A stretch of DNA of 64,000 nucleotides from Muricea muricata (taxonomy: Eukaryota; Cnidaria; Anthozoa; Malacalcyonacea; Plexauridae). Shown one piece after another: positions 1-64,000 of this stretch. The stretch spans positions 17,380,430-17,444,429 of the forward strand of contig OY979720.1 of assembly GCA_963855995.1 (NCBI GenBank). Reading direction: 5' to 3'. The position numbers were made by a program, and so were the translations under genes. The first letter of the stretch is position 1. Each line of letters begins with the position of its first letter. Under the pieces are notes generated by a model. That model searched no databases and was not told the DNA's origin. It saw only the letters and a list, made by a program, of their open reading frames with translations.

Positions 1-746
1 ATTTTTGCGCAATTAATTTCGACGGGAAATTAGATTTTGTTTCACATCAACTTCTGTCAAATTGCAAGAATGCAATGATGCTAGTTTGAATTTCAATAGG
101 TTTGGGGTTTTTTTACTCGCCCTGTACTGTGTATTAAGTCACGATCTGTGCTCAGTAACAAGAAGGAACGCAAGTGACAAGAAGGAATGGCAAATTTGGA
201 ATGATCAGTTGCGAAGCCATACGACCAATAGGCGCCTCAATAAAGTTTTGAATTACACAACACTTTTTAACTTTGTGGCTTGTTATACTTGCAAACGCTT
301 TATTTTAAAACAGTCTATATCAGTGTATCACAAATGTTTTTTAAATTGGCATATAGGCAATGACACTAGGAATATTGAAGAAATGAAAAGATATAAAGAG
401 ATAAAAAGTGATTTTGAACTGGAAAATGTCAAATTTGGTATGGGTTTTGCCAGTTACAGAACATGTTTAGAGTTTGAGAATATCACTATCCGATGAGCAG
501 CGCTATATACCTTTCGTACAACCTGCCCCAGATCCTGACCTACCAGTCCTTAGCCTCTCAAAGTTTCTCTAGTAGAAAACCAAAGAATCGGAAACCCATC
601 TCCTGGGTTTTTGGTCTTTAAGCTTTACCTATAACAGTGCCTTAAAAAGCATCTAGGGAATAATCCCCGACATCTCGAGTCTTAGAATTGTCAATATATG
701 TAGTTGAGTTTATTCGAATGACATCTTCATTCACATTTCATCATAG
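1..746. other. Sequence upstream of the first recognisable PANK exon
   Basis: No exon, RNA or mobile element can be supported here. A 144-codon open frame runs from 62 to 496 on the + strand. It has no domain I recognise and AT-driven composition, and it does not lead in phase into the PANK exon at 747, so I do not call it a gene. The 5' exon or exons of PANK, which in animals encode a variable N-terminus, should lie here or left of the window. I could not find a convincing start codon plus donor. Confidence 0.5.
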
Positions 747-3580
747 GAAAAACATTGCCTTGGGTTGGCATTGATATTGGTGGAACTTTAGCGAAAGTCG
801 CGTATTTTGAATACTACGAAAACGGTGATAACATGAAGCAGCTAGGAAATGGTCACACCGCTGTGCAGGACTTCATCAAATCTGCTTATCAGTACGGCTC
901 AGATGGAGAACGGGATGCCAGACTCGAAATCCAAGATGTCCAGTTGGGAACAAGAAAAGGAAATTTGCATTTTATCCGCTTTCCTACGTCCAGGATGGAT
1001 GCGTTCTTTGAACTTGCGGAAGAGATGAGAGCGGAAGAATTTTTACAAAAAAAAGTGTATGCTACCGGTGGTGGAGGATATAAATTTGAAAAAGAGTTTA
1101 AAGAGGTAGGCCTATCCCGCACCCCCTCACCCACCTACTTCATCAGTTTTGTGGGAAAACAGAAATCTTGGAAAACGAAGGATCCCATTGGATCATTCGT
1201 CGTGCCAAGCGCCCTTGGCTGCGGTGACGACTATATGATTGTTCTATAGTTTTTTTTAGGGAGTTTAGGGATTTAGAAAGCTTTGGAATCCCTTTGAATT
1301 TTTGGTTGCAGAATCGTTTGTGCTTTCTTTGTATATCAAACAGCGGTAAATGGTTTAAAACTAAGTGTTTGAACTTTTTTTATAATTTTTAAGGTCCTGG
1401 ATCTTCAACTGGTGAAATGTGACGAACTCCATTGTCTCATTCAAGGAATTCATTTCATAGACGCGAACTTTGTCGGCGAATGTTATTACCTAAAATTCTC
1501 CGACGATTCTGCCAAACCGGAAAAGATAACGTACGATTTCCAGTCAGCGTGTCCGTATCCATTTATTGTGGTTAATGTTGGCTCTGGCGTCAGCATCATG
1601 GCTGTGCGTTCTTCGAGCGAATTTGACAGAATCACGGGATCAGCGTAAGTAGTATATCAATTGAAGGAACATCGAATCTTTGGGACCCAGGAGAATAGAC
1701 CTTGACAATGTGGCCATGATTTTTGAGTATTTTTCTGAAAAAAGGAATGTTTAACTGGGATAGTCTACTAGTAATTTTGATTATTTTTTAACGATGCGCT
1801 TCTTTAGAGAATGCCTTTCGGCACTTTGGAATTTTAGCAAAAAACAGTGACGTTTTGGGAAAACGACTTCAATAGTGTAAAATTACAAAGTTTGTTTCCA
1901 AGCTCGTTTCGACTATTGATGATAGCTTGGTTCCAGTTTCGGTGCTGCTCCCGCGGGATGTTGTTGGTGATCATCGAAAGTCAATGAAGAATTGATTTTT
2001 TTTCCAGATAAACAAAAGAAAGTTCATGAATGATTTTACGCTACTAAAATAAGCCTCAAACAGTTATTACTATAATCGAACACAACTAAGCATAGCTCGT
2101 TTTTTTGTTGGACAGTCAACCGTAAACTCTCTATAGTGTCTCTATTAAAGGGTCCACGCCCAACAAGATTCAAAAAGGTACCCCTTTCTTATTTTCGGAT
2201 ATTCATTTGATTGCAGTCTAGGCGGAGGTACATTCGTTGGTTTAAGTTGCCTTCTTACTGGATGTGAGACGTTCGAGGAAGCTCTGGAGCTCGCTGCAAA
2301 CGGAGATAGTAAAACTGTGGACAAGCTCGTCAAAGATATTTATGGGGGAGACTACACCAGATTTGGACTGCCGGGAGATGTTGTCGCTAGCAGGTAGGTC
2401 GTTGTGCAGAAGACAAGGCAACAAGCGGGGAAAGTACTTTCTAAAGTTTGAGAAATAATTTGAAATGCAAATCCGATCAACGTTACTTTTCTGACGCTGA
2501 AACAAAGTTGATATTACTCTGTCAATCTCTGTTAGGATGTGATGGAGTTAATGCATTGATATTTTTTCGTTGACAGCTTTGGCTCAATGATACTTCCAGA
2601 AAAACGCGCCGATGCGAGGAAGGAAGATTTGGCGTGTGCAACGTTAATGATGATAACAAACAACATTGGATCTATTGCTAGGATGTGCGCCATTAATGAG
2701 GGAATAGATCGCGTCATATTTGCTGGAAATTTCTTGCGTAAAAACGATCTGTCAATGAGCATGTTAGCACGTGCGATGGACTTCTGGTCCAAAGGAACCA
2801 TGAAAGCGATATTCTTAGAACATGAGGTATTAGAAATGAATTTTGGGGGGCTATATATGCATGTTGTGTCATAACATTTTCTTCTCTTCTGCTCAACCAT
2901 CTTTTTCTTCTTTCTGGTTCTTCATTCTTTTCTCTCTCTCCGTATTTCTTCTCTTTTTACTTTTCCAACTTTCTATTCCTCTCTATTCTTTCCTTCTTTC
3001 ACCATCCTTTCTATGGTTCTTCCATTCCTAATACAATCTCTTCTCCCCCTTTTCTCATTCTTTGTTTTTTTTTTCCTCAATTTCTGTTATTCCTTTCTAC
3101 TTTTCCTTCCTTACTACGGTATATCCTTTCTTTTACTCTATTCTTCTTTCTAACCATCCATCTAACTTTGTTTCTTCTTCAATTCACACTTCTTTCCTTT
3201 TTCTCTTTTTCTCTTTCTTTTCCTTTTTTCTCGTCTTCTTAGGATTAGTTCTCCATTCCGTTCCAATTCGTTTCAAATGGTTCTACATTCGTTGTTAATT
3301 GCAATTTTAATGTAGACCAGACGTTTTCTGAATAAATATATTTGCTATTTACAAACTTTCGGCTACAAGTCTTTGTTTGCATTGTATATCTATCCTACAG
3401 GTTAGTAACCGAAAGCTTGTAAATTTATATTGTATCTTTATGTTTAGTATGGAAACGTCTCATCATTTTCATTAGGTCGATTCATGGATGTGCAATTCAT
3501 TGATTTTGCTTTTCATTCAGGGCTATTTTGGTGCGGTTGGAGCCTTGCTTGAGTCACTAAATGACCTCGCGCCATCCTAA
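747..3580 (+). CDS. PANK: Pantothenate kinase (type II, animal PANK1/2/3 type), 5'-incomplete, 5 exons
   Basis: The enzyme phosphorylates pantothenate with ATP, the first and rate-limiting step of coenzyme A synthesis. I read exons 747-1105, 1394-1644, 2217-2393, 2577-2826 and 3521-3580 (TAA), all bounded by AG/GT and all phase-compatible, giving about 305 codons. Family signatures appear in order: the N-terminal phosphate loop [35 protein letters not shown], which holds the Glu expected to be the catalytic base; [17 protein letters not shown] split across introns; [13 protein letters not shown]; and a terminal [11 protein letters not shown]. Animal PANK cores run about 350 residues, so only the variable N-terminus is missing. 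Acetyl-CoA feedback is typical of the family and is inferred here. The next gene, ARP1, starts 1.5 kb downstream on the same strand. An AATAAA at 4086 may be the polyadenylation signal. The paralogue (1, 2 or 3) cannot be assigned. Confidence 0.95.
2876..3260 (+). repeat. Long polypyrimidine (C/T) tract in PANK intron 4
   Basis: For almost 400 bases the + strand is dominated by C and T (irregular TTCTTCTC and CTTTCT runs), between PANK exons 4 and 5. It creates spurious open frames rich in Phe, Ser and Leu. Such asymmetric tracts can adopt triplex (H-DNA) structure in principle. Nothing in the sequence shows a function. Confidence 0.7.
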
Positions 3581-4085
3581 ATCTGGCTGGCATTAGTTTC
3601 ATACATAAGTCGCTACTTACTACGCAAAAATGGAACACGGATGATTTATTGCTACATCGAGGGGTGCTTTTGAGCTCAAAATTCCTTTTGCTGTTGGTAG
3701 GACAATACAAGACAGATTCGACGGGAAATTCTGGTCGAAGAATTCCGGACGATTAATTTTCTACTTCAATCAGATTTGCGCACGATAACGGAAAGAAATA
3801 TTTTAATATATAGTGGACAAAATCCAACTTCTATAATCTAATTTTGTGATTACGACCGACAGTCAGTGAGAGCACTTACGTAATATATAGCCGAATATTC
3901 AGTTGGGAAATAATTTTAAAGGGAATCTAAGGGAAGTTTTATTGGAATAGTAAGAGAAATTTTGCGATCTAGTTTACAGATTGATTTGACATGTATGGTT
4001 CGGAAATTTTCAAAATATAGAGCGCTTATATTTTATATCATGAACCCAATGTGACACCAATTGTGTGTTGTGTATAATGTTTGGT

Positions 4086-4091
4086 AATAAA
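4086..4091 (+). terminator. Candidate PANK polyadenylation signal AATAAA
   Basis: A canonical AATAAA lies about 500 bases after the PANK stop and before any downstream gene start. An earlier AATAAA near 3333 lies inside intron 4 and would truncate the message. The assignment rests on the hexamer alone. Confidence 0.4.
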
Positions 4092-4213
4092 TAGATATGA
4101 CTTGTTGGAAATGGGTTGTAAGTTGTAACATATGTAATAGTGCGATTGAAGTAGATAAACAGAAAAATATTTCGTGCACTTAAATTGGATAAAACTCGCT
4201 ACCAATCCCAGTT

Positions 4214-4285
4214 AGCTCGATAGCTCAATTGGTGGAGCGGCGGTCTAGAAACCCGAAGATGCGTGTTCGAATCCTGCTCGAGACA
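4214..4285 (+). repeat. tRNA-like sequence, probably the head of a tRNA-derived SINE
   Basis: A box A (TAGCTCAATTGG, from 4221) and box B (GTTCGAATCC, from 4265) are spaced as in a tRNA. The D-arm can pair, and CTCGA near the 5' end pairs with TCGAG at the 3' end. The outer acceptor pairs are mismatched, the anticodon and T stems each contain mismatches, and a T-rich tail follows. That fits a SINE head or tRNA pseudogene better than a working tRNA. The nominal anticodon would be AGA, but I do not assign an amino acid. Confidence 0.6.
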
Positions 4286-4643
4286 ACGAATTTTTTTGTT
4301 GTTCTCTGCAGTATCAGATTAATATGAATCGTGATTAAAGTAGCTTAGCTGATTATTTTAACTACTTTGATCGACAGTGCGAAAGTGAGCTGTCGACGGC
4401 TTGTCGACAGAGGTGTAAACAGTTTTTTAAAAAACCTACAAAAACTTGAGCTCGAACTTGACCTACTGGTCTCTCTTCATTTTTTATCCATTAGATCAAG
4501 GATGAATGGTCCAACACGATCGCTCGTGCATGTTGTAAGTCTTGCCTATCAGTATATTACAAATGCACAGCAAAAGGTAAACAACTTTTGAAGATTTTGA
4601 TGAGAACAGGACTGAACAATGTTCTGCTGTTAGCATTTTTCAT

Positions 4644-4781
4644 AATAGACCTTTGAAGTGCTTACGTCACGCGATTTTCAATGCATGTAAATACAAGGTA
4701 AATTTTTCTCACATGTTTCCCACATTGCATTGCAATTTATTGTTAAACTCTGGCGTGACGTAAGCACCTCTAACGTCTATT
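4644..4781. mobile_element. 138-bp MITE with ~29-bp terminal inverted repeats
   Basis: The left end AATAGACCTTTGAAGTGCTT is matched by the reverse complement of the right end, and both arms continue through TTACGTCACGC. No open frame lies inside. It sits between PANK and ARP1, ending 329 bases before the ARP1 start codon, so it could overlap the ARP1 promoter. The arms contain TGACGTAA/TTACGTCA, a CRE/ATF-like palindrome, which I note only as a motif. The superfamily cannot be assigned. Confidence 0.75.
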
Positions 4782-5110
4782 GCGAACGATACTGTTCAAA
4801 ATTTGTTCATCATTCGTTATTCATTTGTTTAACAGAAATAGTATAGGCCGCGCCCTCTCCTATGTCCTCCCCTCCCCCTTCCAACAAGGTTGCAGAAATT
4901 GGAAAAGGAAATTAATGGGCAACAAAAGTGGATACGAGTACGATTCTATGTACGTTGTACGTACCTATTTTACACATTCTGAAACACGATGATTGGTAGC
5001 AGCGGTGTTTCCAAAGAAAACACGCCCCTTCTTTTCTGAATTTCTAATCGTCTGGCGGATTATTTGCTTTGTAATAAAGAACAAATTTCGAAGTAGAACA
5101 ATCCGAAATT

Positions 5111-9852
<4,742 letters not shown>

Positions 9853-9860
9853 GAATTAAT

Positions 9861-9866
9861 AATAAA
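9861..9866 (+). terminator. ARP1 polyadenylation signal AATAAA
   Basis: The hexamer begins only nine bases after the ARP1 stop codon, which would give a very short 3' UTR. It is retained at 61268 in the duplicated copy. Confidence 0.5.
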
Positions 9867-11204
9867 TTATAAGCAGAGGTATAAGAGATCCCCCCTTAGA
9901 TCCGAATATATCACCGGGGAAGCAAAGCTAACAAAATACACTCGCTTATACGGGCCTGGGCCACTGATCTGACGAGGTGCAAGTGCATGAAGGCCATTGT
10001 GCATAAGGAGAGCCGGCCGCCTATATGTTTTGAAAAGATATCCTGTACTGTATCTCAGATCAGTCGCCTGGTCGCCTTTAGTGCGCGAATGAGTGTTTTC
10101 TGCTAATGAGAAAGAAATGAAAAAAACCCAACGAATCCTACCACTCTCTTAATTCAAACGATTGAAAATTCAATTCTTTTTGGGATTGTTTTTAGGGATC
10201 GTACGTTTTCTATTGAAAAGTAGTCTAATTGAGTGACATATTTTAATCGATTGGAACACTGGAAGAGTATCCCTCAATCTATATTCAATTTCTTGGATTA
10301 AAAAATAGTCTGTAGATTGAAAAATTCTTCAAACTTTTGAAAGATTGAAAAACCCCCTCAAACCAATCTTTTAAATTAAGAGAACATAGTGCAACCATAA
10401 TTTTTGCTAGGGTGTTACTTTTTGTTTTCAAACCTTGCATCTTATTTCGGTTCCTCTCATTAGCATTGCTAACATGAATTTCTTACTCGTATTAACTCTC
10501 GTCAAATGTTTACACCAGTCAAAGCTCATGTATTGGACTATTTTACTGTACATGATAGCTGGAGAATTTGCCTCATTATCTCTGAAGCAAAGAGTCAAAT
10601 GTTGCTGGCACTATTTTCTCGTGTTTCATCGTTGGTTCTCTCTCTATCGAATTAGGAAATGGGTAAATTCGAATCAGTCGGTTATTCGTTCATCTCACGA
10701 GTGTATCGCCTTAATTCGCATCATAAATTTTGGACTGGAATGACAGAAAGGAACATTTGTGATGGCAACATGAATGAAACAACCAGTCGCTTTGATGAGT
10801 TCACAACATTCAGTTTAATTGAAAATACTTTCTCCTCTTTTGACTTGAGTTTAAGATGTTTAGGCGTGACGTAAAGTAATAGCGATTCTGATGTATATAT
10901 GTATTGTGATTAGTAAATGTATTTTAACGATACTCTTGTCGTAGTGGTTGACCGAGTGATAATGACAGGGGCGTGGCTAAGAAGGGAGGGAGGCGGTGGC
11001 ACCTCAATTGTCTTCAAAACCGTACTTGTAAAAAGTTCAAACCCGCTGAAATGTTGAAGGGGGGGAGACTGGGGCAAGTCGTGTTGCGTTGTTATCGGTA
11101 TAATACTTTTCAACTCCATCGGCATCGCCCTTCCGAAAGCCATTACCGGGAAATTGTCCAGGGAAAATTCCCCGGTAACTCGGGCACGTGTGATGTAATT
11201 CAAG
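9867..11204. other. ARP1-KANSL3 intergenic region
   Basis: I see no gene or clear repeat. Open frames near 10435-10874 lack recognisable content. The same region in the duplicate (61274-62583) matches closely. That copy carries a tandem duplication of about 30 bases at 62322-62381, where this copy has the unit once near 10951-10982. The last few hundred bases presumably hold the KANSL3 promoter. Confidence 0.5.
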
Positions 11205-11212
11205 ATGGCGGT
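11200..11212 (+). promoter_or_regulatory. YY1-like motif overlapping the KANSL3 start codon
   Basis: The KANSL3 start sits inside CAAGATGGCGG, which matches the vertebrate YY1 consensus (AAnATGGCG). In mammals this motif often lies at transcription starts of housekeeping genes and sometimes over the start codon. The same bases give a strong Kozak context (A at -3, G at +4). The motif is preserved in the copy at 62579-62591. Binding is inferred from the motif alone. Confidence 0.4.
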
Positions 11213-14200
11213 CGTTTCGTCTTCGATTTCAAGTATGGGGGAAGATTACGTTTTACCAAGCACAAACAGCTCGAAACCTTATCAATACCTAGTTGAGATG
11301 ATCGGCCTCGATCACAACTACTGTAGGCCGTGGTCGGAGCGGGAAAAAATACCTCATGCTAGGCCTGCTAAAGACCTATTTTCGCCAGTAGCCGAAAAGG
11401 ACAGCGAGCCGCCAAAAGAGACTGAAGTGAGCAAAACAAACGAGGAGGACGAGCTTATTGATGTCGATACGGTAGAAGAAGCACCCCTTCATGGCCCGGC
11501 TGCTATAAATATGCAATACGATGTAATGAAGTCTAAAATTGTGATGTCAGAATGTGAGAAATATGTAAGCAGTGCTTCGAGTAAGAAAACACCGGATACA
11601 TGGGAAGAACTCATTTGCAGGTATGCAAGCTTGGGAAAGATTTGGATTGAGTCAAGGACAGAAACAATTTACCCATTCTATGCCACTTATGGGGGTTCCC
11701 CCTAAGGTTATTGTTCTCACCACCAATGGTAACAAGCCTCACTTTCATGCAAAAACTTTTTCAGTGAGGACCTCGTGTCTGTAATTTACCAACTAACCAA
11801 CTTTGTTCTTTGTGTAATCACTTTGACTGCAATCCTTCTTGCCAAAAATCGTGATTATGCAACAAAAGAAGTGAGTCTGTTTAAATTACGTACGCCTACA
11901 GACACATGTGCTCTGTGCTAGATGGCCGTGTCGAAATAACTGGCTCTACTTTAGTTTACTTACTAGTATTTGGCACAAATGTCTGGCGTGGAAGATCCAT
12001 GCCAGAGGGGGTGAAAAATACCCTTAGGGAAAACTTGCAAAGCAGGTCGTCAAAAACGGATTTTGTTCTCCAATTTGTGGAATTGTCCCACAATTGCTTC
12101 AGCCCTACCCAATTGTGGACATGTTGGATGACTAGGCATTTGGTGGATGAAGTCTATTAGTTGACAGTTGTTATGTGGTATTGTACGCTGTGGTATTTTC
12201 TGTGTACTCAGGGTCAAGCACGGGTGGTACAACATGGGTGGCACAGGGGGTTAGCTTGTTGTGTCTCTCACTGCTAAAAGCCTAGTCAGGTGTATTGTTT
12301 CATTTGAGTTGAGTTGTTGATCTTGCCTCTGGCGTGAGGTTTTTCCTGGGTTTTCACTTTTTCTCCCTCTCTAAAATTAGCCAGCACATGTAGGTGGAAT
12401 ATCAAGATAGTCAGGTGCAATTGAGGCTATGTCTTGTCTGTCCACTCATTGAAAATATATCAGTGATTACGATAAAAGTTGTCTGAAATTCACATGTTGT
12501 CTCGAAATAACTTAAAGCTTCATTCAAATGTTCTGGACTGTAAATTTGGGCTTGGAGCAATGATCAAGCCTAAATTTACAAAGTTTTCAAAGTCGTATCT
12601 ATGGTATCTGGGTCAATTTTGATAACTAAATAGCACAAACATATTAAAATTCCTCACTGTCTGTTAAACATTTTCTTAGAACTGGCTGGACAACACAGCA
12701 GAATGTCTTATTTGATAAGATACTGAAGATTGTCTCTGCATATCGTCTAGCGTGGCTCACATACCAGGGGGTAATTATTAGCATGGACATCAATATGTTA
12801 ATTTCTGTCCGTCTTTTGTTCTTCATTGCATTTGACAAAGAAGAGTTTAACTTATACAAAAGGTAATCTTCAGTGATTTTTGCATGCGTTCTATTCATCA
12901 TGATTTGCCACTCGACAAGTACTTTAAACAGAAGCATTCACCTCCTGGAAATATTAAAAAATCATGTTTTCCAGGGGGGATTGCGGCTCTTGTTTAGGGC
13001 ACTTGTTGAGTATGAATTATGACAAATAGTGCTTGCATGAAAGTCAATGAAGATAGCCTGCTGTGCTACTGCAATTTGCATCCAATCACTAAGCGCAAAC
13101 ATTTTCGCGGTGTTTTCCTACGTTTGTAATGTTCAACGCCATTTAGATGCAAAACCTGATGGTTCTGTAACTGCAACTGTCATGTTATCTCACATTTTGA
13201 TGCATGTTTTATCGATTTTTATTATTTTAAAACCCAACTGCACAGGATTGTGTAGGATTTGAAATGATGCAAAAACTTGTAAATAACTATTTCTGTTGGG
13301 AGTTTTTTTTACTTATAGAAGTATGGTATTGTATTTTAGACTACTAATGAACCAATCCTCAGAAGAATTGCTGTTGATAAAGCCACGAAAAGAGTGAGGC
13401 AAATTTTGAGCAGAATTGAGTGGGTAAATATCAAATTCAGTTTGTTTACAAGTGTAAAATTCATTAAAGTGTACAGTACGTACAGTAGGTCAGAGAGAAA
13501 TAGCATCACACATTAATAAATATCTGTATTAGCATTATTAAAATGGCGATAAAACCAGCATACTAAGAATTTTCATGTACTTAAAGCAGTGAGAAACCAT
13601 TACCAGCAGACAATTTAATAAAATATAAGAAAAAACATGCTTTAAAGTGAACTCAAGATTTGAGCTTTTAAGACAAGACAACAATGAATTTTGTGGTGAT
13701 ATTTCGATATTCAAAGTCATTGTCAAAGTTGTGGACAATAGAGTCGAAATATCACCTCAAAATTGTTGTCTTGTTTTAGAAGCTCAAATTTTTTAGTTTA
13801 CAAGATGTTATTCTTTGGAGTATGTTTTTTTTCCTATATTAAAGCTGTGACTTCTTTAAGTGCCTGAAAAGGAACTTAAATTAACACCAAGTGCCCCTGT
13901 ATTTTTTCCTGTTCGTAGTATGTTAGGCCCAAACTGATCTGGATTGCTTGCTGAAGATCAATTTAGTGGTATATTTAATGTTTTTTTTACATATTTGCAT
14001 GTCCTAATGTAGGATACAAAGCTGACGTCTTGGTTGCACAGTTCAATGGTGGATGGTTTGAGTATTCCATTGTTGGCATGCTACTTGGATATTGTGCAAA
14101 CGCTACGGTCAAAGGTTGGGAATTAAAGCATTGTTTGCCATGTGTTTGGCACACTGAACTTTCTAACAGGATCTCTCACTGCCTGAAATAGTAAAACAAA

Positions 14201-17200
14201 ATTTGACGACTCAAGTGAAAGAAACTTGATTATTCCAAGTGTTTTTTAGGGAAATTCAAGACTGTAGAATGGCTCAATCTGGAAATGAATTTTTCAAACT
14301 CGATCTTTTTGGCAAAACAATATTCACAGTGCAAATAAAGTTGTTTTAGTGTAATTCACGACGGGCAGAAATTACTTTTCAACTCAAAACTTGAGAATTA
14401 CGAAAAAAGTGACTGGAAACGACATTTCACATTGCAAGAAAAACTACACATTGTAATATGCTGACTTTTACGTGATATGCATGCACTTCATTATGTATGG
14501 GCGTTTAAATAGCTAGTTAATTATATTCAATAAATTATTGTACAACTGCGACGTATACTGTAAACATTACACACATTATAGTGATAGTTGTATACGATGA
14601 CCAGAACTCGCTCTTTTCATTTCAAACAATATCTTCTGTCTCAACTACGTGTAGCGGGCAGCCACTTCAGACCAGCTGCAGTTCAAACATGAACTCACTC
14701 TTCTGTCTGCAAACCCCCTGCAAACCTCCTGGATTAGTACATTCATTTGTTATTTTGTGCAACTTCACAGGTTCCCGCGTTAGTTGACAAGATGATTGCT
14801 GGTGGAACAACGAATCGTCGCGTCTCTTCTGGCGCGACTGACAATTTAACAGCATTGATGAAGCGACCGTGGGAGGCAACCGTCGCCCTCACATCATTTC
14901 AGAGACCTGTAAGTTTACAAACTAAGGGGTTTTTTACCTTTATATATGTGGCATTGCAGCAAGAGCAGAAAAATAGGCTACCACTGTATTGAGGCTAATG
15001 GTTTACCAAGTACTAAATTTTGTAGTCGCCAGCTGTCTATCAAAAAGATTTAAGAAAACTTTCACATAACTGTTATTGTATGAGTTGAGATCCATTTAAC
15101 CAGTAATTACTTTTGTTATTTTTCTTCTTGTAACAGCGGAAAATTACTGGTACCCCATTGCTGTTGATTGTACCTAGTGGACCAACCACCAGTGCTTCTG
15201 GTAACTCGACCAAAAGGTCCCGTTTCTGGCACCATCATCTTTCGCACTTTGGGAAAGTGATTCCAGTCACCATGCATCTCAGTAATAGTGGCAGAGGCGT
15301 TTCTATTGGTCAGTGCCTTGATCACATGATCGGTGCTGTGCAAGCAAAAGTACTTGAGGTGACTAGATTCATTCATAGTCCATCTTTTGTCCCATCCTAT
15401 GCAGCCAGTAATGCGCAAGTTGCGGCAGATCTGCTGTAGGCTTATTGTTTTGCAAATTGCAGTCACCAACGCGATGATATGAGGGTGCGTTTGGCTTGTT
15501 TCGACTTGATGACAACAAGCCTGCTGCAAGTTATCAGCAGGTTTGATGCGAGTTAATTGTCAAGAAATTTTTTCCAAAGGTTTGATGTGAGTTGTTTCAA
15601 CAACTCTCGAACTAACTTTGCTAGTGTACCTAGGCAGTACAGTTAAGTTTTGCTGCCAAAAAAATTGAGATAAAGAAATAGAGATATTCGAGATAAAGGC
15701 TCTTCGTCGGTCGTTTAATTTTCACATGATTGGTTTAGGTAGTGAGCGAACCTGTACCTTTTGCGTACTTATTAACTTGCAACAAGTCTACAAATATCAA
15801 GTTATATCAAGTTTGTTTTCCACAGACTTGATGTGACTTGATGAAGTGGCTGGACAGGCTTCGTGTAACTTGCTGACAAACTTCCACCGTGCCGGTAAAT
15901 CTAGATTTGTACCTCAGTGAAATAATGTAGTGTTTTACATTGAGGGAATCAGTTCCCAGGTTCCGTGCCTCCTCTCTTCTCTATCATACTGTGCATGATG
16001 TCAGTTGTTTGTAAGCTGAACATGCTCGCTTTCTTTTAGTTGAAAAATCACTTTCCCAACCGTCCAGTTGTTCTCATTGGTTGGGCGACTGGTGCTTTGG
16101 TATCCTTTCAAGTACGTTTTTGTATAACCATTCAATTTAGTTACATTTTTTGTTGTAATTTTTTTAGTCTTCAAATTTTAAGCTTTGTTTTGTTAAAAGA
16201 TGCATGACTTGTTAAAAATGCCATCGATAATAATATGGTGTCTCTCAGGTGTCTCTAAAGGAATCTGTCTGTGCAGTTGTCTGTCTTGGTTTTCCTCTGC
16301 TGGGAGTGGAGGGAATACGAGGGGTAAGCGTATGGCAGTCTGTCTTTTTAAAGGAGGTAGAGGGAAGCGTTATACAGTGTTTGAAGTACAGTTAAAAGGA
16401 TACAGTTACTGCTCAAAAGTTTGAATACAAGTGTGAAATGTAATTTGATGTATTGCTAAAGTGATACCCATAGCTTTTTTTGGTTAGTCATCCTTTCATT
16501 GTTAAAAATTCTGACTTGCATCTTCTAAGGTCTTTGCACACTTGCAAATAGTACTGTCGAGTAGAACATGCATATAACATCAAAATCAGGGAAATGGATT
16601 GGCATAGTTGAGTAAGCAGATCAGCAGGTGTTTTGAGCAGTAACTGTAGGTTTAACAAAAAGTTGGCGTTGTTGACAAGTCTCTGTGTAAACATTAGCAG
16701 CTTTCGTGCAGATATGACGGCGAAATAAATGTTTTTAATTGTGCTTCGAAAATGTTTAGATCCCAAGAAAGGCAAAATAAGGCGTATTGGCATAAACTGC
16801 GCCTGTCGAATATTCAACTTTTGAACAAAGTTGCACCTTCGTAAAATTTGTATTTCATTTTATGTCAGCATGGTTTGTCTTCAGTTCAGCGCGACTGCAT
16901 GAGTCCTGTTGGCAGACTATAATGCATTGCTACATTTATTTATTTACTTAAATATCGGTTCAATATTCTTTCAATGTTAAGCGCGTTTTACCGTATCGTA
17001 GAGAAACGTAGCGTATCCTTTTGTGTCTATATCATTTGTTCTGCCCGAGTGTTCACAAAACAATGAAATATATACGTTACGTTTCGCTACAATATGGTTG
17101 AAGTGGAAAAAACAGGCATTAATCTTTGTATTGTGTGGATTTCTCAGGGCACTGGTGATCCGTTCCTTGACAGTAAAACGCCAACCATGTTCGTCTTTGG

Positions 17201-20200
17201 TTCTCTTTCCACCTCATGTTCGTTGCCGGATATCGAGGTTTGTATCAAGTGAATAATATTTCTTCACAATATTCGTCCAAAAAATTGTATCGATTTCGAT
17301 AGGAATATTATTTTCATATTGGATTAATTGATATTAATTAGACTTATTGCTTACATTGATTATTATTCACGTATTTATTCATAGTTTTCTCCATGGTTTT
17401 TAGGAATTTCGTACAAAACTGCTGGCGGACACCAGTTTGCTCGTGATTGGAGGTGCAGACAACCAGGTATTGTAAAATTGAAAATTTATTTTAAACGTTT
17501 AACATGGCGGATCTTTCAGGATCAAGTCGACTCGCTAGTAGTAAGTAGAAATACTAATAAGAAGTAGAAATACAGTTGATAGTACACGTAGATTAGTTAT
17601 ATAACTTCTTGTGAGCTTATAGTAGCCTCAGTGATGGATTTATTAGGTGGGGGGTCGATAGGATGATGATAATGTCCGATTCAGCATAGTTGGTTTAAAC
17701 GGAGCCCTGAACTACAAACAAAATTACAGAGTTACAGAATTACTACTAATATCATAAATAATTACATGCAACCTAAATATTATGGTGAAGTCTAATGAGT
17801 ACAATTTGGAGTATTATTAGAGCATATAGAGGCCTTCAGGAACTTCTTAAGATCTGTCTTAAATTGCATCCATGTTCGCGTTGATCAGCAACTGTAGGCA
17901 GCGTACATCCAAGTAAATTAAATCAACTAAGAATAATATCAGCCGGTCATTACGTCTTGAAATTGGCTGCATATCTCTATCGACAAAACTACCGAACTGA
18001 AAAAAGCCTAAACATACGGAATCTTTGTATAGCTTCGTCTGACGAGCGCTAAAAAGAAAAAAGAAGGCGTCACCCAATCTGTAGTGGACAGGCGAATTAT
18101 GGTAAGTCGTACACTTTGGATCGTCAATAGGGGAACAAGGTCATTGCTATATAAAGACCACAAAACAGTTACTAATATTTTTGGCTGAGAATTTCGACGA
18201 AACCTGTACAATAATCTCTGTAAAATATTCTATTTACTGATTCAATGCAATTGGCGGAACTCGCAAGGTTAAATAAAACCCGGTCAGACAATATGAGAGT
18301 AGAGAAATAAGTGTTTGCGTGAAAGTATAGTATATACCCTTTATCTAGAAACGATTGCCCCGTTAGAAATTTGCTGGTGCACATTACCGGGAGGGGGGGG
18401 GGGTAAATAATTAAAACTATTTACAAACTACTGGAACTAAGATATTATTTTTACAATAATTTTCTTGTGTAACCCATACAACGTGATATATCTAACGGAA
18501 GACTACTCCATCGCTTAGCCTCACTTTAATCAAAACTCTTTCCAAGAAACTCTATTTTCGGTGTTGAAAGGAGGAAATTGGTTTGAGAATTTCTACCTAT
18601 AAGATCATGATAAGTTCGCCGAATATTTCTCATTAGCTGAGATTCTTTCGGAGTTTTGTCTCTCTCTTTATGCCCTGATATTATCAGTCAAAAGAGAAAA
18701 AGTTCACATCAGGTTGGTCAAAATTCACCGTAGAAAAAAAATATGGCGAACGTCGATTTTACCAGAATGCGTTGCGGTCTGAAACCGTTTAATAAGGTAA
18801 ATTAGACTGACGACAAGAGGTTATTTTCTCACTTGTGTTAAAACTTCAAACCATTAGCGTTGCTTTTCGTCATCTTTTCCCAGCTATTTTTACTTGATAC
18901 CCCCAATGCATTCTGGTAAAATCGACATGCCGCCATCGTGTTTGCCACGGTGAATTGACAGGGCTTTGCACTCCCTCTTTTGAACAGGTACTAAAAAGTC
19001 ACTACATTCTCTCTTTCATGTACAGGATGACATTGGTGAATTCCTAAACCAAGCCGTTTCCAATATGAACGACGACTCGCATCCGAGGTTAGACTATTTC
19101 GATTTTGACGACGTCGAAAATCGACGTAAGAAGCCGAAAACTGAGTATCGGAAACGTCCGACCGGAAACGGCACGGCTTCGACGCCTGCCCCGAAGAAAC
19201 CGCGCGGACGGACCCCAAAGGCCGCTAATGGCGAGAGGAATGTGACGAAGAAACCAAAAGCCGTGAAAACTGTCAAAAAGACTGCCATGAGTAAACCGGC
19301 TGTTGTTATTTCAGGAACTAGCACGACTGCTCAAGACTCAGGTGTGCCGGCAGTTCGGCCAACCGGAAGTATTCCCATTGCGCCCTTACGGGCCGCACAC
19401 CCCACCATTCCTAGCGGGATTCTTCAAGGTGTTCCCCTCTCCAGTGTCAGTGTTCCTATATCTGCTGTGGGTGTTCCACTCACCGGCGTGCCGGTATCTC
19501 GGGTTAGCATACCTGGTGTCCGCTTATCCGGTGTTAATATTCCGGTATCTGGTGTCAATGTTCCGGTATCTGCAGTGATCAAGCAAGGCTCTTTGGGTGG
19601 AAGATCATTCGTATTTACTGGCGCGGTAACCGGGTCTTCTACCCCGGGAGTAAGCACCTCCGGGATAACAACTATGGGAGCTTCTGGTAACACGCATCAT
19701 CTGAAGATTGTAGTGAATCCCAGCACGGATGGCGGTATAAAATTTACCGCCCCACCAAAATCATCCGAAGCACAGTCTACACTCCAGTACAAGACAGCTA
19801 TTGTAACTGCCCCGCATCCCAGTAAGACCTCCGCCCCTGTCAAAGTAACCGCGGCAAACTCCACGGAGCAAACTTTGGTCACTGCGAAACCAATTACGTC
19901 AGCAGTCGTGACGTCATCAGCTCGTACGTCACCGCCGACGACTCTTCCAACAACTACAGTTACTGTTTCCCAAGCAGCTCTTACTACATCCTCTAAACCA
20001 GTCGTTGTTTCTAGGAGTGTCGTCACCGTACCTAAATCAGCCGTGGTCAGCGGTCAGGCTCAATTTCCAGTGCAACAAGGACAATTGTCAGCGGGCAGCA
20101 GCAAACAGACAAACGTGCCCCCGTCCGCCCCCGGAAAACCGCTTTTAACCACTCAGCCACCGAAAGCGATACCCCAAGGTACACGTGTGAGTACGGCCGC

Positions 20201-21491
20201 TAGTACGAAGCCTCAAACAACCATGTCTAGTACAGCTAGTAAACCAACTACAGTTCGTGTTACTCACGCAGGTCCCACGCAGTCATCCATGAATCTCGCA
20301 AGGAAGTCCCCGTCACCTCAATCTGCGACGCGCACCATTCAAGTCGGCGTGAAGCGCACGGTGACGTATAACCCTTCCACGCAGTCGAAAAACGTCACTG
20401 TTGTGTCCAGGCCCCTTCCCTCGGAGGGGTTGACGACCCATATAAACTTAGAACGTTTGAAAGCAAGACTGAAAACGATTCAAAACTTAACTGGAGGCCA
20501 AATAGGAGCGGCACAAATGAAGACTTTACAATCATTGACTCAACCGGGCAGCGCAACGGTGCAAAGTAAACCCAGAAACGTTGCGCAGTCTTCAACTGGT
20601 CCTCTTCAAGGATCTAGTGCGCAGAGCGCCTCTAAAGTAACTACTTCTCACTCGTCTACTTCAACCGTCACGTCCTCGGTCAATCCAAAACCAAGCTCGA
20701 TTGCTGTAACCACGCCCACCACACGAACCTCGACAAAGTCAATGACTCAAACCGTGACGTTGACTACTAGTGGCATCACGACAAAATCAACTGCCCAGCC
20801 TGTTCAGTCTGCCACGCAAGTATCTTCAAGTGCGCGTTCTGCTTCAGTAAGTGCTGAAAAACCAAGCACGAAGTCACTCCAGAAACCTTCAACGCAGTCA
20901 GTCCAAATTACCGCGCAGGCTACTGCAAAACCAGAGCAATCTGCCAAACCTTCTGCACCGCAAGTTACCGTAAAGTCAAACGTCATGTCCATTGGCAAGT
21001 CAAGTTCACAGTCGATTTCAAAACCAGCCACGCACTTTATTCAAGTACCGGCGTCTGCGAAATCAAGTGCGCAAAATCTCACCAAAACCAGTGCGCAAAC
21101 TCCAACGACGCAAAATATTCAAAGTACAACAACACAGGTCAGCGTGCAGTCCACTCTCTCGTCAAGTACAGCAAAACGTGCGCCTAGTACGGTTGTGTCT
21201 TCGCTCACATCCAGTTCGTCTGAGAAGGAGGAGCCGACTGGCGCTGGACGGATCACCAAAGTTGCAGATGATCAATCGGACCAGTCAGACTCCAGCTGTA
21301 CGCTTGGAGCGATATCCGACGAGGAAAAATTTGCTGAGAAAATTAACAGCATCGTAAAGGAAGTAGTCGGTGGTAAGCAGAGAACCACAAGGCAGTCGGT
21401 CCGTCGACTTGTTGCCGCTGCAAAGTTAGCCGAAGCGCAACACAAGCGTGGTGAAAGTGACGAGGATGGCAAAGAACAAAAGAAAACGTAA
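11205..21491 (+). CDS. KANSL3: KANSL3, NSL histone acetyltransferase complex subunit 3 (12 exons)
   Basis: KANSL3 is a nuclear scaffold of the NSL complex, which carries the KAT8/MOF acetyltransferase. Exons are 11205-11620, 12680-12770, 13340-13423, 14013-14114, 14771-14908, 15137-15358, 16040-16111, 16249-16323, 17148-17237, 17404-17466, 18033-18101 and 19026-21491. All junctions are AG/GT and in phase, giving about 1295 residues against about 904 in human. Conserved blocks include NEPILRRIAVDKA (exon 3), LMKRPWEATVAL (exon 5), RFWHHHLSHFGKVIPV and CLDHMIGAVQAKVLE (exon 6), VVCLGFPLLGVEG (exon 8), VIGGADNQ (exon 10), and AKKKKEGVTQSVVDRRI with DDIGEFL across exons 11-12. The alpha/beta-hydrolase elbow reads GWATG at about residues 365-369 with no nucleophilic Ser, so it is probably non-catalytic, as in human (GWNTG). 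The last exon encodes a basic stretch, then about 700 Ser/Thr/Val-rich residues, then an acidic and basic tail. The start was chosen for its Kozak context and homology. Confidence 0.93.
13650..13801. repeat. 152-bp fold-back element in KANSL3 intron 3
   Basis: Two arms of about 60 bases (13650-13709 and 13744-13801) are imperfect inverted repeats, sharing for example AGACAAGACAACAAT and its complement ATTGTTGTCTTG. The spacer is about 34 bases. No open frame or clear target duplication was found. It is probably a MITE. Confidence 0.7.
19432..19578 (+). repeat. Short tandem peptide repeat in the KANSL3 C-terminal domain
   Basis: Within exon 12, at roughly residues 610-660, a 7-10-residue unit of the form V-(S/N/G)-(V/I)-P-(V/I/L)-(S/T)-(G/A)-V occurs about six times, for example VSVPISAVGVPLTGVPVSRV then NIPVSGVNVPVSAV. 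The underlying DNA is also repetitive (forms of GGTGTCAATGTTCCGGTATC), suggesting recent slippage or unequal exchange. The rest of the domain is Ser/Thr/Gln-rich and probably disordered. This contributes to the protein being longer than human KANSL3. Confidence 0.7.
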
Positions 21492-21600
21492 TTAGAACTA
21501 TAGGATGTCTAAAAACTGTATCTAGATTACGCATGTTGGTTAAAAAAGGTACTAGTTTATATCCCCCAAATAGTGATTGCCTCAAACTGATAAAACCCAT

Positions 21601-21606
21601 ATTAAA
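21601..21606 (+). terminator. Candidate KANSL3 polyadenylation signal ATTAAA
   Basis: The common variant hexamer ATTAAA lies 110 bases after the KANSL3 stop codon. No canonical AATAAA precedes it in the 3' flank. Confidence 0.4.
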
Positions 21607-21671
21607 GTTCACCATATTCGAGTTAAAGACACCTTTTGGTCATGGCTAAAGGGGATAGACGACAGATAGGT

Positions 21672-21859
21672 TTTCAAGATGGCGGCTGTTTTTCAAGATT
21701 CTTAAAACGAGAACGAATCAACAACCTAACATTTATATCATTCCCAAGGCTCACCCTAACCTTACCCTGAACCTAATCCCAATTTAGGAATGCTATAAAC
21801 GTCTGGTTGTTGATTTGTTCTCGTTTTAAAAATTTTAAAAAACATCCGCCATTGTTTTC
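21672..21859. mobile_element. ~190-bp MITE with ~75-bp inverted termini
   Basis: The left part (GATGGCGGCTGTTTTTC, AAAACGAGAAC, CAACAACC) is repeated in reverse complement at the right end (GGTTGTTGAT, GTTCTCGTTTT, CCGCCAT). The centre carries CCCTAACCTTACCC-like text, which resembles degenerate telomere repeat but is the loop of the element. No target duplication could be settled. Confidence 0.65.
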
Positions 21860-22001
21860 TTATGCCTTTCTGTGGCAATTAAATGATCAGTGACCGTTGG
21901 ATAGCGTATTTAGCTTTCGTGCATCCAGCCCCCAAGGTTTAGAGCTCAGAAGTGCATGGAAACACACATCACCACCAAGGATACAGCATTAACTTAACCC
22001 T

Positions 22002-22274
22002 CAATCCTGGCCAAAAGTCCTTGGGACATCACAACTTTTTCATAAATTTTTTATCATTTACTTGAAACAGACTTGATTTCATGCAAAATTTCGTTATCAC
22101 CCCCCCCCCTTGCCCGCCCCCTTCCCTCCCCCAATCAATGTTGAAATTGGAATGATGCCGACAACGTTTTGCTCAATTTTCAACATTGAACGGGGTGGGG
22201 GTGTGGAGGGGGCGCTAGGGATTAAGTTAACGCCTGTAAATGTTCAAGTGTCCCAACACTTTTGACCAGGATTG
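22002..22274. mobile_element. 273-bp MITE with ~27-bp terminal inverted repeats
   Basis: The left end CAATCCTGGCCAAAAGT is matched in reverse complement by ACTTTTGACCAGGATTG at the right end, and both extend to GGGACA. The interior has a second inverted pair around C-rich and G-rich blocks (CAATGTTGAAATTG with CAATTTTCAACATTG). No open frame lies inside. Confidence 0.75.
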
Positions 22275-23520
22275 TTGTTTAATGATAGCTAAATGACTCA
22301 TTTCTCAGGTGCCAATTATTAACCTAATGGCTGGGTGGAGCTCAAGAGAAAATGGTGGGGTAAAAAATTTACCGACCACTTTCCCTTAAAAACGGTATTT
22401 TATCTCCCCCACCATTGAAATGTAAAAAAGACTATGTTCACCTAAACGTTTACAGTAACTCAGAAATAAAAGGAAATGAAACCCAATAGGCAAGTACTTA
22501 ATCTCATTTGCTGAGGATGTTATGGCTTATCGATAAGACTCCTTGGAGTATTTGCAATGTCTGTTAAGTTTTTGGTAGCGTGCTTTGTAGTTGAAAAACA
22601 AATATTATTGTTTCAATACTGAAGGACAAATAACACTACCAGTCCGCCGTCTTGTTTTATAATTTGATCTACCATAAATCTCAGTGAAGTTTTGTTGAAC
22701 ACGTTGCAGTTTTCGTTAGAAGTACAGGTCAAGAAAACTTGGTCATATAAAAAGAGGCTATTTTTTGTTTTATGGCTTGTTCATTTGCCTTTCGAACAAG
22801 GTATTCCTTTTCTACTTGAAGCCAGCAATAAGATCACAGGAACAATTTTAGTGCAAGTGGTCATTTTGAGGTGCTCCAAAAAAGGACATAATTTGGTGCC
22901 ACATGGGTAGTTTGAGATTGTCTAATGTTCACTTAATGTTCCGCAGCAAAAATAATTCTTCTTGTTGATAATGATTTTATACTAAATAGCAGGATTACAA
23001 AAATTATCGATGAAGAAAATGAATGTTTTCTTCGGGTTGAGATTTCCTTGATTGAAATTAAATGGATCTAATTGCAATCAAATGCATTCACCACAATTTA
23101 GGTCTTAATGCATGAGACAGTGATTGGTACTTTGTTTTGAGCTGTCTTGAAGACAAAATTTGCTGTACGCTGCCTCAAACACACTTATCAGAGAAGATCA
23201 ACAAACCACGAAAAATAACAAAAAATGAGACGAATGTTCAGCTTCCAGATACGAAACCAGATAGCCACTTTAAATAAACATTGTGAACATGTGATGTAAT
23301 CAAAGCGTTATCTCAATTTTAAAAACTTCCAGTCGCGATCGGTTAATCTACCATAACTTGTGACTTACTCGCTCAAATTTCATAGACAACCTATCCAAAG
23401 AAAGCTGAATGAATACACTTTTAAACGAGAATAAACACTAGTTTCATTGCTCAATATTCTTTTTAAAATTTAAACTTGAATGCAGAACTCCGCTTTTTTT
23501 GGGACACCCTGTATATACAT
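22275..23520. other. Intergenic, nothing recognised
   Basis: AT-rich sequence between the last MITE and the outer edge of the giant inverted repeat. I see no exon with conserved content, no RNA and no clear element. Confidence 0.5.
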
Positions 23521-24312
23521 ACAAATGTTAAGCATGCTTGCCACTTGCTTCTTTGGGAAGACAACTTTACCCTGTTGTAGCGTCATTGATCTTTTGAAAT
23601 ATCCAAGATGGCAGAGGCCTAGCGTCTTTGTTATTTTTTTTCGTGTAGTATTTCAAGAAAAGAGCATGTTGTCAAAAACTCATTATTGCTATTTATAGAT
23701 ATTAGTTATAGATAGAAGTTAGAAACACTCCTGAAAAAATTATATCATTGTGCAAGATCACACAAAATGAAAAACGTTTCCTTCTCTCTAAATTTCTGGG
23801 CTTCATTTGCTTTCTTTTACCGCAGTTCATAGTAACGAGTATGTGTTGGGCTCTGTAACAATGAGTGTTTGAATATAGAAGTACATATAGCTGCACAAAT
23901 AAAAACACGTGGTGTATACAAGCAATTGTGTGATAAAGAAATAATGGCAGAATTTTTTAGCACTGTAGTTCGTTTGATATAGGAAGGAAATCAGGGGTAG
24001 CATTTCGATGCATGTTTTTGTTTCATTACATTCGTCTTGAAATCGATGGTTATCGATACCCATTGAGACCGAAAATATTTTTAAGCATTACCTTTGAGGG
24101 AACTACTTTGAAATTAAAAATAACAGCCTCGTAAACTAATTGTCCTTGTAGTTCATTGGACAATCACACAGTGGACAATTCATAGATTCAGTGAAAGAAA
24201 ATCAAAATAATGCCCTGGATGAGACCCAATTAAGGACCACTTACCATTCGTTTCACCACCAGGCACTTACCCCCACCCCCCTTCCGTCGCCCTTGGGCTT
24301 TTTTCTCTTTAG

Positions 24313-27300
24313 TTGCTCGGGCTTCGTCGACTTGCTGGCGTGCTTGCTCGTCGTATTGGCTCGTCGGCAGCTCGGAAAGCGCCAATTGCAAGTTCAACAA
24401 TTTTGTCTAGAATGGCGTGCAGAAAATCTTCAAGATATTCGAAGCAATCCAGCCTTTATTTCAAGGTAATATGCTTTCTTTTCTATCAGTAGTTGTAGAA
24501 GAATATCTATTTGTATAATATAGAGGAATTGTGTGGACAATCAGGGTGGGTTTAGCGAAATATTTGAGCATACAAAGCAAATATTTTGCACGTGTGAAAA
24601 TCATATTGGGTGTTCCCTATGGTCAGATATGGTTCCCTATCATTCCCAAATATAACCCCCAGTTTAAATGCAGTCTACTGCTAGTTTTTTGTTTGTTAGT
24701 ACCAGTAAGACAACTAATTAGGACTGCATAAAAGCCCAATGAAAATTGTGGTTTTTCAGCTGTAATTTTGCAAATTAAACATAATTATTTCCTTTCCCGT
24801 CCATTAATCTGACAGAACCATGTAACTTAAATTTAGTAGTGGATTCTGATAATAAGAAATAGATCCCTACTTTTTTCCTATCTAAGTCAACTAAAGGCAT
24901 TCTGTTAAATATTTTCTTTCTGCCAATCACCATCCCTATTACTTATTTCTCAATCAACTTAATAGCTGAATTGCTTTTCATTACAATATAGCAAAAAGTA
25001 TTTCATTTTCTTTTTGCTTCTAAATATTTGAATATGATAAATAAATTCAGCCCTCTAAAATGAGCTTGGCATTCAACAATGCTGACCTAAATGCCTATTG
25101 ACCTTCTAGGTTGATAACCAACCTAGGTTGGATTTAGGTGTGAATTTTTTGGTGACCTGAATTTCAATGGTTTTCGAGTGCTGTAAACTTGACTTTTCAT
25201 TACCTCCCCCACCCCTCCTTGTTGGTTAAATTTTCGGTAGGGTCTCAATGTGATTCAAATACTGAATCTAATGCTTGAGCAGGTCTGGCCCTGGAACTTG
25301 TCCTCATTAGAAGAGTACAAGTTGTTGCTCTGCCCAATGTTGTCGGCTTTCTCCAGGTACTCTGGTTCTTCCCACAGGGAAATTTGACTGTGTGGCTTAG
25401 GTAATATGGGAAGACAGCTGTTAGTATGTAGTGTTGAAATGACCCTGCCCTTGGAGCCAGGGGCATAGCCAGGATCTCCTCTCAAGGGAGTCCCAAAAAC
25501 CCAGGGCAGACCTGTTTTAGTATTAGATTCGGTATTAGATTGGCAGTTTTCTTGAGGGCAGCAATCCAGTCAGGGGGGACAGGCCCCTGGGCCTTTCTCT
25601 GGCAAGGCCAAGCTCAATAATGTATATATGCTCTAATTCAATCATGTCTGATCAAGGGTTTTATCATATATTTTGACATTTTTTAGATCTACAGCGTTTT
25701 GAAAGCTCGATGAATGCTTATCCAGTGGGTCCTCAAGTGAACACTGTTGATGAAAAGTGCATAGAAGGTCTTGATATCTTTATGTTTTATTTCAAATTGA
25801 AATGCTTTGAGTAGCATATATGATTTTCCAGAATTACTGGCTATGTTTATGTTTTGAAAAAATATTTTTGCCCATCACCAAAAATATGACAAGAAAGACA
25901 ATTTTCAACGTCACAATTATTTCATCATTCAACAGCAAACGGGGCAGTATAACTTAAAAATGTGAGTTTCATTCTCGTGTAATTTGATTGTCATTTGATG
26001 TAACTTTTTATCATAGAAAGTCTTATGTACTCAAAGCATTTTAATCTCAGAAAAAGTCAAATAATGATGAACTGTGTTTCACATCTTGTGATTTGTCTAC
26101 AGTAACACATTTCTGTTTGGTCTAGCACTTAATATGAAAAGCACATCCAAAACGCTTTAATGGTTTACTAATACAACTTGAATCAGTTGTAGTTCATGTT
26201 TTTTTTTTTAAAAAAGGTTGAGTTTGGCATTATTTGACTTTGTAATGTACTACTTTGTTAAGTTTACAGAGGAATTGAGGTGGTTTTATCAGAAACAAAA
26301 CATTTAATATCACACCAAAATTTCATTTTTATTTCCGGTTGTCAGTTTATCCACAGACTCAGTCTATTCACAGAAAATTTGTTACTGCAAGAACATGAAA
26401 AAACAGTCATTGTAATTTTTGATTAATTCAATGAAAAAGCATTTAAAAAAATATTTTGTTTCAAGACTTTCCATCTCAATCTTCTTTTGTTCAAGTCGAC
26501 TTTAAGCATTCGTTTGAAAGTCTGCAAAGTTCATTTAAAAATCACAACAGTCCTAGATGTTATTGGAGCATAATTTGAATATTGTTTGACGTAATTTGAA
26601 AATCCTTTGCAGTGTGAAAATCCTAAAAGTTAAAAAATACTTGGTATGGTGTCATTGTACTTTATCTTCAAAACAGACTTTGTGATTTTGTAACAGAACT
26701 TTCCTCCTTTAAGATGAACTGCTTAAGGTCAAAAGCTTGTTGGTCTTTTGCAAAGTGGAACTTGTTTGGAATTGAATTGAACTGAAGCAGTTAAACGTAC
26801 TTTATTTTGAGAGCAATGCAGATTGGTAAAAGTTAAAAAAAGGAAAAATACAACTAGGCAACCAGATTTTTTAGGCTATGTTTTGCAATATGTGAAAGTA
26901 TATAAGAATATAAGAATTTAAGTAGAAATTTGGTAATATTACAGGAAAGCTTTTTGTTACTATTTCACCAAAGCAATAGTATTTTATCAAATCAAATGGT
27001 AACTGTGAATCCAGGTTTGCACAGATGAGCAAGAAGCATGGAAGTCTAAGATTTTATTGCAAGTGTTTGGCATTGATACCCAACTGATACAAAGAGTTCT
27101 GTATCTGACAGAAATCTGCATACGATACAGACTTAAAACAATTACAAGTTGAGTTAAGTATTTTAATAGCATTAGGCAGTTTCAGATCTTACTTATTTCT
27201 TGACATAAGAAAGTTATTTTGCCGAACATGAAGTCTTTTGTATTAACAAATAAAATGGTCTTGGATTAGGTGGAGAAAAATTAGTTTCGATTTGATTTTT

Positions 27301-30300
27301 ATGATTTTTTGACAGTTTGATTTTTATGATTATAAGATATTTTCTTTAACTTTGAAAACATATTTCTGTATACTTTTCATATTGTCTGGTTGTGGTGAAT
27401 TTGTGTTTTTATGTAAACATTTCATTTGCTCCAGTTCAAGCTTGCTTTCCAAATAGTTCCACTTTGTAAATGTAGTTAAGTAATAATAATATAAGAAAAC
27501 AGGTTTTCATGGCATTTAAACATGGTCTTTTCATCAAGTAAGTAAAGATAAATTTATACTTCAAAGAGATTTGTTTTTAACCTGACAGTGAGACCTTCCA
27601 ATCAATCATTAAAACATTTTTTCAACTAGATTTATCTTTTCAATGTAAGACCAATCTTATATATTTTGACTTTTGGTTTGATTTTTAACATTAAAACTAC
27701 CAAAAGAAGTGTTTTGTTCCATTGAAAGTTATTTTGATGATTTTTGATTGTTAAAAACTTTGGTTGACTAACGACCAATCCCAAAAAATGGTCCACTGTT
27801 GAGTCACTCCAATGATAGCAAGGCGGCCAAGGCATTGCTCTTCATCTTTTTTGAGAATTTGGGAGCTTTTCTCAAGAAAACAATATCATTCGGACTAATA
27901 TAAAGGAAAAAAAACAAAGTTAGCAATACCTAATAAATTTGATACTCTCAGGTTAAAAACACAATCAGAAAAAATATATGGCTCTAAAAGTTCAAATTGT
28001 TTCCTATTCCCAATTTGCTATTTCTTCATAAAAAAGGGATCATTTCTGCATGATTTTTAAACATTTGGGAAAGTTTTTCCAGTTGCAATAAAATATTTTC
28101 ACTATTTGTTTCCTTTACCTGCCAGAAAGACATCAAAATTAGTCGTTTGTTTGTGTATTTTTTTGTCTGAACGATGTAAAAAAACCCTCAATTAAATCGT
28201 ATCTTTTTATTGGCAAAAGTACTTTTTACTTCCTGAAAGTCGTGGGTTAACTCCGGGTACTCCGGTTTCTTCCCACAAGAATATTAATAGGGTTGTTTAG
28301 ATCATAAAAAACATGATTAACTCTTGGTAACCTTTCTAATTGTAACAGCAGGCTTTTCCCATGCACCACAAATTTTAAAAAAGGAAAACTCTGATAAAAG
28401 CATCTCTTTGATGAACTAAATGCAACTATGAGCCATATGTTTTCTTTGTAATTGTGAAACATTGTGATGTCTGTATTAGATGATTTCTCTCTCAAATTGG
28501 GAAAATCACTTAATCACTTCCAGTTGTTTCATTATTATTTATATCTTGAAGTGTAAACATTTATCTCGAAGAGACCAATTTTTTTAACATTGCGTTTTCA
28601 CTTGTGTTTATTCATTTGTGTTAAGTGCAATGTCAATTGTTCTCCATCTGCCATGTTCTGTTTTCTTCTATTGTTATTTGAAATAAGTACAATGTGTGAT
28701 AGTTGATCTCTTTTTATTGTTATTCAAATTGTAATCTTTACAAATTCTTTTCAATAAATTGTTTACAAAATTTACATGTGACCCCTTTTTAATTAAAAAT
28801 TCAATTCCCATGGGAATTGAGAAATTAAATAAAAAAAATCCCCCTACCCCGGCCAGCTCCCCAAGTGCTACTTCCACCTAAGTAGAAGTACAAGTACATA
28901 TAGTCCAAGTACTTCTACTTAATTGCGGTGGAAGTAGCACTCGGAGAGCTGGCCGGGGTAGCCGGCGAAGAGAAGACCAACCTTGCAAATGCTAATGCAA
29001 TTGCTAAGTTGATCTTCCCTAGAGAGCAGCCGCGCGTACCTAACAAATTAAAACAACAAACGTTAGTGACTTAAGTACTTAGCATGCAAATTTGATTCCC
29101 AAAGCCAAAATGACAAGTTCCCCCCTCTGATCCTACCAACTGCCTACCTGCCTCAGTTCTAAGCTGTCTTCCTCGGTCCTAAACTCCTGCATTCCATTCG
29201 TTACCTTCACTTTCCTCACCATCGCACAGTCACTCACAGCTGGTAAACCCACATGCACCACCACCACCCCGACTGCCACCCAAATTTGAAAATTAAAAGA
29301 ATTAAAATTTCGGTAAAGTATGCGTAGTGAATGTTATTTTTTCGGATATTTTAGGCCAAACTTAAAGAAAAATTGAAGGAGGATCTATATGCAAACAGGT
29401 GAGCGCCAGCTACTTGTCTTAATACACGAAATTAACAAATTTCAAAATAAACAAAACTTAATTCTTTTTCTAAAACATACAAGCCCTAATTCTAACCCTA
29501 ATTTTTCATGTTAACATACAAAACTTGACGGGCAATTTTATTCAAAATTTCTTGTTACGACAGGCACACTAATAAACATTTGAGTTGGAATAATGTATTA
29601 ATAATGCTGATAATTTAGCTGTGATGACCGTAGATTTTAGTTGAAACATACTTTCAAAAATTTTAATTCCTTTAATAACCTAAACCCCATGCAACTTACA
29701 CACGGCGCACACCCTCGCAGTCCATACATTTAGCTAATAAATTACGTTATAAACAAAAAAACCAAAATAAAAAGATAAATTACGTTATCTCTAGCTACTT
29801 AAACCCACTTAGACTGAGTATTTGATTGAGTTTCAAGACGTAAAACCTTAGCTGAAAGGGCATGGGCTTTTTGTTGTGTTAACTGGTACGAAGTAAATGT
29901 AAGCCTAATACTTACCAATGTCTAAGGCTGGGTCAAATAAGCATGAGAATGCAAAGAGTATGAATAATTTGAAAACGCGAAACGCAACTTGAGTTTTTTC
30001 ATTTGAGGCTTATCTATAGGAACATGTAAATTCTAAACGGTTTAGTACAGTTACTCTTACTAAATAGTTCAAAGAATCAATATATTTTAAAATTTTACCG
30101 CAATTCTCATACTTATTTAACCGAAACGCCTTCTCATTTGCATGGTACCTCGCAGCTGCTCTCAAACCACTTCCGTAATTGGTTTTACTGAGCACAAACA
30201 ATGGTTTTATTGTTCCATTGTTCCTGCTTACCAAGCAAACCAAAAACCCGGAAGCACCAAGATACTTATCATATTCATATTCAAAGAGGATTCTCGTATA

Positions 30301-31537
30301 AATTAAGTCTCACCATGAATTTAAGGGCTGATTATATGGTCCCGCTTACCCGGGATTAAGTGAAGCGTAAAAATGTCATTTTATGAAACGAGACGACCAA
30401 AGTTCGAATGCTTTCAGCATTGATCAATACAAAGATAGATTTAACAAAAATTAATGCGATATACACCATTTTGTTTACTTCATATTTCGACAAAACGAAA
30501 ATCTCAAGCAATCAAGGTTAAGCATTTTTTACAACGTAAACTGACTTATTTCAATACCTCAAAATCATGTTACGCGTCACGTAATCCCGGGTAAACGGGG
30601 ATCATATAATCAACCCCCCTAAGTATTCAGGGTTGGTAGATTGGTAGATTAACAATGCTCATTGTTTGCCTTTGTATTTGCCTTTTGTTCTCTTTGTTAT
30701 TTTGATGTTACTAATGACGGTTTGGCTTATTTATTCATAAAATCTACCAACCCTGTAAGTATTACCATGAAAACAAAGCAAGCAGTATTCCCATGGGAAT
30801 TTAGAATGCCAAAAAACGCATTGATGATTCAAATTAACAGAGAAATATACAAATATTATTTTCCCCCTGGGAATTAGAATAAAAATATCTCGATTCCCTT
30901 GTTTTAAACATATATGATCTTAGAATATTTTAATTCAATCTCAATTTTTATGTCAATTTTTTGCTTTTTCTTCTTTCACAACGAAAAACAATGATTTTAT
31001 TCAACGAGAAACAATAGAATTTATTAAATCCTCTTTGATCTCTCAATAAGTATCTTGTTTTCTACTAACTTACATTTGTATAACTTCCAATACTGTCGTA
31101 TTAGCAATGTCTAGCTTGCTTTTTCATTCTTGTGGGTTTTTTTCTTTTGTCGGCCATATCTTTCAGCATCGTTCATTCTGGTCTTTTCTTCTTGAATTTC
31201 GTTACGTCTTATCACCTAATAGTATTGATTGTAGACTACGATTATGGATATAACTATGTATTGTATAAAACTGTTCTAAAAAGAAGTAAACTAAAAAGGA
31301 AACGTTTTGCTTTACTTAACGTAGTTGTGAATCATTTTCAACATCAAACAAAAAACTGTTTCTGTTAACATGCAAAATTTGACGGTAATTTTCGTCAAGT
31401 ATTCATGCCAACTATTTCATAAGATTGAATCGTTTTCATTTAAAGGTTCCAAGGTTAGGGGTATACCCGACAAAAGAGCTTCGTGTTCATATAAATGACC
31501 CATTGAACTCTATGAAACACTGGAACAACAACTCCAG
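24313..31537 (+). CDS. Candidate exons of an unidentified spliced gene, left-arm copy
   Basis: Four short open blocks have good splice sites and match in the other arm. They are 24411-24465 (AG acceptor TTTTGTCTAG; GVQKIFKIFEAIQPLFQ), 25687-25767 (RFESSMNAYPVGPQVNTVDE), 29355-29398 (AKLKEKLKEDLYANR) and 31424-31537 (HLKVPRLGVYPTKELRVHIN then DPLNSMKHWNNNS). Exons 1 to 2 join in phase through the split codon G-AT, and exons 3 to 4 join in phase. At least one exon is missing between 25767 and 29355 because the phases do not meet. Against the right-arm copy, exon 1 is identical and exons 2 and 3 each differ by one synonymous base. I recognise no family. A longer exon starting at 24313 is possible, but its extra part is more divergent. 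Confidence 0.45.
28251..28278 (+). repeat. SINE-like core fragment
   Basis: CTCCGGGTACTCCGGTTTCT followed by TCCCACA resembles the conserved central domain of a widespread invertebrate SINE group, as I recall the MetaSINE core. Related text occurs at 25344-25376 and, weakly, near 35671-35695. Mirror copies lie near 51240-51267. Heads and tails could not be delimited here. Confidence 0.4.
28982..29039 (-). CDS. Weak exon candidate on the minus strand (mirror 50480-50537)
   Basis: On the minus strand a good acceptor (TTTAATTTGTTAG, or TTTGTCAG in the mirror) and a CAAG/GTTGGT donor bound 58 bases. The bases appear identical in the two arms. They would join in phase to the exon at 34831-34912, giving MYARLLSREDQLSNCISICK after the junction. 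A second frame is also open, so the coding call is weak. Confidence 0.25.
30325..30618. mobile_element. 294-bp MITE with ~46-bp inverted termini and TTAA-type target
   Basis: The left end GGGCTGATTATATGGTCCCG is the imperfect reverse complement of the right end. Both arms run on through TTACCCGGGATTA to GCGTAA. TTAA precedes the element at 30321 and the partly mutated CTAA follows at 30619. The same site in tandem unit B (around 32059-32066) has only a single uninterrupted TTTAAGTAT, an empty site. A TTAA target is typical of piggyBac-like elements. The GGG terminus is not the usual piggyBac CCC, so I do not assign the superfamily. Confidence 0.8.
30628..30755. mobile_element. 128-bp hAT-type MITE with 8-bp target duplication
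   Basis: The termini CAGGGTTGGTAGATT and AATCTACCAACCCTG are perfect inverted repeats, flanked by the 8-bp duplication TAAGTATT at 30620-30627 and 30756-30763. CAGGG ends with 8-bp duplications are hAT hallmarks. It landed in the flank of the TTAA MITE. The right arm lacks it at the corresponding point near 48657-48666. The 54-codon open frame crossing it is chance. Confidence 0.9.
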
Positions 31538-31680
31538 GTAAAAGCGTTTGGGTGAACAATGAGGTTTATCAAACATTATTATTATTTATTGCAAATATTT
31601 TAGGAGTTTTGATTGGTTAAGAGCTAAAGATTAAATCGTCATATCCGCTTGGTAGTTGCCCAAATTTGGGGTTGAAAATA

Positions 31681-31759
31681 AATATACGACATTATGACTC
31701 ATTTCGTCGTATATTGAAAACAAATATACGACATTATGAGTCATTTCGTCGTATATTGA
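31681..31759. repeat. Tandem palindromic repeat, ~42-bp unit (2 copies)
   Basis: The unit has arms ATATACGAC and GTCGTATAT around ATTATGAGTCATTT, separated by GAAAACAA. There are two copies here, three at 32985-33107 in tandem unit B, and mirror blocks at 46363-46487 (three) and 47713-47790 (two). It resembles no CRISPR array, because the spacers are short and identical. Confidence 0.8.
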
Positions 31760-32727
31760 CTTCCTTGTAATCTGACAATTGTTTTAAGAATATTTTTCTG
31801 TTCCATTAATAGCAGTTTGTGTCTTCTTACTTTCAAAGCGAGCGTGTAAACTGAGTTTAACATATTTTCAAAAAATAATAAAACAATTATTGAATTCAGT
31901 TCTCGCAGGATATGAGGAATTATTAAGGCAGAGGTTTGTGTTATCTGCTGAAGCCGAAGGCTGAGGTTGCTTTACCAAGCAAACCAAAACCCGGAAGCAC
32001 CAAGATACTTATCATATTCATAATCAAAGAGGATTCTCGTATAAATTAAGTCTCACCATGAATTTAAGTATCACCATGAAAACAAAGCAAGCAGTATTCC
32101 CATGGGAATTTAAAATACCAAAAAACGCATTGATGATTCAAATTAACAGAGAAATATACAAATATTATTTTCCCCCTGGGAATTAGAATAAAAACATCTC
32201 GATCCCCTTGTTTTAAACATATGATCTTAGAATATTTTCATTCAATCTCAATTTTTAAGTCAATGTTTTGCTTTTTCTTCTTTCACAACGAAAAACAATG
32301 ATTTTGTTCAACGAGAAACAATAGAATTTATTAAATCCTCTTTGATCTCTCAATAAGTATCTTGTGCTCTACTAACTTACATTTGTATAACTTCCAATAC
32401 TGTCGTATTAGCAATGTCTAGCTTGCTTTCTCATTCACATTTCTTCTTTTGTCGGTCCATATCTTTCAGCATCGTTCATTCTGGTCTTTTCTTCTTGAAT
32501 TTCATTACATCTTATTACCTAAAAATATTGATTGTAGACAACGATTATGGAAAATTCGTTAGCTGTTGTATAAAACTATTCTAAAAAGAAGTAAACTAAA
32601 AGGAAAAGTTTTGCTTTACGTAACGTAGTTGTGAATCATTTTCAACATCAAACAAAAAACTGTTTCTGTTAACATGCAAAATTTGACGGTAATTGTCGTC
32701 AAGTATTCATGCCAACTATTTCATTAG

Positions 32728-32841
32728 ATTGAATCGTTTTCATTTAAAGGTTCCAAGGTTAGGGGTATACCCGACAAAAGAGATTCGTGTTCGTATAAAT
32801 GACCCATTGAACTCTATGAAACACTGGAACGACAACTCCAG
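32728..32841 (+). CDS. Duplicated copy of the exon candidate at 31424-31537
   Basis: The same length (114 nt), phases, acceptor position (CATTAG here) and CAG/GTAAAA donor are kept as in the unit A copy. The reading changes by a few residues (KEIRVRIN in place of KELRVHIN, and NDNS for NNNS). It could be a mutually exclusive or tandem exon of the unidentified gene, or simply a by-product of the tandem duplication. Mirror copies are at 46626-46739 and 47928-48041. The 47928 copy has changed its last exon base from G to A. Confidence 0.4.
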
Positions 32842-33255
32842 GTAAAAGCGTTTGGGTGAACAATGAGGTTCATCAAACATTATTATTATCTATTGAAAAT
32901 ATTTTAGGAGTTTTGATTGGTTAAGAGCTAAAGATTAAATCGTCATATCCGCTTGGTAGTTGCCCAAATTTGGGGTTTAAAATAAATATACCACATTATG
33001 AGTCATTTCGTCGTATATTGAATTAAACAAATATACGACATTATGAGTCATTTCGTCGTATATTGAAAACAAATATACGACATTAAGACTCATTTCGTCG
33101 TATGTTGATTGACCTTATAATCTGACAATTGTTTTAAGAATATTTTTTCTGTTCCATTAATAGCAGTTTGTGTCTTCTTACTTACAAAGCACGCGTTTAA
33201 ACTGAGTTTAAAATATTTTCAAAAAATAATAAAACAATTGTTGAATTCAGTTCTC

Positions 33256-33359
33256 GCAGGATATGGGGAATTATTAAGGCAGAGGTTTGTGTTATCTGCC
33301 TCAGCCTTCGTCTTCGGCAATAACACAAACCTCTGCCTTAATAATTCCTCATATCCTGC
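33256..33359. repeat. 104-bp near-perfect hairpin
   Basis: GCAGGATATGGGGAATTATT through TTATCTGCC is followed, after a short GC-rich loop, by its reverse complement ending CATATCCTGC. A half element lies at 31904-31965 at the end of tandem unit A. The mirror is at 46111-46214. It is probably a short fold-back transposon. Confidence 0.8.
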
Positions 33360-33584
33360 TCGACCTCATTCAATAACTGGTTAATGTTGTGAACAGTTTA
33401 CCGTAGTTTTCTCGGCTATTTCCTTTCTCAAAAAGAAACCAAGCTGTAAGTCCATAAATTATAACATCACTTTTTAAATCAAAGTGTAGACATTAAATCT
33501 CGATACATTCCTGGCACATGGTGTCAACCGCGCCGACAAGAAGTAATGGAGAGGGACTGACAATTGAACTGCAATTGATCTCAG

Positions 33585-33600
33585 CCCCCCCCCCCCCCCC
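33585..33600 (+). repeat. C16 homopolymer (mirror G14 at 45872)
   Basis: Sixteen consecutive C residues; the mirror position holds fourteen G. Length differences in homopolymers between arms may be true microsatellite drift or sequencing error. Confidence 0.9.
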
Positions 33601-34279
33601 GCGAGAAGTTGCGCGCCTCTGCATGTGAAGCCTAGTTTCATTTTGGTCGTAAAGCCTGATTCACACCTGTCGTAAGAATCGGGGATTTTCTCCTTCTGAT
33701 GGATGTGAATGAGTATGTGAACAAATTAAATATGGGACAAATTTTAGATTGCTTTTGCAAGGGTATAGAACTGCCTTAATCACATCGGCCAGAAGAAGCC
33801 GACTCAGATTTTTACGACTAGTGTAAACCAGGCTTAACTGTCGTCGCAAAGTCATTCTCGACGATGTGATATAGTCTGGATCTACCTTTTCATTTGTGGA
33901 CTGTATTCAAATTAGTTTTAGTATAATTTTTTTAGTAAATAATGGTTTTCAAGCATTTTGATTGGTTGCCTAACCAGTAAATACGAGGCATTATTTACTA
34001 GTTGGCATTTTTTTAAAATGACCGCTAATGAAAGTAGTTTTAATGTTTTATACTTTTGCCAATATTAGCAAATGGAGAAAATTGCATTGATATAAACTCA
34101 AAGAATACAAACAAACTTTGATGTTGAACTATTTTAAGGTAATAGATCGTCTGCAAATAACTCATCAAGTACTTATTAAGTAAACTTAAGTCTTTAGGAA
34201 TTTTCAGAAGTAAACTGTATTCATAAAAGACGACAGTGCATTTTATACACGTAAATTTTACTAAAGAAATTATACTAAA

Positions 34280-34382
34280 ACAATTATTCGCCTCAGGCTC
34301 AGTGATTATAGTAAATATTCACCTCGACTTCGTCCCGGTGAATGTTCACCAATAACCACTTCGCCTTCGGCGAATAATTGTT
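34280..34382. repeat. Fold-back element with ACAATTATTCG ends
   Basis: The ends ACAATTATTCGCC and GGCGAATAATTGT are inverted repeats around an interior that also pairs (GTGAATGTTCACC and neighbours). It belongs to the same family as 9648-9718 and is mirrored at 45099-45201. Confidence 0.75.
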
Positions 34383-34503
34383 AAATATTAAGAGTAGATA
34401 CTCTAGTCTAGAAAGCTCACATACTCTATCTCATCGCTCACCTTCATGTATTTACAACATTCACGACTAAATAGAAACTAGGCTAAAAGTGCACATTTCT
34501 TGC

Positions 34504-34736
34504 GGCTGCTTTTCAGTTATCCGTGTTTTACACGTACGTGCACGCACGTAAAAGTTTAAACTCTTCTATTTATAGTTTGTATTTAACAAATAGAATCACT
34601 AAAGTATGCTACTTCGTAGGGAATGCTGAATTCTCTCCATCAAAATATTTGTTTATTTCAAATTTAATATTGAAACTGATTTAGACTTTTACGTGCGTGT
34701 ACGTACGTGTGAAAAACGCGTAACTGGAAAACAGCC
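34504..34736. mobile_element. 233-bp MITE with ~50-bp termini rich in alternating purine-pyrimidine
   Basis: The left end GGCTGCTTTTCAGTTATCCG and the right end (reverse complement GGCTGTTTTCCAGTTACGCG) form inverted repeats. Both continue into ACACGTACGTGCACGCACGT-type sequence, which alternates purine and pyrimidine and is of a kind able to form Z-DNA. The mirror at 44744-44976 has the same length. The target duplication is unclear. Confidence 0.75.
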
Positions 34737-34830
34737 TTACGAAATTGAAGTTTTCCGCAGCAACACGAATTTTGAATCGACTAGAATCGCCGCTAACATT
34801 TGGGCACAAATATTTTTGCTGTGCACTTAC

Positions 34831-34912
34831 ATTTCTAAAACTTGCATGTTGGCCTTGACTCGTTGTTCGATGTCGCAATCTCTGGCTGGTTCTTCGTACC
34901 ACCTTTTACGTC
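34831..34912 (-). CDS. Minus-strand exon candidate (mirror 44568-44649, + strand)
   Basis: Read on the minus strand here, or + in the mirror, a pyrimidine-rich acceptor TTGTTTTTCAAAAG and a consensus donor GTAAGT bound 82 bases. They encode RKRWYEEPARDCDIEQ then RVKANMQVLE. The highly charged, non-repetitive peptide looks coding, and the two arms are identical here. I recognise no family. It is antisense to the exon candidates at 24411-32841, so if both are real two genes interleave. Confidence 0.4.
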
Positions 34913-35006
34913 CTTTTGAAAAACAAGAAATATTTCCATTAGATAAGAGCGAAAACATCTACAATCGTGGGAGTGTGATAGTATACAAATAATGAATGTT
35001 TATGAG

Positions 35007-35124
35007 TGCAATGGTAAGAACATTTTCATGAGGTGAAAGATTGATTGTTCCATTCAACGAGGCGATAGCCGAGTTGAATAGAACAATCAATCTGTTACCG
35101 AAGGAAAATATTCTTAATATTGCA
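35007..35124. repeat. 118-bp palindromic element
   Basis: TGCAATGGTAAGAACATTTT at the left pairs imperfectly with AAAATATTCTTAATATTGCA at the right. The inner arms GATTGATTGTTCCATTCAAC and GTTGAATAGAACAATCAATC pair nearly perfectly. The mirror lies at about 44356-44473. Confidence 0.7.
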
Positions 35125-35554
35125 CGAATAAATTTGTTTTATATAATACCAGACTAATGTTTTTCAAAAACAATTTCACGCATTTGAGTCGTATTTTAGT
35201 ATTTGGATTATTTCGCATTCATCTCAAGACCGAAACCAGCCTAAAGTAAACTACGAAGACCGTACGAAGAGCTTTTTGACGGATGGGAATTGTGAGAGTG
35301 CAATGGGAAAACTATTGCACTCCTGGGAATGCAATGGAACGTTTGCCATTGCACTCTTGGAAAATGGAACTTTTTATTTAATATCACGTGACCATAATCA
35401 ACCAATTAAACGACCAGAATTTAATGAGCTATTATATAAATGACGCTATTCTCCCCAGGAAACTACTTTGTAGTTGTTTTATAAATTAACTACAGTGAAA
35501 CACAAGACAATGTCAGGGAATTTTTCGTGTAGGATCGTTTAATCGTGCACAGCA

Positions 35555-35715
35555 ACGACCAAGTGGTGTAATCGTCTGAGCAAGTGCCTGTCACTTCTGA
35601 AATCGTGGGTTCAATCCCCACTTCAAACTCGTGACGCTTGTGTGAGGAGAACGCTGTGCCCATAAGCATGGGTCTTCTGGTATTCCGGTTTGGGAATGTT
35701 GACAGGGTTGTCAGT
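35555..35715 (+). repeat. tRNA-derived SINE copy
   Basis: A tRNA-like head has box A-like TGGTGTAATCGTCTGAGC (from 35563) and a good box B, GGTTCAATCCC (35609-35619). A body follows with CTTCTGGTATTCCGGTTTGG, related to the SINE core text at 28251. The mirror copy lies at about 43765-43925 on the opposite strand. The 3' end is not sharply defined. Confidence 0.6.
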
Positions 35716-36137
35716 ATTGTAAAATATCAGTAATCAACGGAACGCGAGTAATTGACTAAGATTGTTGAGGCTAGTGTAATTGTCAAGTTGAATAAGTAAT
35801 TCTTCAGAAACTACGGCAAAGCACTCTGGAGGGCTACTGGGATATTGGGTTGTAGTAAACGAAGAGGGTGCTATCCTGGGCATACTAGGGGTAAGATGGG
35901 GGTCAGACAGGATGAAGATTCGATTGGAGTAAATTAAGAAGAAATCAAACGAAGGGCTGAAGTGCAAGGATCACGAAATTCAGACTGTCATCTCAAATCA
36001 AAATCATTTCAAACATCATGTCAGCACTCGTTAGTCAGTTGTTAACAATTGTCTGACTTAATGAGTTCTCACTTGGTCCTAATTTGGAATTCCCTTGAAT
36101 TTGAACTGGAAATCTGAATTTCCTGTTTCTTGTATAG

Positions 36138-36200
36138 AGTGCAGCGTATATGTGCATAATAGAAGAGATTTTGAAGAGGAAAACAAACGGAAAAATAAAA
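36138..36200 (+). CDS. Possible further exon of the unidentified gene
   Basis: A strong pyrimidine tract and acceptor (TTTCTTGTATAG) and a GTAAGT donor bound 63 bases, open in two frames (AAYMCIIEEILKRKTNGKIK in one). The mirror at 43280-43342 is identical. Its phase does not join directly to the exon at 31424-31537. A following open block after an acceptor at 37096 could be terminal, but this is speculative. Confidence 0.3.
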
Positions 36201-36561
36201 GTAAGTTATAAGAAGCAAACTATGTACTAAAAATTATAATAATGATAAGCTCTATATTAATTAGATTAATCCCCATAGGGTGGGTGTCATCACTTGGGAG
36301 GGAGGTTTAAAACAAGAGCAGGGCCAATCACTTCGGTTGCCAAAAGTAATCATGAAAAGTAAGTTAACAGAGAGAAGCTGGTAATAATTCCGTGTTCTCA
36401 GTATGGCGAATATAAATCTTTATCGAACCCTAACACTGACCAACCTTTTATTTGTTATGTTAATTAAGATTTAATTTTGCGTACTGAGAACATGGAATTA
36501 TTACCGAGAAGCTCTACAGAAAAAAGGCATTCATTAATTTTTGATATAAAATTTATGAAAT

Positions 36562-36579
36562 GGGGGGGGGGGGGGGGGG
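36562..36579 (+). repeat. G18 homopolymer (mirror C18 at 42901-42918)
   Basis: Eighteen consecutive G here and eighteen C in the mirror position. The equal length in both arms, against 16 versus 14 for the outer homopolymer pair, fits the higher identity of the inner arms. Confidence 0.9.
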
Positions 36580-38828
36580 CTGAAATTGAGAATTTACTCT
36601 TCTAATATTTGGTTTCTTACCGTTAAATCCATATGAAAATTCTTTTTGTCTGTGGGTTCTCGTATCACTGTTTTAGCGTAACTTTCTCGCAATGTGTGGA
36701 ATATCTAAAGTGTGATGCAATATGTTAGGTATTAACTCCATATAGGCGGCAAGTATTTTAAATTCTTCAAGTAAATTAACATATTTGCCTGAATCAATTG
36801 AAAATTATTTTACCTTGAAAAGGTTCTGTTTTTATCTTCTCAACGGTGTTCCATTTCGAACCGTCCTTTTACGGAACAGCTGCAGAGAGAGTAATAGAAA
36901 CTTAGTCATATATATCAGTACATTTATTTAAATTTAAAAGTAGGATTTCGACCTGGTAAGCAAAACGAATTTCTTCAGATATAAAAGCATTTAACAACTA
37001 AAACATGCTAAAAATAGTTAGAGAACACTTACATGTGTAATAAAAATCCGATATTGTTGATGTCCAATCACACTAGAACAATTTTCCTTGCATTTTTAGA
37101 TTGGACAAGAAGACGACGCCATTTTGGTTTTAACTTCTGTTGACAACGCCACATTTTCCTTCGCTATTTTTCTCTATTTCTTCGTCATTTTGGCTCGAAT
37201 CTCCTCCAAATGTTTCCATCACCATTTCTATCGAATCAACAGATGTAGAAGATGTGTGTTTGATAACAATTTAACGACTTGTGGCTTGTAAAGTTTCTGT
37301 CCCGAGCAGACATTTTGGACAAACCTTCTTCTTCGACGACCAAGCAGTAAATGACGTCAGATGACCATTGTCCAGCAGAAAATACCCGTATGTACAATGT
37401 TTAATGATCTTTGTACGAAGCTTAAAGTAAGATTTTATTGCGAGAATTAAGTGTTTTTGCTATTATTTTTCACTCATAGTATTCTCTAATCTCTTTGTTT
37501 GTACTTTACTCATTTATTTTGCAAAAGAAGCGCCTGCAAGGGGCGTTTTTATATATTTTTTTATTTGCATGCTGATGAGCAAGGAAAGACCCGTTCGAGT
37601 TCTCATTGGCAATCAACTTTCCCTCCGTGGCCGAGAGGTAAAAATAACTGTCTTCCCGATTTCGCACATCGTTTGAATATGATTTTGGATGGATCGTCGA
37701 CAGGTTAAGTCCAACGGTTGCTCAGTTGGTGGGAATTTAATTCTTCACTCGCTTAGTTGGACAGACCGGTCGACGATCCACCCAAAACTCAAGATAAGGT
37801 TGGGCGTGGAGTGCAGGAAAACACTAGGCAGTACGAGGAGGCCAAGGAGGCAAACGTTATCTGCCTGGTGTTTTTAACTACTATTTAAGCAAATTTCCTT
37901 AACTTGACTGTTGGGGACAGGCCTGTAGGGTTGGTGCATTGAAGACTTCTCGCCGTTATTTCCCTTTCAAGAAGACAAGTTGTCTTCGTCGAGAAATAAC
38001 GACGAGAAGACTTCAAGGCACCACTAAACCAATACACTCGTCTGTAAAACTACAGTGTAGTGGTTTAGCTGGCTACACCACTACACTGTGCCAAATGTAT
38101 ATGGCGGTCTTCTTCCCAAAGCTTACGGTGCACAAAGCATGGATGCGCAAGATGCGCAAACACTTTAAAGCCTTTAAAACAAGTGTTTTCTTTTAGAAAA
38201 GAGTCAAAGACGACAACGCTTACTAAATCAAAGCCTGTGCTCATGTTTAAGTTGTTCAGCTATGTTTAACGGTCTGTAATGGCGCGGTCTTTGCAAGAAG
38301 GCATGAAGCATGTAGATACAAAGACGCGCAAACACATTAAAGCCTTTAAAGCTAGTGTTTTCTTTCAGGAAAGGGTCGAAGAGGGTAACGCTTACTAAAT
38401 CAAATCCGTGTACTCATGTTGTAAGTTGTTCAGTTATGTTTAACGATCTTTAATGGCGTGGTCTTTGCAAGAAGGAAAGTCAGTTTTCATGTAGTTATTG
38501 ACTTTCTGTGAGACGTTTCTTTCTTGATCGAGCTTTGTATGCCGTTGCGTTCAGTGTCCTTGATATAGGAGTCATGTATTTATGGCCTTGGGTTTAATTC
38601 CCAAACACTGAATGGCAGTCTTTAGCTCTTTCAAGTGATGAGATAGCATTTTACCAGATGGCGTTGCGTTATTGCTTTGCCTAGTTTCTATGTCACACTG
38701 TAACCAAACAAATACGATATTCTGTAAGCCTTAACTTCGTACGCTTCCGATTCAGTTTTTATTGTTTTGATTGCAAATTATCAATGGTTTTTTATGCTTG
38801 CTTTTAAACATTGCCGACAATGGTATCG

Positions 38829-39101
38829 TTAATGTAGCTCAAAATTGTAAGAGCTAGGGTGATACAGATCTTTTGTGCAAAGCTTTCTCGTTGATAGGGA
38901 ACTATTGATCCTATCATGGAAACTTATATCAAGATACGTACTCCCAACAGGAACGTTTGAAACTCGCAGCTTGTACAAGTAACGAACTTTGTAGGTTATA
39001 TCACATGAAAACTGCAGAGAAACAACATGCACGTTGTGGTCGTAAAATACTAGCTGCCTGTCAACGAGAATGGCACTCGTAACTCGTGTATAACCACGCA
39101 T
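38829..39101 (-). CDS. 90-codon ORF in the core of the long-inverted-repeat element (left copy)
   Basis: The ORF starts MRGYTRVTSAILVDRQLVFY and ends NFELH. It fills almost exactly the only non-palindromic part of the element. The mirror copy at 40379-40651 differs by one residue (Asp to His). I recognise no family and see no catalytic motif. It may be the remnant of an element-encoded protein or a chance frame. Confidence 0.3.
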   Translation of the reverse strand: MRGYTRVTSAILVDRQLVFYDHNVHVVSLQFSCDITYKVRYLYKLRVSNVPVGSTYLDISFHDRINSSLSTRKLCTKDLYHPSSYNFELH

Positions 39102-39714
39102 TTCACAACGTTACCAGTGTCGGCAATATCTAAAAGTAACCATGATAATTTACCATCAAACAGTAGAAACTGAATCGGCAGCGTTTTCAGTTAAGGCCTA
39201 CAAAATATACCATGTGTTTGGTTACCGTTTGACATAGTAACTAGGCAAAGCAATAACGCGTGTCATCTTGTTGAAATGCTTTCTCATTACTTGAAAGAGC
39301 TAAATACTGCCATTCAGTGTTTGGGAATTAAACCCAAGGCCATAAATACATGACTCCTATATCAAGGACACTGAACGCAATGGCATACAAAGCTCGATCA
39401 AGAAAGAAATGACCCACAGAAAGTCAATGATAATTACATGCAAACCGTGGCTTTCCTTGTTTCTTCTTTTTTTCCCTTCTTAAAACATGAGTACACGGCA
39501 TTGATTTCGTGAGCGTATTCGTCTTAGACTTTTTCCTGAAAGAAAACATTTGCTTTAAAGGCTTTACGCATCTTTGCACATCCATGCTTCTGGTACCGCA
39601 ATGTAGTTTTACAGTGTACTGGTTTAGTGGTGCTTTAAAGTCTGCTCGACCTTATTTTTCGACGAAGACAACTTGTCTTCTTAATAGAAGAGAAATAGCG
39701 GCGAGAAAAGTCTT

Positions 39715-39766
39715 TTGAACAAGTTTAATTGACTGTTGGGCACAGGCCTGTGGGGCTGGTGCATTG
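39715..39766. other. 52-bp asymmetric centre of the giant palindrome
   Basis: The left arm ends at AAGTCTT (39714) and the right arm begins AAGACTT (39767). The 52 bases between do not pair with themselves as a whole. From 39731 they match the terminus found at 37906, so the spacer is the end of the right-hand element. Confidence 0.9.
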
Positions 39767-40378
39767 AAGACTTTTCTCGCCGCTATTTCTCTTCTATTAA
39801 GAAGACAAGTTGTCTTCGTCGAAAAATAAGGTCGAGCAGACTTTAAAGCACCACTAAACCAGTACACTGTAAAACTACATTGCGGTACCAGAAGCATGGA
39901 TGTGCAAAGATGCGTAAAGCCTTTAAAGCAAATGTTTTCTTTCAGGAAAAAGTCTAAGACGAATACGCTCACGAAATCAATGCCGTGTACTCATGTTTTA
40001 AGAAGGGAAAAAAAGAAGAAACAAGGAAAGCCACGGTTTGCATGTAATTATCATTGACTTTCTGTGGGTCATTCTTTCTTGATCGAGCTTTGTATGCCAT
40101 TGCGTTCAGTGTCCTTGATATAGGAGTCATGTATTTATGGCCTTGGGTTTAATTCCCAAACACTGAATGGCAGTATTTAGCTCTTTCAAGTAATGAGAAA
40201 GCATTTCAACAAGATGACACGCGTTATTGCTTTGCCTAGTTACTATGTCAAACGGTAACCAAACACATGGTATATTTTGTAGGCCTTAACTGAAAACGCT
40301 GCCGATTCAGTTTCTACTGTTTGATGGTAAATTATCATGGTTACTTTTAGATATTGCCGACACTGGTAACGTTGTGAA

Positions 40379-40651
40379 ATGCGTGGTTATACACGAGTTA
40401 CGAGTGCCATTCTCGTTGACAGGCAGCTAGTATTTTACGACCACAACGTGCATGTTGTTTCTCTGCAGTTTTCATGTCATATAACCTACAAAGTTCGTTA
40501 CTTGTACAAGCTGCGAGTTTCAAACGTTCCTGTTGGGAGTACGTATCTTGATATAAGTTTCCATGATAGGATCAATAGTTCCCTATCAACGAGAAAGCTT
40601 TGCACAAAAGATCTGTATCACCCTAGCTCTTACAATTTTGAGCTACATTAA
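40379..40651 (+). CDS. 90-codon ORF in the core of the long-inverted-repeat element (right copy)
   Basis: Mirror of 38829-39101, with ATG at 40379 and a stop after NFELH. It is the sole single-copy block in the 39731-41574 element. Function unknown. One residue differs from the left copy (His for Asp). Confidence 0.3.
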   Translation: MRGYTRVTSAILVDRQLVFYDHNVHVVSLQFSCHITYKVRYLYKLRVSNVPVGSTYLDISFHDRINSSLSTRKLCTKDLYHPSSYNFELH

Positions 40652-43600
40652 CGATACCATTGTCGGCAATGTTTAAAAGCAAGCATAAAAAACCATTGAT
40701 AATTTGCAATCAAAACAATAAAAACTGAATCGGAAGCGTACGAAGTTAAGGCTTACAGAATATCGTATTTGTTTGGTTACAGTGTGACATAGAAACTAGG
40801 CAAAGCAATAACGCAACGCCATCTGGTAAAATGCTATCTCATCACTTGAAAGAGCTAAAGACTGCCATTCAGTGTTTGGGAATTAAACCCAAGGCCATAA
40901 ATACATGACTCCTATATCAAGGACACTGAACGCAACGGCATACAAAGCTCGATCAAGAAAGAAACGTCTCACAGAAAGTCAATAACTACATGAAAACTGA
41001 CTTTCCTTCTTGCAAAGACCACGCCATTAAAGATCGTTAAACATAACTGAACAACTTACAACATGAGTACACGGATTTGATTTAGTAAGCGTTACCCTCT
41101 TCGACCCTTTCCTGAAAGAAAACACTAGCTTTAAAGGCTTTAATGTGTTTGCGCGTCTTTGTATCTGCATGCTTCATGCCTTCTTGCAAAGACCGCGCCA
41201 TTACAGACCGTTAAACATAGCTGAACAACTTAAACATGAGCACAGGCTTTGATTTAGTAAGCGTTGTCGTCTTTGACTCTTTTCTAAAAGAAAACACTTG
41301 TTTTAAAGGCTTTAAAGTGTTTGCGCATCTTGCGCATCCATGCTTTGTGCACCGTAAGCTTTGGGAAGAAGACCGCCATATACATTTGGCACAGTGTAGT
41401 GGTGTAGCCAGCTAAACCACTACACTGTAGTTTTACAGACGAGTGTATTGGTTTAGTGGTGCCTTGAAGTCTTCTCGTCGTTATTTCTCGACGAAGACAA
41501 CTTGTCTTCTTGAAAGGGAAATAACGGCGAGAAGTCTTCAATGCACCAACCCTACAGGCCTGTCCCCAACAGTCAAGTTAAGGAAATTTGCTTAAATAGT
41601 AGTTAAAAACACCAGGCAGATAACGTTTGCCTCCTTGGCCTCCTCGTACTGCCTAGTGTTTTCCTGCACTCCACGCCCAACCTTATCTTGAGTTTTGGGT
41701 GGATCGTCGACCGGTCTGTCCAACTAAGCGAGTGAAGAATTAAATTCCCACCAACTGAGCAACCGTTGGACTTAACCTGTCGACGATCCATCCAAAATCA
41801 TATTCAAACGATGTGCGAAATCGGGAAGACAGTTATTTTTACCTCTCGGCCACGGAGGGAAAGTTGATTGCCAATGAGAACTCGAACGGGTCTTTCCTTG
41901 CTCATCAGCATGCAAATAAAAAAATATATAAAAACGCCCCTTGCAGGCGCTTCTTTTGCAAAATAAATGAGTAAAGTACAAACAAAGAGATTAGAGAATA
42001 CTATGAGTGAAAAATAATAGCAAAAACACTTAATTCTCGCAATAAAATCTTACTTTAAGCTTCGTACAAAGATCATTAAACATTGTACATACGGGTATTT
42101 TCTGCTGGACAATGGTCATCTGACGTCATTTACTGCTTGGTCGTCGAAGAAGAAGGTTTGTCCAAAATGTCTGCTCGGGACAGAAACTTTACAAGCCACA
42201 AGTCGTTAAATTGTTATCAAACACACATCTTCTACATCTGTTGATTCGATAGAAATGGTGATGGAAACATTTGGAGGAGATTCGAGCCAAAATGACGAAG
42301 AAATAGAGAAAAATAGCGAAGGAAAATGTGGCGTTGTCAACAGAAGTTAAAACCAAAATGGCGTCGTCTTCTTGTCCAATCTAAAAATGCAAGGAAAATT
42401 GTTCTAGTGTGATTGGACATCAACAATATCGGATTTTTATTACACATGTAAGTGTTCTCTAACTATTTTTAGCATGTTTTAGTTGTTAAATGCTTTTATA
42501 TCTGAAGAAATTCGTTTTGCTTACCAGGTCGAAATCCCACTTTTAAATTTAAATAAATGTACTGATATATATGACTAAGTTTCTATTACTCTCTCTGCAG
42601 CTGTTCCGTAAAAGGACGGTTCGAAATGGAACACCGTTGAGAAGATAAAAACAGAACCTTTTCAAGGTAAAATAATTTTCAATTGATTCAGGCAAATATG
42701 TTAATTTACTTGAAGAATTTAAAATACTTGCCGCCTATATGGAGTTAATACCTAACATATTGCATCACACTTTAGATATTCCACACATTGCGAGAAAGTT
42801 ACGCTAAAACAGTGATACGAGAACCCACAGACAAAAAGAATTTTCATATGGATTTAACGGTAAGAAACCAAATATTAGAAGAGTAAATTCTCAATTTCAG
42901 CCCCCCCCCCCCCCCCCCATTTCATAAATTTTATATCAAAAATTAATGAATGCCTTTTTTCTGTAGAGCTTCTCGGTAATAATTCCATGTTCTCAGTACG
43001 CAAAATTAAATCTTAATTAACATAACAAATAAAAGGTTGGTCAGTGTTAGGGTTCGATAAAGATTTATATTCGCCATACTGAAAACACGGAATTATTACC
43101 AGCTTCTCTCTGTTAACTTACTTTTCATGATTACTTTTGGCAACCGAAGTGATTGGCCCTGCTCTTGTTTTAAACCTCCCTCCCAAGTGATGACACCCAC
43201 CCTATGGGGATTAATCTAATTAATATAGAGCTTATCATTATTATAATTTTTAGTACATAGTTTCCTTCTTATAACTTACTTTTATTTTTCCGTTTGTTTT
43301 CCTCTTCAAAATCTCTTCTATTATGCACATATACGCTGCACTCTATACAAGAAACAGGAAATTCAGATTTCCAGTTCAAATTCAAGGGAATTCCAAATTA
43401 GGACCAAGTGAGAACTCATTAAGTCAGACAATTGTTAACAACTGACTAACGAGTGCTGACATGATGTTTGAACTGATTTTGATTTGAGATGACAGTCTGA
43501 ATTTCGTGATCCTTGCACTTCAGCCCTTCGCTTGATTTCTTCTTAATTTACTCCAATCGAATCTTCATCCTGCCTGACCCCCATCTTACCCCTAGTATCC

Positions 43601-44567
43601 CCCCAGGATAGTACATCTTCGTTTACTACAACCCAATACTCCAGTAGCCCTCCAGGGTCCTTTGCTGTAGTTACTGAAGAATTACTTATTCAATTTGACA
43701 ATTACACTAGCCCCAACAATCTTAGTCAATTACTCGCGTTCCGTTGATTACTGATATTTTACAATACTGACAACCCTGTCAACATTCCCAAATCGGAATA
43801 CCAGAAGACCCATGCTTATGGGCACAGCGTTCTCCTCACACAAGCGTCACGAGTTTGAAGTGGGGATTGAACCCACGATCTCAGAAGTGACAGGCACTTG
43901 CTCAGACGATTACACCACTTGGTCGTTGCTGTGCACGATTAAACGATCCTACACGAAAAATTCCCTGACATTGTCTTGTGTTTCACTGTAATTAATTTAT
44001 AAAACAACTACAAAGTAGTTTCCTGGGGAGAATAGCGTCATATATATAATACCTCATTAAATTCTGGTCGTTTAATTGGTTGATTATGGTCACGTGATAT
44101 TAAATAAAAAGTTCCATTTTCCAAGTGTGCAATGGCAAACGTTCCATTGCATTCCCAGGAGTGCAATAGTTTTTCCATTGCACTCTCACAATTCCCATCC
44201 GTCAAAAAGCTCTTCGTACGGTCTTCGTAGTTTACTTTAGGCTGGTTTCGGTCTTGAGATGAATGCGAAATAATCCAAATACTAAAATACGACTCAAATG
44301 CGTGAAATTGTTTTTGAAAAACATTAGTCTGGTATTATATAAACAAATTTATTCGTGCAATATTAAGAATATTTTCCTTCGGTAAAAGATTGATTGTTCT
44401 ATTCAACTCGGCTATCGCCTCGTTGAATGGAACAATCAATCTTTCACCTCATGAAAATGTTCTTACCATTGCACTCATAAACATTCATTATTTGTATACT
44501 ATCACACTCCCACGATTGTACATGTTTTCGCTCTTATCTAATGGAAATATTTCTTGTTTTTCAAAAG

Positions 44568-44649
44568 GACGTAAAAGGTGGTACGAAGAACCAGCCAGAG
44601 ATTGCGACATCGAACAACGAGTCAAGGCCAACATGCAAGTTTTAGAAAT
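44568..44649 (+). CDS. Exon candidate, right-arm mirror of 34831-34912
   Basis: Acceptor TTGTTTTTCAAAAG, donor GTAAGT, phase 2 at both ends. It encodes RKRWYEEPARDCDIEQ then RVKANMQVLE. It would join in phase to 50480-50537. No family recognised. Confidence 0.4.
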
Positions 44650-47600
44650 GTAAGTGCACAGCAAAAATATTTGTGCCCAAATGTTAGTGGCGATTCTAAT
44701 CGATTCAAAATTCGTGTTGCTGCGGAAAACTTCAATTTTTTAAGGCTGTTTTCCAGTTACGCGTTTTTCACACGTACGTACACGCACGTAAAAGTCTAAA
44801 TCAGTTTCAATATTAAATTTGAAATAAACAAATATTTTGATGGAGAGAATTCAGCATTCCCTACGAAGTAGCATACTTTAGTGATTCTATTTGTTAAATA
44901 CAAACTATAAATAGAAGAGTTTAAACTTTTACGTGCGTGCACGTACGTGTAAAACACGGATAACTGAAAAGCAGCCGCAAGAAATGTGCACTTTCAGCCT
45001 AGTTTCTATTTAGTCGTGAATATTGTAAATACATGAAGGTGAGCGATGAGATAGAGTATGTGAGCTTTCTAAACTAGAGTATCTACTCTTAATATTTAAC
45101 AATTATTCGCCGAAGGCGAAGTGGTTATTGGTGAACGTTCACCGGGCGAAGTCGAGGTGAATATTTACTATAATCACTGAGCCTGAGGCGAATAATTGTT
45201 TTAGTATAATTTCTTTAGTAAAATTTACGTGTATAAAATGCACTGTCGTCTTTTATGAATACAGTTTACTTCTGAAAATTCCTAAAGACTTAAGTTTACT
45301 TAATAAGTACTTAATGAGTTATTTGCAGACGATCTATTACCTTAAAATAGTTTAACGTTGTTTGTATTCTTTGAGTTTTTATCAATGCAATTTTCTCCAT
45401 TTGCAATATTGGCAAAAGTATAAAACATTAAAACTACTTTCATTAGCGGTCATTTTAAAAAAATGCCAACTAGTAAATAATGCCTCGTATTTACTGGTCA
45501 GGCAACCAATCAAAATGCTTGAAAACCATTATTTACTAAAGAAATTATACTAAAACTAATTTGAATACAGTCCACAAAAGAAAAGGTAGATCCAGACTAT
45601 ATCACATCGTCGAGAATGACTTTGCCACGACAGTTAAGCCTGGTTTACACTAGTCGTAAAAATCTGAGTCGGCTTCTTCTGGCCGATGTGATTAAGGCAG
45701 TTCTATACCCTTGCAAAAGCAATCTAAAATTTGTCCTATATTTAATTTGTTCACATACTCATTCACATCTGTCAGAAGGAGAAAATCCCCGATTCTTACG
45801 ACAGGTGTGAATCAGGCTTTACGACCAAAATGAAACTAGGCTTCACATGCAGAGGCGCGACACTTCTCGCAGGGGGGGGGGGGGGCTGAGATCAATTGCC
45901 GTTCAATTGTCAGTCCCTCTCTATTACTTCTTGTCGGCGCGGTTGACACCATGTGCCAGGAATGTACCGAGATTTAATGTCTACACTTTGATTTAAAAAG
46001 TGATGTTATAATTTATGGACTTACAGCTTGGTTTCTTTTTGAGAAAGAAAATAGCCGAGAAAACTATGGTAAACTGTTCACAACATTAACCAGTTATTGA
46101 ATGAGGTCGAGCAGGATATGAGAAATTATTAAGGCAGAGGTTTGTGTTATTGCCGAAGACGAAGGCTGAGGCAGATAACACAAACCTCTGCCTTAATAAT
46201 TCCCCATATCCTGCGAGAACTGAATTCAACAATTGTTTTATTATTTTTTGAAAATATTTTAAACTCAGTTTAAACGCGTGCTTTGTAAGTAAGAAGACAC
46301 AAACTGCTATTAATGGACAGAAAAAAATATTCTTAAAACAATTGTCAGATTATAAGGTCAATCAACATACGACGAAATGAGTCTTAATGTCGTATATTTG
46401 TTTTCAATATGCGACGAAATGACTCATAATGTCGTATATTTGTTTTCAATATACGACGAAATGAGTCATAATGTCGTATATTTATTTTCACCCCAAAATT
46501 TGGGCAACTACCAACCGGATATGACGATTTCACCTTTAGCTCTTAACCAATCAAAACTCCTAAAATATTTTCAATAGATAATAATAATGTTTGATGAACC
46601 TCATTGTTCACTCAAACGCTTTTACCTGGAGTTGTCGTTCCAGTGTTTCATAGAGTTCAATGGGTCATTTATACGAACACGAAGCTCTTTTGTCGGGTAT
46701 ACCCCTAACCTTGGAACCTTTAAATGAAAATGATTCAATCTAATGAAATAGTTGGCATGAATACTTGACGACAATTACCGTCAAATTTTGCATGTTAACA
46801 GAAACAGTTTTTTGTTTGATGTTGAAAATGATTCACAAATACGTTACGTAAAGCAAAACTTTTCCTTTTAGTTTACTTCCTTTTAGAATAGTTTTATACA
46901 ACAGCTAACGAATTTTCCATAATCGTTGTCTACAATCAATATTTTTAGGTAATAAGATGTAACGAAATTCAAGAAGAAAAGACCAGAATGAACGATGCGG
47001 AAAGATATGGACCGACAAAAGAAGAAATGTGAATGAAAAAGCAAGCTAGACATTGCTAATACGACAGTATTGGGAAGTTATACAAATGTAAGTTAGTAGA
47101 AAACAAGATACTTATTGAGAGATCAAAGAGGATTTAATAAATTATACTGTTTCTCGTTGAACAAAATCATTGTTTTTCGTTGTGAAAGAAGAAAAAGCAA
47201 AACATTGACTTAAAAATTGAGATTGAATGAAAATATTCTAAGATCATATGTTTAAAACAAGGGGAATCGAGATATTTTTATTCTAATTCCCAGGGGGAAA
47301 ATAATATTTGTATATTTCTCTGTTAATTTGAATCATCAATGCGTTTTTTGGCATTTTAAATTCCCATGGGAATACTGCTTGCTTTGTTTTCATGGTAATA
47401 CTTAAATTTATGGCGAGACTTAATTTATACGAAAATCCTCTTTGATTATGAATATGATAAGTACCTTGGTGCTTCCGGGTTTTGGTTTGCTTGGTAAAGC
47501 AACCTCAGCCTTCGGCTTCGGCAGATAACACAAACCTCTACCTTAATAATTCCTCATATCCTGCGAGAACTGAATTCAATAATTGTTTTATTATTTTTTG

Positions 47601-47927
47601 AAAATATTTTAAACTCAGTTTAAACGCTCGCTTTGTAAGTAAGAGGACACAAACTGGTATAAATGGAACAGAAAAAATATTCTAAAAACAATTGTCAAAT
47701 TACAAGGTCAGTCAATATACGACGAAATGACTCATAATGTCGTATATTTGTTTTCAATATACGACGAAATGACTCATAATGTCGTATATTTTTTTTGAAC
47801 CCCAAATTTGGGCAACTGCCAAGCCGATATGACGATTTCACCTTTAGCTCTTAAGCAATCAAAACTCCTAAAATATTTGCAATAAATAATGTTTGACGAA
47901 CCTCATTGTTCACCCAAACGCTTTTAC

Positions 47928-50900
47928 TTGGAGTTGTCGTTCCAGTGTTTCATAGAGTTCAATGGGTCATTTATATGAACACAAAGCTCTTTTGTCGGGT
48001 ATACCCCTAACCTTGGAACCTTTAAATGAAAACGATTCAATCTTATGAAATAGTTGGCATGAATACTTGACGAAAATTACCGTAAAAATTTGCATGTTAA
48101 CAGAAACAGTTTTTTGTTTGATGTTGAAAATGATTCACAACTACGTTACGTAAAGCAAAACGTTTCCTTTTTAGTTTACTTTTTTTTAGAACAGTTTTAT
48201 ACAATAGCTAATGAATTTTCCATAATCGTTGCCTACAATCAATATTATTAGAAGGTGATAAGATGTCACGAAATTCAAGAAGAAAAGACCAGAATGAACG
48301 ATGCTGAAAGATATGGCCCGACAAAAGAATAAAAACCCACAAGAATGAAAAAGCAAGCTAGACATTGCTAATACGACAGTATTGGAAGTTATACAAATGT
48401 AAGTTAGTAGAAAACAAGATACTTATTGAGAGATCAAAGAGGATTTAATAAATTCTATTGTTTCTCGTTGTGAAAGAACAAAAGCAAAAAATTGACTTAA
48501 AAAGATCACATGTTTAAAACAAGGGGAATCGAGGTATTTTTATTCTAATTCCCAGGGGGAATATAATATTTGTAATTTCTGTTAATTTGAATCATCAATG
48601 CGTTTTTTGGTATTTTAAATTCCCATGGGAATACTGCTTGCTTTGTTTTCATGGTAGCACTTAGGGTTATACAGCATGAGTAAAAAAAACTGATGCTCTT
48701 TCAAATTCAAATTAGCTGCGAATTTCATTACGGTGTATTCCCATGGGTCTGTAGTGATGTCTTGTTTCTGACTTTGTCTTGTTTCTGACAATTCCTGCAC
48801 GGCTAAAATTATGCATTTTAACTTCCACTGGGAATTAGATTTTGTTTTAGAATTGAATACGATAATACTGATTACATGATCTCGTTTACTCGGGAAGCGT
48901 AACATGATTTTGAGGCATTGAAATAAGTCATAGTTTACGTTGTAAAAAATGCTTAATCCTTGATTGTTTGAGATTTTCGTTTTGCCGAAATATGAAGTAA
49001 ACGAAATGGTGTATATCGCATTAATTTTTGTTAAATCTATCTTTGTATCGATCAATGCAGAAAGCATTTGAACTTTGGTCGTTTCGTTTCATAAAATGAC
49101 ATTTTTCAATACCTCAAGATCATTTTACGCTTCACTTAATCCCGGGTAAGCGGGACCATATAATCAGCCCTTTAAATTCATGGTGAGACGTAATTTATAC
49201 GAGAATCCTCTTTGATTATGAGTGTGGTAAGTATCTTGGTGCTTCCGGGCTTTTGGTTTGCTTGGTAAGCAGGAACAATGGAACAATAAAACCATTGTTT
49301 GTGCTCACTAAAACCAATTACGGAAGTGGTTTGAGAGCAGCTGCGAGGTACCATGCAAATGAGAAGGCGTTTCGGTTAAATAAGTATGAGAATTGCGGTA
49401 AAATTTTAAAATATATCGATCCTTTGAACTATTTAGTAAGAGTAACTGTACTAAGCCGTTTAGAATTTACATGTTCCTATAGATAAGCCTCAAATGAAAA
49501 AACTCAAGTTGCGTTTCGCGTTTTCAAATTATTTATACTCTTTGCATTCTCATGCTTATTTGACCCAGCCTTAGACATTGGTAAGTATTAGGCTTACATT
49601 TACTTCGCACCAGTTAACACAACAAAAAGCCCATGCCCTTTCAGCTAAGGTTTTACGTCTTGAAACTCAATCAAATACTCAGTCTAAGTGGGTTTAAGTA
49701 GCTAGAGATAACGTAATTTATCTTTTTATTTTGGTTTTTTTGTTTATAACGTAATTTATTAGCTAAATGTATGGACTGCGAGGGTGTGAGCCGTGTGTAA
49801 GTTGCATGGGGATAGGCTTATTAAAGGAATTAAAATTTTTGAAAGTATGTTTCAACTAAAATCTATCATCACAGCTAAATTATCAGCATTAATTAATACA
49901 TTATTCCAACTCAAATGTTTATTAGTGTGCCTGTCGTGACAAGAAATTTTGAATAAAATTGCCCGTATTTTCAAGTTTTGGATGTTAACATGAGAAATTA
50001 GGGTTAGAACTAGGGTTTGTATGTTTTATAAAAAGAATTAAGTTTTGTTTATTTTGAAATTTGTTAATTTCGTGTATTAAGACAAGTAGCTGGCGCTCAC
50101 CTGTTTGCATATAGATCCTCTTTCAATTTTTCTTTAAGTTTGGCCTAAAATATCCGAAAAAATAACATTCACTACGCATACTTTACCGAAATTTTAATTC
50201 TTTTAATTTTCAAATTTGGGTGGCAGTCGGGGTGGTGGTGGTGCATGCGGGTTTACCAGCTGTGAGTGACTGTGCGATGGTGAGGAAAGTGAAGGTAACG
50301 AATGGAATGCAGGAGTTTAGGACCGAGGAAGACAGCTTAGGACCGAGGAAGACAGCTTAGAACTGAGGCAGGTAGGCAGTTGGTAGGATCAGAGGGGGGA
50401 ACTTGTCATTTTGGCTTTGGGAATCAAATTTGCATGCTAAGTACTTAAGTCACTAACGTTTGTTGTTTTAATTTGTCAGGTACGCGCGGCTGCTCTCTAG
50501 GGAAGATCAACTTAGCAATTGCATTAGCATTTGCAAGGTTGGTCTTCTCTTCGCCGGCTACCCCGGCCAGCTCTCCGAGTGCTACTTCCACCGCAATTAA
50601 GTAGAAGTACTTGGACTATATGTACTTGTACTTCTACTTAGGTGGAAGTAGCACTTGGGGAGCTGGCCGGGGTAGGGGGATTTTTTTTATTCAATTTCTC
50701 AATTCCCATGGGAATTGAATTTTTAATTAAAAAGGGGTCATATGTAAATTTTGTAAACAATTTATTGAAAAGAATTTGTAAAGATTACAATTTGAATAAC
50801 AATAAAAAGAGATTAACTATCACACATTGTACTTATTTCAAATAACAATAGAAGAAAACAGAACATGGCAGGTGGAGAACAATTGACATTGCACTTAACA

Positions 50901-53900
50901 CAAATGAATAAACACAAGTGAAAACGCAATGTTAAAAAAACTTGGTCTTTTCGAGATAAATGTTTACACTTCAAGATATAAATAATTATGAAACAACTGC
51001 AAGTGATTAAGTGATTTTCCCAATTTGAGAGAGCAATCATCTAATACAGACATCACGATGTTTCACAATTACAAAGAAAACATATGGCTCATAGTTGCAT
51101 TTAGTTCATCAAAGAGATGTTTTTAATGAGAGTTTTCATTTTTTAAAATTTGTGGTGCAGGGGAAAAGCCTGCTGTCACAATTAGAAAGGTTATCAAGTG
51201 TTAGTCATGTTTTTTATGATCTAAACAACCCTATTAATATTCTTGTGGGAAGAAACCGGAGTACCCGGAGTTAACCCACGACTTTCAGGAGGTAAAAAGC
51301 ACTTTCGCCAATAAAAAAATACGATTTAATTGAGGTTTTTTTTACATCGTTCAGACAAAAAAATACACAAACAAACGACTAATTTTGATGTCTTTCTGGC
51401 AGGTAAAGGAAACAAATAGTGAAAATATTTTATTGCAACTGGAAAAAATATTCCATATGTTTAAAAATCATGCAGAAATGATCCCTTTTTTATGAAGAAA
51501 TAGCAAATTGGGAATAGGAAACAATTTGAACTTTTAGAGCCATATACTTTTTCTGATTGTGTTTTTAACCTGAGAGTATCAAATTTATTATGTATTGCTG
51601 ACTTTGTTTCTTTGCCTTTATATTAGTCCGAATGATATTGTTTTTTTGAGAAAAAGCTCCCAAATTCTCAAAAAAGATGAAGAGCAATGCCTTGGCCGCC
51701 TTGCTATCATTGAAGTGACTCAACAGTGGACCATTTTTTTGGGATTGGTCGTTTAGTCAACCCAGTTTTTAACAATCAAAAATCATCAAAATAACTTTCA
51801 ATGGAACAAAACACTTCTTTTGGTAGTTTTAATGTTAAAAATCAAACCAAAAGTCAAAATATATAAGATTGGTCTTACATTGAAAAGATAAATCTAGTTG
51901 AAAAAAAAGTTTTAATGATTGATTGGAAGGTGTCACTGTCAGGTTAAAAACAAATCTCTTTGAAGTATAAATTTATCTTTACTTACTTGATGAAAAGACC
52001 ATGTTTAAATGCCATGAAAACCTGTTTTCTTATATTATCATTACTTAACTACATTTACAAAGTGGAACTATTTGGAAAGCAAGCTTGAACTGGAGCAAAT
52101 GAAATGTTTACATAAAAACACAAATTCACCACAACCAGACAATATGAAAAGTTTACAGAAATATGTTTTGAAAGTTAAAGGAAATATCTTATAATCATAA
52201 AAATCAAACTGTTACCAAATCGAAACTAATTTTTCTCCACCTAATCCAAGACCATTTTATTTGTTAATACAAAAGACTTCATGTTCAGCAAAATAAATTT
52301 CTTATGTCAAGAAATAAGTAAGATCTGAAACTGCCTAATACTATCAAAATACTTAACTCAACTTGTAATTGTTTTAAGTCTGTATCGTATGCAGATTTCT
52401 GTCAGATACAGAACTCTTTGTATCAGTTGGGTATCAATGCCAAACACTTGCAATAAAATCTTAGACTTCCATGCTTCTTGCTCATCTGTGCAAACCTGGG
52501 ATCACAGTTACCACTTGATTTGATAAAATACTATTGCTTTGATGAAATAGTAACAAAAAGCTTCCATGTAATATTACCAAATTTCTACTTAAATTCTTAT
52601 ATTCTTATATACTTTCACATATTGCAAAACATAGCCTAAAAAATCTGGTTTCCTAGTTGTATTTTTCCTTTTTTTAACTTTTACCAATCTGCATTGCTCT
52701 CAAAATAAAGTACGTTTAACTGCTTCAGTTCAATTCAATTCCAAACAAGTTCCACTTTGCAAAAGACCAACAAGCTTTTGACCTTAAGCAGTTCATCTTA
52801 AAGGAGGAAAGTTCTGTTACAAAATCACAAAGTCTGTTTTGAAGATAAAGTACAATGACATCATACCAAGTATTTTTTAACTTTTAGGATTTTCACACTG
52901 CAAAGGATTTTCAAATTACGTCAAACAATATTCAAATTATGCTCCAATAACATCTAGGACTGTTGTGATTTTTAAATGAACTTTGCAGACTTTCAAACAA
53001 ATGCTTAAAGTCGACTTGAACAAAAGAAGATTGAGATGGCAAGTCTGGAAACAAAATATTTTTTTAAATGCTTTTTCATTGAATTAATCAAAAATTATAA
53101 TGACTGTTTTTTCATGTTCTTGCAGAAACAAATTTTCTGTGAATAGACTGAGTCTGTGGATAAACTGACTACGGGAAATAAAAATGAAATTTTGGTGTGA
53201 TATTAAATGTTTTGTTTCTGATAAAACCACCTCAATTCCTTTGTAAACTTAACAAAGTAGTACATTACAAAGTCAAATAATGCCAAACTCAATAAAGGGC
53301 ACAACCTTTTTTTAAAAAAAAACATGAACTACAACTGATTCAAGTTGAATTAGTAAACCATTAAAGCCTTTTGCATGTGCTTTTCATATTAAGTACTAGA
53401 CCAAACAGAAATGTGTTACTGTAGACAAATCACAAGATGTGAAACACAGTTCATCATTATTTGACTTTTTCTGAGATTAAAATGCTTTGAGTACATAAGA
53501 CTTTCTATGATAAAAAGTTGCATCAAATCACAATCAAATTACACGAGAATGAAACGGACATTTTTAAGTTATACTGTCCCGTTTGCTGTTGAATGATGAA
53601 ATAATTGTGACGTTCAAAATTGTCTTTCTTGTCATATTTTTGGTGATGGGTAAAAATATTTTTTCAAAACATAAACATAGCCAGTAATTCTGGAAAATCA
53701 CATATGCTACTCAAAGCATTTCAATTTGAAATAAAACATAAAGATATCAAGACCTTCTATGCACTTTTCATCAACAGTGTTCACTTGAGGACCCACTGGA
53801 TAAGCATTCATCGAGCTTTCAAAGCGCTGTAGATCTAAAAAATGTCAAAATATATGATAAAACCCTTGATCAGACATGATTGAATTAGAGCATATATACA

Positions 53901-55110
53901 TTATTGAGCTTGGCCTTGCCAGAGAAAGGCCCAGAGGCCTGTCCCCCCTGACTGGATTGCTGCCCTCAAGAAAACTGCCAATCTAATACCGAATCTAATA
54001 CTAAAACAGGTCTGCCCTGGGTTTTTGGGACTCCCTTGAGAGGAGATCCTGGCTATGCCCCTGGCTCCAAGGGCAGGGTCATTTCAACAATACATACTAA
54101 CAGCTGTCTTCCCATATTACCTAAGCCACACAGTCAAATTTCCCTGTGGGAAGAACCAGAGTACCTGGAGAAAGCCGACAACATTGGGCAGAGCAACAAC
54201 TTGTACTCTTCTCAAGAGGACAAGTTCCAGGAGCAGACCTGCTCAAGCATTAGATTCAGTATTTGAATCACATTGAGACCCTACTGAAAATTTAACCAAC
54301 AAGGAGGGGCGAGGGAGGTAATGAAAAGTAAAGTTTACAGCACTCGAAAACCATTGAAATTCAGGTCACCAAAAAATTCACACCTAAATCCAACCTAGGT
54401 TGGTTATCAACCTAGAAGGTCAATAGGCATTTAGGTCAGCATTGTTGAATGCCAAGCTCATTTTAGAGGGCTGAATTTATTTGTCATATTCAAATATTTA
54501 GAAGCAAAAAGAAAATGAAATACTTTTTGCTATATTGTAATGAAAAGATATTCAGCTATTAAGTTGATTGAGAAATAAGTAATAGGGATGGTGATTGGCA
54601 GAAAGAAAATATTTAACAGAATGCCTTTAGTTGACTTAGATAGGAAAAAAGTAGGGATCTATTTCTTATTATCAGAATCCACTATTAAATTTAAGTTACA
54701 TGGTTCTGTCAGATTAATGGACGGGAAAGGAAATAATTATGTTTAATTAGCAAAATTACAGCTGAAAAACCACAATTTTCATTGGGCTTTTATGCAGTCC
54801 TAATTAGTTGTCTTACTGGTACTAACAAACAAAAAACTAGCAGTAGACTTCATTTAAACTGGGGGTTATATTTGGGAATGATAGGGAACCATATCTGACC
54901 ATAGGGAACACCCAATATGATTTTCACACGTGCAAAATATTTGCTTTGTATGCTCAAATATTTCGCTAAACCCACCCTGATTGTCCACACAATTCATCTA
55001 TATTATACAAATAGATATTCTTCTACAACTACTGATAGAAAAGAAAGCATATTACCTTGAAATAAAGGCTGGATTGCTTCGAATATCTTGAAGATTTTCT
55101 GCACGCCATT
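47928..55110 (-). CDS. Candidate exons of the unidentified spliced gene, right-arm copy
   Basis: Read right to left: 55056-55110, 53754-53834, 50101-50144, 47928-48041, with the duplicated exon at 46626-46739 and a possible exon at 43280-43342. Bases in the first three match the left arm apart from one synonymous change in each of two exons. Exon 47928-48041 carries Arg to Cys and Asn to Asp changes and an altered last base (AA instead of AG before GT), so splicing there may be weakened. A hAT-type insertion lies upstream of the first exon, 115 bases from its acceptor. Confidence 0.4.
48660..49170. mobile_element. Rearranged copy of the TTAA MITE in the right arm
   Basis: The right end (CCATATAATCAGCCC then TTTAA, ending 49170) matches the terminus of the left-arm MITE. 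A degenerate second terminus lies near 48873-48905 (GATTACATGATCTCGTTTAC). About 200 further bases (48660-48870) have no counterpart in the left arm and may be another insertion. A 150-codon minus-strand frame (48615-49067) crosses it and looks like chance. Confidence 0.5.
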
Positions 55111-55224
55111 CTAAACAAAATTGTTGAACTTGCAATTGGCGCTTTCCGAGCTGCCGACGAGCAAATACGACGAGCAAGCACGCCAACAAGTCGACGAAGC
55201 CCGAGCAACTGAAGAGAAAAAAGC

Positions 55225-55698
55225 CAGGGTTGGTAGTTTGGCGTATTAGAGGCCAAATAACTCGATTTTGGCTTCTTTTTTTCTTGCTTGGCCTCAAAAA
55301 AGAAGTTTGGCTTTTTGGCTACTTGTTGGCCTCTTTCTATTTCAAAGTAATGCTTGGAAAATGTTTCGATCTTAGTTTGATTATATATGTTTAATCGTCA
55401 TAATAATGTAGGTATGTATACTAATTGTGATACTTTTAGTATATGAGGATATATAATTAGTATTCATGGAATAAATTAGTTGTGCTACGCAGTACACTAG
55501 TCATCACACTAGTTGTAAAATAAAAGCTGAACAGTGTCAATACCCAAAACTATTAGGAATGAGTTTGCGATAAATTTGAACTTTTTAGCATTTATTTGGC
55601 CGTGTTAGAAAAATTGTAGTTTGGCCTCTTTTGGTAGATTTTGGCCTCTTTTTGCATAGCTATTTGGCTCCAAGCATGCGCAGGGCCTACCAACCCTG
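55225..55698. mobile_element. 474-bp hAT-type nonautonomous element, right arm only
   Basis: The perfect 12-bp termini CAGGGTTGGTAG and CTACCAACCCTG are flanked by the 8-bp duplication AAAAAAGC at 55217-55224 and 55699-55706. The left arm at the same place (about 24295-24310) reads through a single copy of the target, an intact empty site. The termini are shared with the 128-bp element at 30628-30755, indicating one family. No transposase frame is present. Confidence 0.93.
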
Positions 55699-56714
55699 AA
55701 AAAAGCCCAAGGGCGACGGGAGGGGTTGGGGGTAAGTGCCTGGTTGTGAAACGAATGGTAAATGGTCCCTCTAATTGGGTCTCATCCAGGGCAGTATTTT
55801 GATTTTCTTTCACTGAATCTATGAATTGTCCAATGTGTTTACTTACCCTTAATTTACTTTTTCAACAAAAAAGTGAAGTAAAGGTGAGGCCAATCAATCG
55901 CTTGGAATTTTTGGTCAAAAATTGCTCGTAAAGACTAACCTCTCAGGTACTATGGTAAACATTGCTTAAATTGTCTTGCCAATGAACTACAAAAACAATT
56001 AGTTTACCAGGCTGTTATTTTTCATTTCAAAGTAGTTCCCTCAAAGGTAATGCTTAAAAATATTTCCTGTCTCAATGGGTATCGATAACCATCGATTTCA
56101 AGACGAATGCAATGAAACAAAAACATGCATCGAAATGCTACCCCTGATTTCCTTCCTATATCAAACGAACTACAGTGCTAAAAAATTCTGCCATTATTTC
56201 TTTATCACACAATTGCTTGTATACACCACGTGTTTTTATTTGTACAATTTGTATATGTACTTCTATATACAAACACTCATTGATACAGAGCCCAACACAT
56301 ACTCGTTGCTATGAACTGTGGTAGAAGAAAACAAATGAAGCCCAGTAACTTAGAGAGAAGGAAACGTTTTTCATTTTGTGTGATCTTGCACAATGATATA
56401 ATTTTTTCAGGATGTTTCTAACTTTTGACTTAAATGGTAAGGGATCAGTTATTCTTTTTTTACCCCACCATTTTCTCATTTTGAAGAGATATGACAATAC
56501 ATTTACATTTTGGCTTATCGAAACCTTTGAAATATCTATAATTAGCAATAATGAGTTTTTGACAACATGCTCTTTACTAGAAATACTACACGAAAAAAAA
56601 TAACAAAGACGCTAGGCCTCTGCCATCTTGGATATTTCAAAAGATCAATGACGCTACAACAGGGTAAAGTTGTCTTCCTAAAGAAGCAAGTGGCAAGCAT
56701 GCTTAACATTTGTA

Positions 56715-56829
56715 TCATAGGCGGCCCAAATCTTAGTGTTGTTTTGCCAGCCATGTTTTGAATATTTTCTCTAAGCTTTTCACTGTTTGAAAGCAAGAAA
56801 ACACACGCGTGAAGAGATTTCACGTTCGC
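56715..56829. other. Junction between palindrome and direct duplication
   Basis: About 115 bases match neither the palindrome arms nor ARP1 intron 2. The right-arm homology stops at about 56714 and homology to 5457 onward begins at about 56830 (CCAAATTTAGTTGCATAGAG). Confidence 0.7.
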
Positions 56830-57193
56830 GTTTCCAAATTTAGTTGCATAGAGTTGAATGTTGGTAAAAATGTTTGTATGTACATGTGCATTTATTGGCC
56901 TTTTCTTGTACCGAACAGTTTGAAACTTAACCAGGCCCCCTACCCCTTCTGGGCAGAGCCTAGAAATTTGACTCCAAAACCTTCCAGAAGCTGGGAATTC
57001 GGCAGTGTGGAATGCATGAAGGTGTAACCAATGATGTGGAGCATCAGGGTTGGCCAAGCACACCATCCCCCCCCCCTGCCAGATCATGCTCCGTCCATCC
57101 TTGTCTGCATGTCAGCACAAAATAAGAAAAAGCACAAAGAATCATTTTCATTGCTGGTAATGAAGACTTGAACTAATGACTGACAATTTGTAG

Positions 57194-60100
57194 TGTTGGA
57201 TGACCGAAACATGTTCGGATTATGGCCGGAGCGTTATAAGAAGGAGATATATTTATTGGTCCAAGAGCCCAGGTACTGAAAATGAGGTCATGTCTATTTT
57301 TAGGTATTACCACAGTTGATAGCGTTAACATTACAATTGGGAGGGTTAAGAGGCAAATTTAAAGGATACTGCATCTAATAGCAGCTAACTTCTGCAGAAC
57401 AAAGTATTAGTCTATTGTTTTCAACCCCCCCCCCTTCCCCCTTATTCCTGCGCCTTGCTTACATGATTAAACTTTCTTTGTAGGAACATAGAGGACTACT
57501 GAATATCAGATACCCTATGGAGGTAATTCAGACATTTATAGATGCTGTGGAATCTGTTTTGCACATCGTTTTGTAACAAAGAGGGACCTGTAAAATTAAT
57601 ATAAACATTGCCAACATCAAGGGTTTATTCAACTAAAAACATTGCATTTGAGTGTATAAAATGGCTCCCCTACCATATGTTGAATCATACATATTTACCA
57701 TCGGATATAACTTTCTTTCCTGAACATTGTGATTTGGAAACGCACCACTACAGCAATTGCCGTACTGTAAACTCTATGGTCAGTGCAATCTGATAAGAAA
57801 CTGTATCAGGGTGAATCACACATGCTATTTATTTTGCTGTCACAGAAACCACTAAGATTAATGGAACTGCCATGTCACATGCGTGATGGGAGAATCAACC
57901 ATCATTGAGTTCACTGCTTGGTTTCATTGTGTGTACTATTTGTGATCGGTTGAAAATCATGAAAGTCATGAAATGACGGCAAATGAAGCGTCTATTTAAT
58001 ATCCCTAATCTGTGTTTCTACTATCACACTATTCTAGAAGAAACGTTGTTCACACACAGGAGTATAGTCATGGTCATAATGAGTATAATTGAAGTGTTTT
58101 TATCCCAGCAGTCTGTTTTCTCATGGGATATCAATTTTAATAGATAAGCAAAACTATTAGGTGGAAGATTGTAGGTGCTCATATGAACACTTCATTCTAA
58201 GTATAGGGATCATATTTTTTCAATTGATTAGCATGGCATTGTCACAGACTGGAATGACATGGAAAGGATTTGGCAGGTTAGTTTTTAAGTGAAAATTACA
58301 GCAGCTGAACTAGGTACTATGGTGGGTCCTTTGCTTTCTGTAATCAGATTGTCTGTATTTCACAATCATGTTACAAATTTACCTAATACCAATTTCTACT
58401 ACTCTTTGGTTTACTTTACTTCAGCATTTCCAATGAAAACTTCCTTAAATTGAGATCATGTGTGAGGCAAATTTCTAGCTAATTGCAAGAGGTTTTGGAC
58501 ATATTTTGATATGACTCAAATCTTAGATCACCCCTCCTTTTGAGAAATTAAAAGGATTTTCAATTTTATTTTTGTAGTTTATTTATTCAAAAGATCAACT
58601 TCAAACAAGAGCAGAAGAAGTGAGTCTTCAGTTAGAGTTTAATTAATTTGTCGCTCAAGTTTTGATGCCTTGGTGATAGCCAAAGAATTCTAGTTTTCCT
58701 AAGACGGTTTAGTTTCATTTTATGATATTTGTTTTTCAAATCTTTCAGCATCCTGTACTTCTAACAGAAGCTCCAATTAACCCAAGGCGAAACAGAGAAA
58801 AGGCGGCTGAAGTAAGAAGTAGTAATGTTGATTTAGAAATGCATTTTAACAAGTATAGAGTAACAGTGCTGGAAAATATTCAAACTTAATTAATTTTGAA
58901 AAGTTGTTTTCAGTCTTTCATATGATACCTGTTTAAAAACATCTAGGGCTTGTTCAAAATAGTAAGTTTTAATTCTGACTATGTTTTTTTCTGTTTCAGA
59001 TATTTTTTGAGACCTTCAATGTTCCCGCATTGTTTGTGTCTCTCCAAGCAGTACTGAGCTTATATTCAACTGGCAGGACCACAGGTGTCGTGTTGGATGT
59101 AGGAGATGGTGTCTCGCATGCAGTTCCTATTTATGAAGGATTCGCTATGCCACACTCAATTATGAGGACAGATCTCGCGGGAAGGTATGTGTACAAACAT
59201 ATCATCATAATATGGCTAACCTATGACACTTCCAAACTGGAAAAAATAGGAATGAAATTCCACAAGAAGTAGATAAAATAATAGACCTTTGTGGAACTAG
59301 AAAGCACTTTAAGGGAAAGATTATTTAATAATTGGTAATGCTATTATGATGTTATTATGTAGTATCTTGTACTAGAATCATTGAGAAACTTGGTAAGACA
59401 TGGGGACACTTGGATCAATATCTTCTTTCCATATTTTTCAGGGACGTCACGCGATATCTACGTTTACTTCTAAGAAGAGAAGGCTTCAAGTTCCATACAT
59501 CGTCGGAATTAGAAATTGTTAAACAAATTAAAGAGGTACAAAAATGTTTACTTTGTCTAACTTTAAAACTGTTTTTACTTTACAAAAATTACTTTGTAAA
59601 AAGCTGCAAGTTAATGTTTCTTTAATAATTGTGACAATTCCTCTTTGTAGCAAGTCTGCTATTTGGTTCTGAATCCTTTAAAAGAGGTGTGTATCCTGGG
59701 CCATGTTGATTATGATGTTTGTAAATATAAGATAATGTATTGATTCTGTTTTGCAAACGTTTTGTACGTGTATGAATTCTGACATGTGAAGGTACATACT
59801 ATTGCTTTAGGGTCATATACTTACAGTATTTATTGATGTGTTTCTAGGAACCAATGGACACAGATAAGGCGAAATTTACTTTGCCCGATGGCAGCGTACT
59901 CGATGTAAGAAGAATTAATGGGGAGGTTTTCAATGAGTATCTTTTCCTGTAAAACAATTTTCTTTTTTTCTTAGCCTGGCTCTTCGAGATACAGAGCACC
60001 TGAAGTATTATTTAGACCTGATCTTATAGGAGATGAATCTGAGGGAATACATGAGGTGAGCAATGACATGGAGCAAAAACCGAGTAAGTTGATCGGTAGC

Positions 60101-61379
60101 TGGCCAAATAACAAATTTGGATTACTCCTAAATGAGAAGTTTTGGACACATAGGCATATTAGGTATTTTGTTATGTGGCTCGCTTAAAAGGGCTCTTTTT
60201 GCAACATTAATACACACAATACAATGCATTATACAATTGCCAAGAACCTATTTGTCTTTATTTTACCTAACTTTTTTACCCAACTAAGGTTTTGGCGTTT
60301 ACAATTCAAAAGTCAGGTATGGATCTTAGGAAGACGCTTTATGGTAATATAGTGTTATCTGGTGGTTCGACGCTTTTTAAAGGTACGCTGTTATGTACTT
60401 TATGGGAAATTGTTGGTTTCTTTTTTTGCCACTCTGTGGAAAGTTTTTTAAACTCTGTGCCTGTGGGTTCAAATTTATTGTTATTACTGGCAGGTTTTGG
60501 CGATCGTCTGTTGAGTGAAGTGAAGAAATTGGCGCCAAAAGATATAAAAATTAGGGTACGATTATCTTGTATTTCTCTCATATCTGCATGTGCCAAACGG
60601 AAATATTGATGCACTAAAGTTGTGCATATGGAGTATATTTGACATTTGAAACAACTCTTTAAGATTTCTGCTCCCCAGGAAAGACTGCATTCTACTTGGA
60701 TAGGGTAAATATTGAAAGTTTTTCTTGTGTTATAATATTCGATTGTGAAGTTTTATGCATTGTGACAAAATGAACCCCAAGACCCCTTAAATCGTCTTAT
60801 TGACCAAGGAGCATTTTTAAAATACACAGCACGTAACATAATAGCTTTTTACTTCTAAGACAACGTTTACACTACTCAAAATAGCAAGCTCGAATGCTTT
60901 TCGTTTAAATTTCTTTGCTCTGTTCGAAATATTTTTTGTTCATATGAGTGCTTGTAAACAAGTTAAAAAACTGGAACGGTGTCGTATAAGCGCACGGAAA
61001 TTCTGCCGGCATTATTTCGCTCCGCAGTGGTGTAAGCGTATTCTAACTTGATCCAACAATTATTCGGCGAGGTGATTAGCGGGTAATAATCCCCGATAAT
61101 CACCAGCCGGAGGCGAGTAATTGCTTTGAATTAAATTAAATTGTATCGTTTTCTAGAGGATCCATTCTAGCGCCATTAGATACTTTCAAGAAAATGTGGG
61201 TTTCCAAGAAAGAGTGGGAGGAAGAAAACACGCGCGTTCTTCATAGAAAAACTTTCTGGGAATTAATAATAAATTATAAGCAGAGGTATAAGAGATCCCC
61301 CCTTAGATCTGAATATATCACCGGGGAAGCAAAGCTAACAAAGTACACTCGCTTATACGGGCCTGGGCCACTGATCTGA
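57194..61379 (+). pseudogene. ACTR1: ARP1 (centractin) partial copy, exons 3-16, broken
   Basis: All fourteen exons from 3 to 16 are present with splice sites: 57194-57272, 57484-57522, 58232-58276, 58578-58619, 58749-58811, 59000-59184, 59442-59535, 59651-59686, 59848-59904, 59975-60055, 60289-60382, 60494-60555, 60664-60704 and 61157 onward. Exons 1-2 and the start codon are absent. Exon 3 has CGA changed to TGA (57201-57203) and a 3-base in-frame insertion forming TAA (57237-57239). The natural stop TAG is TGG (61257-61259), extending the frame to 61379. Elsewhere, against the intact gene, I count 16 synonymous and only three missense changes (Asp to Gly, Tyr to His, Ser to Pro, all in exons 13-16). 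The acceptor of exon 13 has become CTAAG and that of exon 15 TTAAG, both weaker. Confidence 0.92.
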
Positions 61380-62583
61380 TGAGGTACAAGTGGATGAAGG
61401 CCATTGTGCATAAGGAGAGCCGGCAGCCTATATGTTTTGAAAAGATATCCTGTACTGAATCTCAGATCAGTGGTCTGGTCGTATTTAGCGCGCGAATGAG
61501 TGTTTTCTGCTAATGAGAAAGAAATGAAAAAAAAACCCCAACGAATCCTACCACTCTCTTAATTCAAACGATTGAAAATTCAATTCTTTCTGTGATTGTT
61601 TTTAGGGATCGTACGTTTTCTATTCAAAATTAGTCTTATTGAGTGACATATTTTAATCGATTGGAACACTGGAAGAGTATCCCTCAATCTATATTCAATT
61701 TCTTAGATTAAAAAATAGTCTGCAGATTGAAAAATTCTTCAAACTTTTGAAAGATTGAAAAAATCCCCTCAAGCCAATCTTTTAAATTAAGAGAGCATAG
61801 TGCACCTATAGTTTTTACCAGGGTGTTACTTTTTGTTTTGAAACCTTGCATCTTATTTCGGTTCCTCTCATTAGCATTGCGAACATGAATTTCTTACTCG
61901 TATTAACTCTCGTCAAATGTTTACACCAGTCAAAGCTCGTGTATTGTACTATTTTACTGTACATGATAGCTGGAGAATTTGCCTCATTATCTCTGAAGCA
62001 AAGAGTCAAATGTTGCTGGCACTATTTTCTCGTGTTTCATCGTTGGTTCTCTCTCTATCGAATTAGGAAATGGGTAAATTCTAATCAGTCGGTTATTCGT
62101 TCATGTCACGAGTGTATCGCCTTAAATCTCGTCATAAATTTTGGACTGGAATGACAGAAAGGAATATTTGTGATGGCAACATGAATGAAACAACCAGTCG
62201 CTTTCATGAGTTCACAACATTCAGTTTAATTGAAAATACTTTCTCCTCTTTTGACTTGAGTTTAAGATGTTTAGCCGTGACGTAAAGTAATAGCGATTCT
62301 GATGTATATATGTATTGTGATGGGTTGACCGAGTGATAATGACAGGGGCGTGGTTGACCGAGTGATAATGACAGGGGCGTGGCTAAGAAGGGAGGGGAGG
62401 CGGTCGCACCCCAATTGTCTTCAAAACCGTCCTGAGAGGGGGGGGGCTGAGGCGAGTTGTGTTGCGTTGTTATCAGTGTAATACCTTTCAACCCCATCGG
62501 CATCGCGCTTACGAAAGCCATTACCGGGAAATTGTCCAGGGGAAATTTCCCCGGTAACTCGGGCACGTGTGATGTAATTCAAG

Positions 62584-62999
62584 ATGGCGGTCGTTTCGTC
62601 TTCGATTTCAAGTATGGGGGAAGATTACGTTTTACCAAGCACAAACAGCTCGAAACCTTATCAATATCTAGTTGAGATGATCGGTCTCGATCACAACTAC
62701 GGTAGGCCGTGGTCGGAGCGGGAAAAAATACCTCATGCTAGGCCTGCTAAAGACCTATTTTCGCCAGTAGCCGAAAAGGACAGCGAGCCGCCAAAAGAGA
62801 CTGAAGTGAGCAAAACAAACGAGGAGGAGGAGCTTATTGATGTCGATACGGTAGAAGAAGCACCCCTTCATGGCCCGGCTGCTATAAATATGCAATACGA
62901 TGTAATGAAGTCTAAAATTGTGATGTCAGAATGTGAGAAATATGTAAGCAGTGCTTCGAGTAAAAAAACACCGGATACATGGGAAGAACTCATTTGCAG
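62584..62999 (+). pseudogene. KANSL3: KANSL3 exon 1 copy, intact exon but 3'-truncated gene
   Basis: The start context, full 416-base coding exon and CAG/GTATGC donor are preserved. Compared with 11205-11620 I see two missense changes (Cys to Gly, Asp to Glu) and three synonymous ones. Intron 1 homology ends at 63493 and no exon 2 follows within the window. With its promoter region also copied, it could still be transcribed. Whether it splices into the sequence beyond 63494 cannot be decided here. Confidence 0.85.
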
Positions 63000-63493
63000 G
63001 TATGCAAGCTTGGGAAAGATTTGGATTGAGTCAAGGACAGAAACAATTTACCCATTCTATGCCACTTATGGGGGTTCCCCCTAAGGCTATTGTTCTCACG
63101 ACCAATGGTAACAAGCCTCACTTTCATGCAAAAAATTTTTCAGTGAGGACCTCGTGTCTGTAATTTACCAGCTAACCAACTTTGTTCTTTGTGTAATCAC
63201 TTTGGCTACAATCCTTCTTGACAAAAATCGTGATTATGCAACAAAAGAAGTGAGTCTGTTTAAATTACGTACGCCTACAGACACATGTGCTCTGTGCTAG
63301 ATGGCCGTGTCGAAATAACTGGCTCTACTTTAGTTTACTTACTAGTATTTGGCACAAATGTCTGGCGTGGAAGATCCATGCCAGAGGGGGTGAAAAATAC
63401 CCTTATGGAAAACTTGCAAAGCAGGTCGTCAAAAACAGATTTTGTTCTCCAATTTGTGGAATTGTTCCACAATTGCTTCAGCCCTATCCAATC

Positions 63494-64000
63494 CACCCTT
63501 TTCGAGGTTTGACCGACGGGGGGTAACACGTGTAGTAATTCGAAACATTCGGACAAACAACAAGCGTCGCGTTAATACTTTTGTATATGAGGAACCATTG
63601 ATTATCGATAATTTTAGCGAAATTTACTTTTTAAAGACAAAGAAAGGCAAAATAAAAAAGGGCAAAATTCTATCAAAGCATGGATAGTACTTTGAAGCGC
63701 AATCATTCTGACAAAAAGTCGCTCTGACTTGAAACAATATTTAAAAACGTGAGGCGTTTCAGTAACTGGATATCTTAAACCGGCATTAGTTGAGATAGCG
63801 AAATCCGTCGAAAAAGTGTTGATACCTGTCTTAGACTATGCAAAATCAAAAAAGGAGAACAAGTTGATTATTCATGGTGTTGAAACAGAAGATCCGCTAT
63901 CTTCAGCGCACGAATATGTAAATTATTTTAACTCATCGCTGCCATTCGGTCTTTTCGATATTTTTAATCATCTCATATACAGTTCCACAGAATATGATAA
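63494..64000 (+). CDS. Unidentified ORFs beyond the duplication breakpoint, open at window end
   Basis: Two + strand frames follow the breakpoint. The first ends at 63687 with a basic tail (KTKKGKIKKGKILSKHG). The second is open from about 63751 to the end of the window and reads GVSVTGYLKPALVEIAKSVE, then KVLIPVLDYAKSKKENKLII, with a later HEYVNYFNSSLPFGLFDIFN. The balanced composition and the closely following frames suggest a compact gene arrangement such as a mobile element, but I recognise no family and no start codon decides the second frame. Confidence 0.4.

Follow-up and report, generated by a model that had tools for sequence, protein, structure and literature searches.

Most work on inverted triplications concerns newly arisen mutations, either in patients or in laboratory yeast. 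In yeast ODIRA, as at SUL1, and in human DUP-TRP/INV-DUP rearrangements, excerpts of the published accounts describe an inverted middle copy, a palindromic junction that lies at a short interrupted inverted repeat, and a rearranged second junction (PMC10766183, PMC10766186, PMC4352052). According to the same excerpts on yeast, ODIRA uses pre-existing interrupted inverted repeats of 2–14 bp, the majority of those employed spanning 40–80 bp in total, and palindrome arms are deleted by secondary rearrangements (PMC10766183, PMC10766186); long palindromes are regarded as unstable (PMC10766186). The coral locus described here shares the inverted middle copy, the rearranged second junction, and the palindromic junction, here with a 52-nt loop. 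Unlike the known cases, it is old—its arms are ~2.5% apart and two of its KANSL3 copies are decayed—and it sits in a reference assembly, where it has later recombined. The accessible portions of papers that combine octocoral genome assemblies with palindromes or inverted repeats yielded no report of such a locus.

How large and how regular is the palindrome? In the window—the whole 64-kb stretch of Muricea muricata DNA that was analyzed, with zero N bases—self-BLAST places the left arm, B1, at 23519–39714 (plus strand) and the inverted right arm, B1^, at 39767–56715 (minus strand), on either side of a 52-bp loop, c1, at 39715–39766. The main inverted match is 30749–48668 against itself (18,016 columns, 97.3%), flanked by outer blocks at 24296–30612/48869–55225 (96.4%), 24166–24305/55698–55838 (93.0%), and 23716–24159/55979–56424 (95.1%). 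The outermost block, 23519–23703/56531–56715 (97.8%), sets the palindrome limits at 23519 and 56715. These matches rule out a chance inverted repeat as the source. An earlier note on this DNA had described a 33-kb palindrome with 16-kb arms, a 52-base centre, and arm-specific insertions read as transposons; the palindrome is real, with outer limits at most 2 bases from those given there and a loop of exactly 52 bases, and both arms carry insertions of their own (94, 130, 482, and 67 bp plus smaller ones on the right; 8–25 bp on the left). The arms are 97.4% identical (412 substitutions in 16,132 aligned columns) and have lineage-specific patterns. With arms only 97.4% alike, simple fold-back of a single molecule by the polymerase is ruled out, as the note had also concluded.

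The divergence is uneven. If only columns shared by all five copies of the arm are counted (see below), there are 120 differences in 4,422 columns in the outer part (23519–28450), 246 in 7,489 in the middle part (28451–36050), and just 5 in 3,651 in the inner 3.7 kb (36051–39714). The inner arm end is occupied by E (37942–39714, plus strand), an imperfect internal inverted repeat with halves 79% alike. A coding role for the arms is rejected as far as tested: none of nine arm ORFs, drawn from the window and from related sequence on contigs C7 and C9 (with ~6.9 kb of the C9 arm outside the set), has a Pfam match, the length of 27 of 141 indels between B1 and its C7 relative is a multiple of three, and codon periodicity shows in 1 of 26 scan windows.

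What surrounds the palindrome? It belongs to a rearranged locus that spans ~150 kb of contig C5 and extends ~91 kb past the end of the window. With M for the KANSL3 segment, B for the arm, T for a MITE junction, X and Y for the flanks, and ^ for inversion, the assembled order is X-M1-B1-c1-B1^-T-M2-B2-c2-B2^-M3^-T^-B3-Y. The earlier suggestion of an old inverted duplication therefore holds as to kind and falls short as to extent, since the palindrome belongs to an amplification with five B and three M copies; the KANSL3 identity given by the note was confirmed through named relatives. The left flank, X (1–5456, plus strand), has no match to the second M copy. M1 (5457–23518, plus strand) recurs directly at 56831–76709 and inverted at 138126–108045. 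Inside the window, 5457–12113 is repeated in direct orientation at 56831–63492 (94.2%), so that ~115 bases beyond the right arm there begins a second KANSL3 segment, M2 (plus strand, from 56831 to the window end at 64000 and on to ~76524). That spacer is no unique sequence: T (56716–56831, plus strand) is half of a ~300-bp MITE and recurs inverted at 138126/138242, where the breakpoints are unchanged and the identity is 98%. The third segment, M3, contains a stretch of 5,000 N.

The centre of the palindrome recurs as well. Loop c1 is the exact reverse complement of c2, the loop of the second palindrome, so the centre has been assembled twice, in two forms. B3, moreover, continues through the loop sequence into Y, and thus an unfolded version of the junction survives at B3-Y.

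The three KANSL3 segments differ in their state. In M1, 12 exon matches lie between 11217 and 21476, and the ORF of the last exon reaches 21491; in tblastn with P0005, 11 of the 12 M1 rows are free of stops, and the one stop in the exon 5 row is read as falling in a presumed intron part. In M2, the exon 1 match is at 62596–63006, followed at 63493 by an M2-specific insertion of ~1.3 kb that runs through the window end at 64000 to 64811: M1 positions 12112 and 12113 are adjacent, their M2 counterparts are 63492 and 64812, and the alignment has a 1,321-column gap in M1 and M3. In both M2 and M3, exon 9 has a 4-bp deletion and the acceptor region of exon 5 is rewritten, whereas M1 shows neither change; M2 and M3 differ from each other in 204 of 18,377 columns (1.1%). 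The locus apparently holds one open KANSL3 copy (M1) and two decaying ones (M2 and M3). When amino-acid changes in exon 12 are polarized with P0002, 13 fall on the M2/M3 side and 4 on the M1 side. The exon 12 dN/dS between M1 and M2 is ~0.33, so constraint was in force while much of their divergence arose; late decay or old divergence between alleles would explain this as readily as an early duplication would.

Are the arm copies equally differentiated? The five B copies represent at least four sequence types. Sites that set B1^ and B3 apart from B1, B2, and B2^ number 271 in the 11,911 columns before 36050 and zero in the 3,651 after it; the pattern ends at a recombination breakpoint at 36007–36089, to which a position near 43,370 corresponds in the right arm (coordinate sum 79417). 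A second breakpoint between B copies lies near 28.45 kb, where sites that single out B1 or the pair B2 and B2^ fall from 69 in 4,422 columns before 28450 to 8 in 11,140 after it. Some pairs are very close: B2 and B2^ differ at 34 of 15,562 columns, B1^ and B3 at 73 of 11,911 (inner block excluded), and B1 and B2 at 10 of 7,489 within 28451–36050.

These patterns bear on whether the palindrome exists in the chromosome. The earlier note had offered two haplotypes joined head to head, which would produce M1-B1-B1^-M1^. The right arm instead continues into half a MITE and then into M2 in direct orientation, so the mirrored flanks expected at c1 are absent (M1 against T-M2), and a single-copy locus has at most two alleles, fewer than the B sequence types observed. 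Together with the decayed state of two KANSL3 copies, those types are strong evidence against joined haplotypes of a single-copy locus. More generally, the hairpin-prone E might have led an assembler to join two haplotypes there, or to join a strand to its own reverse complement, with no palindrome in the chromosomes. We regard this as quite improbable. It would account for the allele-like distance between M2 and M3, and the relatives on C11, C6, and C16 have flanks that are exact mirror images in the ~70 bp that were read beyond the element, the C11 mirror persisting at 60 of 60 bases 5 kb out, as expected where a perfect palindrome made an assembler form a hairpin. At c1, however, the flanks are unlike, the arms diverge with sharp switch points, B is of several types, and the same loop is assembled in both orientations; further, segment A' occurs at three places, all on C5, among the best 40 of 486 candidates. 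Technically, the case warns that palindromes exceeding the read length may duplicate flanks in assemblies.

How could the locus have arisen? We favor an old inverted amplification through replication-based, ODIRA-like fold-back, reshaped by recombination, with a probability of roughly 0.6. As in DUP-TRP/INV-DUP, an inverted copy lies between direct ones (B1 plus, B1^ minus, B2 plus, with M1 and M2 both plus), and of the two junctions one is in an inverted repeat, with c1 at the edge of E and T in a MITE. The size of the loop suits ODIRA, and an interrupted inverted repeat of the ODIRA kind is faintly visible: at the unfolded B3-Y centre the 52-nt loop is flanked by a short repeat of ~3 bp plus a bulged match, a weak signature read by eye and without a control, 3-bp repeats being common. 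ODIRA would also leave a palindrome at the second junction, formed on a short inverted repeat; at this locus the second junction reads B^–half MITE–M start. Because this junction is not palindromic and a secondary deletion has to be assumed, we speak only of an ODIRA-like process.

Under the fold-back origin, the ancestral order would have been X-M-B-Y, as X-M1-B1 and B3-Y suggest. A nascent strand would have switched template at the inner edge of E, across a short interrupted inverted repeat with the 52-nt loop, and B would have been copied in reverse. The product, like those of ODIRA or DUP-TRP/INV-DUP, would have been an inverted triplication whose junctions were palindromic. A deletion between a MITE on the M/B border and the beginning of M, or a template jump from one to the other, would then have removed the far palindrome and reduced the order to X-M-B-c-B^-T-M-B-Y. 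Recombination between inverted B copies, of which the breakpoints are visible and the pathway is conjectural, may have flipped T-M in one version, with a crossover near 36.05 kb, and a later exchange between B copies may have set the flipped version after the first, yielding the assembled order. Finally, the inner 3.7 kb of the arms has evidently been homogenized, most simply by break repair from an unstable centre. Large arms homogenized by inter-arm exchange recall the ampliconic palindromes of sex chromosomes; unlike those, the coral arms are noncoding and sex linkage is not known. The outcome would be an unstable, recombining amplicon, for which we propose no cellular function.

The assembled order, the unfolded centre at B3-Y, the loop in both orientations, the recurrence of T, the site patterns among the B copies, the changes shared by M2 and M3, and the 13-to-4 split in exon 12 speak for this origin. 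Against it stand the weak repeat at the centre, the nonpalindromic second junction, a deletion step that we infer, the 5,000 N inside M3, and the exon 12 dN/dS. The simplest flip, moreover, should have left second- or third-copy sequence in the central part of B2^; that region resembles B1, so the flip model needs an extra conversion. With divergent arms, an unfolded junction, both loop orientations, and breakpoints in one place, such a locus would allow the birth and ageing of amplicons to be read from sequence.

The B2-c2 join could be an assembler's haplotype switch, possibly located at the second palindrome, whose centre c2 is outside the window. Each haplotype would then hold two M and three B, as X-M-B-c-B^-T-M-B-Y or its flipped form, and the assembler would have linked both haplotypes at B2. 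Such a partial artefact is compatible with the fold-back origin, and we give it somewhat less than an even chance. The allele-like distances within the pairs M2/M3, B2/B2^, and B1^/B3 fit it, and the near identity of B1 and B2 over 28451–36050 offers an easy stretch for a switch. Unequal crossing-over in that stretch, however, yields the same product, and the 28.45-kb switch is common to B2 and B2^, so at least that switch is older than their split. Even a partial artefact keeps the window's own palindrome real.

Is the arm confined to this locus? B is not single-copy; it is a dispersed repeat, and its relatives at other sites form palindromes of about 24–32 kb, which weakens the earlier argument from the rarity of large palindromes, as related inverted pairs exist at several other sites in the assembly. 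The locus might thus be a giant palindromic mobile element of the long-arm foldback type, inserted here with no secondary rearrangement. The dispersal of B, a homologous ~31.8-kb palindrome on C7, and a C9 palindrome with differing flanks at its terminus favor this, yet we consider it unlikely: the window centre is ~0.9 kb off the C7 centre (window-equivalent 38706–39011) and at the end of E's right half, whose likeness to the left half is just 79%; B3 runs into Y with no more than ~0.5 kb of what may be an old right arm; and a B copy at C5:16542191–16558347 has no listed partner (its middle 7.2 kb outside the comparison). Foldback transposons such as Galileo similarly have long inverted repeats with inner sub-repeats and dispersed, noncoding copies. 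Their inverted repeats reach about 1.26 kb in the part of the description available (PMC3573991), against coral arms of ~12–16 kb, and at the coral elements neither a transposase (among the nine arm ORFs in Pfam) nor a clear target duplication was found.

A related ~29-kb element, the C9 type, occurs at 98–100% identity at at least 59 loci, with both arms seen at 14; its arms are ~14.5 kb, its centre is ~0.6 kb in the single element whose centre was sequenced through in the analysis, and the portions inspected contain no gene. Eight ends of four such elements have a common terminus, with flanks mirrored at C11, C6, and C16 and no clear target duplication at C9; the terminus was not found in a 264-kb C5 region or on C7. 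The outer 0.8 kb of the C9 type has no counterpart in the window arm or C7 above a reversed-sequence control, so we reject its identity with B and call the two related subfamilies. The presence of dispersed palindromic relatives hints at a mobile repeat with a centre that promotes fold-back events. More tentatively, and with the odds somewhat against it, the C9-type elements may constitute a family of mobile, noncoding giant palindromes, each with a hairpin-prone centre from which fold-back duplications of adjacent DNA start again and again; the window would then show an old event of this kind from a related subfamily, with KANSL3 duplicated and ancestor, intermediate, and flipped product side by side.

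Two smaller features adjoin the palindrome and its flank. A ~780-bp dispersed repeat (22733–23517, plus strand) ends at the arm start and has 37 long matches beyond M1, M2, and M3 among the best 40 candidates, and X contains a pantothenate-kinase-like exon at 722–1246 (Pfam Fumble, E 6.9e-17).

Is the palindrome real? Comparison of the window (0 N) with itself gave a single 18-kb inverted match with a coordinate sum of 79417 throughout, and outer inverted blocks extend the palindrome to 23519 and 56715, bearing out the coordinates given for it in the earlier note. Its arms, B1 (23519-39714, forward) and B1^ (39767-56715, inverted), flank a 52-base loop, c1 (39715-39766), and differ by 412 substitutions in 16,132 aligned columns, a count that includes the loop and some substitutions within it. 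Up to 39714, and using only columns present in all five copies of the arm (B), the difference is 371/15,562. Arm identity is stepped: two outer blocks are 2.7% and 3.3% different, and an inner block differs at 5 of 3,651 columns. We regard the palindrome as confirmed and probably real in nature. The arms contain 42-bp tandem repeats (32979-33108 and 31672-31759, mirrored at 46362-46490 and 47712-47796) and a 1.3-kb direct duplication (30756-31948/32065-33299 in the left arm, mirrored in the right).

How far does the rearranged locus extend? The window also holds a direct repeat (5457-12113, again at 56831-63492), and the second copy, used as query against the assembly (453 Mb in 74 contigs, the window lying on contig C5), matched at three places, each of them on C5, among the 40 of 486 candidates scored; the third copy is inverted, 75 kb downstream. 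With 200 kb around the window added, the resulting 264 kb was compared with itself. In window coordinates, the outer flank X (before 5457) is followed in the assembly by M1, a segment carrying KANSL3 (5457-23518, direct); B1, c1, and B1^; a half-MITE junction, T (56716-56831); M2 (56831 to about 76524, direct, as M1); B2 (76525 to about 92341, forward); a second loop, c2; B2^ (from c2 to 108213, inverted); M3^ (108045-138126, inverted), which carries insertions and includes 5,000 N (120710-125709); T^ (inverted); and B3 (138242 to about 155537, forward), which leads into the outer flank Y. A tRNA-like sequence lies in X at 4214-4285 (37.6 bits versus a gathering score of 29), and a set of repeated units downstream of Y (190208-200223) has three ORFs of 247 aa that resemble one another.

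Are all three KANSL3 copies intact? The long exon at 18984-21491 belongs to KANSL3. Those of its relatives that have names come from octocorals: Dendronephthya gigantea, at 51% identity and 99% query coverage, and Xenia, at 57% and 31%; entries without names match at up to 79%. The DNA is probably from an octocoral. M1 has twelve exon matches to the protein P0005, 11 of them stop-free; the exon 5 match contains one stop, in a part read as intron. A 4-bp deletion in exon 9 and a rewritten acceptor region of exon 5 are common to M2 and M3; in M3, the frame of exon 1 is also changed, and there are two large insertions. Exon 12, the long exon, is open in all three. Between M1 and M2 it has 20 synonymous and 21 nonsynonymous codon differences (dS 0.038, dN 0.012). 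Polarised by a second protein, P0002, exon 12 changes are assigned to the M2/M3 side in 13 cases, to the M1 side in 4, to M2 alone in 1, and to M3 alone in 2, with 3 unclear; the corresponding counts with P0003 are 12, 3, 1, 2, and 4. Because of these lesions and polarised changes, M2 and M3 look more like decaying paralogues than alternative working alleles. Over the whole segment, M1 and M2 differ at 754/18,142 columns and M2 and M3 at 204/18,377. Of the M3-only insertions, one (118836-119348), beside the 5,000 N, has a DEAD-box helicase ORF, and another (128312-132415) has an apparent 30-bp minisatellite.

The same 52-base loop occurs in c1 and c2, as exact reverse complements. B3 passes through the loop sequence, oriented as in c2 and differing by one base, and continues into Y without turning back; we read B3-Y as the unfolded ancestor of the palindrome centre. 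The B1^/M2 junction is a terminal piece (115-116 bases) of a MITE whose family is ~300 bp long (51 matches returned, many in close inverted pairs) and is present again, inverted and 98% identical, between M3 and B3. The start of B1 coincides with the end of a ~780-bp dispersed repeat. Copies of this repeat are mirror-placed with equal or nearly equal scores at C12:1669266-1721727 and C3:8105654-8140761, hinting at further palindromes.

Few patterns account for the 515 variable sites across the five B copies. At 271 sites, B1^ and B3 differ together from the other copies, and none of these sites lies past 36007; after 36089, the differing copy is mostly B3 alone. Patterns specific to B1 and to {B2, B2^} mostly stop near 28.45 kb (69/4,422 columns before, 8/11,140 after). 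Both breakpoints were picked from the data in which the patterns were counted. Such sharp switches are expected from crossovers or conversion tracts. A flip model would predict that B3 is of the second-copy type outside and the Y-adjacent type inside, with B2^ reciprocal. B3 agrees well. B2^ agrees on the outer side of 28.45 kb and on the inner side of 36.05 kb; between these points it is B1-like, so the model needs an extra conversion, which counts against its simplest form.

How widespread are B-like sequences and their palindromes? Genome searches with 23300-30000 and 36600-39766 returned 178 matches (the 35 longest listed were compared) and 400 matches (43 compared), respectively. Besides the window locus, C7, C4, C9, and C10 carry inverted pairs whose coordinate sums are constant (they vary by 0-7 bases). 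The C7 palindrome (~32 kb, C7:6432706-6464523) matches the window arms at about 77-94% identity in collinear blocks, and its centre is placed differently, at the equivalent of 38706-39011. Its arms differ at 81/14,858 columns, of which 79 fall within the outer ~9.3 kb and the remaining 2 within ~5.6 kb of aligned sequence nearest the centre, a centre-outward gradient like that of the window palindrome. The C7 left arm alone has a 1.7-kb insertion with an RT-like ORF (named by eye). C10 carries a minus-plus-minus triple with nearly equal scores (12635519, 12674328, 12694787), and on C4 two copies that face outward (17285563 and 17519144) span 235 kb and keep a constant coordinate sum. Direct pairs 99-181 kb apart (C13:9529478/9679731, C16:3566332/3706490, C2:23442294/23541010, C5:7791242/7972504) are possible segmental or false duplications.

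The C9 copy (C9:11107175-11136566) belongs to a family with patchy similarity to the window arm (about 65-94%); nothing in the window arm or C7 corresponds to its outer end. A 4-kb piece of its arm has at least 36 other long matches, each covering the full 4,000 bases at ~100% identity (37 of 3,635 candidates scored), and these include at least nine pairs that face each other across 22.3-23.7 kb. The adjoining 4 kb on the outer side has at least 39, whose starts in the query cluster (33 at 1171-1181, two at 1154 and 1159, four at 1297-1511); an element terminus therefore lies near query position 1175. Merging 77 rows gave at least 59 loci on 13 contigs, a lower bound from the best candidates scored, of which 14 had more than one match; a second arm was seen at none of the other 45. 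The element is ~29 kb long, and its copies are 98-100% identical and noncoding in the parts read. They form a young high-copy family, with both arms seen at 14/59 loci. At the C9 centre, 95% identical arms flank a ~575-bp noncoding loop. The same terminus is found at eight ends, taken from four elements. The flanks of the C9 element differ from each other. On C11 (C11:12175277-12214856), C6, and C16, 110-base end pieces (~70 bases outside the element) are exact mirrors; 5 kb further out, mirroring persists on C11 (60/60 bases) and is gone on C6. Either these palindromes formed in place, flank included, or the assembly doubled back inside a palindrome that exceeded the read length; claims on all other loci are therefore tempered.

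What could have produced the directly observed assembled order, junction sequences, loop in both orientations, breakpoints, and decayed KANSL3 copies? Template switching may have come first, then a deletion or jump at the MITE, and later a flip and exchange; conversion would have initiated at the centre. The window palindrome is probably an old fold-back amplification based on a noncoding repeat that is dispersed and prone to forming hairpins; it retains a few unusual fossils. Two reports on ODIRA (PMC10766183, PMC10766186) describe junctions that arise where interrupted inverted repeats of 2-14 bp already exist, most of them spanning 40-80 bp in total, with palindromes stabilised later through arm loss, and a paper on DUP-TRP/INV-DUP (PMC4352052) places breakpoints in inverted repeats. 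The window locus has a loop size and copy order that fit these systems; its inverted repeat is short, and its second junction is no longer palindromic.
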